DNA of 64,000 nucleotides from Taxawa tesnikishii (nom. ined.) (lineage: Eukaryota > Ascomycota > Dothideomycetes > Dothideales): positions 124,001 to 188,000 of the forward strand of contig JAPDRO010000015.1 of assembly GCA_030247885.1 (NCBI GenBank), read 5' to 3'. A program made the position numbers and the translations under genes. The notes under the pieces are model-generated. The model was given only the letters and a program-made list of their open reading frames with translations, ran no database searches and was not told the DNA's origin. This document shows positions 1 through 64,000 of the stretch, piece by piece (the stretch's first letter is position 1; every line of letters begins with the position of its first letter).

Positions 1-49
1 TGAGGTTGGCATGGACGAAGCGGACAATACTCTGTTGCTGGGGGCTTAC

Positions 50-242
50 CTTCGTGACCAAAGACTGCTGGAGCCGATGCTGGCATAGCTCCTGAGGCGC
101 TCTTTAGGTCAGTATGGCAAACACCCGTAGCATGTATCTCCACCAATGCTTCATCTGGACGCAGATCGTCAAGCGTGATTGTCTCGAGTTTGAAGGGCGC
201 ATTGAACTCGCGTACGACGAGCGCGGTGGTCGTCTTGGTCAT
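50..242 (-). CDS. Zinc-type alcohol dehydrogenase (MDR family), first exon only; runs off the left edge
   Basis: This 64-codon first exon is hidden under longer frames on the other strand. It starts at ATG 242-240 and ends at a GAAG|gtaag donor (intron from 49 down past base 1). The protein begins MTKTTTALVVREFNAPF and contains GVCHTDL, where the Cys is the first catalytic zinc ligand of medium-chain alcohol dehydrogenases. It ends with FGHEG, the His-Glu pair of the same zinc site. The spacing of GVCHTD to GHE matches the GroES-like N-terminal domain of aryl/primary alcohol dehydrogenases. NAD-dependent alcohol or aldehyde oxidation is inferred from the family. The cofactor-binding half lies outside the window, so the substrate class cannot be judged. 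Confidence 0.8.
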
Positions 243-945
243 GATGCTTGGCTGGAGTTTAGAGGTATCCTAGCTCTCAAAACGGTAGGGCATCAAAAGC
301 ATGATGTGCAGTACATGTATGGGACGGCAGTGGGGGCAGATGATGTGGGGATCAACAGCGGAGACCGGCAGTGGAGAAGTGGCTCTTTCGTCGTCATGCA
401 CTTCGGTTCTTCCACTTCAGCCCGTCCTTAAACAAAGCCCGAGTCCCACGCCTAGGCCCAAATACTCTCCTCAACGTGCTCGAATTGGATGTAGTAGGTA
501 CGCAGCCGACGATACGGCGAACTGCTTTGTTCGCGATACCAAGCCGATGGGCTTCCGGGGACTAACCGCGGGAGATGTCGTTGTTTGACACTTTACTCAC
601 GGCTTTTGTTTTCTAACCTGCTGTAACTATAATTCCATCTCTCATTCTCAGCATAGACTACGGAGCAAGAGGGTGGTTGTTCGACAGCGAGCCTCTTCCT
701 GAAAGTTTTCACTGCTCATCAATGCACGATGACGACAACAGTCATCATTGCTTTACTACTTATTCAAACTACATATGTTATATATCGTAGCTACTGTTCA
801 CCTTCAAAGCGACAAGAGAGCAACTACCCTTTCCTTGAACGCTTCCTCTGTCCGCTCTTCCTGGTCTTTCCGTCCCATTGCTCTCCCACAGCGAAACCGA
901 AGCTACAGCTAACAACATGAATCTCAATTCCCCGTGATCCTCTTA
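243..945. other. Intergenic, no gene seen
   Basis: This stretch lies between the divergent starts of the alcohol dehydrogenase and the deaminase relic. Open frames are short, overlap each other and carry no recognisable motif. It presumably holds both promoters. A pyrimidine-rich run near 840-990 leads into the deaminase start. Confidence 0.5.
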
Positions 946-1619
946 ATGCTCTCTCTCCTTTCCATCCCTTCTATCGCCACCCATTCTCCCCCTCAGTTGA
1001 CTCTGTACCATTTCCGACCCGCCTCCACTGGATGCGCGTAGCCTCTTCCGCCAACCTAGCACTCTCCCCTGCCCATTTGCCCCCTTCGGCGCCGCAATCG
1101 TGAACCACACGCCGCCTTCCTCTGCCGGGGATCTCATCTGCACCGGCCTGAACCACAACGGCCTTACCGGCAACCCTTCTCTCCACGGCGAAATGGCCGC
1201 GCTGGCGAACTGCAGCGAGATCCTAACCCCCTCGCCATGCAGGCGGCTTCGGGTTAAGCGCGGCAGAGGCCCTAGAGAGCTACAAGCACTTTACGCTCTA
1301 CACGACTGGCGAACCTTGTCCCATGTGCGCATCCGCGATCCGGTGGGCCGGGTTTAAGGAAATGGTCTTCGGCACGTCGATCACCACGCTCGTCGACTTT
1401 GGGTGGAGCCAGATCGGGATCGAGAGCAAGGAGGTTTTTGAGCGGAGTGAGGGACTGGGGACGGAGACCAGATGGATAGGGAGTGTGGGCGCGAATGAGA
1501 CGGATGGCTTGTTTGGGTGGCAATTCAGAGATGGCGGCAGATGTCCAACGGGGTGCGAGAGAAGGAAAGGAGAGGGATGTGCGCCGGCTGAAGAAGTGCG
1601 AGGGAGGGAGGAGCTGTGA
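946..1619 (+). pseudogene. Nucleoside/CMP deaminase-like gene, frameshifted
   Basis: Three consecutive reading frames together make one cytidine-deaminase-fold protein of about 224 residues. The first part (ATG 946, hydrophobic MLSLLSIPSIATH, possibly a signal peptide) leads to HWMRVASSAN. The second starts near CPFAPFGAAIV and holds LHGEMAALANCSEIL, with the catalytic HxE. The third holds TGEPCPMCASAIRWAGF, the PCxxC zinc site, and runs to the stop at 1617-1619. The frame changes lie near 990 (-1), 1068 (-1) and 1237 (+1). Adding the net missing base gives exactly 225 codons. Zinc ligands and the proton-shuttling Glu are intact, so decay would be recent, or the shifts are sequencing errors like the others in this window. 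No intron fits the gaps. The family deaminates nucleosides or guanine-like bases. Confidence 0.65.
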
Positions 1620-1941
1620 TGAGGGGTTCCGTTGGCGAGAAAGAGGCCGAAGGAAAAGAGCTAGGCGCCTTAGAACGCTAGACCAGGGGAGTATTCCTTT
1701 TGCAGGAAGCAGTGATGACCGAAGCGACGAAATGCCGCTGAAGGCTACAAAGCGATGTCCGTGGCACGCCAAGAGATTCAAGTCCTCAGTTCAAAGGGAA
1801 GGTGTATGCAGAGTAGTCGGGTAGAACCAGATCAGTCGCCCACGGAATATCATCAAGTGCGGCCGTCACCTAGTTTAATAGCTTTCCGTCCGTTGGCACA
1901 AGTCGGCTGCAAACACCTCCTTTACTCTCGCTCGTGGATCC
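1620..1941. other. Intergenic, convergent 3' ends
   Basis: A short gap between the deaminase relic and the F-box-like gene, which converge here. Nothing else was recognised. Confidence 0.4.
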
Positions 1942-3075
1942 TTATACCCTATATCTATTACTCGGATGCTTCTCGATATCCTCCCGTCGCAGTCTCCCAG
2001 TCTCGCATAAGTGTTCAACCAGTGCCGCATCCGCAACCGGTCTGTACAAGCGGCCAAGGTAAGTACCCGTATAGCGCGGAAAGAAGCCTCGCAGATTATT
2101 GTCGTCGGTCGTCGGCATTAGCTCCCAGCAGGAGATAGCATCTCCCGGCATATCGGCTGCATTCGGTCCGCCCCTAGCAGCGTTATTATTACGAACGTGC
2201 CATGTGCCCCATCGGGACGACTGATCTTGTAGTGCGAATGGAATGTTTAAGATCATCTTGACGTGGACGCGGACGTTTGATGTCGACACTGATTCCAATT
2301 CGAGAAGGGATGAAGTGGTCAGGAGATACTCTGAATAGGTGATGGTTTCTGCGGATGTGAGTGGCATTCCTATCGCTGCTGCAGTAACATGTAATGCGAC
2401 GGTGATCTCTCGTAGTGCTGGTAGTCGTGGAGGTTGAGAACCTGACCTGGGGCCAGTGCCACAAAGATCATCGATGATCTTTGTTAGATACCGCTTGAAA
2501 GCTGTAGTATGAACCATTAGCGGACAACTCCCGCTTCCGAGAACCGCATGAGACAGCCTCTTGGAAGAAGACAGAGCTAGAGTTTCATACGACATACCTT
2601 CCACAGCTCTCGCACCCGATGCCTTCTTGACCCACGACCCCCAGTTAAGTGAGAAGTGATACGTCTGCAACCGCTCATACACACATGGCGGCGCACGCAT
2701 CATGAAAGTATCATACTCGTCCAGATTCTCCACAGCGCTCAATCTGAGCTCCGCTCTCGGCAAAAGAGCGTCGAGATACTCATTCCGAAACTGTCGGCTA
2801 GTGCAAATCATGTTGGACAGTGGAGCTCGGTACATGCTTAGATCACTCCGCTGGGCTCTGCGGCGGATACGGAGACGCTCTGGGTTGTACAGGTAGCTGT
2901 AAATCTCCCTCCTCAGCTCCGCCGGGAGGTCGAAGAAGCGTGGAAACGTCTGAGGAGCTCCAGGGGCGTTGTGGCCGCTATCAACATATGGCCCTAGGAT
3001 CTTTACAGATGCATCTGGGACGCCTTCCGGGTGGAGTTTGGTTTTCGTGCGAGGTGAACTCATGGTTCTCGTCAT
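1942..3075 (-). CDS. F-box-like / 2EXR-type protein
   Basis: A single-exon gene of 377 residues. Around residues 45-60 it has FFDLPAELRREIYSYLY, the leucine-proline-rich helix typical of fungal F-box-like and 2EXR proteins. These open with a short F-box-like motif followed by a poorly conserved, secondary-structure-rich body. The body keeps family hallmarks: a basic stretch after the motif, then SNMICTSRQFRNEYLDALL, which reads like the usual 'traditional name for a relative left behind' helix. Two in-frame Met codons occur at the start (3075 and 3063), and the second has the better context. The frame is intact throughout. A role in Skp1-type ubiquitin ligases is possible by analogy, but many such proteins lack demonstrated Skp1 binding. 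Substrate unknown. Confidence 0.7.
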   Translation of the reverse strand: MTRTMSSPRTKTKLHPEGVPDASVKILGPYVDSGHNAPGAPQTFPRFFDLPAELRREIYSYLYNPERLRIRRRAQRSDLSMYRAPLSNMICTSRQFRNEYLDALLPRAELRLSAVENLDEYDTFMMRAPPCVYERLQTYHFSLNWGSWVKKASGARAVEGMSYETLALSSSKRLSHAVLGSGSCPLMVHTTAFKRYLTKIIDDLCGTGPRSGSQPPRLPALREITVALHVTAAAIGMPLTSAETITYSEYLLTTSSLLELESVSTSNVRVHVKMILNIPFALQDQSSRWGTWHVRNNNAARGGPNAADMPGDAISCWELMPTTDDNNLRGFFPRYTGTYLGRLYRPVADAALVEHLCETGRLRREDIEKHPSNRYRV

Positions 3076-3604
3076 CTTGAGCCCAGATAACGGATTCGAT
3101 GATTTGGGAAGTGGGCGATCTGATTGACGAGATGAAGGCTAAGGTTTGGTCTGAAAACCGTGCAGCGTCGAAGACTGGCACAGCCCCGCCATTTAGTCAC
3201 CTCACCGGAGGTACAGCGAGTATCCAATCAATTGAGGTAGCACATTCATCACGCAACCGTGGTTGGAAGGTGTGAGTTACGCAGCACAGCGATCAACAAA
3301 AAGAAAGCTTGACCAATTTGATGCAGAGCACGGTAGACACAGTGTTTCTAGGCTACAATCTTCACTTTTTCACGCAGATGCCAACTCCGCCTAGCGGACG
3401 TTTACTGCCCCCAAACCGCTGGCTTTAAGAAATGCTTCCAAGCCCGCCCACCGACGTCTACCGAGCCCTGACATGCAGGAGAAAAATCCACTTGCTCGAT
3501 TCAATACATGCCGCTGCGTAATCCTACTCATGAGGCTGAGAAAAGCGCTGTACCATGGTCAGTTCAATGATCGAGGCAAGCATGCAGATATGGTTCAAGA
3601 TACC
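3076..3604. other. Intergenic between F-box-like gene start and actin 3' end
   Basis: This should hold the promoter of the F-box-like gene and the 3' UTR of actin. The small frames seen have no motif. Confidence 0.4.
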
Positions 3605-5186
<1,582 letters not shown>

Positions 5187-6264
5187 TGTGGCGGTTGTGA
5201 CGAAGAGACTCTAGGTAAATCGATTGAGAGTAGGACGAAAGGGTGGTTGATGGAGGTGCAGCGGGGATGGAGCGCTGTTTTATTGAGGTGGACGTGAAGT
5301 TGTTGTAGGGAAGAGAGACGGAGACAGAACAGCTGGCTGTCGGTGAGAGGAAGCACAGCCCTTGGCCACTTTTGTGGGATTGCGGGAGGCAACGCCCAGC
5401 CGAGTTAAGCGTGGCCGGTCCTTTCCCGAAACGGTGTGAGCCACACGAATCGTCTGATATCGCTCTTCCCTGCAAACGCGGCTGGAATGCAGACCGAGTT
5501 ACTTTCGGTTCGATCTTCTCTTCTCGAAGTGGTCAGTTACGTCCTGAGTACACTTCTATATACGCCTCCTATCTGATTGCCTACGGAATCCCGCCGTAAG
5601 CGGTACACGCGTCAAGTCTAATCCGCTGGCCAAAACCACGTATTGCACGTATTCCACGTACACCGCCAAGCAGGCAAGCAGTTGTTGTCAGACGGCACGC
5701 CGTTCCCCTTCTCTCGGCCGTCATCATACCTTTTGCCAACCACACTGCCACATTTACCAGCCGCAATGCCAGAGATACGACGCGTTGTCAGCGTGCGGCA
5801 TGGTTGGGCGTCGTTTTTGTCAACGGCTCCTTCCTAGCTACGACGTCACGTGAAAGGAGGGGTCTCGAACTTCTTGCGGGGAGCTCGGAGACGCAACAAG
5901 GTACACCAGAAAACCATGTCATCACCTTATCCATGCCATTGAACAAAATACGCACATTTTGATGACTCTAACTCTAGAGATCTTCTTGGACAAGGTGAGT
6001 CCTCTTACAGTAAGTAAGCATACTGTACTTCGTATTCAGGACGAAGACTTCACGTCGATCGAAGCTTTGCGAATCTCCTTCCCCGCGCTTCCATCTCATT
6101 CTGCTGTCATATAACGAAATATTTTTGTACAACTACTCCGTCAGATATACGTCCACGCCTCTTATGTATAACATGCAGAACATCCGCTCCGCTCTTTAAA
6201 AAAACTCACACGTACAAGTCCACGGCCACACACAAACCCCTCAATCACACCAACTTTAGAAAAG
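5187..6264. promoter_or_regulatory. Shared upstream region of actin and FES1
   Basis: About 1.1 kb separates the divergent starts of actin and FES1. Near actin the transcript strand is pyrimidine-rich, as expected for a strongly expressed fungal gene. No protein-coding signal stands out. A CACGTGA-type E-box lies near 5846. Promoter function is inferred from position only. Confidence 0.4.
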
Positions 6265-6974
6265 ATGAACGACCCAGGTCTTAACTCCGTCCTCAAGTGG
6301 GCAATTGAGAACTCAGACTCCAGCCGTAACGACCCAACCGCCGGTCGCGATCCCAATGCCGCACGCGATCCTGCCTCTGGTCTCAACGCAGAGGTGCTCG
6401 CGCAGCTCATGGGTGGGCCATCCGACGCCGACCGCATGATGGACGCCATGGCAGCAATCGTCTCGTCAGAAGTCGACTTGGAGAACAAACTGATCGCATG
6501 GGATAACTTCGAGCAGCTTATCGAAAACTTGGATAATGCGAACAACATGGAAAAGCTGGGCTTATGGATGCCATTGGTGGACCAGTTAAACGATAACGAG
6601 GCCGAGGTACGGAGGATGGCATTGTGGTGCATAGGCACGGCTGTGCAGAACAATATCAAGTGCCAGGAGAGGGTAAGTGCCCATACTCATTACTGTATAC
6701 AATCGACGAACGCTCACTGTTCTTGCAGTTACTAGCGATCGGCTCAACACCGAAGATCGTGGATCTCGCAGTAAACGACTCACACCAACCGACACGGAAG
6801 AAGGCTGTCATGGCCCTATCCAGCCAGATCCGTAACTACCAACCGGGTCTCGATGAAGCGCTTAAGCACATCCCGGCGCAGTTCAAGACGACGGATCAAG
6901 TGGATGCCTCCGACATGGATGCCGTCGATGCAATGGTGCAGAACTTGAGGGATCACGCGAACAAGACACCATGA
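6265..6974 (+). CDS. FES1: Hsp70 nucleotide exchange factor Fes1
   Basis: Two exons, 6265-6672 and 6729-6974, joined across a 56-nt GT-AG intron, give 217 residues. The N-terminus [17 protein letters not shown] is the conserved Fes1 opening. It is followed by a Gly/Asn/Arg-poor linker and armadillo-like helices ([23 protein letters not shown], and after the intron [21 protein letters not shown]). Fes1 releases ADP from cytosolic Hsp70 (Ssa1 in yeast), which frees misfolded clients for degradation or refolding. The length matches the family (about 200-220). A single downstream gap contains no competing start. The frame is intact. Confidence 0.95.
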
Positions 6975-8115
6975 GCGATGTGATGAGCACATCAATTCTA
7001 CGATGCATGAGAATGGCGTTAGGAGCAAAGATCGTAATGTCTGGGCGGGCTGAGAATGTCACGGGCAAAAACAGGTCAAGATCTGAATAATCAAGTTTAT
7101 AAAGGACAAAAAATCCTTATACGCATTTCGTTTTTGTTACACTCGGACAATCCTCACCTCTACATCGCATCGATGGACCGGCTCACCTTGACCGTAGCAT
7201 ATCCTTTCATCATACTTTGCAGAGTCTTTGCACTGGGGTTCGTCGTTCTTGGCAGCTCCAGAGATGCTGTACCAACCCTGCTACCGAACGCGCATGTGGC
7301 GCTGCTTCTGTAAGTCCTCCCCTTCAAAGACTGGCTCGTGGCTGATCAGTCGATGGAAGCACCGCCGGAGCTTCGTCATGCTTAAGCCACACAGCGCGGG
7401 ATTGGTTCGTCAACCAAAACAGGCTCTATTTCCACTCGACGCGAATGCGTTTGACGACGAGAGCAGGTTGTACATACAGCCACTAGAACCACACTAATGA
7501 GAGGGGTGAGAGATAGCGTGATGAGAATGTCACCGCCGTGACAACAGGTGCATACCAAGCAATATATACTTGTATCTTTCGCTTCGTTCCTTTAAGCTCT
7601 CACATACGGTCTTCGAGACTTTAGTTCCATGAACTTTGATGAATCACACTCTGCCTTCTGACATTTCGTATGCTTCTTTAAAATCTTCCAAGGAACCCGC
7701 TCATACACATACTATGGACGGAGGTGCGATCGAGTCAGCGTAGACTGTAGAGTAAGCATCTGGAATCGTCGCTCTCATTTGGCATCCATAGCGCACTCTG
7801 TTGAGTACTCGATATGAGTCGACGACCCTAGAGTCCCTCACGCATTGCAAGACAGGCTATCGTTCATCTTGTCGCCATCGACCTTGTTGCGAGCTTTCAA
7901 ACCAATCTGCCGAAGAAGGGGTTGCGAACCACGTCCGAGATCACTCGATCCGAGTGCTGACGAACATCAGCCCAAACCGCTTCTTCTTTCCGCCAGGTCC
8001 CGGTTGACGCAGATCGTTCGTGTCCCGGTGGACTTCGAGTCTGTGCACCCGTCCAGACTGCATCAGAACCGTGAGTCTTCCGCCATTCAGCGATGATTCT
8101 CGTAGCCCAGTTTTC
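6975..8115. other. Intergenic, 1.1 kb, no gene recognised
   Basis: This follows the FES1 stop and precedes the convergent 3' end of the chaperone-like gene. Several frames of 60-90 codons exist on both strands, but none shows a motif, consistent codon pattern or splice logic. Treat as 3' UTRs plus spacer. Confidence 0.4.
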
Positions 8116-8592
8116 TCAAAGACATTCCAAACACAGCCCGACCAATCCCTCAAACCCATCCCTTCCCAATTCAGCCTTCTCTAATCCCAAGCCCAGAACG
8201 ACCATACGTCCCTCATCTGGACTGCGCATCAACACCGCACTCGCCACCGTCGTCGCAAGTGTCTGTCCCAGCATCTCGAACTCTGGCTTCGTGCCGCCCA
8301 ACACTGTAGTCGCTGTGAGATGAGAAGAAGGTAGCAGCGACGCGTCTGGACGCTCTTCCCCTTCGTCATCGAAGCCGGAGGACTGGTTGAGCGGTGCGTC
8401 GACGGAAGGAGAGGCGTTTGCAAGGGGAACATGGATCCAGTGATTCAGTCTCCCGGATTGTGAGATTGTGAGCATGAGCTTGTCGGAGAAGGAGATGCTG
8501 GTTACGGTTGTGGGTATCGAGGCGATAACGGCGGAAGCAGTGCGCGTGCGGGCCGGGAAAGGAGTCGGGATGGGAGCTACGTTGTTTGCCAT
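8116..8592 (-). CDS. Probable proteasome assembly chaperone 3-like protein
   Basis: A single exon of 158 residues starting at ATG 8592. It shows VTSISFSDKLMLTISQSGRL followed by NHWIHVPL, then TATTVLGGTKPE and a C-terminal LVLGLGL-type strand. This is the pattern of the small fungal PAC3/Poc3-like family, which resembles the PSMG3 fold (beta-hairpin, long loop, paired strands). Such chaperones help order alpha subunits in the 20S proteasome ring. Assignment rests on remembered family pattern, not a search. It shares a 247-bp divergent promoter with ECM16. The frame is intact and ends with a short LCLECL tail. Confidence 0.6.
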   Translation of the reverse strand: MANNVAPIPTPFPARTRTASAVIASIPTTVTSISFSDKLMLTISQSGRLNHWIHVPLANASPSVDAPLNQSSGFDDEGEERPDASLLPSSHLTATTVLGGTKPEFEMLGQTLATTVASAVLMRSPDEGRMVVLGLGLEKAELGRDGFEGLVGLCLECL

Positions 8593-8839
8593 TGTCTCCT
8601 ATTTTTCGACTTGACTTCGCAGAACTGTAGTATACAGGTATAGAAAGGCGTGGAACACCACCCGGAGTGCTGCATCAACGTGCTCGGCAACCGCTATACC
8701 GGACCCTGCGTTCACCGCCCTCGGTCGCGAGCCGAGCCTGAAGTCCGCATTAGCGTGAAATTTACACTATTCACTCGATTCTGCCGCCATCTCTCTCTCC
8801 AATCGTAGGACCATTCTCTTGTTTACTCTGCCGCCCAAA
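8593..8839. promoter_or_regulatory. Divergent promoter, chaperone-like gene / ECM16
   Basis: A 247-bp gap between two divergent start codons, which must carry both core promoters. Two housekeeping genes for assembly of large complexes (proteasome, ribosome) sharing one short promoter suggests co-expression, an inference from position only. Confidence 0.5.
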
Positions 8840-11800
8840 ATGCCCAAGTTCGTCCCCCGGCAGCGCAAACACAAGACCATAGCGCGCCAAAAGGGCACCC
8901 CAAATGCCACACCTTCCGCAGACGCAAACGCAGCGGAAATCCTCCCCGCCTCAGCAGCAGAGCGAAATGCCCGTCGCGAGACTTTGCGCGCCGAGCTGCG
9001 TGCACAGCAACCGGAATCAAAAGTCACGAGCAAGAAAAGAAAGCGATTGGACAAATACATCGACACGAAGCTAAAAAAGGAGGAGAATCTGGAGTTGATC
9101 AAGAAACTTGCGGCGCATAAGGTGGATACGAGTCTTCTGCAGAGCGCGAAGAAGCTGGGAAGGGGAGGAGAATCACAGAGGGAGAGGCTGGAGAGAGCAC
9201 TCAAGGAGAGTCAGAGAGGGGTGAATGTGGCACAAAATGAGGCAATCTTGTTCGAGAAGCGAGATGAGGAGCCGAGAGTGGATGAAGAGAGTGAAGAGGA
9301 GGAAGTTATTGAAGCTCTGAGCGCGTATGGAGCTCCGAAGACCGCTGCGGAAGTGCCGAAGTCTGCAGAACAACCGATGCCAGCGATTTTTGGCGGTGGT
9401 CTGAAGAGACCGTTAGAGCTGGACGAGAACGGCAGGCCTATCATACAAAAGCGCAAGAGGCGAAAGGTTGCCAAAGCGCCTGTAGTCGAGGAGCCGGAGT
9501 GGGAGGGATTCTCGGAAGAGGAGGATGCGGCAGTAGATCGAGCTGTGGACACGGAGGGAGAATATGGAGCGGCTGACGGAGAGGACGTTGCGAGCGAGCC
9601 TGAATCGTTCGATGAAGAGAGCGCGGAAGAGGAAGAGGATTCTTCAGAAGACGAAGACGAAGATGGGGAAGAGTCAGAAAACGATGACACTGCCTCTTCC
9701 GCTTCTTCAGTAGCTTCCAACAAGCAGGCTCGAACGTCCGCCTTCAAAGCATGGGCGACGCAGCAGCGTAACACCGCACTGGGCTTTACTCCTCTACAAC
9801 CATTACAGAGTCCAGCCCAGGTGCTCAACTACCTTCTAAGCCAGCATCATTCGTCCCTCGCGCTCCATCCCCGAGGCATTGCCACCAGAACTCGCAATCT
9901 CTGCGAACAAGGATGAGACCTGGCGGCCAGCTACTTCGGAGATAGTTCCTCGTTCCGCCGACATTCAAGAGGCTCGTCTACAGCTTCCGGTAGTGCAGGA
10001 AGAACAGAAGATCATGGAGGCTATCCACCACCACAACGTCGTGGTGGTGTGGGAGCCACTGGTTCCGGTAAAACCACCCAAGTGCCGCAGATGATGTTCG
10101 AGAACGGTTACGGTAGCAGTCACGGAAAAGCAAAGGGCATGATAGGCGTTACACAACCGCGAAGAGTAGCTGCAACAAGCGTGGCCCAGCGAGTTGCTAC
10201 GGAAATGGGAGATATGAAGAACAAGGTTGGTCATCAAATCCAGTTTGACAAGTCGGTTACCAGCAACACAGCTATCAAGTTCATGACGGACGGTATCCTT
10301 CTGCGCGAGATTTCTCAGGACTTCCTGCTTTCCAAATACTCAGCCATCGTCATCGATGAAGCTCACGAGCGCTCCGTGAACACGGACATCCTTATCGGCA
10401 TGATGAGCCGCATCGTGGACCTACGTGCTGAAATGGCTAGAGAAAAGCCCGAGGACTTCTATCCGCTGAAGCTGGTCATTATGAGTGCGACACTCAGGGT
10501 GGAGGATTTCACCAAAAACCACCGTTTGTTCAGAAAAGAACCGCCGCCTATCGTACAGGCAGAGGGCCGACAGTATCCTGTTACCGTCCACTTTGCACGC
10601 CGCACACAAAGGGACTATGTGGAGGAGACGGTTCAGAAAGTGAGCAGGGGGCATAAGAAGCTCCCACCTGGCGGTATGCTTGTCTTCCTTACGGGTCAAA
10701 ATGAGATACACCAAGTCGCAAGACGCTTGCGATCTCTGCATCCTACGACTGGAGAGGTGAAGCATGCTCCAGTGCGTAGCGCGGCCCGTGAGATGCCCCT
10801 GGAAGACGAGGACTTCGATGATCCCACCGCTGATGGCAAGACTGCTATGGCTCGCGACGATGCATCTTCAGACGATGGCAGCGATGTGGAAATACATGGA
10901 TTAGATGAAGACGACGAGAATGACTTCACAATTGAAGGTGAAGAGGCAGCCAAGAGCTTGAAGCTCCATGTTCTGCCGCTCTATTCCAACATGCCTTCCC
11001 ATCTCCAAATGAGGGTGTTTGACCCGCCTCCAGAAGGAACCAGACTGATCGTGCTTGCCACCAACGTGGCGGAAACGTCCCTGACCATTCCCGGTATCCG
11101 CTACGTCTTCGATTGTGGAAGGGTAAAGGAGAAGAAATACGAGCCCTCGACAGGCGTACAGACCTTCGAGATCGGCTGGATCAGCAAGGCCAGTGCAGCC
11201 CAGCGGATGGGTCGTGCAGGTCGTACCGGACCCGGCCACTGCTACCGTCTATACTCCTCCGCCATCTATGAGCGGGACTTTGAGGAGTACACCATTCCTG
11301 AAATCCTTCGCTCACCTATCGAAAGCGTTGTCCTGAGCCTCAAGCGCATGGACATCCACACAGTCGTCAATTTCCCCTTCCCTACACCCCCAGACAGACA
11401 AGCGCTTGCCAAAGCGGAAAAGCTACTCACCTATCTCGGCGCACTGGACGCAGCAGGCAAAATCACCGAAACAGGACGCGCCCTTGCGGATTACCCGCTC
11501 AACCCACGCTTCGGTCGCATGCTCTGGCTGGGTCAGCGCGAAGGTCTGACAGCACACACTATCGCTCTAGTAGCCGCGCTTGCTGTTCCGGAGCTCTTCA
11601 TACCAGAGAACCAATTGAAGCTTGAACGGGAGTCAGTCTCGGCTCATGACGACTATCACACGGACTCAGATGACGACAGCGATAGTGATGCTCGTGCACG
11701 TCGCAACCGCGCCGCTGAGCATGCCTCCGCCACAGTCTCTGAGGCCCAACACAAAGCCTACACGACCGCACACGCTAAGCTTTCAGGCTGGGACGACCGG

Positions 11801-12565
11801 TCCGATGCTATCAAGCTGCTGACAGCTTTCGCGCTGTATCTTTCCAAGGGCCACGAAGCTTGCACCTCCTTCTACCTGCGCGAGAAGGGGATGCAAGAAG
11901 CCGCTCTGCTGAGATCGCAGCTGGCATCCATCGCACGAAAGCACGCGTCGGTAGGCGACAAGAGCGACCCTCTGGCCCTGCCACGACCTGATGAAGGTCA
12001 GATTCGCAAACTGCGGCAGATTGTCACGGCCGGCTTCATCGATCAAGTAGCCATAAGGGCAGACAAGCTGGGTCTTATCGTACCAGGCCGTAAACCAAAG
12101 CGGGCAATCGACGTACCCTACCGCACGCTCTTTCCTAGCCACGACGAAGGCGCCAGACCCGATGAAGACCTGAGCCCCGAGCAGGTCGAAGAGCGCAAAT
12201 TCGTCTTCATCCACCCCTCCTCCACCCTCTCTCGCCTCCCCATCAGCAAACTCCCTGACTTCATCGCGTACTCGCACCTCTCGCGCAGCAGCCAAATGCC
12301 TGGCTATGCGAAAGCGAGGATGCATCCGCTGGCGACGCCGAGTGGGAAGGAGTTGGCGCGGTTGAGTGAGGGGACACCTTTGTTGGAGGTGGGGAAGCCG
12401 GGGAAGATTAAGCGGAGCTGGAGGGGTGAGGACGGGAAGGAGAGGAGGGAGGCGAGTGTGGGATTGAGTCTGAAGGGAAAGGAGGGATTGGGCTGGCCGT
12501 TGGACGTTCGGGGCGCGGTGCAGGTTAGGAAGGGTGGTGCGTGGGAGGTTGAGAAGTGGGTTTGA
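8840..12565 (+). CDS. ECM16: DEAH-box RNA helicase ECM16/DHR1 (DHX37), with three -1 frameshifts
   Basis: The product is a roughly 1,242-residue DEAH helicase. It starts MPKFVPRQRKHKTIARQKG, has a long acidic region, then GATGSGKTTQVPQ (Walker A, near 10052), VIDEAHERS (motif II), IMSATL (motif III) and QRMGRAGRTGPG (motif VI), followed by the helicase-associated and OB-fold regions, ending VEKWV. DHR1 acts in the nucleolus, separating U3 snoRNA from pre-18S rRNA. The reading frame changes three times, near 9805, 9868 and 10045, each by -1. After the third the original frame is back, so both ends are in the same frame. The third sits inside the Walker A approach (VVVV then GATGSGKT), where the family has VVVVCGATGSGKT. 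An essential gene is unlikely to carry these; base dropouts are suspected. Confidence 0.93.
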
Positions 12566-15500
12566 GGATGATACGATCCGTCGAGGATAGTCACCAAGGC
12601 CCGGAGTCTGACGCCTCTCGATATTTGCAGATATTGAGACAACTCGTGATATGATACGAGTGGCATGCATCGAGCGGTGTTCACGTTATGATGCACATCA
12701 CAGTCCACCCTCAATCCTTCGGTGACCTGCCATAACGCAACAGGATATCCTCGCTGTGAGCGCCAGATAAACCACCTTTAGCAATCTTCTCCTTTCACTA
12801 TCTTTCCCTCCCTTTCCCTCTTCCTACACCCGCAACATCACTCTTACCCCCTCAGCAAGGCGACGCCTCCTCACCACCGACCTTGCAGTAGGTGCGTCTT
12901 GCTGCGACAGATCGCCTCGTGAGATCGGACTACTGAAGTAAGTTTGCGCGGAGCGCACGTGCGCGGCCCCTGATCTTGCTGTGGAGCCGAAGGTTGTTGC
13001 GACGTTACACCTAGACCTGCATCCACCGTGTCCTGTGATAGTGCTTCGAGCCGACGGCGTTGGGCGCGGAGAACGAGGTGATGTATGCTAGTTGTCGGTG
13101 CCGGAATCAGAACGGCGGCGCCTACTTGCGTCGTTGGAGGGTGCAAGGCTAGGTCCTGGCATGCTCTTTCAATTGCCTGCATTTGCATAGCGAACGGGTC
13201 GATGACGAGCGGGCGATCTTGAAAGCGGTGAACATGACGAGGCCGGTAGATGCTGGCGAGCGGATTTGTAGGGTGATGAGAGAAATGTTGAAGCAGAGGC
13301 GAGGAAGTGGCCTTCTAATCTCTTAGGTGAAGGCGGAAGCAGAGTGAGCAAGTGAGCAGGTGAGCAGCATTCAGTCCGACGTGGAGCGTAGGGTAGCAGG
13401 TACAGGAAAGACGGGATCTCGAAGACAACAGGAGACAGCGTCAAACGAATGCAGAACCCTTCCTACCTGGGTCTTCAACACTACGGTGTACATTAATGCT
13501 GCAAGACTGCAGGACTTTGGTTTTGGCGCAACGAGCTTCCTGTACGCGTATCTCGGTATAGATCGGACGCTGAAACGTTGCTGGGTAACAAAGAGACAAC
13601 GAGGCAACATCAACGACAGAGGAACGAAATCACCTCTTCTTACTGCAGAGACAGTCTCAGCCATCCTTGCGTCCGAATAGAAGAAACAAAAGAAGCATGC
13701 CTTGCACATACCTGCCTTGAACGAGCCTTCGAAAGGCGCACCGCACCGTGTGTTCTCCCAACGGTTCCCGCAGTCTCGACACATGAAGCACAATGTTGAG
13801 GATGCGTCAATTAATCTCCAAGCCTGGCTACCTACCTCCTTGCCTTGCCCGTGGATCTGTACCTGCTCAGCTGTGACGTTTGGTATGGAGTCCATCGGTC
13901 TTCCAGCACGAGCACTGCGACAAGCCGGCGGACATCGTACCGACAAGGCTACCTGAGACACGGGAGAAAAAGGATACATGTTGCTGCGAGAAAGGAGGCA
14001 TTTACCATGATGCATCTGAATGGCACGACATACCGCGAGAGCCGTCCGCAGGAACGACCTGGACGACTTCCAGGATATGTCAAAGGAAGAGAATCATACA
14101 CAGACCTGGCGACACCGTTGACCTCAAAATGGTAGACAGGGCCACCACATCAGTCACCCGGGATGCGTTCAAGAAGTCCGTCTATCGGTGGATATGCATA
14201 CTGTGTGGCAAAGATCCTGTCCGAACGATAGGGCGTGCTCAGCCAAGATTGCCTTCCCTAGCAAATCCGTATTCACCAATATGCCTGCTGCTTCAGCATG
14301 CATACTCGAAGGGTAGCAAACCAGTCTGCTAACCTTCACGTTTCGCGTGTGTTGAGAAGTGTCAAGCTTTCGCTGGGCCCGTGGGCTGAGGTTCAGCACA
14401 CGCAAGCACTTTAGGCTTCCGGTTTGGTTGGAGCTTGTACAGACCCTGACCTGGAGCTCGGAAGACTCATCGGCTTCCCGTCAGAAGGTATGTTGACTTC
14501 GGGTCCGAGAGCGCTTCTGACAAAATGTATCCTCGTGTGACATGTGTTCCCCTATTAGCAGTCAACTTTCTAACACATTTGATCACTGGTAGCCATCATC
14601 TTCGCCCGTGGAGAATGTGGTCGCCTTGGTAAGGATAGAAGGGACGCCAGCAGAGTCGGACTCGGAGAGGTCGAGACGGTCGCAGGCTTCTACAGGGGGC
14701 TACGATTGTGCCGTTTGGCGAGGTGCCTCGCTGGAAAGGGCTTCTTGTGTTCGCCGGTGATCTCGACGGCATGGGAAGGCACAGTACTGGAAGTGTAGAG
14801 GGAAGGGGAGGCTCGGGAGCGCGATACCATGTCGGCGTTGCCGAAGCCCTGTTCGGCACCTTCCGTGTGTATTGTATCGCAGAATTATACTCGAGTAACA
14901 ACTTCATCTGCACCTTCCCAGACTCATAGACATCATCAAATTCCCTGTCTATTTGGAACCCTGTATGAACAGTCGACACGCTCTACAACATACTGTTTGC
15001 GTGGGCTACCGCAAAGCGTTGCATCCTCTCCCATCCGATGATAGAACAACGACGGACTTACCTTCAAGCCCTCACTCATCCACTTAGTGTTTTTGCTGTC
15101 ACCTTCAAGTGTCGCGCCCTTATGGCTCTCGTCGGATATATGCTTCCCGAGATCCTGCTTGCGTTGGTATAGTGTACTATCACATCGCCGCCCGATACCT
15201 AAGAAGCGGGGGTACTCGATGAGTATACGGAACGCTTACGGACAACAATTGGCCGAGTGTTATACAGCTCTCAAGAAGGACCTCGAACCGAAGCAAAGCG
15301 TGTTGCACAAAGACCAGACAAAAATAGCAATGGTTCCATCTCCGAAGTCACCCCTTGGATACCTGTTGGTTTTGCCGTTCATCCTGTGTACTAGGCCCGT
15401 ATGGACCTTGGTTCTTCGAGAAACACATCAGGATAGCCGCCTCTCGGGTTCTAACTTGCCTTGGTATGGCCCACTGTAGCAGATTACCCGGACACATGGA

Positions 15501-16938
15501 GACCTGAATTGTACAAATTGATGTAGGGCCCGTATTGCTGCAACGCCTATAACGCTTCATCCAGGATCCGGTCTGATATACCATATTGAACTTCCCGCTA
15601 ACTCTGCTTAATTAGAACAAGCCATTTCCGGAGGGCTTTGCGTACAACTGAGAATCGAGGCAGTAAACCGGCATGATCGGCCTTGAACCGCTACCGTTGT
15701 ACACTGCCGGAGATGACGAAGCATGGCCCCCTTACTATCCACATCCACGTTCTGTCTTAGGATGGACTATTTTAGGTTATTGCGGTATATGTGAAACCAA
15801 TTGCCAGGGGTCGATTTGATGGTCCGGAAGATAAGTTGCGCTGCGAATGGAGCCAGGCTTCCATATTTAGTTGTTTTTAGCTGCAGCCTTGGTTGTAGCC
15901 TTGCATTGCCATAGGCTGTTATGGATCTTCGAAGCATATACGAGAGCAAGACTCGAAATGCCGACTGGATGTCCGGAAAGAGGCTCGCCCAGCGAACGGA
16001 GCATGACCTGTGGTTCTCATTCAACCTGCTCGCAGCTCCTGTCATCACCCTGCCTTGTAGTAGGTGATTCAGGGGCTCCAGTGGTATTCGCGAAGAGAAA
16101 AGCGGCTACACCCTATACGGCCCTTCAGCGGAATGCCACCATCAAAAGCGGATATTCCTTTCCCAGTTGAAGCCGATATGGCAAGCCGGCTTGTTTGTTT
16201 ACCTTTCAGTAGCTTGTCTTCGCCCGGTCGACAACATCAAGAGTCCATTGAACAGGCTGTCCGTTTCAGGGCTGCACTCTTCAGTGGTCAGCAGCCCGTA
16301 CCGGCCAATCCATATAATCCGCTGTATATGGGTTTCCACAATCCACGTTTGCATTGAAGCAATGCCTCAACGCGAGTTTAACGCATTGCCGAGAACACTA
16401 CCAGAACAATTCTGTCGTGGCCAGAATGTGCAGAGGCACTTCAACCTGGAACAATTTCTACGGTTAGTCTTGGAGGTAATTCTTTCGTCATTTCTGTCTA
16501 CCCCTCAGTAAAGACCCATAGATTATCTGGCGAAGGAATAGAAGGAATAGGGATGTTATCATCAGCGGTCGGAGTCAAGAGCGGTGATACATTCACGTCA
16601 TTCCCTGTGTCAGTCCGAGGTCTGCCTCAATGTCATTCGGCTTTTCGCCTCCTAGCAGGTGGCTACCTTAATGAGATGGGAAAGCAGATGCCGTATGTAC
16701 TGCCCTCAAACTAGAGAGGTGGCTACAGATCAGTATACGATTCAGATTCGTTTGACCAATTCACGCTATTGAAAAGCTGTCTGTCTTGTGATGGGTACCC
16801 TGAAAGGCTGATTTCCTTATTGAGAAGCTTAGTGCACTGCATGTTTTGTCGGCCTGACGTGATGAGTCAACCGACGGCCAGCTCACTCTTCCGCTTTCTT
16901 CACTCCCTCTTTCTCACACACCACAAGGCGAAAACACC
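12566..16938. other. Gene-poor 4.4 kb stretch
   Basis: The longest non-coding stretch in the window. Frames are short, overlap on both strands and mostly lack motifs. One possible Cys-rich exon (minus strand, about 13.4-14.0 kb) is listed separately. No terminal repeats, transposase or reverse transcriptase motifs were seen. The region could be relic DNA too decayed to recognise. Confidence 0.4.
13371..14015 (-). CDS. Possible Cys-rich (zinc-binding) protein, gene model uncertain
   Basis: An open frame of 214 codons on the minus strand contains LCFMCRDCGNRW followed by ENTRCGAPFEGSF and CKACFFCFF, giving a C-x2-C / C / C-x2-C spacing that looks like a small zinc-ribbon. Several GT and AG signals inside (for example AAGG|gtatgt after SFKA, and tctcag near 13950) suggest it is one or two exons of a spliced gene rather than one continuous protein. 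Small Cys-rich proteins of this kind are common in Pezizomycotina. I do not recognise it and it may be spurious. Confidence 0.2.
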   Translation of the reverse strand: MHHGKCLLSRSNMYPFSPVSQVALSVRCPPACRSARAGRPMDSIPNVTAEQVQIHGQGKEVGSQAWRLIDASSTLCFMCRDCGNRWENTRCGAPFEGSFKAGMCKACFFCFFYSDARMAETVSAVRRGDFVPLSLMLPRCLFVTQQRFSVRSIPRYAYRKLVAPKPKSCSLAALMYTVVLKTQVGRVLHSFDAVSCCLRDPVFPVPATLRSTSD

Positions 16939-18473
16939 ATGGCGCCATCTGCTCTTCTCGGTGCGCCCCGGTGCGCCTCCGTGTCTGCTGTCCGCGCTGC
17001 ATTGCAGGCCGCTCCCTGCAAAGCTGTCTCTGGTCTCGCTTCGGCGTCCAGAGACGCCCTGTCCGCGATCAGGAGGCAGGACGTCGTTACAGTGTATCAC
17101 ATTGTTGGTACGCTGGACGACCTCCTTCTCATCTCTGCGGCCTTCGAGGCGCTCCGCCAACGCTCGAGGACCTCCTGCATGGTCGTTATAGCAAGTGAGG
17201 CTCAGCTTAGCTGCGGCGGTTGGTCCAGTGTCTCACGTCATGTCAGGAAGGTCGCCGGCGTCAGCGGTATGGGCGTCGAGAGGGGAGTGGAAGTCTTCGT
17301 GGCCGGCGCGGCCTCCCTCATTCTCATGAAGGGAGTGCCGGAGTTCCCAAGGGACATCGTTCCGCCGCCACAGGCTTACCGCAGAGAGACGGTGGATACA
17401 GTGGCGCTTCTAGACCGCTGCATGGCTCAGGCCTACCGGAGAGCCGCTACCAGCCGCTTCGTACTCTACAACACCTGCTCCTACGACCTGCTCGCCCACA
17501 TGCCTGCCTCTTTCTGGACGAACTGCCGCGGGATGGTTGTGCTGAAAGGCATCGTCGGCCTCTGGCAAGAGAGCGGCCACACCAACTTCGCGTCCTCCTA
17601 CTGGCTCGCCTTCGACCGAGGGGCACACGACACGATGCTGCAACGCATCAATGACCGCCTTCCTATAGTATACCTAGGGCCGAACTATTCGCTGTCGGAA
17701 CAGACCACCGCCCTCGTCGATTCCGACGCCTTCAGATCTTGCTTCCCGGCAGTGTTACTGGAAGAACACTACACCGGTCTGCTTCACCAGACCCTCGACG
17801 CACTCTTCACCAAAATCATTCAAGTGAGAGCTGCCGCCAGTACCACCGTCCGCAACGGCCGGCAATGCGTGGATCTGGCGCGGTCCGTCTTCTATCACTA
17901 CAGCAGCCACCAACAATGGCAGAACTCCTCCGTCCAAGTCTCCTCCTACACACCGAATAGCTGTCGCCTCAGCACAGTTACCAAACACTTCGACAACATG
18001 GCGAGAGCTATGGACTTCCCTTCGACTGCGGTATCGACGCCCTCCTGGGCCTGCTCCCAGAGTGCACCGATGGTCTAAGCTCCAAAGATCTCACAGCCGC
18101 TCGCATCGTCTTCAACCGTGCCAATACGCCCAACATCGACTATCCGCTCAGCATTCAGTTCTCCGGTAACAGCAACCAGTTTCTTCTCATCGACCGTACC
18201 GGCATCGGCGCCATCGACAGAGCATTCAAGAATCGTTTCGACAGCTTCGTCAAGGATGTCATGCTCAGAATCGGCGTGTATCCATACAAACCGCCGCCGA
18301 TTGCGAGGCCTGTTGCGCAGACTTGGAGGGATTTCGTCACCGCTACGGATGGTGTGATGACCGAGATTGAGAACGCAGAGTGTCGGGAGACCAGGAGGAG
18401 AGGCAAGATGCATGAGATGAGGAACAAGGCGAAGCACGGACTGTTCACTACGGCGTGCAGACGCGTGGTTTGA
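16939..18473 (+). CDS. Hypothetical protein, about 511 residues, one -1 frameshift
   Basis: A single-exon gene starting at ATG 16939 in good context (ACCATGG). The first frame runs to 18078. However, from 18009 the next frame continues as coding (YGLPFDCGIDALLGLLPE...) to the stop at 18471-18473. Adding one base near 18008 joins them into exactly 512 codons. The sequence is mixed alpha/beta with Ser/Arg-rich N-terminus, a hydrophobic segment VVTVYHIVGTLDDLLLISAA near residues 49-68, and a basic C-terminus ending TTACRRVV. There is no signal peptide, transmembrane cluster or motif I recognise. Codon choice is strongly C-ending, typical of expressed fungal genes. Function unknown; no operon-like context. 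It could be lineage-specific. Confidence 0.65.
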
Positions 18474-19562
18474 TCTGGAGGAGGGAAAATGAAGGAGCTG
18501 AAGATATGAGAAGATCTCGACGGCCATAAGTCAGGGCAACCACGACAATGCACCCTCAGCACAGCATCTTCACTTGCCACTACCAAGACGGGAGAGATGG
18601 CACGGATGGGTCTAGGAGTGTATGAAGATCGAATGCAGGATCGTCTTTGGTTCACTTGGACATCTGGAGGGATATGCAAAGGCTTCTCATGGTTCAGAAA
18701 ATGCATCACGAAAGACATGGATGGTTGAGATTCTCTCACGGTTCGATGCATTACATTTGGAGGATGGTGAAGGTTCAGGAAAAGGCGTTATGGAAGATAC
18801 CCAATGGGTTTGCCCACGATCTTATGCTTCTCACATACCCCACGCGCTGTAGAGCACGATGCGTGGTTGGCCGCTATCAGCTGTACCCAGGATGGCTACA
18901 ACGTCGCTCAGTATAGCTCTCATCAACAATGTAATTGGTCCAAAGGGTCTGGTCTCTCAGGCCATGCCAGTAGTACTACTGCGTTTTCTGCGACGACGTT
19001 GCCTTTGGGATATTTGTCGCCCGGCGCGTCTTGGCAGGTGATAGTGACTCTGATCCGGCATAAAAGTGGATCATGTACCTTGCAGCTCACCTCCTCCCCA
19101 TCCGCCCTCCCCGTCCAAACACATGCACGTGATCCAAATAGTGGGATGATTTCGTTCTGCCATTCTGTTATGACAGAAGAAACGTCTGTCGTCTCCATCG
19201 AGTGGAACCCCGCGCGGGGTTTGGCCGACTCGATTTGGTGGGGCTGCCCTGCTCACCTCACGGATGAACACCAACACCAACGCTTGCCGAGGACTCTACA
19301 GCCACCAGAGCTCCACCCCTCCTGTTCCTCCAATTGGACTGGACTGGACGGGACTAGGTAACCACTTCGTCCCCCGCGGTATCCACGCGAGATCCATTAT
19401 GGAGAGCCCACTGGGGTTCGTATCGTGGGGCACAGCTCGAGCGCCATCAAGGCGCCACCATTGCTCCCATATATCCTGACCTTCTTCACGAAACCTTTCC
19501 CTTCCCTCTTTTACTTCCATCTATCTCTCTATACACCCAACCGCACTCCTAGCTACAAAAAA
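18474..19562. other. Intergenic, 1.1 kb
   Basis: This stretch leads to the FAD monooxygenase start. Frames on both strands lack motifs. The last 100 bp are pyrimidine-rich (CTTCCCTCTTTTACTTCC-like), a usual fungal core promoter and 5' UTR composition. Confidence 0.4.
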
Positions 19563-21261
19563 ATGGCGCCAGGGTTCGAAAAGGCAAGCAAGACCATCGG
19601 CTCTCCTTCCACCCCAAGCTAGCTCCAAAAAACCCACCTTTTACTGACCGACCCCGTCTATATACAGATCATAGTCGTCGGCGCCGGGCCCTCGGGCCTG
19701 CTCATGAGTCTCCTCCTCGCCAAAAAGGGAATCCCGGTGCACCTCATCGACGCGGCGTCCAAGCTGGACGACCAGCCGCGCGCGGCGCACTACGGGCCCG
19801 CCGCGATCCCGGACCTGCGACGGGCCGGCATCATGGACCGCGTGCGCAAGAACGGGCTCACGCTGAACACCATGTGCTGGCGCAAGCTGGACACGACGTA
19901 CATCGCCGGCATGGACGGCAGCGTGCTCGCGCACGAGGATCCGGTGCAGGATCCCCGGACCGCGTGTTTGCCGCTGCAGGATCTGGATCAGCTGATGCTG
20001 GATGATTTCGAGAAGGCGGGCGGGAAGGTGCATTGGGGGCGCAAGGTGGTCGATATCGGGCAGGACGAGAAGAAGGCGTGGGTGTTCGTGGAGACGGCGG
20101 AGGGGAAGACCAAGATGGAGGCGGATTACGTGATCGGGTGTGACGGCGCGAACAGCCAGATCAGGAGGAGTCTCTTCGGGGATAAGAACTTCCCGGGGTA
20201 TACTTGGGATCAGCAGATCGTGGCTACGAATGTGCGTTTTGCAGATGCTCTTCCTCCCTTCTTTACCCCCTCTCTCTCTTTTTGCTTCGCAACCGACAAT
20301 GAGAAACCCCCATGGTTTATGGTTGGCGCCCTCTCTTCTCTCTCTCCAGAACTGACAGTTTAAACAATTAGACCTACTACGACTTCCGCAAGTTCGGCTA
20401 CCACGACGCAAACTTCATCATCCACCCAGAGCACCTCTACATGGCGGCCATCATCCAAGAAGACGGCCTGTGGCGGGTCACGTACGGCGAAGAGCCCGGC
20501 CTCACGCGCGAGCAGCTCATCGAGAGGCAACCGTGGAAGTTCGAGACGATCCTGCCCGGAAACCCGAAGCCGCACGAGTACAAGGTCGTCAACTTCAGCC
20601 CGTATCGGATGCACCAACGGCTGGCCGAGAAGTTCCGAGTCGGGCGGTTCTGCCTCGCTGCGGACGCCGCACACTTGTGCAATCCTTTGTAAGTGATATC
20701 ATCCTTCTGTGCCCCCCCCCCCCCCCCCCCCCCCCCTGCTGGCGCGTTCCTTCCTACCCGCGACTCCAGTGGCTGACGGCGATGCAGCGGCGGACTCGGC
20801 ATCACGGGCGGTTTCGTCGACGTCGGCGGCCTCTTCGACTGCCTCGTCGGCATCTGGGAGAACAAGGCGGACGACTCGATCCTCGACATCTACAGCGACG
20901 TACGGCGGCAGAAGTACAAGGAGTTCATCGACCCGATCTCGACCGAGAACTTCAAGCGGCTGTGGGGACAGTCGGCGGACACCGCGCTCGAGACCGACGA
21001 GTTCTTGAAGCTGTGCAAGAAGACGGAGACGGACAAGGAGCTGGCCAAGGAGGTGCAGATGGTACGTCCACTCCCACGGTTTCGAAGAAGAATTTGGCAG
21101 AAACCTGAGTCGGAACGGACTCGCTAACTTTTTTCGGATAGGGCTCGTTCGCCATCCGGTACGACTTCACGCAGCACTACAAGGGCGCGCAGACGAAGAG
21201 CGCAGAGCAGAACGGCGACAGGACGGCGACGGGGAAAGTGGCCCCTGCTCCGGCCAACTGA
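19563..21261 (+). CDS. FAD-dependent aromatic-type monooxygenase (PHBH/PheA fold), five exons
   Basis: Exons 19563-19583, 19668-20231, 20372-20688, 20788-21061 and 21142-21261 sum to 432 codons. The spliced N-terminus reads MAPGFEK then IIVVGAGPSGLLMS, the GxGxxG dinucleotide-binding motif of class A flavoprotein monooxygenases. The second FAD motif DYVIGCDGANS (DG motif) and the third AADAAHLCNPFGGLGITGG (GD/DAAH motif) are all present. Such enzymes hydroxylate phenols, salicylates or polyketides with NAD(P)H and oxygen. The first intron has a GC donor (AAG|GCAAGC) and no GT alternative before the acceptor. The third intron carries a 26-base poly-C run. No biosynthetic partner lies next to it, so the substrate is open. 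The frame is intact. Confidence 0.9.
20712..20737. repeat. Poly-C homopolymer, 26 bases
   Basis: An uninterrupted run of 26 C lies in the 99-nt third intron of the FAD monooxygenase. It takes a quarter of the intron and sits before the acceptor. Such length is rare in fungal introns and prone to slippage in vivo and in sequencing. Confidence 0.95.
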
Positions 21262-21877
21262 AGGATGATATACCCCCTTTTTGTTCTGTTCTGTTTTTGT
21301 CTACGTTTTCTATTGCCCGCCGCATCCTGTTTAGCGTACAACTACATCCCACAAGGCGACCCGATTTATCCGTCGTATTTCCCTTTGATTACCTGCAACC
21401 GCTACAGCCGCCATTCCCCTTAAACGGGATCGCTGCAACAATCTCCTCCTCTGATCGCATGGCACAGCCCTACCAATGAAGCAACTCATGATTGATACAG
21501 TCAATGGGGCAGGCTAACAGAGAGGGCATGGACAACTCTTTGATTCACCATGTATGCAGAGAGAGAGAGAGAGAAGAAACGAGTACCTCATACGCCGATC
21601 CGATTCCAGTCCCGCATCACCCACCCCGGAGTGCTTCCACTCGACCCCATTGAAAACGCCATTTGATGAAAACGTCGTAACCACAATCCCGCCATCCATC
21701 GAGCCCCCTTTCGGTTTCACGCCTCCCCTCCCTCTCAAGAGGGGGAAAAAAGGAAGGAAACGTCTCTCATTCCGTCCATAGTCCTTACCGACTCTCCCTC
21801 ATCTCTCCGCGTCACACCGCACGAAATCGCCACACACACGCACACACACACACACGCACACACACACACACACACAC
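21262..21877. other. Convergent 3' region with microsatellites
   Basis: This separates the stops of the FAD monooxygenase and GYP7, which converge. It holds an AG repeat at 21558-21574 and a CA repeat at 21831-21877. No gene. Confidence 0.6.
21831..21877. repeat. (CA)n microsatellite with two CG interruptions
   Basis: Forty-seven bases of CA dinucleotides, broken by CG near 21839 and 21855, end directly at the GYP7 stop codon (21880-21878 on the minus strand). In the GYP7 transcript this is a (GU)n run immediately after the stop. Confidence 0.95.
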
Positions 21878-24720
21878 CTAACTCCCAACCCCACCACCGT
21901 GCTCCCGAACTTCCTTCTTCTCCAACTTGTCCACTTTCCTCGACAGCAGGTTCCGCAACTCGGGACTGATGACTCTTTCCTTGTCCGCTCCCGCGACCTG
22001 CGCCACGGCATCGCCGACGCTCTGGTGACTGACGTCTCTGCCCGAGGACGAGGAGGAGGAGGAGGAGGCGGCCGCTGACTGCTGCGGGCTGGACAAGGAC
22101 TGCACGGGCCCCACCGAGGCGTTGAGTCTCTGGCGGACGTTGTTGGCGGGCGCGGTCGGGAAGCTGTGTTTGCGGTCGACGGCTTCGACGGTGCGCTGGA
22201 AGCGGCGGAAGAGGGCTTCGGCCCGGATGAGCGTCGATTCGAGGTCGATTGATCCGGAGAGTTCGTTCACTGGTTTGTTCCACCTTCCGTCAGTTCTCTG
22301 TTTCTCTCCGTACGCTCCTCTCCTAAATCGGACGAGATTTCTTTTTTTGTTGGGGAGGGGGAGGGGGGCAAGAAGTTGGGAATGGGGACTTACCGTATTT
22401 CAACACCTCATCGAATCCCTTCAGATGCTCCATGATGACGTTCCTGTGCTTCTCGAGAATGGCGACGGCGATGAAGAGGTGGAAGTTTGCGCTCAGGTAA
22501 TCCGTCCACAGCCCCTCCCACAGACGCAGCACGTCCATCCACTCGAACTCGCGCTTGTACCAGACAAGGAGCATTCGGAAAAAGAAGAAGAAGTTCGTGC
22601 TGTCGAGCTTCTGCAGGTGCAGGTACAGCTTCGGGTCGAGGAGTTGGACGAGGTGGTCCAGGGTCAGGAGTTGGAGGCGCATGCCGGATTGATCGCGGAG
22701 GAAGTTGCGTTCCTGGCGGAATGTTCGTCAAGTCCATATGGAGACATGGTTGGAAGGGGAGAGAGAGGGGGAGGAAACACGTACCATTCGATCCATGAAC
22801 CCGACGAATCCCCAGAAGGCAACGGCGTCGTCTTGCATGACTGCGTAGATGGGAGCAAGGAGATCGCTCATGCCTTGCACATAGCCGAGATCACGGTTGT
22901 GCTCGTTGTAGGTGAGAAGCATGTCCTTCATCTGCTCCATGTGCACGTTCGTGCCGACGTCTGCGAAGGGCGAATCCGGGTCCGGGTGTGGTATGTCTTC
23001 GCCTGCGAAGAGCGGGATGTTGCGATCAGTGCGGTGAACGTCCTTTTCTACATGGCGAACCCCAAGAAATGGGGAGACGTCAGCCTAAGAACATTCGTGG
23101 GAGATGTAAGGCAGGGGTGGAGAGAAACAACATACCTACGCGCATCTTCTGCTCTTTCCACCACTCGCGCTCTTCGAGCGTACCTTGCTCATCCATCATG
23201 CGCTCCCACCAGGCACCTTTCAATCTGATATACTCGTCACGGAGACTGTTCATCTTCGCATGCCGCTCGTCCTTGGAGCTGTCCCACTCGTACACACCAA
23301 GCAGAAACAGCCACGCCTCTTTCCTAACGCCGTCATCCGGGCTAAGGCCTCCATGAAAGACGCGTCCTTTGACCTCATCGGGCGTGACCTGCAGACGTCC
23401 GGAGTGCTTGTCGAACCAACCGTCCCACTCCTTCTTCGTGACCACTCGCCTGCGGTCCGCGAGCGAGAGTCCGGCGTCCACGTCCAGGATCTCGAACTCG
23501 CCCACCTCACTGTTCTCCATCTCGAGCACGTCCTTGGCAGTCCAGATGCGCTGGTTGCGTTCGCGCTCGCTCTGCTCCGCAATTCCCATGGCCCAGCGCG
23601 CCAGGTACAGGCGAGCGGAATCGAACTCTTCTTGCACCGTTTGCACGTCCGGGTTCTGCATCAGGCGCCTGACCTGTGGTGGAATGTTGCTGTTCTCCGC
23701 AACTGCCTGGGCTGTCCGCCGTGTGAAGGTGGTGACCTGGCTCATCTTCTGCAGGAAATTCCACTTGGCCTCCTGCCACGCCTTCACGATATCCGGACCC
23801 TGACTCTGCCTCTTCTGATCCGGCTTTGGTGATTTGTCCTTCCCTTCCAGTGCCTGTGCAACCTGCTTTGGTGTGGCCTTGCCGCCAAACCCTTTCCTGT
23901 CTTCCTCGCTCGGTTCGATGAGGAAGACGTTTGGCTCCGCAGAACTCTCGACGGTCACATAGCGCTTCAACCATTTCAGAACCTCGTCACCGCCCCAGTA
24001 TTGATTGCCTTTCGCTCCAAACGGATCAAAGCTTTCTCTTATGATCTTCTTCCGCTGGTTGATCGTTGACTGGCATTCGTTGTCGTGGAAGAACAAAGGC
24101 GGGAAACTGTCGCCGGACCGCGAGTTGATGATGACACTACCGAACCACCATCCTGTGCTTGGGGGTCGGATAATCAGAGAGTATATCTGAGACACAGGGA
24201 TCCCGAAGGCGTAAGTGCCGATGGAGCTGTTGTGTGTGGTTACGGTAGGAGGCGGCGGAACGAGATGGGTCTGTTTGGGCGGAGAGTCGGCATCGGAGAG
24301 ATCGACCTTGACGTAGGTATCGTAGTGTTCGCCCAGAGAAGCTTCAGGATGCCAGCAGAGGAGGAGGGAGGAAGCGTCGGCGCTGTGATTAGTAGAGGAT
24401 GAGGCGGATGTGGGACGCGCGGTAGGAGTGGCTTTCTGCTCGACAAGCGCAATGAAGCCAGGAACGTTGTCTTTTGCCGACGGAGTTGGGTGCATATAGA
24501 CCTGGGATAGTCCTGAATCAGCCTTACTTGCAGCAACGCAGGCTCTGTAGCCAGTACATGTATATACCTTGCTCTTGGTATATAGTAGCTTCACGCCTTC
24601 CCTGGAGCGGGAACGGCGGATGGTGCTGAAACCGCCTTCTTCGTCGTCACTCATGTCGTAATATGACGCTGAAGGGGACGGAGGACTTGGAGGCGTGTTG
24701 TGTTCTTGTGCGGAAGACAT
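21878..24720 (-). CDS. GYP7: Rab GTPase-activating protein Gyp7 (TBC domain), five exons
   Basis: Exons 24720-24568, 24501-23136, 23047-22785, 22712-22394 and 22269-21878 give 830 residues, the usual Gyp7 length. The N-terminal domain has VKLLYTKSK and VYMHPTPSAKDN, typical of fungal Gyp7. The TBC domain has both catalytic fingers: VEKDVHRTDR (Arg finger, IxxDxxR type) and LGYVQGMSDLL (Gln finger, YxQ). Gyp7 accelerates GTP hydrolysis on Ypt7/Rab7 and controls vacuole fusion and endosome traffic. An upstream in-frame Met at 24777 exists, but 24720 (MSSAQEH) is chosen. The first intron (24567-24502, 66 nt) is a multiple of three without an in-frame stop, so unspliced mRNA would insert 22 residues. 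The frame is intact. Confidence 0.95.
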
Positions 24721-25212
24721 GGCGCCTTTCACATGACAGGGCGCGGGAGATCGAAGACGGGTGGCTGTGCTCGACAAGGCAACCAGGTGTGAGCCAGAAT
24801 GCGTGCTATTCCTCCTGGTAAGCTATGGGGACTGGCAACAACTGACCGGAAGTGAAATACAGGCGTACAGGTAGGTGTGGAGTGTGCAGAGAGATGAGTG
24901 GTGATTGCTAAAGGGTGCGCCTGAATGGAACGCGCATCGACTGGCTCAGCCGCTGCCCATGACGAAAGCGGGGTCGCATGGAGTGGAGTGAGTGAGTGAG
25001 GGTTCGGTATTCTTTACAGGCAGCAACTCAGGTCTCACCGTAGTATAGAGGCCAAGAGAGCGAGAGCATGCTGACAGTAACAACATATATGCATGTATTT
25101 ATGTATGAGGAGTGCGCCCGCGTCCTCGTGGACTCGAAACAGCGTGAGTCACGGGTATTGCGCCCCTGCCACCCAAAAACTCCAGGAAATGCCCCGCCCA
25201 CACCGCCCAATG
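24721..25212. other. Spacer between GYP7 start and MSO1 stop
   Basis: About 490 bp holding the GYP7 promoter and MSO1 3' UTR. A short GAGTG-type repeat occurs near 24977. No gene. Confidence 0.5.
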
Positions 25213-26082
25213 CTATGTATGCTGTTCTACCACGGGCAACAGCAAACCAATCCCTACAGCAGAAACATCGTGCTCTACTGGCGTTTCTCCCAGTGCCTTT
25301 AGATGTATCCTCCCGGCACTCCTCGCACCACGTGATGCAAACCTCCTAGAACCTATTATCCCTCGGCCCATTCGGCCTCCCAAACCTCCCCCACCGCCAT
25401 CACCACCGTACGGGGACTGCTGGTTCTCCGTCCCGTAGCCCGGACTCTCCCTCCCACCCGCCGCGAACCCCGGACTCGCCGCCCGCCCACCCCAGAGCCT
25501 AGCCTTCAACCTCTCCTGCGCCGTCCCACCACCGCCACCACCACCACCGCTCGACGGCGGCGGCGAGGGTTCCGCAGAAGCAGCCCTCCCGCCAGGTCCG
25601 CCGGTCTGGTAGCTCCCCACTCTTTGACTCGGCAGCGGCCGCGCTTGCGCCGTCTCCTGCTGCTGCTGGCCCCTCTGCATCCCCGCCCCGCCCCCTCCTG
25701 CCCCTCCCAGCCCCGTCCTCTGCGCTCCCCGCCTCAGTGACGTCGGCTGCTGCTGCTGCGCCGGTTGCTGCGTCGGTGTGTCCCACAGATCGCTCAGGCT
25801 GCCTTTGGACTGCTGCTGCATACCGAGCTGTGGGGAGTTGTTGCGTAGACCGGACGAGGTGTAGCTCTGCTGCTGCTGCTGTTGGGCTTGCGCGCGTTTC
25901 GGGTCGGGTGGGAGCCAGTCGGGGAAGGGGCGGCCTTTCTCGGTATAGTAGGCCCGGAGCACGCGCGAGATGTGGCTGTCGTCTTCCGTGTCGCCGTCGG
26001 TTTCGTCTTTCAGGAGCGTTTGCCGGAGCGTGTTGTACCGCGACGTTGTGTTGGTGAGGATGTTGGAAAGGTAGGACGACAT
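25213..26082 (-). CDS. MSO1: Mso1-like Sec1-binding exocytosis protein
   Basis: A protein of 289 residues from MSSYLSNILTNTTSRYNTLR (start 26082; another Met lies at 26094). Residues 1-60 match the Mso1 Sec1-binding region: a helix followed by DGDTEDDSHISRVLRAYY and TEKGRPFPDWLPPDP. The rest is low-complexity Gln, Gly, Ser and Pro, with a run of nine Gly near residue 185. Mso1 binds Sec1 and the Sec4 GTPase at exocytic sites and helps SNARE assembly. The C-terminus past SRRFASRGARS is less typical, and a small 3' intron cannot be excluded. It sits between GYP7 and formate dehydrogenase in the same orientation. Both membrane-traffic genes are adjacent but have separate promoters. Confidence 0.8.
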   Translation of the reverse strand: MSSYLSNILTNTTSRYNTLRQTLLKDETDGDTEDDSHISRVLRAYYTEKGRPFPDWLPPDPKRAQAQQQQQQSYTSSGLRNNSPQLGMQQQSKGSLSDLWDTPTQQPAQQQQPTSLRRGAQRTGLGGAGGGGAGMQRGQQQQETAQARPLPSQRVGSYQTGGPGGRAASAEPSPPPSSGGGGGGGGTAQERLKARLWGGRAASPGFAAGGRESPGYGTENQQSPYGGDGGGGGLGGRMGRGIIGSRRFASRGARSAGRIHLKALGETPVEHDVSAVGIGLLLPVVEQHT

Positions 26083-26553
26083 TTTTCCGCGCAAGTTGTG
26101 GTCGGATCTCCCCTCTCTGTGGTTTAGACTGTGGATGGTCGATTGTAGTTCTGTGGGCGCGGTAATGAGGTATGATTTGTAGTCGTGTGTAGGGTTTAGG
26201 AAAGCTTGTAGAGTTCAGATGCGGTCAGAGGCATATGGGCTTGGCGGATCGTCCTCTCGGCCAGCTTTTCGGTGGTTGATCTGTATATCACGGTTCATCC
26301 ACGAATTAATTCTATCGGTCGACATCTGTTTGGAACAACCACCTAGTCTTCGCATCGTGTGATATGATCATGTTCCACCTCCAACGTAAAATGTCTCATG
26401 CGATCCGTGGCAATCACATCCGAGGACAGGGGGACGAACACGAACGGTTGAGACAACATACACAGGACAACTTTGGTTTGATATCTTCGCTATATAATGG
26501 ACATCTGACCAAACTCTATCCGTTTCGTTCGTTCATAACACGTCAAAAGTCAT
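26083..26553. other. Spacer, MSO1 promoter and formate dehydrogenase 3' UTR
   Basis: About 470 bp, AT-richer than its neighbours. No open frame of interest. Confidence 0.5.
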
Positions 26554-28018
26554 CTAAGACTTAGTGCTGCGCTGGCCGTAAGCCTTGGTGACGTAGTCAC
26601 CGTCCTTGACGATGAGATCCTCGGGTTTGTAGTCGTGGCGACCGGAGAAGTAGCTTTCGAGGATGGCCTTGGTACCCTGGGCGTAACGGATCTGGGCGTC
26701 GATTGAGGTACCGGACATGTGAGGAACCATGGCGTTACCACCGCCCCAAGGGCCCTGGACGTACCGAAGAGGGTGGTCCTTGGGGGCAGGCTGAGGGAAC
26801 CAGACATCACCACCGTAACCGCGGAGGTGGCCGGACTTGACGGCCTCGGCAACGTCCTCCTTGACAACAATAGCACCACGGGCAGTGTTGACGAGCCAAG
26901 AGCCTAAGTCGCTTGTTAGCTTTGCAATCGACGATCAACCGAGGACAGAGCTCGACGCACCCTTCTTCATCTTGGAGATGAGTTCCTTGTTGAAGAGCCC
27001 GCGAGTGCTCTCGTGCAGAGGGCAGTTGATCGTGACAACATCGCACTGGGCGAGCATCTCCTCGAGGTTCTCAACACGACGGCAGCCAATCTCCTTCTCA
27101 ACCTCGGGCCGAAGGGGCTGGTAGTCGTAGTAGAGCAGCTCCTTGCAGTCGAAGGGCTTGAGACGACGGAGCACCCGTTCACCGATACGCCCAACAGCAA
27201 CGGTTCCGACGACCTTGTTCTCGAGGTCAAACTCGTTCTTGGCGACGGCAGCAACATCCCATTCACCGTTGCGGATCTGCTCGTGGGCAGGGACGAAGTT
27301 GCGAACCAGTGCCAGAATGGTCATGACAACGTGCTCGGCGACAGAGACGACATTGCAGCCAGTGACTTCGGCGACAGTGATACCGCCGTTGGTCTTGTTG
27401 GCGGCATTAAGGTCGACATGGTCGGAACCAACACCGGCAGTGACGGCGAGCTTCAACTTCTTGGCCTTGGCCAAGCGCTCTGCGGTGAGATAACCCGGGT
27501 GGAAACTGCAGGAGCACTGTCAGCCAGACTGCGTGTGTCGTAGCTGTGGAGGGCTGCTCATGATGAGACGTACGGAGTGGTGATGATGACCTCGGCGTCA
27601 GTGAGCTCCTGGTCGAACTTGAGTTCTCGCCGTCCTTGTCAGAGGTGGTGACCAGAGTGTGACCCTGCTCCTCGATCCACTTTCTCAAGCCAAGCTCATT
27701 CTCGGTGGTACCGAGCAGCTTTGGCTCGTCGTTGGCGTGGCTGCCGCCCTGTTGAAGAACGACGCGTTAGCATGCCGATTGGTCTTAGTGGAGCTGCGTG
27801 AAGCTGCACGAAGCTGCACCGGGACCAACTGAGGCACTCACATCGTAAAGGACCATCAAAACCTTGCCCTGTCGTTGCGCAGTTGCTGTCAGCGTCCTGA
27901 CACCACCAGCCTGCCGAGCGGCATTGAAGAGCGGGGAAGCCCGTGACGTAAGGGGAGTAGAGCGGAGGGATGCAGCCGCGGGGCGGGCAAAACGAGCAGC
28001 AGAACGAGCAAATACCAT
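26554..28018 (-). CDS. NAD-dependent formate dehydrogenase, mitochondrial, four exons, one -1 frameshift
   Basis: Exons are 28018-27842, 27748-27574, 27505-26961 and 26903-26554. With one missing base in exon 2 (near 27630, between SDKDGENS and KFDQEL) they give 415 residues, and exon phase closes exactly. The protein starts with an Arg/Ala-rich presequence ([18 protein letters not shown]) and then [21 protein letters not shown]. The catalytic region is [15 protein letters not shown] with the conserved His. The active-site loop [15 protein letters not shown] is present. Formate is oxidised to CO2 with NADH production. The cofactor loop reads AVGRIG where many family members have GAGRIG. Mitochondrial targeting is inferred from the presequence. 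The frameshift is probably an assembly error. Confidence 0.92.
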
Positions 28019-29590
28019 TGTGACTGAGGTGTATGAATGAACGAGGTAGGGGTGAAGAAGGGGTACGGTCGAGGAGGTGCTGCTGGGGGAGCTTGTTTAT
28101 ATGCGACGCGGAGCTTCTGGCATCATCATGCGGTTAGCGCCCCGGTTATCCGCAACTCGTTATCTGCCGCGGGAGTGTCCAAGCGGCAGTGCTGCAGGTG
28201 CTTGTTCTTGATCCGCACGAGGAGGGAGGGGGACCCCTACTCACATTGGGTGGGATTCTAAATCCGGCCAAGATGTCGACTATGGCTTGGATTGTTGGTA
28301 GTGGACGAGCGTGGAAGAAATAGTCGCGTCGGAGATGGAGCGGGATCTCCTTCCTCTTATATGCGGCGTCTCCATGCCCAGAAGCGCGAGCTACAACAGA
28401 TGGCTACGTCGCCTTGGTGGAGTGCATGAGAAAGCTCTTCGTCGAGGCGCCCCATCTGCCGGCCAGCAGCTGTGTCTGACTGCTCCGGCCTCGCGCCATT
28501 GACTGTCTATCCTCTGGGCCGACCACTCAGATGGGCTCGACGTACAACAACCCCACTTGAGATGGTTTCCCGAAGGCCTCACGCCGCTCACGGCGTGCAG
28601 AATTAACATTGGTGATGATGCCAAATCGGGGCATGCGAGGCACGCGAGGCACGACTCTCCAGAGCCGTGGAGCTTCCCGCGCAGCTAGAGAGCTTCGACG
28701 GGGCACGGGCGCCAATGCTTGTCCTGCACGAAGGAGTGAGGAGTGAGGAGTGAGGAGTGCGGGGTTGATGGACAGCTTACGCATCTTCTCTGCCCGCTGT
28801 TCAGCCTTGCCAAAAGCGACTGGCCCGGCCCTTACTTGGTTGGCTTCTCTATCTCGTGTATCACCTCTGTAGCTTGCAGCTCGTGTGTTCCCCTCGCGCG
28901 CTCATTTCCCGATATATCAAGACCTCCAGACCTCGACTTGTGAGTCCGAATCTCGCGCGCGCAATGGTTGCTTCTCCACTCATTGTTGCTGCCTCCGCGT
29001 CATTGTTGTTCTCCATATAGCGTCGACCGAATCTCGGGCCACGCTTGTCGCGCCGCGTCGCGTCTGGACTGCCCGTTCAGCCTCGCGGCTTGGGACGCTA
29101 CTCTTCTGGCTACATCTCCCGTAGCACTTTACTGACAGAAGCAAAAACCCCGAGGTGCTCCGTAGAGTGAGGAGCGAACTCGTGTTAAAGATCTAGATCC
29201 CCGGAACCCGACACGCTGTCTGGCATTGAACCGTTAGCGACCGGTGTCGTGCAGTGAACAGCATCTCTCCATGAGCTCCACTCCACTGAACCCGCTATTT
29301 ACACTCGGTCCGGTTTCGTATATCGTGCGGCGCGTGGTTGTTATTTGCGCTATCCCGTCACATCCGCAACTCAAATCTCTTCTGATTCCCGAGAGTCATC
29401 CCGGAGGCTTTCTGAAAGTCATGTAGCGTTGCGCTTCAATGGGAGCGATTTCGAACCCGATAACGGCCGACAAGAGGAAGAGGACCTTGGAAATGCGACT
29501 GCGGCCAGCTGGTAAAACCAGGAGACATGGTTGCCTCGCAAGTCGCTCATACACATGAGGGAAGGTGCAGAACGCTCGAGAGAACAACAC
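28019..29590. other. Intergenic, 1.6 kb
   Basis: This lies between the formate dehydrogenase start and the next gene's 3' end. It contains a short GTGAGGA-type tandem at about 28735-28757. Frames are short and unsupported. The first 200 bp should carry the formate dehydrogenase promoter. Confidence 0.4.
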
Positions 29591-30391
29591 TCACGGCGAA
29601 CTTCCAGACCAGTCCTTGTCAACGCCATCGCACCGCAGCAGAGCATCCACGATCGTCTGTACGTCCTTCACTTTAAGAGGAGCGCCGAGTCGCTGTCTGT
29701 CCACACCTGTAATGGTTTCCTCCATCACTTTCTTGGGCCTTTTGTCGGCCTCCCACCAAGGTCTCCATTCCAGCTACCGCAGAACACGGAAGCGCAAAGA
29801 TGTTCCCTTCGGGTTGATCGAAAGGAGAAGAGCGCACGCCGCGCCGCCGGTTCTGTCGTAGCCTGGCAAAGAGGGCTTTCGCGCCTTAACAACGACCGTG
29901 ATCGCAAGCTTACATACGTTGGCTACACAATCGTCGCTCTGATTCTTCAGCCATGCGCGGTAACCGAGCCGGAGCGGCGGTGTTACTAGACACACGCGGA
30001 AGATGTTGTGTTTGAAAAAGGTTGGCAGAGTCTCTTTTCGAAGCTGCCGTGATACCTGAGTGATAGGTGGTTGTATGGTGGGCCTGTTGCCTAAGAAGGT
30101 GACGCAGTCAATAGGAAACCACAGTTGATCTCTCTCTAGATCGAGCTGCCGACGTGGTCCTGACCTTGGTTTCCAAACGTTCTCTTCCGAGGACGAGTGA
30201 TCTTTCAAGTCATCCACATAATCATAGATCTCATACCGGAGCTCTGGAGGTAAGTCCAAGAGGCCTCTGGGCGGTAAGTGCTGGCATGTGCCTCTCTTTT
30301 TCGCATGTCTTGTTTTCACCGTTTTGCTTGGCAGAGTCGCTGTGAGTTCCTGGCGACGAGGTAGAGCGCGCTTGCTCCACGAAGCCGCCAC
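29591..30391 (-). pseudogene. F-box-like / 2EXR-type gene with an in-frame stop and no in-frame start
   Basis: An open frame contains LLDLPPELRYEIYDYV, the same F-box-like opening as the gene at 1.9-3.1 kb. It also has ITQVSRQLRKETLPTFF, the conserved 'relative left behind' helix. The frame stops at TAG (29776-29774) after LRFRVLR. It then stays open in the same frame for 60 more codons (LEWRPWWEADKRPKK...) to TGA at 29593-29591. The extension looks coding, so the TAG is probably a CAG (Gln) to TAG change, a C-to-T at CpA, which is the RIP type. There is no Met in this frame; the nearest ATG (30407) is in another frame and would need a shift. So the gene is either broken or affected by errors. 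Confidence 0.5.
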
Positions 30392-30407
30392 TGTTCGAAG
30401 CAGCCAT

Positions 30408-31007
30408 CGTTGTGCTGCTGCCGATGTACCCAGATAGTGCGAAAGAAGTTGGAAGGCTAGCGCTGTTCGACCGATCTTGTCTTCTTATGACTCGCAGATT
30501 ATTAAATTTTTTTGGAGGGGTTGCTTGGTTACGTTAAAGCTACCTCACAGTTCATCCAAGACATGTTATCATACAGCAGATACATGACTACTTCGGAAGG
30601 CGCAGGCGCAGCTTGGCATTCGGCCGGCCTCGGTTGTAAGAATACAGCTTCGGCTTCAGCTTCAGTGGTAGTGCATTTGGGTACATTGATTCGACTCCAC
30701 GAACATGCGAATGGCGAACTGTTCACCCGGCATCAAAAGCCGCGGGCGCTTGTTCGCTAAACTGGACAACATCGTTCCTTGAACACCCCTGAAACCCGCA
30801 AAACATGGTAAACTTTTCATGACGTCGACAGCAAACGCTCACTTACCAACCACCCCTCATGGCCTTGCAGCGCCTTTGGATTGTAGTCCCGGCGTGGTCT
30901 CGGCTGTCGCTGCCGCTCGAGGCAAGATGGCTCGCTCTCACCACCATCGGCACTCGGACCACAGCTTCTCTTCGCTGAACAGAGGACCCCTAGCTGCATC
31001 GCGCCTC
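30408..31007. other. Intergenic, 600 bp
   Basis: Between the broken F-box-like gene start and the GABA transaminase 3' end. Nothing recognised. Confidence 0.4.
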
Positions 31008-32637
31008 CTACGACTTGAACACCTTTTCCAGCCCCTCGATGAGCAAATCTGCATGGTGCTTCTGGAAGATCAACATCGGCCTTAGCCTCACCGCCTGGGC
31101 ACCACTACCACCGATGTTGATACCGACACCCTTGGCCTTCTTCAAGATCTCATCCCGCCTCGGGTTATCGAACGCGATGAACGTTCCTTGTCCCTTTCCT
31201 CTCAGATTTTTTATCTCCTGCGGGTACTCCTCTGCCAGCTTCTCCAGCTTGCCGTAGAGATACTCTCCCACTTGGGCGGTATTCTGAACGAGGTTCAACC
31301 GCTCGATTTCGTCAATGATGGCGCGGAACAGGAGCGCGCGCGCCGGGTCGCCGATCCAGGTGTTGAACTGACGGTACGGCTTGTTGGGGCGCAGGTCTGG
31401 GTTGCCGAAGTAGTAACCGGCGGTCTGAGCCTTCTTGGAGAAGGTCACCATGTCGGGTGGGTCCTCCAAGTTCCAGTGGTCATGAGCCCAGAACTTGCCG
31501 GTCGCGCCGACGCCGGTTTGGACTTCGTCGACGATGAGAAGGACGTTGTGCTTGCGGGTCACGGCGCGCAGGCCCTTGAAGAACTCGGGCGAGGCGTGGT
31601 TGTCTCCACCCTCGGACTGAACGGGTTCGACAACAACGGCGGCGGGCGGTGCATGCCATTCCTTAATCAGGCGCTCGACCTCGTCCAAGCAGCGCTTCTC
31701 CTCGGCTGCGTTCTCCTCTGCATGGGCCTCAAGGGGGTACTTCAAGGCGGGGAAGGTGCTTGGGGCCAGTCAAAGGCAGGGATGTCAAGTTTGTGGATAG
31801 GCTTGCTGCGGGTGGTGGAAAGGGAACCGAAGAGACGACCGTGGAAGCCAGTACCGAAGGACATGATGCTGAGGTTGGGTGCACCGGGAGATTGGTTGTT
31901 CATGGCAGACTCGGTTTCTTCGGCAGTGAACTCGGCATTCGGGTCACCACCACGTTCCATGCGGCGCCTCCACATGAAGGCAGCCTTGTAGGCGAGTTCG
32001 TTGGCCTCACTGCCGGATGAAGCGGTGAAGACCTGGTCCAGACCCTTGGGTGCGACCTTAAGAATACCAGTCTTGAGGATGTTCGCCCAGTTGCTGGAGG
32101 GAAGTTGCCGAGCGCAGGACGGTTGATGATGGCGGACACCATCTCCTCAGTGGTGGCAGCCTTCGCGAGTTCAGGGTTGTTGTAGCCAATGGGGATAGAG
32201 GCAATTTGAGCATACACATCGAGGAGAACGTTTCCGTCAAGGTCTGCAATGTAGTTTCCGTAGCTCTTGGAGTAATCGGCCAGCATGTTCAAGCTCCTTG
32301 TCTCGAAAACTCTGTCCAATGCTTCAATGGCCTTCTTGCTCTGCGGGCCGGGAATGTCGGTCTTGAGGATTGGGCCGGAAGGCTCATCGGGAAAGTATGA
32401 GTCGAGGCTTTGGGCGGAAGGTGTCTGTCCAGGTTGTGCTTCGGTGCCTACTTGATCAGGACCACCTTGCATGGCATTGGGATCACCGCTGGAGGTGTTG
32501 AGGGCTGCTGCGCCGGAAGCGGCGTGGAGACGGGCGCTGGTCGCAAGAGCTCGGCTGGCGACGCGGACGGCGGGACGGCAGGATTGGCGAAGGGAGGGAG
32601 CCGCGAGCCGGGCAGTGTTGCGGAGGAGGGAAGCCAT
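31008..32637 (-). CDS. UGA1: 4-aminobutyrate transaminase (mitochondrial), single exon with two -1 frameshifts
   Basis: Three frames on the minus strand form one 543-residue PLP enzyme starting MASLLRNTARLAAPSLRQSC (ATG 32637, a mitochondrial-type presequence). Frame changes near 32088 (after GNFPPA) and 31757 (after DWPQAP) are both -1. Class III aminotransferase signatures are present: NYIADLDGNVLLDVYAQIAS, ASSGSEANELAYKAA in the second frame, LLIVDEVQTGVGATG and VTFSKKAQTAG with the PLP lysine. It converts GABA and 2-oxoglutarate to succinate semialdehyde and glutamate in the GABA shunt. The upstream Leu-rich extension is translated 5' UTR and not used. Both breaks fall between conserved residues. 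It has no introns. Confidence 0.93.
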
Positions 32638-32654
32638 GGTAGGCAGTTCGTGTG

Positions 32655-32715
32655 GAAGAAGGAGGAGAAGGAGGAGAAGGAGGAGGAGGAGAAGAAGAAG
32701 AAGGAGGAGGAGGAG
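32655..32715. repeat. Purine tract (GGA/GAA)n upstream of GABA transaminase
   Basis: Sixty bases of GGA and GAA triplets begin 18 bp upstream of the start codon. In the transcript this is a (CUU/CUC)n pyrimidine tract in the 5' leader. It opens a spurious poly-Leu frame. Confidence 0.9.
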
Positions 32716-33535
32716 CACAACCGAAGGAAGAGGGAGATGGGCTCAGTAAATATTCGGTCGGATTTCCCTTCTCCGGGCGACACGATGCGATGATATGCGG
32801 GGAAGCTTGGACGTCAGATAGAGCGTGTGCGACGTCGCGCCTGCTTTCTTCAGAAGTCAATCTTCGATGTCGGTGAGCAACGCAGTCTTCGGTCTTCCTC
32901 GGAGCTGAAATGAGCAGCAGCAGAAGAAGCAGCGATGTATTGCCTTGTTTCCTCGAGCGAAAGAGCAAGATGTAGAGAAGAGTCATACTCTGTCGAAGCT
33001 CAAGCTCGCGAGCATGTGAGGGACCCCTGCAGGTTCGCTGTGGGGTTGGCACGTTACGGCCGAGCTGAGATAAGATAACACCGGCCATATGCACATCGCA
33101 CACTTCCTTCGCCCATACAGGCAGTCGCAAGCGATAGGCTAGCCCAGTTTGACCTTCTTCGCCGAACATCGCAGAGCACGACTCCTGAGGTACACTGGTT
33201 CGAGTCAGCTTGAGAAGAACAACATGAACACGAAACGAGGACTCGGCATGAGCATGAACCCGAACATGGGACGCTTGTGATTTCCCACCTCGGGATGACC
33301 TGTCCGAAGCGAAGGTACAGTGCAAATGCAAAGCCACCGCCCGCCGTTCGATACAAAGCTCAAGGAAAAACTGACGCACCGTCAGACTTCCTCGAGCTGG
33401 AGAAAAGAACCACAACGCAACCCGTACTCGTACACCACCATGCCAACCCACAAACCGCTGCCCGCTTTACCGAGCCGCACCCCGAACGCCTCTGTCGCAA
33501 TTGTTCCGTCCTACGAAAAGTTGTAAGAACAAACC
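32716..33535. other. Intergenic, GABA transaminase promoter and SET2 3' UTR
   Basis: About 820 bp without a supported gene. The longer frames here are shadows or lack motifs. Confidence 0.4.
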
Positions 33536-36500
33536 TCACGAAGCACCGTCCTCGTCCAGTAGGCCCAGAGCCCTCATGCGGTCTGGGTTGAGGCCAGCAA
33601 AGTCCCGCTTCCTCTTTTCCTTGTCCTCCTCACTATGGTGCGGGCTGCCTGTCGTTGGCGGCGTTGCGATCTGGTAGGCAGCCCCGTTTCCATCGCCGTT
33701 GCTCTGGTGAGCGACGGAACCGTGCGCGACGGCCTCAAGCGCCTCGTTGGTGAAGGAACCAGAAACGTCCTCGTTCGGCGTCAAACCGGCTTCGGGCATC
33801 TGTCCACCATGCATGTCGTCTGCTGGAGGTGGTGGCGGTGGCGGGGTGGAACGCCCAATTCATTTGTCCGCGCTCTCTTGTCGATAGACCCACCCGTGCC
33901 TGTTCCAGCTGCATCTTCCTCCCTCTTCCGCTTGAGGAGCGAAGCAGGACTCTCCACTTCATCTGTCGCCGATGTCGGAGGCTTGTCGTCGTCATCCTCC
34001 ATGTCCGACAGGACGACCTCATCCTGTGTATTGTCCAGATCCATCGGGCTACCATCAGCCTGGGGAGGCGATCCCAGAGGCGTGGTGCTGCCGGCCGCCT
34101 TCTTCGCCACCTTTTCCTTTTCTGCCCTCTTTCTGTCGTGCTCACGTTTCTTGACCACTGCCTTGTCGAAGAACTCCTTGACATACTTCTTCACAGCCCG
34201 CTCCTTCTTCGAATCGATTTTGGTGGGATCCTCGACACGGTTGTTCTTGAAATCGGAGGCAACGAGCTTCTTGGCAATCTGTACGATGGGTCAGTCTTGC
34301 ATCAACCAGAAACACCACAAGTACCTACGTCCTTGCCGAACCGCTTCAGATCTTCTCTGTCAAGTTTGCCCTTAAATCTGCCCATCACATACATGATGCT
34401 TGGTTGGAGCTATCGGAATCAGCACGACGTCGCTTCTCGACTGCAGCGATCACTTACAGTGTGTTCGTAAAGCTTCTTCTGCTTTTCCTCGGGAAGAGAG
34501 CGCCACTTGTCCTCCTTGGTCTCTTTCTTTGGCGTATCGACTGGCGTAGCAGAGGCAGAGGCCTTCTCCTTGCTGGCGTCCTTGTTCGCCACAATGTTGG
34601 CAATCAGATCATTGAGCCTTTGCTGGTCGGAGATAGCTTTGGGTGGCGGTGGAGGGGCGCACCCATGGCAGGTAGTGTAGGTCTCTGCCAAGTCGTCGCA
34701 CCAGAAGCATTGTAGTAGTACGTTGATCCGTTTTGCGCAACAGCTTCGAACCACCCGGGAGGCAGGCCAGTTGGCGGTGGCGGCGGGCGGGGTCTGTAGG
34801 GCGGACGAGGTCCATGATTCCTTTGAGGAATGTTACTGCGTGGACCAGACGGGGCTGCAGGTCTGGAAGTTGATCTCGACCGAGACCGGGATCGTGTCCT
34901 ATCTCTGTCTCTGCCAGTGTCACGACGTTCAGGTCGGTCGGGGCGACGGTCGAAGGGTGTCACAGCATTCGGATCGCGCTTGATTCTAGGGATGCGATAA
35001 GCTACCTCCAGCTTGCTCCAAATCTCCAGCAAATTGGAGGCTTGAGTCTTTACACGCTCATCCTCGTTCTCAGTGAGCTTTTGCACGGTTTCCTCAATCT
35101 TGGAATCCTGGATCTTGTTGCGGGTGATGCGAGGGAGGTTGTTGAGAATGTCGAAGATTTGCAGAGTAACATTAACATCTTCCACCCAGGTGTTAAGCGC
35201 AGTGTTGAGAATGCGGTAGCCGTGCATCTTGACGACGCGTGTCCGCACCTTCTCGTCTTCAGCGCGCTGCAACCGGTTGAGCAGCTTGACAGCGATCCAC
35301 TTCTCCTTGCACTGGGCAAGCGTGGCCATGACCTTGGTGACACCGCCTTCATCAAGACCCTTGGGAGTGACGTTGTTAACATACTCCTCATCGTCCTCGC
35401 CGGTCTTTCTCTTGCGCGGCTTCTTCGCGACTGCCGTGTCCCAGTCTTCACCATCCTCAATACCGAGAGCCTCGATGGTGGCGTTCGACAGCTTCGTCGC
35501 CCGCTCAGTCTGGGTCTTGCCGCCGATGAATCCTGTGCAATTTGGTTCGCCGCAATAGCATGGTTGTGGATCTGCTCCGTATCGGTCGACGTTGTAGTTG
35601 AACACGAGCTCCTCTCCAGCTTGGATCTTGCGCTCGGCAAAGATGCCCATCCGAAGCTTGTCGCCGACCACCCACTTGTCAACATAGCAATTCGGGTTGC
35701 AAGAGTGGTTGCAGAAACGGCCGAGGTTACCCTTCTTGGTTGCGTCCACGAATTCGCCCTTGCTGAGGGACATGAAGTAGAAGTGCTTGATACCTTCCTG
35801 GTCATATTGGTGCATACGCCGTCGGAAGGTGTTTTCGTTAATGACCTCTCCAATGTACTCGAAAATGAAATCGTTGGGTTTGAGATCACTGTCAGCGCGC
35901 AGGCCGTAACCTTTCTTTTCCGTCTTGATGACCGTGACGTTGGCGTACTGTTTGAGCTGGAAGCGTTGGTTCTGACAGCCCGTCCCGCATCCGCAATCCC
36001 CGAGGCACTCCATTTTGGTGGCGCGGTTGATGCAGTCAGAGTCTTCACCACACGCATAGTTGGTCTTTGTCGCAGCATCTAGACAGAATAAAATTCGTTA
36101 GCGACATGCGCATGCGTGATATATGCGGAACGTAGGAGCAGAGTAATACGTACCCCACTCCTCTGAACAGTCGCACTCCAAAGCGGGATCGGTAGAGCCC
36201 AGGTGTTTGGCCGCATATGTGCAGTCCGGCAACACGTCAAAGGTCGCCTTCGCCTCCTCAGTAGCATCTGGCAAATGCGCGAAAAGCTGCGGCGGACGTG
36301 CTATAATCTTCTGTGACTGCGAGCGTGATAGCTTCGGAGCCTTGCCGGGTTCCAGCTTGACTGTAATATCTCCGCCTATGACCTCCTCTTGCTCGGACTT
36401 GACAATAGGAGACTGCACGGCGCTCTGGGACTTCACTGGAGTCTCGGTGTTGCGCTTGCTCTTGCGTCTTGCATCGTCCTCACTGCCAGATGCTGTGCGT

Positions 36501-36631
36501 TCCTCCTGGTCAGGCATGGCCTGCGGAAAACCTTGCGCCAGCCCCTTGTCCGTATCATCCTCCTCAATCTTCATCTCTTTGACATCCGCCTCAAGCCCAA
36601 CCGGGTTCTTTACGTCCCCATTGTCAGACAT
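33536..36631 (-). CDS. SET2: Histone H3-K36 methyltransferase Set2, four exons, two -1 frameshifts
   Basis: Exons 36631-36154, 36078-34458, 34409-34329 and 34278-33536. With one missing base in exon 2 (near 34665) and one in exon 4 (near 33845), all phases close and the protein has 974 residues. Order: acidic N-terminus, AWS domain (ECDCSEEW...[10 protein letters not shown]), SET domain ([37 protein letters not shown]), post-[11 protein letters not shown], a coiled mid-region, a WW domain ([20 protein letters not shown]) and the C-terminal SRI domain ([33 protein letters not shown]). The SRI binds phosphorylated RNA polymerase II, and the enzyme methylates H3K36 during elongation. The first break falls in the proline run after the WW domain. 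ATG 36631 is chosen over an upstream GTG. Confidence 0.95.
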
Positions 36632-38876
36632 GGCTGCGAGGGTCACACTAAGGCAAAGGTGGATGCGACCGCCGTGTTAAGGGAAGGAAGGGAGAGAGTC
36701 GGCCAAAACAAGCAAGCCTGAGAGTCACGGATGGTTTATGGCTACCATCACACGTTTGAGAGCCAGGTCAACTGCCAACACTTCGTGCGCGATTGCGATG
36801 TTCTGTCCGTGTGTGAAAGATGTGAACTAGAAACTCATTACGTGAGCTCCAATTCGTCGGAATTCGCCAACGCTCGTAGGCTCGACGGTGGCAGCGGCGC
36901 GGTCAGGTAGTGGCAACAGTAGATCGGTTTGTAGCAGTTCGAGGTCGTCGAAGAAGTGAAAGGAGCGTTACTTGGAGTGGATGAGTGACTGCTATTTTCC
37001 AACTGATCCTATACGTACTCTACGTATACAGCACCCAAAATCAGACATTAGAGAGCGTGCGCGCGACTTGCCAACCGACTTGAGGGATCGCGAAAGCGGG
37101 ATAAGAAGTCGCGGGTGTGTTCGCAGGGGGTTTGTAAGAAGTCAAGACGCCTCCATCAACTCCAACATCGCGGAAAGCCTCCAACCCAACGGCTAAAATT
37201 CGGCAAAGGCATGAGATAGCTTAACATAGCAAGGGAGGCAGCAAGGGACGCTGTCTTGTACCTACTGAGGCAGAGTAGTTGCTACAGCCAGAAAACTCGT
37301 GAGGGAAGCCCCCAATGTACCCATGCTGAGCCTAGGATTCGCGTCAACACTGTGAATCTTGAGTGAGTAGGTACTCTGCTCCAAGCTGAAGCGACAGCAT
37401 GTAGTTGCTCAGAGCGGAACACTTACGCTCCTGCTCTTGACTGTAAGCTGACTTCGCGGATCCGTAACAGGTTGCAGAGCAAGACAGAACCTACGACATA
37501 CGAGGTCAAGGTTGGACTTGCGATTGCGAGTCCGTGTGACATCTGAAACAGTCAATATAGTTGCGGCTGTCGTGGTTTTGCCGGCCAGTGACATTGGTGG
37601 ACGCTGTGAGATTGGCGAGCCGCAAGCGACACAGATGTCATGCCGCGATCCCGAAGCTTAGAATTTCGGTCGGATACCTGTTGTGTGGCAAGTTGTTCCA
37701 AGGAACGGCGGTGATACGTGGCTCTGCAGACGGATGATGCGTTGGCGGTATGTGAATAGCAACGCTGCCCAATACAAGCAGGAATATAAGATGATGCTGA
37801 GCTCTCTCCTCTGCCGTACCGCGCGAGTAACGATCATCTCAGGCTCGTCCCGTCGCCCGGCGTCAGGACCAGAAAGACGGTCGCTATCCCCAGCCTCGCG
37901 GATAACGAGCGATGCTTTTGCTTGCGTCGCTACGCGCTCAGACCTTGCCCTTGGCCTCGTGCTCCACCGAACCTCCACTATCGAAGGAACTTTACCGGGC
38001 AAGCCTTGCTACTTGATGCATATTTGCGCTTACGCGTGCGGATCCAACAGCGTTGGGCGCAGTGGGCGGATGACAGGTCAAGTTCGCCGGGCGCCTTGTG
38101 GTCCCGCCAGTGCCTGCGTGAAAGGAACAGCTGCCTTGAGTAGATTGGCTAACTGATTGCGAAGGTGCCGCGAAACACCAGAGAACAGCGGGAGAAGTTT
38201 ACTAAGCGATAGGGCGGGCACGCATTGTGCAGCGCGGGGCTGTTGCGCGTGCGATGGCTGGCGAGCGCCGGTGGCCGCACCGTACCCAACGTCGCCCGGC
38301 GGGGAGGCAGATGGATGATCGACTTTCAACCACAGCGCATGACGGCAGCGCGCTTCTTGTATAGCAAGAGGCTCGGCTGAAGCAGTCAGGGCGTCAGGTG
38401 GAACAGGCATGGCGGAACCGGGTCGATTTGCTTGTGTTACCCGAACAAAGTTAAGCAAAAACCAGGGTCACCGCAGTAAAACATGCTAATGCAGAGGGGA
38501 ATGCATGAAATGCTCTTAAAAGTTAGGGGCATGCAAGCATTAATCTCCCACCTTCTCTACCAACCTCTCCATATTTGCTTGTCTGCCTTTTCGTCTTTTC
38601 CTTCCTTCATGACCACATGGTACCGCGCTGCGCTGTGAGCTTCTGCCTTTTGTCCTAACTCTCCTTCCAATTACTGTCGCTTCAGAATCCTCACCCCTTG
38701 CCATACATTCGCTGTATCATCCTTTGCACCACATTGTCACTACTTTTCGAGCACACAATTTGTTTTTTCTACGCACCACTTCAATTTCTTCCTGCGATGA
38801 CAAATGTGTTCCCCTCGTTTTCACGTGCAACTGCGATAACGAATTCCTTTCAACGACTGTCTAATTCCCTTTCGAC
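36632..38876. other. Intergenic, 2.2 kb
   Basis: The divergent upstream regions of SET2 and the AT-hook gene. A 60-codon minus-strand frame at 37409-37594 is the only hint of coding and is unsupported. The 300 bp before the AT-hook start are pyrimidine-rich. Confidence 0.4.
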
Positions 38877-40194
38877 ATGAGCAATATCCCTTGGTCTAAT
38901 CACGAGAAGGTATGTCCACAATACATATGCGTGGCGCATGTCAGCCGAATACCCGTCCCCGCCATATTCACTTCTCGCGACTTGGGTCTTACGCGACGCA
39001 GGTCGAATTGTTGACAGAGATCCTCAGAGCGGAAAACATTCAAGCAGAGGCATTGGTAAATTTGATTCGTCAGCACAACATACGGCCTCGTTGGGGGACA
39101 CCGCTCTCCCAAGAGGTAAAGTCTAGTTCACAGCCGCCATGCTCGGTGCTAAGCTTCTTTCCTCCATCACGAACACTAACCTTAAGAAGGCCGTACAATG
39201 AACCAATGCCAGGAAATGTTCAACGGTATGGTATTCCCCTCCGGTCCAACTTCTGGCCCTGCTTCTGGCCCCGTGTCCGGCCCCGTTGGCAGTCTTGTAC
39301 GATCTCAAGGCGTTCGACAGGCTCCTGCCCCATTAGACCTTTCTAGCAACAAACGACCCTTTCCCTCTGATGCGCCCCCTCGGGAGGCAGACCTCTTCAG
39401 CCCAAGCCTGCGAGTGCTGGATACCTAGATGTGGCATTGAACGTCGAGGAACAGCCACCCGCAAAGAAGAAGAGAGGTCGGCCGACGAAGGCGGAGACAC
39501 AGGCAAGGAGGGAGGCAGCGATGGCGCGAGGAGAGATGTATCCAACACAGCCTAAGAGGGATAGTGCGGCTAGTACTGCGCGACCTCCCTGGGCTGGTGG
39601 AGACGAAGGCACTTCAATGCCATCCTTTGCAGCCCAAGCTGCTCAAGCTGCTTATGCTCATCACGCACCCGCACCTGCACCACAGCCACAACGACTTCCC
39701 ACGCCACAACCGCCTAACAAGACACCACCACCGACAGTCGGAGCTCCCGGAGGTACACCTCCAGAAACCGGGTCAGCGAGAAAGAGACGAGGCCGATCAC
39801 CCAAGACGGAACCAGAGGAGCAGCAACGGCAAGAGAGAGCGTCACCTGGTCCAAGAATGGTGACACCGTCTCGAGGCTATCCGGACATCATGAATCGCGA
39901 GCCTTCTTCTTCTTCAATAGGCCCTTCTGTTGCAGGGTCCTTCGCAGGTCCCTCAGCGGGCCTTTCGTCAGGTCCATCATCAGGCCATGTAATAAATCCT
40001 CCCTCACGACCATCTTACCAGACACCCTACGGTACACTTCCACCACCCCTCACCGTCCGCCTGCACAACAATCTTCCAGGTCCACCGACTCCCCGCTCCC
40101 TAATGACGATTTCCGGAATCACCCTTGTCACTTTTTCCATAACAACGATGATAAGAGGAAGAAAGAAGAGAGAAGAAAAAGAGTAATGGAGTAG
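38877..40194 (+). CDS. AT-hook protein of unknown function, frameshifted
   Basis: The gene starts MSNIPWSNHEK (exon 1, 38877-38909), continues VELLTEILRAENIQAEALVN (exon 2, 39002-39115) and then a long last exon from about 39187. The last exon has GRTMNQCQEMFNGMVF, Pro/Ser/Gly-rich low-complexity repeats and KKKRGRPTKAE, a classical AT-hook (GRP core) for minor-groove DNA binding. The frame changes by -1 near 39400 and again near 40045, after which the C-terminus is basic (NNDDKRKKEERRKR) and stops at 40192-40194. The join to exon 2 also needs one more base, so a third dropout is possible. The N-terminal block recurs in Dothideomycete proteins (from memory). A chromatin or transcription role is inferred. 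Confidence 0.7.
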
Positions 40195-41415
40195 CCGAAT
40201 TGAGCGTTCCACATAGAGCAAATGCTTCGATGCTCACGATTTTACGCAAACGAACCACGCAAAAACGTCATCAACCGCGACACACACGACGGATGATTGC
40301 CAAAAGCGCTTTTTTCCCCTTCCCTTTCTTCCTATGTTCTTGCTTCGGGAATTTCTCCATCTGTACTTTTAACGAGATTTACTTGTTTAATTCCCTTTGA
40401 CAACCTTTTTTTTCTTGTTTTTCTCTTTTGTTCAAGATGGCACCTGCACGATCACCGCGACGATAATGCTCTTCTGACGTTGCTTCTGTTACATATACAT
40501 GCTGTTTTATTTATTTCGGAATCTCGAGAAGAAGGCCGCGAAAGGAAAATAAGAGGCCAGTGTCTTCTGGCGTGTACTTTCCATTATCGAACACTGGGCT
40601 TTCCCGGAAAGCTCGATTGTATACGATAGGGGATGATCGGGGGGAATGCCTTTGGGGAAAACGTCCGCAAATCGGAAAAATATTGCGTGTCCCCAATTCA
40701 CAAACACTTCCACTTTCCACCTATCGTGGTGCCTCGAGCAAAAGAAGGATACAGAGACGATCAGCAGCGAGGATTCCTAGACGGTCACCCACAGTAGTAC
40801 AGTCTCGTTGGTCGGCTTGGTTAAGTGCAGGAGAGCGAACAGGACCCGCTGTTTTCTAGCCGCCTACGGCCGAACGTGGCAGGCGTGTGCGGTCGTTGTT
40901 GCTACTAGATCAGCTTTCCTTCATTGCCTGCCATACAGTGTTCGGTGAGGAGCATGGATTGAGTTCGATGAGAGAAGTACAGATGCCGGCGCCCGGGCAA
41001 CTTTTGGATTCCGTTGCTATGTCCGGACGAATAAGTGAATGAGAAAGGGTCCTGCTCCATCGTACGTCGCTTACATGCACAGAAGCGTGACCATGAGATG
41101 GTCTCGTACGTGGTTATTGGGACAAGGTGACTCGTGTGAATCACTGCTCTACCAAACGATGAGAAACGAACGGATATCATCAAGGAAGGTCGTGTTCGCT
41201 CAAGATTGTTTCACATACGCCATTGTGCCCTTTGTAGCAGGTAATATACAAAAATCCCGTTTTGTTCAGGAAAGATGGTTCGTCACAGGCCGTGCAAGCT
41301 CGCTCATTGGACAGTCCTGACCCTCCAATCATAGGTCTGTCTTGTGACCTCCTACTCACACTAGGAAACCGCCGCTGCAGCCCCAGGTACTCACTCAGAT
41401 GCCCTTTCGTGTCAT
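40195..41415. other. Intergenic, 1.2 kb, convergent
   Basis: Between convergent 3' ends of the AT-hook gene and RCF2. T-rich runs near 40300-40430 fit 3' UTR and polyadenylation signals. Nothing else. Confidence 0.4.
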
Positions 41416-42391
41416 TTATGGGGCCTGGACCTTCTTGTCCTTGGCGTGCTCAGCGTCGACCTTCTCGGCAGCCTCATGCTTCTTGATCTTCCTGCCCTTT
41501 TTGGCCTCATGCGCCTCTTGCTCCTTGATGGCGGCCTCGCGCTCCTTCATGCGCTCTTCCTCAGCGGCGACCATGTCTGTCACGTCGTTAGCAGCAATCC
41601 GGCCAGTCACGTCAAAAGAGGGGAGCCGGGGCGAAACTCACCCATCCACTGGTCCTCGCCAGTGTACCTTTCGTGGTGAATCTTCTTCTCAATCATGTGC
41701 TTGTGCTCGGGATCATTAGGATCCAACACCTTGACAGTCTCCCACCTTCCGGCACCCTGGTTCTTGTCCTTGGCCTCGAGCGCCAAACTCGCGATTACGA
41801 CAGCCATCGTCAGGCCCTGCGCGTACACACGAGCCTGCACGAGCTTCTGCTGGCCGGTCAGGTAGGGGTTGCGGCCGACGAGCGCAAAGGCAGTGCCCAT
41901 GGATGCAACCCACGAGCCGAAAACGATGCTGTATCTGTTCTCGCTCGCCCAGTCCTTCAGGCGCTGGGAGGTGGGTTTTGCGCTTCGATCTGCTCGCGCA
42001 GCGTCTTTTGCTCGTCGTTGTAGTTCTTTTCCGGGTTGCGGCGCGCTTCGTATTCACGCGAGTAGCGATCGGCTGCAATGATGGCTGATGGGTGTCAGTC
42101 GAGCGAAGGGGTCGTGTGCGAGAAGCCAGCAAAACTCACCAGCAAAGGTACCGCTGCTGACGACGAGGAAAGCGCGGAAGGGAATTGTGAGACTGCGGAA
42201 GGCTGGGTATCGCCTCTGGGCTGCCGCTACGCCCAAACCACCGATTGCAAGACCGGCCAGACCGCCCATTGAGCCTCCGAGAACGGTGGCACTGTAGCAT
42301 TGTGAGCCTCGAGTTGTTCTGTTGGGAGGGAGATTCCGGTAGAGACATACTTGTAGTGCTCCTGCTCTTCTTCCTTGGTAAGGATCTTCAT
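41416..42391 (-). CDS. RCF2: Respiratory supercomplex factor 2 (Rcf2), four exons, one -1 frameshift
   Basis: Exons 42391-42351, 42291-42140, 42072-41642 and 41576-41416. With one missing base in exon 3 (near 41966, at PPPS|LKDW) the phases close at 261 residues. It starts MKILTKEEEQEHY; the N-terminal half has a Gly-rich transmembrane hairpin (GGSMGGLAGLAIGGLGVAAA, PFRAFLVVSSGTFA). The C-terminal half is a HIG1 domain (LKDWASENRYSIVFGSWVAS, GRNPYLTGQQKLVQARVYA) with two more membrane segments. The tail is a Lys/Glu coiled coil ending DKKVQAP. Rcf2 stabilises complex III-IV supercomplexes in the inner mitochondrial membrane. It faces RRP36 across a shared promoter. Confidence 0.92.
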
Positions 42392-42844
42392 GATGGCGAA
42401 ACGGGTATCTTAGTTTGAATGTGGGGGCTGAGAGAAGAGCGAGTCGAGGGTGGTATGTAAAGACGACCAGTTGCTTCTACTGCAGACTTCAGTCAGTTTG
42501 AACGGTTGGAGAGTGGCGCCGGGACAAGTCGTGGGGCTTACTGTGGTTTGTGAGCAAGCTGGCAAGCTGGCAAGCTGATCGGTATACTGCTGGTTGTACT
42601 GCTGGTTAACAGTGAGAGCGTCCGTACGGGTGTTTTGTCGTACCAACCTTGGATGTAACGGCATCGAAACGTCATTGCGCAATAAGCTTCATACGTCGAA
42701 ACTGAGAGCTCGGACCCCTCACGCGAGTGCCGATCCCGAGAAAGAACCACGCGAGAAATCTCCCCGGCCACTCCCGCGTTCTCTTAGTAAATGATCAGTG
42801 TCAGTACTGCTGAATATTTCCGAAAAATATCACGCGACGGCGCC
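42392..42844. promoter_or_regulatory. Divergent promoter, RCF2 / RRP36
   Basis: A 453-bp gap between divergent starts. A CACGCGA-type element recurs (near 42720 and 42830), which could be an MCB-like or other site; this is only a noticed repeat. Confidence 0.45.
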
Positions 42845-43867
42845 ATGGCCCTCAAGAACACTCTCAACCGCCGAGTGAAGCCGCACGCTGACATCTCCGA
42901 GGATGAGTTCGATGCCGGCGCGTCTGACGCTTCTTCGCCTTCGGTCCTCGACACTGGAGAGGGCGACGACGATATACTGAGTTCCGGCGATGAGGACGAG
43001 CACGGGTTCGGCGATGAAGAGGAGGACGAGGAGGATGCGTCTGGTCCGGAAGAAGAAGTAGAAGACGTCCAGCAGAAGCTCAGTTCCATCGACTTTGGCA
43101 CACTAGCAAAAGCGCAAGATTCCCTTTCAAGGAAACGAAAGCGCGGTTCAGATACTACGGCACAGCAGGAGGACAAGCTAGAAGCTCTTCGCGCACGATT
43201 GCGGGAACTGAGGGAGGAGAAGGGGGTCAAAGAACAGTCAAAGAAGTCCAAGGCCTCTGCATCGTCGTCCAGGAAGCAGCGTCGTGACGACGACAGCGAG
43301 GAAGACGACGACGACGAGTCCGATGATGCCCGGCCCAAATCCCGAAGCTCAAAACACGCACCGGCAGCAATGCCCTCGAATCGCCAAGTAACCCGCAAAC
43401 GCACGGTAATCGACGCGCCCAAGCGGAAATCCCGCGATCCCCGTTTTGGGCCCCTCTCCGGTGCTGTCGACGACGCCAAACTACAGAAAAATTACGCTTT
43501 CCTGAACGACTATCAAGCCTCGGAAATTGCGGAGCTGAAGGCAGCGATCAAAAAGACCAAAAACGAGGATGACAAAGAAGTCTTGAAGCGCAAACTGTTG
43601 AGCATGGAGAGCAAGCGCAAGGCGCGGGAGAACAAGGAGAGGGAGCAGGAAGTGTTGCGTGCTCATAGGAGGGAGGAGAAGGATGCCATTCAGCAGGGCA
43701 AGAAGCCCTTCTATCTGAAGAAGAGCGAGCAGAAGAAGTTGGCCACGGTGAACAAGTTCAATAGTATGAAGAGTAAGGAGAGGGAGAAGCTCATGGAGAG
43801 GAGGAGGAAGAAGGCGGCGGGCAAGGAGAAGAGGAACATGCCGCAGGCGAGACGTACGGTGGGCTGA
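42845..43867 (+). CDS. RRP36: rRNA biogenesis protein Rrp36
   Basis: A single exon of 340 residues starting MALKNTLNRRVKPHAD (ATG 42845, in GCCATGG context; an upstream in-frame Met at 42791 is less likely). The N-terminal half is acidic. The conserved core has RDPRFGPLSGAVDDAKLQ and KNYAFLNDYQ, followed by a long basic coiled coil ending in GKKPFYLKKSEQKKL and RMKKAAGKEKRNMPQ-like Lys/Arg runs. Rrp36 joins the 90S pre-ribosome and is needed for early A0-A2 cleavages of pre-rRNA. Conserved motifs and length fit the family. The frame is intact. Confidence 0.95.
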   Translation: MALKNTLNRRVKPHADISEDEFDAGASDASSPSVLDTGEGDDDILSSGDEDEHGFGDEEEDEEDASGPEEEVEDVQQKLSSIDFGTLAKAQDSLSRKRKRGSDTTAQQEDKLEALRARLRELREEKGVKEQSKKSKASASSSRKQRRDDDSEEDDDDESDDARPKSRSSKHAPAAMPSNRQVTRKRTVIDAPKRKSRDPRFGPLSGAVDDAKLQKNYAFLNDYQASEIAELKAAIKKTKNEDDKEVLKRKLLSMESKRKARENKEREQEVLRAHRREEKDAIQQGKKPFYLKKSEQKKLATVNKFNSMKSKEREKLMERRRKKAAGKEKRNMPQARRTVG

Positions 43868-45204
43868 TTACGAACTGTATATCGATGGCTCCTCTTTCCG
43901 GAACGGAATTTAACCGGTCTTGGTGGGGATGAGTGACCGCTCTCCCGCCTGTTCCAATCATTCTTGCACTGGACAAAACTTCAGACGATCTGGCTTGGCA
44001 TTTGCTTTTCGCCACTGCTCCAGTTAACGCAGATCAGTTCAACAGCTCTAGCGTCATGAGTACCGTGGTTACTTCGGGAGCTAGAGAGCGACAACGGAAT
44101 TGCTACAGGACCCAAACCGGCCGGACTTGCCCTTACTCTTGCGAATATTGAAGTAGATACGGGGCCCATGGTGCATAGACCACGCTCTCAGGAACACGGC
44201 CGTGCAGGAAAAGAAGGAAGTGAAGAAGGCCTGAAACAGGGCAGCAGGACCGCAAACCAGAAGCACTAAAAGGGTGCTGGAAAAAATCCCAAGAGAGCCG
44301 GACCGAAAATCCGTCGCGGATACAAGGCTTACAGGATCACGCTTCTTCTCACTCCGCTCGAACAAAAAGCGGTTGTGTATCCCGCAATCGTTGTGTATGT
44401 TCTACCTCGAACCAACGCTCGAGGTTCAAGCGAACACGGCTTCTTCCATGGCCACCTCACTCTACCCAACAACGGCCACCTGTTTGCGGTGATCCGTTGC
44501 GGTACCACGAAATACGATCAAGCAGTCCATCTCAGAGGTGTCTTCTGAGATTCGATTGTACCAGTAGCGGTTTCTAGATGTTCGTATACGCGCGCTACGC
44601 ACAAGAGTAATGGCACCAGGCAGGAGGAAATGAAATACTTGGGGTGAAAAGAGTGAAATGTAACCGATACTGCGAGGGCGTGATGGAGCCTGGTGGAGGT
44701 GTCAGCGGGTATACCTGCAAGGGGTTGGGGTTGGGGTTGGGGTTGGCAAGAGCGTACAATTTGCTCATGTTGATATCGCCTGAGTGTCGCGAAGAACGCT
44801 AATCAAGGCCGTTGTTCTCGTCATACCGTTGATGTGGTGCGAGGAAATCGTTCCGTATCTTGCGTGGAGCTTTGATAGCCGCCAGACTGTGACACTATTC
44901 CTCAGCCGCAGAGCTTCATAACAGGGAACACCAAAGTGATCGCCCGCTATGTCAACCTCACGTGCTAGTAGCGTTCTCTGCAAGTCAAACGTCTTGAAGC
45001 CAGGAGAGCAACAGAAAAGACGCATGTGCGACAGATCAGGTGATTACGTCATAACTCCAGCTCCAGAAACAGGGAATCGTATGAGTATGCCCAGCAGCAC
45101 AACAAACCATATGTGCCCTGTTTGTGTTCATGCTGGATAGATAAAGTGACACAAGTGCGCCAGCATGCACCACTCCGCGCCAATCACCAGATCGCTCACC
45201 GACC
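43868..45204. other. Intergenic, 1.3 kb, with a G-rich repeat
   Basis: Between RRP36 and the GH128 gene. Frames lack motifs. A (GGGGTT)4 tract lies at 44721-44746. Confidence 0.4.
44721..44746. repeat. (GGGGTT)n tract, four and a third units
   Basis: A perfect GGGGTT tandem, able to form a four-layer G-quadruplex. It resembles a ciliate-type telomere unit, not the fungal TTAGGG unit, and lies alone in an intergenic region. Confidence 0.95.
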
Positions 45205-45978
45205 ATGCCACCCAAAAAGCGCTGCCTCCTCTGGGACTGGACCAACACAACAGGACCAACCAATGAAGGCGTACCCTGGGCCATGGACGCCGTCCCGTTT
45301 TCAGAATCCAGTCCCATCTCCTCCGTTTGCAACTGGAATACCTGGACGCCTCCGGAGCTAGCCAACCGTGCGCCTTTCCGACCCATGATCCGTACCGAAG
45401 CTCAACTCAACGGCGATGAATGGACCTGGGCCGCCAGCAGCGACGCAGATATCGTGCACTTCTTTAATGAGCCCGAGCGCGCTGGAATCTCGGCCGACAA
45501 GGCTGCAGAGGCGTGGAAAGAGAAGATGCTCCCGCTACGTAAGGAGAAGGGGAAGAAGATCGTTAGTCCAAGTTGCGCTAGCGATCCGGCAGGCCGTGAA
45601 TGGATCCATCGGTGGATGGAGCTCGTTTGCACCGAGGAGAGCGGTGGGCCGGATTTTCTGGGATTGCACTGGTACGGTACCTCCGCGGATGAGTTTATCA
45701 AATATCTTCAGGGCATGCATGAGCGGTACCCAGATATCCCGGTCATCGTGTCGGAGTTTGCGTCCGTGTCACGGGATCGTGATGAGGTGATGGAGTTCTC
45801 GGCCAAGGCAGTCAATTGGATGGACGAGACGGAATGAGTCTTTGAATATGCGCTTTTTGGGTGTATGAGGAAGGTCCCGGACGATTTCGTGAGCCCTGAG
45901 GCGCAGTTGATGAAGCCGGATGGAAGATTTACTGGATTGATGGAGAAGTATGTCGCTGAGCAGCCGATGTGCAGGTGA
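45205..45978 (+). CDS. GH128 (Asl1-like) glycoside hydrolase with an in-frame TGA near the C-terminus
   Basis: The frame starts MPPKKRCLLWDWTNTTGP and runs 210 codons to TGA at 45835-45837. It then continues in the same frame for 46 codons (VFEYALFGCMRKVPDDFVSP...) to a second stop at 45976-45978. The family has a Trp just before FEY/F-G, so the TGA replaces TGG. Catalytic residues of GH128 are visible: HFFNEPE (acid/base Glu) and VIVSEFAS (nucleophile Glu), and the LHWYGTSADEFIKYL strand. GH128 enzymes hydrolyse beta-1,3-glucan and often work on fungal cell walls. There is no signal peptide at the chosen start, so either it is cytosolic or an upstream exon is missing. The extension is family-like, so I include it in the span. 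Confidence 0.8.
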
Positions 45979-46013
45979 TTAGGTGACGTCCGGTAGCGGC
46001 ACGTGCAATTCTC

Positions 46014-49000
46014 CTAATCTCCTATGGCAGTCCCTTCCGCAAACCGTGGCTTGCGGCGCAAGGGTGGTGATCGGGATGCTGTGCCAGGACTAGAAACCCA
46101 AGGCTGCACAGCTTCCGACGTCACGTTCCCGCCGGGCCCTATTGTTTGTCTGCGCTGCGTCGCTGGTGATCCTGTGAACACATACGTGCGAGAAGCTCCA
46201 TTAGACTTAGATGACTGCTCTGGCTCTGGCTTTTCTTTGATCTCAACAGTCCCATTGCAGGTCACGGACCAGGCTGACTGCGTGGCCAAAGCTTGCCTTG
46301 GTGCACTGGTAGACCGGTTGTGGTACCGCAACGGGGTCATGGCTAATCCGTCATCTCTTCCGGAAGCGGCACTATCAGATACTGGACCGGTAGAAGGTCC
46401 CGGCCCATCGACAGGTCGGCAGTCCTTCACTCCCGCAACTTCGTGGTTAGCTATGCGGAGGCGCACATGATCTTCGGTGCGTACGGAACGTGTTGTAGAA
46501 GTAGGGGACTGCCTCCGTTCATGTGCGACGCCAAGTTCTTTCGTTACATGTTCCATCGAGAGATGACTGTTGTTCCTCAGAATCCCGGGCTCTGTCGCAT
46601 CGCAACTGGCCGGGTCTACACTGAGCGGAAGTTCCGTAAGTTCTTCTTCTCGGCGCAGCTTCTTTTGATATCTTGAAGGGATCTGGAAACCCATGAACCG
46701 GGCATCTGTCCAAACAAGAGTGCGCCCCGGTTTCCTAGGAGATAGTCCAACGCGTTCTTATCAGGAAATCCCTTCTCGCAGCGGGTGAACTGCTGAATAC
46801 GCTCACAGCTGCAAGAGTCTCCACAAACTTTGCCGTATTGTGGACAAGGCTTAAATATTTGAGAAGTTGGAGCCCAGTGTATGCCGGGGTTGCCAGTGCC
46901 GACGACCTTGCCGGAGTTGTTGCAGAAGTTGTGGAGAGTGGACGCTTCCATACAGAGGTAGTCGTATCCCTCTGGAGATGATGACAAGTGCCGGCAAGTA
47001 GCAGTCATGTCGTTAGGTTGAATCATTTCCCCAAAGCGCGCTCCAAAGACAACGACAGCTTCAAGGCCACGGGCATACTCTGCCCACTTCCCCGATGTCT
47101 CCCTCAGCTTCGCTTGCCTTGGATGCATGATAGCCCTAGCCTGAATCAAGTCCACGTATTCCCAGCCGTACACTTCTCTGCTGTTCAACTTGTTCAGCTC
47201 GATGCCAGCCACGGCAAGCTCGCTTGTCTGATCTCTCAAATCTTCCAGAATCTTCAACATTTCAGAAACAGCGTCTCTGAAGAGCTTGTGTTTCACATCG
47301 GCATTCTCGAGGTTTTGGCTTTCGGAGATGACTATCTTCTCGTTGTGCAGCATCGCATCCCTAACAGTTCCATGGTTGCTCTTGTTTGCGAAGCGAAGCC
47401 TCGAAGTTCCTGTATTAGCCTTTTCGAGCTTCGATCCCTCACGGTGCAGCAGCAGGTGGAGGATTGCCCTTTGACCGTCGGTTTGCCACGCACGTCGACC
47501 TTCTGTATCCTGGAAAATGATGGGGATCTGTTCTGCGCGTTGAAGGCAGTCTTCATAGAAACGTGGCTGCGCTGCACTGTACTTGCTGTCTTTCTTGGCG
47601 ATACTGTAAGTTAAGGTGCTTGTGATACCAAGTTTGTTGAAGCCCACTGTGCCGCCCGTCCAGGACACCACTTTCCTGGAGACTCTGTTCAAGTCTGAAC
47701 GGCCTATGCAGGAGTATCGAATATTCTGCGTTGCTAAAGAGCCGAAACCGAAGATGTCAGCGTGAACTCCCACCAACCTGCCGAGACTATGGCCTACCTA
47801 TATGGTTCTGCGAATGTGAACACCATCCGAGAAAGGCGTTGGCAATGTGTAAGTCTTTCTCGTTGAACTTATCCAGCAACAGACGTCCAGGGAAGCGATC
47901 TCTGACGTCTCTAAGACGCAAGAGACTTCCCGCCTTTGCCAGGAACAGATGCCACTGTATACAGTTGCCTTTGCGCTTCATAGGGACAACCATCATCGAC
48001 GGTCCTTTGAGCAGCAAGCCGCCAGCATACCGTGTCACCAGAGGAACACCGGCAAGCTCAGCCATAAGATCGGTGGGAAGTTCCAATCCCTCCATACCAT
48101 CATGACGTTCGGCGACAGGGAATCCAGTGATAATCCTGGAATTCCCGATGAGTCTGTTCCAACAGCCGCGGACTTCGAGCGTGTGTATTGGCCGTTCCGT
48201 GCATGATATTCTGAAGTTTAAACATGGAGTTTCTGGTGTGGTTTTTCTCGAAAGTCCACGTCACAATATGCCAACCGCTTGTCTGACACTTGAAAAGCGG
48301 ACAACAGCCAAGCGAGCTGTTGAGCGGCAGTGACTACGAAGTGTAGCGAGCCATGTATTCGAACCTCATCCTTGTCAAGTGCAATGATGACACCCTGATC
48401 TGGTCGTCATGCTCCCGTTAGCCGGTACAGTGTCATCAACATATGACTTCTAGAGAGGAGTAAACTCACGGCTACACTGATGGGAGGGACTGTGGATAGC
48501 ATTTTGCAATGCCTCGAGAACCTCGAAGGAATTATCTGGCCACGTCTGCTGCAGGTAATCTTTCAGTGTGGCGAGCTGTGCATTCATCGCTCGTCCAGTG
48601 AAAGCGAGGATGTCCCCCAGCGGCTGAGCTACGCCCATCTCATATTGGTCGGTAAGAAAACGAGAAATTTCCAAGTTGATATCTATAACAATCTCTAATG
48701 CGTCGGAGTCTAAAGCCGTCTTTGAGTCTCTTTTGAGAGCGCACAAGATCCTATAGCGGATGAGCTCCAGCTGGTCACTATAAAAGTGCTGAAACAAAGA
48801 TTCCATCTGCGTGGCGAGATTCCAAAAGGTCTGGTCTTTTACGAGGTATCCGTGGGGAATTTCATAGTCGCTCGCGTCATCTGTCGACGCCTCTAAGATG
48901 CCAACATCCTTGTCAACAGAAGGAGTGGAAGTGGCGGCCCACTTCAACTCCGGTCCATCATATTGGTAAACAAAGTAGGTCTCCGGCAGGTGGCCCAGTA

Positions 49001-49756
49001 GTTTTTCGGCAAGCCTGGTGCAAATGTCGTGACAGTTTGCATTTATCCATTCCCGAGTGCCGGAGAGGTAGTTGCTCACTAGACGCTTTAGCTCTTGCTG
49101 GAACAGTACGAATAGCACGTTGTGTGAGGAGGAGTTGCTGCTATACGAGAGTGATCTAGTGTCGGTGATGGAAAGAAGAGCTTCAACGAAGTCCTCTACG
49201 GCGCCCGTAGTTTCTCTCTTGAGATTGCTTTGTTTTCGCTGAAATGGATGCAACATCTGCGATGATGTTGAGAAAGACAATGCATCTATTGAGCTGGTGC
49301 TGAATCTCTTAAGATATGAGGTGGGGTTCTTATCTTCAACATCTGGCCTGGCTTGCTTGTCATCATCCGACCCATTGTCGGTCCACACCTTGACGTCCGA
49401 GTTCGAGTGGAAGGCTCTGAGATCATCCATCGGCCTAGGGGCAACAACACGAGCCTTGTTGAACCAGCCCTTCTTTGGCGCTTCCACTTTGCCGAATTCT
49501 TCTGTTATGCGATTTGAATCCCACAAGCCATGCGTCGCGTCATGAAGGGGATTGAAGGTGCATACGACATCGTTCTGAAAGGGGATTTATAGCACAAACT
49601 GGGGTGCACCGCTGGCACTGCCGGCCTTGAAACACTGGTGGTTCAGATGAGTCTACTCACCCGACTTAGGACAGGACAACCACTCGAAAGTAACGATTTC
49701 TGAGCTGCCAAAAACGACCGTCGTACAGCAGACCACGTTTTCGAGAAGGAAAACAT
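46014..49756 (-). CDS. Large Pezizomycotina-specific protein of unknown function, four exons, two -1 frameshifts
   Basis: Exons 49756-49661, 49574-48470, 48399-47798 and 47733-46014. Adding one base near 48256 (exon 2 of the family core) and one near 46700 gives 1,174 residues, with phase closing in exon 3. It starts MFSFSKTWSAVRRSF. Recognisable family segments include VIIALDKDEVRIHGSLHFVV, GLELPTDLMAELAGVPLV, NAFLGWCSHSQNHI, and CERIQQF near the end, which I remember from large uncharacterised Pezizomycotina proteins. There is no known catalytic motif. The C-terminal 200 residues are Ser/Thr/Pro-rich and hydrophilic. The branch points CTAAC and CTGAC sit before two acceptors. It is likely cytosolic. 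It may belong to fungal-specific, fast-evolving families with HET or STAND neighbours, but none is seen here. Confidence 0.7.
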
Positions 49757-50464
49757 CCTTGGTATGAATCGAATAAACTATATGCAACCGATGAGGCTGA
49801 CAACAGGGGCTCTGCCCTGCGGCTACACCGGTGTGCCCCTCATCATTGATGGTCCGACCTGATTGGTCGATGTTCGCGAAACCGCAGCACCTTGTGGTTG
49901 TGTCTCAGCAGTGGTGATCCGTAGATAATGGGAAGTGTCTATGCCTTGTGTCCGATTGGAGCATCGAAGGTGCGGCTGGATCACGAAATCAGCGAAAACC
50001 CCTTGCAACAACATGGAGTAGTAATCAACGGTAGAAGTGTTTGGTATACGGTATATCAAACGGTTAACGACGGAAGTTGTGGTGTTTTCTCCGTCGGCAG
50101 ACACCTTGTGTCGATCGGAGCTTGCTTGCAAGCTATCAGCAGGCCCATCTCAGCAGCGCGTGTGGACTCTTCTAAACTCTCGATCGTGACCGCCTTTTCG
50201 CGCTTGTCAAACTTGTCTTCTTGTATCTTTTTTCCTGCCTGCGTGACACGCTAAAGGATGTCTGTCAGCCACTGCCGCAGGCTTGCGAACAGCCGGCGCA
50301 TTTCGGTTCGTCATCGTGCTGGAAAAGCTCTTGTGGTGAGCGGGCTTGCCCACGGCACAGCTCACGCTCGCTGTCCTGCTCCACTCCAACCGCAGGCCCT
50401 GGTTCCCATCCGTTCACGCTTGTTGGAGACTGGACCCTTCTCCAGTTCCAAAACACCGCATCGC
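49757..50464. other. Divergent upstream region
   Basis: About 700 bp between divergent starts of the large protein and the sugar transporter. It must hold both promoters. No gene. Confidence 0.5.
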
Positions 50465-53013
50465 ATGCCCATGCCTCATGAGCCTTACTAACCACTCCCG
50501 ATAAACCGCCTAACTACTCTTATCTCCACCCCGATAGTCCTTATCCGACTCAACTTCTTCGAGCCCAAGGAGAGCAGGGCTGCTCTAACCAAGCCCCTAT
50601 ACCGCCAAGATTCCACAACAACAGTACCACCAGCGCATACCTGCAAATATCCCCCTTCATACCCTCTCATCGTCCTCACGCCAGCATCATTCCCGTCACC
50701 GCTCCACCGGATCGTCTTTTGACGAGAAGAGGGGTCGCCGGTCAAGCCTCGACTCGGTAGATTCCCCGGATCCGACTTCTCTCTCTGGAGTGATACCGGA
50801 GACCTTGTTGACCAGCTCGCCGACGAAGAGGATCCCCTTCGTGCAAGGCTTCGCGAGTCTGTAGAGCACCACTCTCCGCAACGCCGTGGGAGGAGCCAGA
50901 AGAAGGTCCGATACGCATCAGCACAAGGCAGAGAAAAGAGGGCCATTCTGGAGTCGTTAAGAGGAAGGAAGATATCCGCATACCGAGCCCACCGCCCCGC
51001 CGACTCAACCGCGCGGAGCAGATACTTGCAGCAATCATGGCACCAGGAGATGGACCATCCCGTATTCACGGGCTTCACGGGAAGAAGTTGATGTACGGAC
51101 ACACGCTTCAATACTGCTGGCGGAGTTGACGGAAGTTTTTCGCAGTTACTTTACCAGTATCTTCGTCTCCCTAGGTGTCTTCTTGTTCGGATATGACCAG
51201 GTACGTAGATGAACCCGCTGTTTTACTTTAGGCTTCAAGATTGCTAACCCGTATCGTTTAGGGTGTCATGTCGGGTATCATCACGTACGTCCCGTTCCGC
51301 TCCACTTCCCATATGCGCCTGGGGCTATACTGAACAATCACAGTGGACCGTACTTTAAGGCATACTTCAACCAGCCCACAAGAGCAGAGGTCGGTACAAT
51401 GGTCGCTATCCTCGAAGTGGGCGCGTTTGTTGCATCCCTCGTCGTAGGTAGGATAGGTGACATCCTCGGCCGTCGACGAACTATCCTTTACGGTTCTCTA
51501 ATCTTCGTTGTCGGTGGTGCTTTCCAAAGTTTTGCTACTGGTATGCCTATGATGCTTCTGGGAAGAATCATCGCTGGTTTGGGCGTCGGTGCTCTCTCCA
51601 CCATCGTGCCAGTCTATCAGTCCGAAATCTCGCCTCCTCATAACCGCGGCAAACTTGCTTGTATCGAGTTCTCTGGCAACATCCTCGGGTATGCCGCTAG
51701 TGTTTGGGTAGATTACGGCTGCAGCTACGTTGATGACGACTGGAGTTGGCGGGTACCACTTTTGATGCAGTGCCTTATGGGCGGTTTGCTTGCTGTTGGC
51801 AGTTTCCTCATTCCCGAATCTCCTAGGTAAGTGAATGTCAAACCTCTGGCGGTAGCATCAAATTAACTTGAACAGATGGCTCCTTGACAACGACCACGAT
51901 GAGGAAGGAATTGTCGTTATTGCGAACCTCTACGGCAAGGGAGACATTCACAGCTCGAAAGCTCGAGACGAATACCGTGAGATCAAGATGAATGTGCTTC
52001 TCCAGCGTCAGGAAGGCGAACGCTCCTACCGCGACATGTTCAAGCGCTATTACAAGCGTGTTTTCATCGCCATGTCCGCCCAAGCTTTGGCCCAGCTGAA
52101 CGGAATCAACGTCATCTCCTACTACGCTCCCTTGGTTTTCGAGCAAGCTGGGTGGGTCGGCAGAGACGCAATTCTGATGACCGGTATCAACGCGTTGTCC
52201 TACCTTGCTTGTACTGTTCCGCCGTGGTACTTGGTTGACAGGCTGGGACGTCGATTCATCCTGCTCTGGGGCGCGGTGACTATGATCATATCCCTTTCCC
52301 TGATTTCGTATTTCATCTACATCGACATCAGTTGGACGCCCAGACTGGTCGTCATCTTTGTTATGATCTACAACGGTGCATTTGGTGCATCGTGGGGTCC
52401 GATCCCCTGGCTGTACCCACCCGAGATCTTGCCATTGAGCATTCGTGCCAAGGGTGCAAGTCTGTCTACCGCCGCTAACTGGGCATTCAACTGGCTGGTC
52501 GGGGAGATGACACCAGTGCTTCAGGAGCTGATTCAGTGGCGACTATACTTGCTACACGCATTCTTCTGCGCCGTTTCGTTCATTGTTGGTGAGTTTCATT
52601 ACAGCCATCTCTCTAGAACGCAGAAACAGAATACGCTGACACACTATCTAGTCTGGTTCATCTACCCGGAAACCGCAAACGTCCGTCTGGAGGACATGAA
52701 CTCCATCTTCGGAGATGCAACCACTGCCATGCCAACCCCAGCCACTCTCGCCGAAGCCGAGTCTCTCTTCAGTGGCAACCGCTCGCCCGTGCCTTCGTTC
52801 CGTCTCGGCGAGCAAGGAGCGGACTCCGCCATTCCAGGCCTGGATATCGATCCACCAGCGGTCGAAGTCGAAAACGGCAAGCCAATGCTCAGCAAAGATC
52901 AGGACGGCCAAGGCGAGGGTCTTGGAGGCTGGATCAGCAACCTGGTCAAGAAAGGCAAGGGCGGCGAGGATAGCGGTAAATACAAGAGGGTCGGTCAGGA
53001 CGAGGGAGACTAG
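50465..53013 (+). CDS. MFS sugar transporter with a long N-terminal extension, six exons, four -1 frameshifts in exon 1
   Basis: Exons 50465-51092, 51146-51200, 51263-51285, 51344-51826, 51876-52588 and 52652-53013. Exon 1 has about four -1 shifts (near 50488, 50660, 50765, 50920). With four bases added, it ends in exactly the phase needed, giving 755 residues. The extension holds WSDTGDLVDQLADEEDPLR, an acidic block seen in related transporters. The transporter has 12 predicted membrane segments: YFTSIFVSLGVFLFGYDQG (TM1), GRIGDILGRRRT, PESPRWLLD, QALAQLNGINVISYY, VDRLGRRF and WLYPPEILPLSIRAKG. The usual PETKG after TM12 reads PETANVRLEDM. The tail is Gly/Lys/Asp-rich. It likely imports hexoses or related sugars by proton symport. 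The ATG at 50465 is the best-supported start. Confidence 0.85.
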
Positions 53014-53629
53014 ATATCGCTTGGAAAGTGTTGGGGGACTACATGAGAAGCTTTTTCCGGGTTATGTTCTTGTGAAGTGGGCGGTCGTGTTAGACCCTTG
53101 ACGATGGATATTTGTGACAAAAGGTTCTGATAGAAGGCGTTTGCTGGGCGGATGTCAGACCACCATTTTCGGGCGAGCAGACAGCAATGACTGCTCCATG
53201 CTATTGTATTCACGGTATCATAAGAATTTGGGGACAATCACCCAGCCCCTGATTGATGGTTACACGGTGCTTTCCCCATGTAAAGTTCGCGTAAGATGCC
53301 AAGGGTTACGTGTCATTGTTCACCCTGAGCTTCTCCGCTAGCTGCATAAGGCGGGCTCAAAATAGCACCGCTCTCCTTACAGCTCCCAAGGACAGCTTGA
53401 CAATTGCTGGCTCGTCTCCTTCTTCTCTTCAGCTACTGCCTTAATGACCCGAGTCACGACTGACTGTTAATTCCCTTTCTTCCCACTTTCCTTAGCCCTG
53501 TTCCATTGGGTACCTTGCGCTCCACGTAAGCTTTCCCCAGGAACAGCTGTACAACATCACCCCAGCCTCGTCGCCTCAACACGTCACAAACAAGTAACCA
53601 CAGTGCATTGAGCGCAACAACCATCAATA
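53014..53629. other. Spacer, transporter 3' UTR and PMT2 promoter
   Basis: About 615 bp with no coding signal. Confidence 0.5.
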
Positions 53630-56076
53630 ATGGCTCTTCAGGAAGAGCAGACGCAAAGTTATGCTACAGGACAAGACCGTCAGGCTGATGGTATGAGGAG
53701 GAGGAATGTCCCAGAGCTGCAACAGAACGGCAGCCCGCTGCCGGTGGACATGAACGAGAAAACCAAAGAGAAGGTACACACACGCCGCGAAAACGACTCC
53801 TAGGGGTGCGTAAGCTGACGAGAGGATCGCAGGCCAGCTCTTCCTTCGACCAGTTGGAACCCATAATCGCGCCGATCGTCTTTACCTTTCTAGCTTTCTT
53901 TACGCGCATGTGGAAGATTGGTCTATCACCGATTGTCACCTGGGATGAAGCACAGTACGTCCAGGCAGTCGACCTTTGCGAACAGCTAGCTGACAACACC
54001 CCCTCTCGCAGCTTTGGAAAGTTTGGCTCCCATTACCTTAAGCGCGAGTTCTACTTCGATGTCCACCCACCGCTCGGGAAGATGCTCGTCGGTCTCTCTG
54101 GCTGGCTGGCAAACTACAATGGCTCCTTCGAATTCAAGTCCGGAGAGACGTACCCCGAAGAGCTCAACTACACTTTCATGCGAGTTTTCAATTCTGCATT
54201 CGGCGCGCTCTGCGTGCCTTTGGCCTACTACACCGCGAAGGAGCTCAACTTCAGGAGACCTACCGTCTGGCTGATCACCATGGCCGTGCTCTTTGAGAAC
54301 TCTTACACCACTATCAGCAGATTCATTCTGCTCGATTCTATGCTTCTTTTCTTCACTTTCACGACAGTTCTGTGCTGGGCGCGCTTCCATAGACTGCAGA
54401 AGCAGTCGTTTAGCCCGGAGTGGTTTGTCTGGCTCGTTCTGACCGGTCTCTCCATTGGCTGTGTCTGCAGTGTTAAGTGGGTCGGTATGTTCGGTACCGC
54501 CCTGGTCGGACTGTACACCATTGAGGACCTCTGGAACAAATTTGGAGATCTTCGGATGCCAAAGGTAGGTCGGAACGCTTCACAGAGCTTGCAGTTGCTA
54601 ATAATTGCTATAGGCCACCCTCGCGTCTCACTTCGCTTTCCGCGTTGTCGGTCTGATTGTCATTCCCATGATTGTCTACATGTTCAGTTTCTACCTTCAT
54701 TTCCTCATCCTCGAGAACAGCGGTCCAGGTGACGCGCAGATGAGCTCTCTCTTTCAGGCCAACCTAAAGGGCACCGAAGTTGGAAAGGACAGCCCTCTCG
54801 AGGTCGCATTCGGTTCGCGTGCAACGCTGAAGAACATGGGCTATGGAGGAGGATTGCTACACTCGCACGTTCAGACATACCCCGAGGGTTCGACTCAGCA
54901 GCAAATTACCTGCTATCACCACAAAGACGCAAACAACGATTGGTTCTTCTACCCGAACAGACATGAGCCGGACTTTAACCCGGATGCGCCTCTCAAGTAC
55001 GTTGGCAATGGCGATGTTATCAGGCTCATTCACGCTCAGACTGGCCGCAACCTCCACTCTCACCAAGTCGCCGCTCCGGTTACGAAGGCCGATTGGGAAG
55101 TGTCTTGCTACGGTAACACGACTGTTGGCGATACTAAGGACCACTGGACTGTTGAGGTGGTCGACGATGCGGCGTCCAGGGACTACTCTAAGTTGCGCAC
55201 CCTCACCACTGCTTTCAGGCTGAAGCATACTGATCTTGGCTGCTATCTCCGCGCTGGTAACGTTAACCTGCCACAGTGGGGTTTCAAGCAGATCGAGACC
55301 ACCTGTGTCAAGGAGAATCGTCCTCGCGATGTCTACACTCACTGGAACGTTGAATCGCACTTCAACGACAAGCGTAAGATGACGCCCTTCACTGCTTTTA
55401 TTTTGGATGACAATAGGCTAACAGAACCGCAGTTCCACCTGGAGACCCAGGCTCGTACAAGTCCCCATTCCTCCGCGACTTTGTTCACCTCAACGTCGCA
55501 ATGATGACCTCCAACAACGCGCTTGTGCCAGACCCGGACAAGCAGGATGACCTCGCCTCCGCGCCCTGGCAATGGCCCCTCCTGAACGTTGGCCTGCGCA
55601 TGTGCGGCTGGGACGACCACATCGTCAAGTACTTCCTGCTCGGAAACCCTCTCGTTTACTGGGGCTCTACGGCTTCTCTGCCAATCTTCTTCATGATCCT
55701 GGCCTGGTACCTGATCCGCTGGCAGCGCGGCTACAACGAGCTGTCCCAAGCCGACATCGACCAAATCCATTACTCCGGTCTCTACCCTGTGGTCGGTTGG
55801 TTCCTGCACTACCTGCCCTTCATCGCCATGGCTAGAGTCACGTATGTGCACCACTATTACCCTGCGCTGTACTTTGCCATCCTCTGTGCTGGTTTCTGTG
55901 TCGATTGGGCGACGAGAAAGCTCAACAAGACTGTCCAGTGGGGCATCTATGGTGTCCTGTATGTAGCGGTCATTGGACTCTTCTGGTTGTTCCGCGCCAT
56001 CAGCTTTGGTATGGAGGGCTCGAGCACGCAGTGGAAGCACCTCAAGTGGCTTGACACCTGGAGGATGACCGACTAG
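53630..56076 (+). CDS. PMT2: Protein O-mannosyltransferase, PMT2 subfamily, five exons
   Basis: Exons 53630-53773, 53833-53954, 54012-54564, 54614-55373 and 55433-56076 sum to 741 codons. The catalytic loop reads VTWDEAHFGKFGSHY (the Asp-Glu pair, split by intron 2) and FYFDVHPPLGKMLVGLSG. The MIR region follows with SHVQTYPEGSTQQQITCYHH and LHSHQVAAPVTK, then GDAQMSSLFQANLKG, typical of the PMT2 branch. There are several membrane segments at both ends. In the ER membrane it transfers mannose from dolichol-phosphate-mannose to Ser/Thr of secretory proteins, usually as a PMT1-PMT2 dimer. All introns are GT-AG. The frame is intact, in contrast to the transporter beside it. Confidence 0.97.
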
Positions 56077-58013
56077 ATGAGGCCGTGCGAGCTGCGATGA
56101 TAAGTGAGGATGGCGGAAGGGGATTGGGTGAGGTGTGGGTTTGAGAAAAGCAATAGGACTGGCGCTCTATGGCTGGGATTGGGTTTGAACTAGGGGGATG
56201 CGGGGGTGGAGGGAAGGATATGCATCGTGTATCTTTTTTGGTAGTCAAAATCTCCTTCCTCCTTGTATCGTTTGGAATCATTCCCTACTCCATTTTTACC
56301 TGTCATTTTGTGATTTGCTTTGACGAGGTTCAAGCACAGCGCCCCCAAATCGGCATCTTCGACCCTTGGTCTCAACCTCTCCCCGCTCGAAGGATGGGAG
56401 AAGGTGGAGGCTGTGCCGAACGCCCAATCTCGTAGACAGATCTTGGCTCTAGTCGCTGAGTGCGCTTCGATACCAGGACTTGGTTTATGCTCATTGCAAC
56501 GTCTGCCGATACGGAAAACGACAGTCCGCAGGTGGCTGTGTGCATACCTATGTTGACATGCGACAGGTCACGAGGTGTGCTTGCACCTTAGCTGCAGTAC
56601 ATAAAAGCGGCCTGTCTGACGGGACGGAAGCCACGAAGAAATATACATAACGAGGAAATGTATTATCAACACCTGCCGAACTTTTCTTAGAACCTGTCGT
56701 CCGGCTTGGAGTCGAAGTCGTAGGACATCTTCTAGCTGTCGTTGGTATTGGCCACAATCGCCGCAACAAGCACAAGAAGGACGTAGGCGAAGACGGAAAC
56801 GGGATTGCGAACCGCGATAAAGTGAGAGAAGCCACGCAGAAGGTCAAAGTGGAGGAAGAGGAAAAGAGAATCGGGAAGAAAGTGAAAGAGCAGCAGGGAG
56901 ACGGGATTATTAGATGAAACAAGATGGGTTATACGACGGGCACGATGAACGCCATGGCCGTGCAGACGGCGGCCGCGAACGGTGTTTACAACGATAGGAG
57001 GACGACTGGTTTTGATAAGTAGGCCGTCCATCTTCCTTTCCCTCTCGCCCCGTCTTTCCGCTCTCTTCTCTAACCCCATGCTTGCCTTTATATGGTGACT
57101 GGCAGCTTACAGCATGCCTCCAAAACCAATGCTCTCCCACTTCTCCCATCCCAGCATATCCTCTGTTCCCCTGTTCCTTTCCTTCTCCACTCCCTATTTA
57201 CCGTCGACAGACCCGCCAGCCCTCCTTCCCCGAGCTCAACCCCGACCCGGTCTACCCTCCCGCCGCGCAAGAACGACTGGCGGCTGCGCGGGAGAAACGA
57301 GATCGTGCGAGAGAAAACAGCGAACAAGTCCTGGCCGCCTACATCAGCCGTAAGAACGACACCATGACGGCTTCGGCGGCAGAGGTTAGGTGCGAAAGGG
57401 AGGAGAAGCGTGGTGGGGGTGGTGGGTTTTGTAATCTTGACTGGTGTAGGTTTGGGTTTGGTACGACGTGAGAGGGCTTGGGACGGGGTAAGTGGGGTGT
57501 GAAGAAGCGCATTCAGCGAGTGATGACCGGATTTTTTTGGGTGTGGAATACATGTACTTTAGTCGATTCATCAATGATCTTTTTTAATAATATGAAGTGA
57601 GATTGGCAACGCCCCTTGTAGACCAGCTTACGGTTAGTACAGACGATGGGACCATGGAGATGTCGGAGCCGTTTGTTTGACGCTCTCGTCATCGCTGCTT
57701 GCATCGGAGTCAACACGTTCTCACTAAGAAAGCTTCGACAAAGGGGCCAATATATATGCCCGCAGAGACCGCGCTAGCAAGAGCGGCGAGGCTAGCGCGT
57801 GCTGCAGTTTCTGCCGTGATAGAACTTACTCGGGGACCGTTCAATGAGCCAGCACGCTACATCATCGCCGCTTCCACTTCCAGACCAGCTCGGAGTTGAT
57901 ATGAACGAATGACCGGAACAGTTCGAGTCGTGCTTGATCTAGCTTCTCTGTATCCAGTAGTCTATACGCTATCCTACACCCTCACCCTTCTATTGAATCC
58001 TCTTCTCATAACC
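56077..58013. other. Intergenic, 1.9 kb, with possible small genes
   Basis: Between PMT2 and AIM32, which converge. A small minus-strand membrane-type frame (56732-57031) is listed separately. On the plus strand, 57210-57390 encodes a Glu/Arg-rich helical stretch (PAAQERLAAAREKRDRAREN) preceded by an acceptor-like site at 57209; it could be an exon of a small gene, but I found no start or donor that fits. Confidence 0.4.
56732..57031 (-). CDS. Possible small membrane protein, gene model uncertain
   Basis: A 99-codon frame starts MDGLLIKTSRPPIVVNT in good context (AAGATGG). It ends with a strongly hydrophobic segment, NPVSVFAYVLLVLVAAIVAN, followed by TNDS and TAG. After the TAG the same frame continues KMSYDFDSKPDDRF to TAA, which looks like a real C-terminal tail. 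Alternatively the CTAG is a splice acceptor for an exon starting AAGATGTCC. The hydrophobic segment could be a tail anchor. The middle (Leu/Phe-rich from pyrimidine DNA) is probably intronic. No family recognised. Confidence 0.25.
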   Translation of the reverse strand: MDGLLIKTSRPPIVVNTVRGRRLHGHGVHRARRITHLVSSNNPVSLLLFHFLPDSLFLFLHFDLLRGFSHFIAVRNPVSVFAYVLLVLVAAIVANTNDS

Positions 58014-59262
58014 TCAAAATCTCCCTTTCATGACCAATCCCCCTCTAAACAGCTCCTTCACAACCTTCCCATCCATGATCGTCTTCCCCACAATGCCTTC
58101 CACATGTCTCGGTTCCACCCTGCCATACCAAATCCCCTTCCCAGCCAGCGGGTTGGACTTGAAGCTAGGCGGGATATAGATAATCACGTTCCCGGCAAAC
58201 TTGTGTCCGCCGATATGGCTGATCAATCCCACTCTCGCATTAGGCCTGTATCCGTGGAGCTCCGTGTCCACCTCGACCGCCTCGGCGACGGGCGCATCCC
58301 GCAACAATTGCACATTCTGCCGCTCCAGTTTCTCTTCGAACTCGGCTTGCAGGATCGGACCTAGCACGCCGCAGCGCTGGTCCCGTCCGCCGTGGCCGCA
58401 GATCAGGACCAGTATCTCGTCCACCTTTCTAGCACCGATGAATTCGCGCTGCAGAGAGGGGTGTCGCTTGAGTATGTTCTGCTGCTCCCTTGATAAAACG
58501 TCGTGTTGCGCGTGTAGCTTCGCCGGCAGAATAAACGCTTTTATAAATGTCTCCACGCTGCTGCTGTCCGTGGGTATCGCGGGCACGTATTGGAAACTGG
58601 GCAGGAGGAAGGCGGACGCGGGAGGTGTGCGAGGGTCGTTCTGGGGTACGATGTCAGGATCGGTGCCGGGTTTGGCGACAGGGTCGGCGGGTGGTTCTGG
58701 TGGTGGAGCAGTGCGAGGATCGAGGATCTCGGGTCCTTGGCCTTTTGTGAAGTCGGTCGGTGGGAATGAGGAGTTTGTGATCATTACATTATGGTACGGC
58801 TGGACATTCATCAGCATATTTTGCTAGACGAGGAAAGCAGAGTCGTCGCGCACGAACGTCGCTGAATTTCCCCTTGGGCCCTAAGAACTGCTTTAGCTGC
58901 TTCACAAGCACGCCGTCATCTTCGTCCTCGATCTTGCTCTTCCAATCGTGCTTGCCGGTCGAGATCAAGACGTTCTCCGCGTATGCTGCCATTGTTCCAT
59001 TGAGGTTTGCTTCGCGATCTATCTCCAGGCCTTCGGGCATGTCACGGCACTGGCATGAAGGTGCCGGGCATGCTTCGATTACCGGGAATGGCGGAGGTGT
59101 TGGAATGCTGATGCGGGAGGCATAACGACGGCTCAATCGCACAGAGGATACTCTGAGGGCTGCGGAGGCCGTACATCTCCCGCCATGACTGAGAAGAGAC
59201 ATTGCGTGAAGTGTGTTGGAACAGAAAGGGAGTGGCCGTGGAAGTTGAGCGCGAGGATTCAT
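58014..59262 (-). CDS. AIM32: Aim32-like sucrase/ferredoxin-fold protein, mitochondrial, two exons
   Basis: Exons 59262-58858 and 58799-58014 are joined across a 58-nt intron (GAC|gttcgt, branch CTGAT, acceptor ccag) at FSD|PYHNV, giving 396 residues. The N-terminus is Arg/Ser-rich (a second Met at 59202, MSLLSHGGRCTASAALR, is a likely mitochondrial presequence start). Conserved features: CPAPSCQCRDMPEGLEIDRE (Cys ligands), YHNVMITNSSFPPTD, ICGHGGRDQRCGVLGPIL and ISHIGGHKFAGNVIIYI. The thioredoxin-like ferredoxin fold binds a [2Fe-2S] cluster through C/H residues. In yeast Aim32 acts in mitochondrial matrix and intermembrane space redox quality control. The frame is intact. Confidence 0.88.
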
Positions 59263-59935
59263 TCACTTCGAAGCGACGCCGTACGTCATCACGAGAGATT
59301 CCAAAGTATGCCAATGCATCTCGCAACGCCCGCTTGTCTGCGACAAGTGATTCTCGCAACATCTCTACTACTTCATCAGAACCCATGACATCGTGTTCTT
59401 ACAGCAAGGGCTCAGAACGTGAACCTCCCTGAGCAAGACTGAGCGCACTCATTTTCCAATGCTCGTCCATCTCTGAGAAAGGTAAAGGTCCCTCTAATGA
59501 CCAGCATCAGCTGATACGGTCAGTGGGGCCGTGACGGTCATGGTTTCCAGGAAGAACTCATCAGAAAATGTGGCCTGATCTTCTTTGCTGGTCCTGAACC
59601 TTTGCTCACCGCTGAAAGAAAGAAGAGGTCGCTAAGGTAGAGGACGAAGCCTATATACCCACACTGATCACGTAACTGAGAGGGGTAAGTTGGTAGCGTG
59701 ATGAGACGTTTCCACCGGGATAAGAGCAGCGCAGGCATGCGTAGTGGAGATACTATGGAATTGCCGTCTCATACGAGAAAGCTTAGGTTGGATTGAATGG
59801 AATCCATATTGATACAAGAGGTTGAGTGGTATCATGCTCGAAACAACAGAAAAACCCTCCCTCATCTTCCCTTTACCTCTGAACTGAATGGCTCCTGCCG
59901 TCAGACGAACACCTTAGGGCAAAGTCCCTCTCACC
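59263..59935. other. Spacer, AIM32 promoter and YME2 3' UTR
   Basis: About 670 bp. A minus-strand frame at 59386 (MGSDEVVEMLRESLVADKRA) overlaps the AIM32 5' end in another frame and could be an upstream exon or upstream ORF, but is not supported further. Confidence 0.4.
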
Positions 59936-62746
59936 TCAATACTCTGTCTGAAGGATCTTCTTCAGCGTCGCGCTCTCCCTCTCATACGCCTCAATCTTCG
60001 CCTGCGACGCATAGATCTTGTTCAACAGCCACTCCACCCTACTCAACAACTGCGGGGCTGTTTCGGCAGCTCTCCCAGCAGATGCAGTTCCTGCTCGTAC
60101 TTGTCAATACCCTGATTCTCAGCTTTTATACTCTCCGTTAGCACCGCGAGATCCAGTTTGCTCTGCAGCACCTTGTCCTCCGTCAGTCGACGGAATGCCG
60201 GCTGGTATACCGGTTTACCCGGTTTGATAGCATAAGGCCTGCCGCCCGAGGACTGTATCGTGATGAGTTCAGCCTGCTCAAGCGCCTGCAGGGCTTGCTC
60301 GCCCTTGGTTTTGTAGACGTCCGAGAGGAGGATTTCGTTGTAGCGGACGGATTCAAGGAAGGCAAGTTGTTTGATTAGAAGCCAGGCTTGTGTGGGCGTC
60401 CATTGAGATTGTCCCTCTTCCCTTCCAAACAAGAACATTTTCAGGATCTCGCTCGAAGATTGCTCCACGATCTCTTTGGCGGCTTTGCGAGGACTTTCGC
60501 CGGCTTTAATTCGACGGGCGAGAAATTCGAGATCGGTGAGCCGACCGCCTAGGAGCGGAAGGACATCGTCAAGTTCATAGAGATCCTTACGCCGCTGAGA
60601 CGGTGTGAGCTTTTGGAGACCTTCGTCGGCGTCATCGGCATCGAAGTCAAGGTGACTGATCACATAGCGCTTCGCTACATCCTGGCTGGTATCTGACATT
60701 CCAATTTGGCGGAACACGCGGTCTGGCAAGGCCCTCGACAATGACTTCGAGAAGGAGACGTCGTTTGTGAGGAAGATGACATGTGCGATATTGGAAGTCG
60801 TCAAGCGGGCCGCCCTGCGAGGAGTATAAGTCAGCCGATGAGCATGTGAATGCTTAAGCACGGCCATACCATTCTGCGATCTTGTCATAGACAACGGTAC
60901 CCTCTTGAGTCTTGTGGAGGAAGTTGTCAATCACGACAACTGGCCGCCGCTCTGGGTGAGCTTCCATGTACTCGTCATCACTGAGGTTGGCATCTTTGTC
61001 GTCTTTGCTCCGCCCTTCAAGCGCAATCTGCTTCAGTGCGGTGGCGGTGTTGTTCCAAATCTTGGCTAGCTGATTGTCGAGGGTCTCCGAGAAACCTGTC
61101 TTGACGCCAGTAGCACCCTGAGCTGCGAGATCAACAAGGCCGCTGATAGAGTTCATCCAAGAGAAAACAGGTCTGTACCCGACTTCTGCTGCTGCGGCAG
61201 AGATGGTGGAGGAGTCCCCGCGAGCTTCTTGGATGGGTTTGCAGTCGATAACGAGCTTGTTCTTCCGGTGCTTGAGTGCTTGGTCGACAACCAATTCCCT
61301 CTTGCCGGAGCCTCGAGGTCCCTGGACGACGATAAACGTATCTGCAGTCTCCATAAGCCATGTCTTGATCTGCTCGATGTTATCTTTTCGATCCTCCCAA
61401 ATTGCTTCCATGCCCGCTTCCTCGTCTGTTTTACCGCGGAGTCGAACTCGGGTTAGCAGCTCATTGGTTTGTTTCTGAAACCATTGGTAGACTTTGTTAT
61501 CCTCGATGTGCAAAGACCTTGTGATGTGGACCTTGATGGAGAATGTACGGATAGGGTCGAAAATTGCCAGGGAGAGACCAGCAACAAGAGCTGCAAGAAG
61601 CGGTATAACGATCCTGGGATGGTTGAGGAACCAGTCTCTGATCCAGTTTGCCTTTTGCCTCTTTTCGTAGGAGAGCCTGAGAACGGTGCCGGCTTTGCCT
61701 CCTCCCTGACCTTCAGTGACAGTGTAACCGTGCAGACAGTTCTATAGAGGTCAGCACACCCATATCTCGTCTCTGCGTTTGTTAAGCGTACCTTCGCCGA
61801 GACAGCCTTTCTCATCCGCGCAAAATCGACGTACGCAAACTTCGGCAAGATTTTGGAATCTGCGGGTTGAGGGACGATATCCGCTAGCTTGCCGTAAGGT
61901 CTAAAGAAACTATACAGCTGCTCCTGTGAGAGCTCTGCAACCTCTGCACCTGGGTTAGTGGGCAAGAACTCCACCTTGAGCCGGGGACTCGGAAGACGAT
62001 AGAGGTCTTCTACCCACGGCTTGCCGAGCACCAGGTTGGCATTGACGCTGGTCAGAGGACTAAACCAGGGCTTCACATTCTTCTCTCGAAGGTACTTTTG
62101 TACGGCAGCTGCCACGCTTTCATTGGTCGAGCCGGGTGCATGGCTAAACTTGACAAAAGCGCCACCTTCCTTGAAGCGAGGCAGGACTTCTAACACCTCT
62201 GCGGTAGGCGCTGCATCACCGCTTTGAGGCAGAGCTTTGCGTACCACTTTTGCAGGATCAGTGGAAGAGATGCCACCGTAGTCGCCTGGGATTCCCTTTG
62301 GTAGAAGCCTCTCTGCTGCGAAGGGGATGCGGAAGAGCCATTGTAGATTAAGTGGGAAGATGTCTGTGAGGCGTTAGTCATGTCCTCGAGATGAACATGC
62401 ACCATCATTCGTGCTGCAGTTCCAAGCTTCCTTCTCGAGTTTCCTCGAAATAAACCTAAAACATGAGAACCCTCGCCGCCATTCCAGCTGATGTAGCGTA
62501 TCTCAGGAGGCAAGAAACGGCGGTCTTACTATTGAAGAAGAGGACTCCTTGGTTTGGTCCTGCATATATATGCCCAGTATTGTTCTCGCCCGCTTCCAGT
62601 GTCTTCTCGGTGACTTCTCCAGCATCCGCTGTCGCTTCCGTAGTGGCATATCGAAACCCGCTACATCTGGCATATAATGCTCGGTTGCTACGCCGCCATA
62701 CAGCTGGCGTCGTAGCCGCGTTGATGTTAAAGCGCCTGCACGGCAT
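59936..62746 (-). CDS. YME2: Mitochondrial escape protein 2 (Yme2), four exons, one -1 frameshift
   Basis: Exons 62746-62530, 62363-61792, 61741-60870 and 60814-59936. With one missing base in exon 4 (near 60052, at QPR|QLLSRVE) the phases close at 846 residues, the family length. It starts MPCRRFNINAATTPAVWRRS (presequence) and has GVLFFNNIFPLNLQWLFRIP, an RRM-like region (FVKF, FAYVDFARMRKA), a membrane segment (RIVIPLLAALVAGLSLAIFD), a P-loop ATPase (VVQGPRGSGKRELVV) with VVVIDNFLHK, and a C-terminal coiled coil ending LKKILQTEY. Yme2 sits in the inner mitochondrial membrane and affects mtDNA nucleoid organisation and escape to the nucleus. It faces the EMI1-like gene. Confidence 0.95.
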
Positions 62747-63033
62747 GTTGTCGCTTCGCCTCCTATATAACACGGTCTTTGTCGATCATATCTGGAAACC
62801 CGTCTAAGACGTTCCTTGTAATAGACAGAAAGGGGAATGGATGTTTGTAGAGGAGAGCTAAACGGCTCACGTGGGAATCCGCGGGAAATCCTGATTTGGA
62901 AATGCGGCTTGCAGGGATGACGAACTTCTCTCTACAGCCGCCAACATTCCTGACACAACCTCAATACCACCATACACTGCCATTGGCTACAACTTTTCTC
63001 CGGTTCTTGTTCCTCTATTTGTACTAATTCAAC
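62747..63033. promoter_or_regulatory. Divergent promoter, YME2 / EMI1-like
   Basis: A 287-bp gap between divergent starts, with a GCTCACGTGGGA site (E-box core CACGTG) near 62866. Such sites can bind bHLH or Cbf1-type factors. Function is inferred. Confidence 0.45.
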
Positions 63034-63764
63034 ATGGGTTGGTGGTGGTCCTCTTCCCCTTCAACAGACACTCCCTCCGCTCAGCAACCTTCTTCCATCC
63101 CATCACCGCGCGAACCACTAGCGAGCATACAACCCGCAACCGCCTCCCCTTCCGCCGCGCCCACACGCGCATTAACCCGCGATGAACAAGCCGACCGAGA
63201 GTTCGAAGCGCTGGTCGCTTCCTTCGAGAGCCCCTCTTCCTATTCCCGTCCGCAAGCGCAAAATCACGACCGACAGCAGCACACGTTCCCAACACCTAAT
63301 CCCATTCTCACACCCCTCTCTCCGATACAACAGCCTCAGAGGCACCGGTTCCAGAGTCAGAACTCGACATCTCCCCTGATGCTCTAACGCCCCGCACAAT
63401 GTCCTGTCGGCAAGCATTTGACCAAGCGTTTTACTGCCAATCACTGGGCGGGAAGTTTAATGACATCTACCGATATGGACACCTACGGTCCTGCAGCGAG
63501 CACTGGAGTGCGTTTTGGTTCTGCATGCGGGTGCGGACGTACTCGGACAAAGAGAAGGAACCTCTGATTGCGGAGTGGTACAGGGACAGGGATGAAAGGA
63601 GGAGGAAGGAGGTGGGAAGCAAGCTGAGTGAGGATGTGTGGGAGGTTAGGACGAAGCCGGTGAAGGGTGCATTCATGAGGGATCCGGATGAGTTGCCTGC
63701 GGTGATTGAAAAGGACGGGACTGTGATTAGGGAAGGAAGGGGTGGAGAAGGGGAGAAGGTATAA
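63034..63764 (+). CDS. EMI1: EMI1-like protein (DUF3128), one -1 frameshift
   Basis: The frame starts MGWWWSSSPSTDTPSAQQPS and changes by -1 near 63322. It then continues TASEAPVPESELDISPD and into the conserved DUF3128 core: MSCRQAFDQAFYCQSLGGKF, NDIYRYGHLRSCSEHWSAFW and FCMRVRTYSD. With one base added it is exactly 244 codons. The Cys pattern (C, C, C, C with C-x9-C-like spacing) is typical of twin-Cys small proteins of the mitochondrial intermembrane space. Emi1 in yeast is linked to early meiotic gene induction; the biochemical role is unknown. Start chosen on the Trp-rich N-terminus common in these proteins. Confidence 0.88.
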
Positions 63765-64000
63765 AATGCTTGTTTGGAGAATACGTCTGGGTTTTCAACG
63801 AATATGAAAGGAACAGGTTTGGTAGGTTCGAGTCACTATTATTTGGGGCTGACGATGAGCCGCAACAACTATTGTGGAGGTTTGCAAGAATGCTATGACG
63901 GAAAGGCTACTCGATGGCTCAGCTAAGTCTGAAGTGTGAGGATACCAAGAGATACCCCCTCTCAAATGAATATTCCAAGCTAGATTACACTCTCACTTAG
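63765..64000. other. 3' flank of the EMI1-like gene to window edge
   Basis: AT-richer sequence without coding signal. Confidence 0.5.

What the first reader, a model, noticed from the sequence alone, without database searches (positions are those of the whole stretch)
946..63764. Single-base frameshifts, nearly all -1, in about twelve conserved genes
ECM16, SET2, GABA transaminase, formate dehydrogenase, RCF2, YME2, EMI1, the AT-hook protein, the sugar transporter, the deaminase and two unknown proteins each need one or more added bases to restore their known or open frames. About 20 sites are -1 and only one (deaminase, near 1237) is +1. Where introns exist, adding exactly the inferred number of bases makes exon lengths match splice phases (formate dehydrogenase exon 2, SET2 exons 2 and 4, RCF2 exon 3, YME2 exon 4, transporter exon 1). 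Actin, PMT2, GYP7, RRP36, FES1 and AIM32 are clean. True pseudogenisation would give mixed insertions, deletions and stops, and would not hit essential genes. A one-sided dropout process in sequencing or consensus calling is the simplest cause; a strain with a deletion-biased mutator is the exciting alternative.
Basis: partly seen in the sequence, partly recalled or inferred. Interest (0 to 1): 0.8.

Follow-up and report, generated by a model that had tools for sequence, protein, structure and literature searches.

The report
Long-read sequencing dropouts in fungal genes
The broken reading frames in this stretch of a fungal genome are best explained by bases missed by the sequencing machine in short runs of G or C, so this is a known kind of assembly error rather than new biology.

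Summary
The window lies in a 29.37 Mb, 34-contig fungal assembly. I resolved 13 frame changes in it: 7 from a gene finder that models introns, 6 from homology or reading frames. Nine are -1. Four are +1, which equals -2; three of these lie beside a run of five identical bases. The process is genome-wide: 23 other loci (230 kb) gave 19 deletion-type and 4 insertion-type changes. The detector is symmetric on synthetic genes: 119 of 150 deletions, 118 of 150 insertions recovered. Deletion-type changes cluster at C4/G4 runs (12 of 25 against 10.2% of coding positions, p=2e-6), insertion-type at G5 runs (3 of 5 against 1.2%, p=2e-5). C/G runs of 6 or more are about 8-fold depleted (8 seen, 63 extrapolated), in noncoding DNA too (7 against 46). 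ECM16, essential in yeast (recalled), is hit. This resembles published errors of long-read, probably nanopore, consensus sequence. A mutator or frameshift decoding is very unlikely. No reads were available.

The parts
   Evidence: C-terminal part matches PF00383 in ORF 1227-1616; the N-terminal part, with an HGE motif recognised by eye, is open in another frame
8825..12565 (+). ECM16/DHR1 DEAH helicase; frame changes at about 9820-9870 (net +1 = -2) and near 10046 (-1)
   Evidence: both flanking ORFs match yeast DHR1; the stretch between them looks coding only in another frame, judged by eye
17020..18473 (+). gene without Pfam match; -1 near 18032
   Evidence: gene finder only; no Pfam hit in either flanking ORF
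25356..26214 (-). gene with Mso1 Sec1-binding domain; insertion-type change near 25388 at a G5 run, close to the C-terminus
   Evidence: gene finder; PF14475; context
   Evidence: PF00389 and PF02826, the 2-hydroxyacid dehydrogenase domains; gene finder; frames
31008..32523 (-). 4-aminobutyrate aminotransferase in three frames; -1 near 32095 and -1 near 31760
   Evidence: three adjacent ORFs align to consecutive parts of GABA aminotransferase chains of the PDB and of PF00202; no room for an intron
33536..36643 (-). SET2 histone methyltransferase; -1 after the WW domain (finder 34698; protein reading puts it nearer a CCCC at about 34655) and -1 near 33840, beside CCCC
   Evidence: SET, AWS, WW, SRI domains; gene finder; frames
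41416..42400 (-). RCF2-like (HIG_1_N) gene; -1 near 41959
   Evidence: PF04588; gene finder; frames
51038..53013 (+). sugar transporter; frame change in exon 1 near 51110-51150, net +1 (= -2), beside a T5 run
   Evidence: PF00083; frames read by eye; the start codon at 51038 is inferred
59936..62343 (-). YME2 (RNA12) gene; exons at an intron of about 60815-60861 are out of phase by -1
   Evidence: PF10443 1-175 and 175-429 in two frames; splice sites read by eye with a weak donor
3605..4658 (-). actin, comparison gene without a frame-change call
   Evidence: PF00022; no event, one 52-base intron
53827..56076 (+). PMT2-like mannosyltransferase, comparison gene without a frame-change call, two introns
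   Evidence: PF02366, PF02815, PF16192; no event

Best explanation
The frame changes are consensus errors of a long-read assembly, probably nanopore, that was not adequately polished. Short homopolymers, chiefly of G and C, are called one base (sometimes two) too short. A one-base loss in an exon looks like a -1 frameshift; a two-base loss looks like +1. SHOWN: frame changes, deletion skew, G/C-run association, scarcity of G/C runs of 6 or more in coding and noncoding DNA, spread over 16 of 24 loci. INFERRED: that the bases exist in the real genome, that the platform was nanopore, and that the +1-type changes are losses of two bases.
For: Deletion- to insertion-type 25:5 over 24 loci, 294 kb (binomial p=3e-4), in 16 of 24 loci. 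Detector symmetric on 150 synthetic genes: 119 deletions and 118 insertions recovered, 1 false deletion and 0 false insertions in clean genes. 12 of 25 deletion-type changes lie within 15 bases of a C4/G4 run against 1351 of 13298 coding positions (p=1.8e-6), with no excess at A4/T4 (2 of 25); 3 of 5 insertion-type lie at a G5 run against 158 of 13298 for C5/G5 (p=1.7e-5). C/G runs of 6 or more: 8 seen, 63 extrapolated; noncoding 7 against 46, coding 1 against 21. Homology fixes breaks with no room for an intron in GABA transaminase, an arylsulfotransferase at L014 near 5740 (one side is a weak match) and a chaperonin-family gene at C1:528261-528264 (one piece scores only 29 bits). The ECM16 region has no second DNA-level copy in the assembly. 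Published passages: nanopore errors left after polishing are mainly homopolymer indels, with deletions in the majority after several polishers in some datasets (PMC8011154); in a long-read draft most indel errors were false deletions, most often after four to five identical bases (PMC12007338).
Against: No reads, second assembly or transcripts were available. 13 of 25 deletion-type sites have no C4/G4 run within 15 bases, though finder positions can be tens of bases off (SET2 34698 is an example). No deletion-type site has a C5/G5 run, so a simple cap of runs at 5 does not describe them. 5 of 30 finder changes, and 4 of 13 in the window, are +1-type; two of the five finder insertions have no run of 3 or more. 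The window holds one C25 run (20712-20736). In the passages of PMC8011154 an unpolished Flye draft and one polisher left more insertions than deletions, so a deletion bias is not universal for nanopore. In PMC12007338 A/T runs led, here G/C. No good fungal genome was at hand to calibrate run lengths; the expectation is a geometric extrapolation, and a k-mer test gave no shortage for A6 (56 seen, 56 expected). The finder was trained on the loci it scanned and on real sequence missed 6 of 13 changes.
Confidence: 0.96

Rival explanations
1. A strain with a deletion-biased mutator (for example mismatch-repair loss) really carries these frameshifts.
For: One-sided -1 changes at homopolymers are what mismatch-repair loss gives (recalled); deletion skew 25:5.
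Against: ECM16/DHR1 is essential in yeast (recalled), is broken here, and its region has no second DNA-level copy; a chaperonin-family gene is hit too. At 29 of 30 finder calls the 60 bases on each side still favour their own frame, so there is no sign of decay. Six MutS-family loci are present; MutL and other repair genes were not checked.
Confidence: 0.01
2. The frameshifts are real but bridged in the cell, by ribosomal frameshifting (as in Euplotes) or by insertion editing of RNA (as in Physarum mitochondria); both comparisons are recalled.
For: Genes such as ECM16 keep coding sequence on both sides of the break, so something would have to restore the frame.
Against: By eye the 30 contexts share nothing beyond G/C runs; runs are shortened in noncoding DNA as well, which neither process predicts.
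Confidence: 0.01
3. Some breaks are mis-modelled introns or diverged pseudogenes.
For: The finder used an intron in 10 of 150 synthetic deletion genes, and the YME2 break rests on a weak donor. Atypical coding stretches in real genes could mislead the finder more than synthetic ones do.
Against: GABA transaminase breaks leave at most about 14 bases between matched segments; 1 false deletion in 150 clean synthetic genes.
Confidence: 0.02

Closest known systems
Systematic homopolymer indel errors of nanopore consensus sequences (Homopolish paper, PMC8011154; passages seen)
   Same: residual errors are mainly indels in homopolymers that shift frames; deletions outnumber insertions after several polishers in some datasets; yeast was among the genomes tested (its indel counts not seen)
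   Different: unpolished Flye drafts there were insertion-rich; platform and polishing history of this assembly are unknown
[quoted passage not shown] passages seen)
   Same: most indel errors are false deletions, most often after four to five identical bases, with a few at non-repeated bases
   Different: there A/T runs were the commonest sites; here G/C runs are
Mismatch-repair-deficient mutators (recalled)
   Same: -1 changes in homopolymers
   Different: would not be expected to leave an essential single-copy gene broken

Membership tests
Long-read consensus homopolymer error | deletion-biased small indels | tested here: met
   25:5 in 294 kb, p=3e-4, symmetric detector
Long-read consensus homopolymer error | sites associated with homopolymers | tested here: met
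   C4/G4 at 12 of 25 against 10.2%; G5 at 3 of 5 against 1.2%; 13 of 25 deletion-type sites have no C4/G4 nearby
Long-read consensus homopolymer error | shortage of long runs across the genome, coding or not | tested here: met
   C/G runs of 6 or more 8 against 63; noncoding 7 against 46; A/T weaker, 41 against 69; expectation extrapolated; one C25 exception
Long-read consensus homopolymer error | accurate reads show the missing bases | not testable with these tools
   no reads or second assembly held
Mismatch-repair mutator | loss of mismatch-repair genes | tested here: inconclusive
   six MutS-family loci: MutS_V in one open frame in four, in two pieces in two; MutL genes not checked
Mismatch-repair mutator | essential single-copy genes spared | tested here: not met
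   ECM16/DHR1 broken, no second DNA-level copy; essentiality recalled from yeast
Programmed frameshifting | shared slippery motif at the sites | tested here: inconclusive
   30 contexts share only G/C runs, by eye and by run counts; no formal motif search was run

The most novel reading that the evidence does not exclude
The genome really lacks these bases and the fungus restores frame in thousands of nuclear genes by frameshift decoding or RNA editing at short G/C runs.
Probability: 0.01. Interest if true: 0.97.

Novelty: not a real feature. Interest (0 to 1): 0.06.

Why it matters
It matters for data quality. The finder's deletion-type changes run at about 0.19 per kb of predicted coding sequence (25 in about 134 kb), and homology nearly doubles the count in the window (7 to 13), so frame changes in this assembly may number in the thousands (extrapolation). 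Gene-loss or pseudogene claims from it should not be trusted before polishing.

Tried and rejected
A simple frame model without introns confused introns with frameshifts and was replaced by the intron-aware finder; its starting splice consensus was recalled, then retrained. A rank test of the longest run near the sites was only weakly significant (p=0.019; number of runs p=0.09), and any run of 4 or more gave p=5e-4; splitting by base showed that the signal is in G/C runs. That split was made after seeing the contexts, so its p-values are somewhat optimistic. A maximum-order k-mer test of homopolymer depletion was not useful: its C counts are dominated by the C25 run, and it shows no shortage for A6. 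Naming the organism failed: the 18S rRNA search did not run, and paper searches by assembly size found nothing that fits. Of the 23 frame changes called outside the window, I sent the flanking ORF pairs of 10 to Pfam; 2 pairs matched one family on both sides (arylsulfotransferase, -1; indoleamine dioxygenase, +1 = -2); the other 8 say nothing either way.

Full report
WHAT THE WINDOW IS. The window is bases 124001-188000 of contig 7 (801,508 bases) in a 29,367,862-base, 34-contig assembly. The genes are fungal in type: actin, SET2, ECM16/DHR1, a PMT-type mannosyltransferase, FES1, RRP36 and others. Introns are short, with a median of about 60 bases in the trained finder. The species was not identified.

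HOMOLOGY. GABA transaminase is the cleanest case. Three adjacent ORFs in three frames align to consecutive parts of GABA aminotransferase chains of the PDB and to profile positions 4-72, 70-151 and 154-402 of PF00202. Both junctions are -1, and there is no room for an intron. ECM16/DHR1 has its N-terminal and helicase parts in one frame, and a stretch between them that looks coding in another. SET2 leaves frame after its WW domain and again downstream of its SRI match, each time near CCCC. RCF2 and the formate-dehydrogenase-like gene each have one -1. YME2 is out of phase by -1 across an intron of about 47 bases with a weak donor, read by eye. The deaminase and the transporter change frame by net +1, which equals -2.

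Outside the window, homology supports a -1 in an arylsulfotransferase at L014 near 5740 (the first piece is a weak match, 21 bits), a +1 = -2 in an indoleamine 2,3-dioxygenase at L018 near 8100, and a -1 in a chaperonin-family gene at C1:528261-528264, where PF00118 position 376 is reached in two frames one base apart (the first piece scores 29 bits).

I resolved 13 frame changes in the window, not about 20: 9 are -1 and 4 are +1-type. I did not confirm EMI1, whose Pfam domain is in one open frame, and did not find the AT-hook gene. 'Nearly all -1' is true only modulo the equivalence of +1 and -2.

CAUSE. If bases are lost from homopolymers, deletion-type changes should sit beside shortened runs, insertion-type changes beside runs that lost two bases, and long runs should be scarce everywhere. 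Deletion-type changes have a C4/G4 run within 15 bases in 12 of 25 cases (10.2% of 13,298 coding positions; p=1.8e-6), with no excess at A4/T4 runs (2 of 25). Insertion-type changes have a G5 run in 3 of 5 cases (C5/G5 at 1.2% of positions; p=1.7e-5). C/G runs of 6 or more number 8, where extrapolation from runs of 3 and 4 gives 63; A/T runs 41 against 69. The C/G shortage is present in predicted coding (1 against 21) and noncoding DNA (7 against 46). Selection on proteins, ribosomal frameshifting or RNA editing would not shorten noncoding runs. What does not fit neatly: 13 of 25 deletion-type sites have no C4/G4 run within 15 bases, none has a C5/G5 run, and two of five insertion-type sites have no run at all. 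Finder positions can be tens of bases off, which explains some of this.

WHY NOT BIOLOGY. ECM16/DHR1 is essential in yeast (recalled), and its region has no second DNA-level copy in the assembly. A haploid cell with this gene truly broken would not be expected to live. Six loci match the MutS_V domain, four in one open frame and two in two pieces, so the plainest mutator cause has no support; MutL genes were not checked.

LITERATURE. Passages of PMC8011154 say that systematic nanopore errors left after polishing are mainly homopolymer indels that shift frames. Their tables show deletions in the majority after several polishers in some datasets, but also insertion-rich unpolished drafts. Passages of PMC12007338 report that most indel errors in a long-read draft were false deletions, most often after four to five identical bases, with a few at non-repeated bases. 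There A/T runs led; here G/C runs lead. I saw passages only, not the whole papers.

VERDICT. An ordinary consensus artefact of long-read sequencing, confidence 0.96. The raw-read test could not be run here.

Noticed in passing
window 20712-20736: A run of 25 C inside a predicted intron downstream of a FAD_binding_3 domain, in an assembly where other C/G runs seldom exceed 5; possibly itself a base-calling or assembly artefact.
   Followed up: partly
L009 1-10000 (C1:100001-110000) and L017 1-10000 (C1:1700001-1710000): AT-rich islands (GC 0.23 and 0.37) with (CpA+TpG)/(ApC+GpT) of 0.03 and 0.27 and TpA/ApT near 1.8, against about 1.2 and 0.6 in L010, L011 and the window: the pattern of repeat-induced point mutation (recalled indices), extreme in L009.
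   Followed up: partly
window 40756-40877: A full-length 5S rRNA gene on the minus strand, the only Rfam match in the window.
   Followed up: no
G000 C9:469996, C31:448986, C32:586283, C32:893581-894200, C32:1168955-1169334, C34:793255: Six MutS-family loci, the number recalled for a full fungal MSH set.
   Followed up: no
L027 near 5814: A deletion-type call sits at a switch from AGG to CGG trinucleotide repeats, a low-complexity stretch where the finder may be wrong.
   Followed up: no
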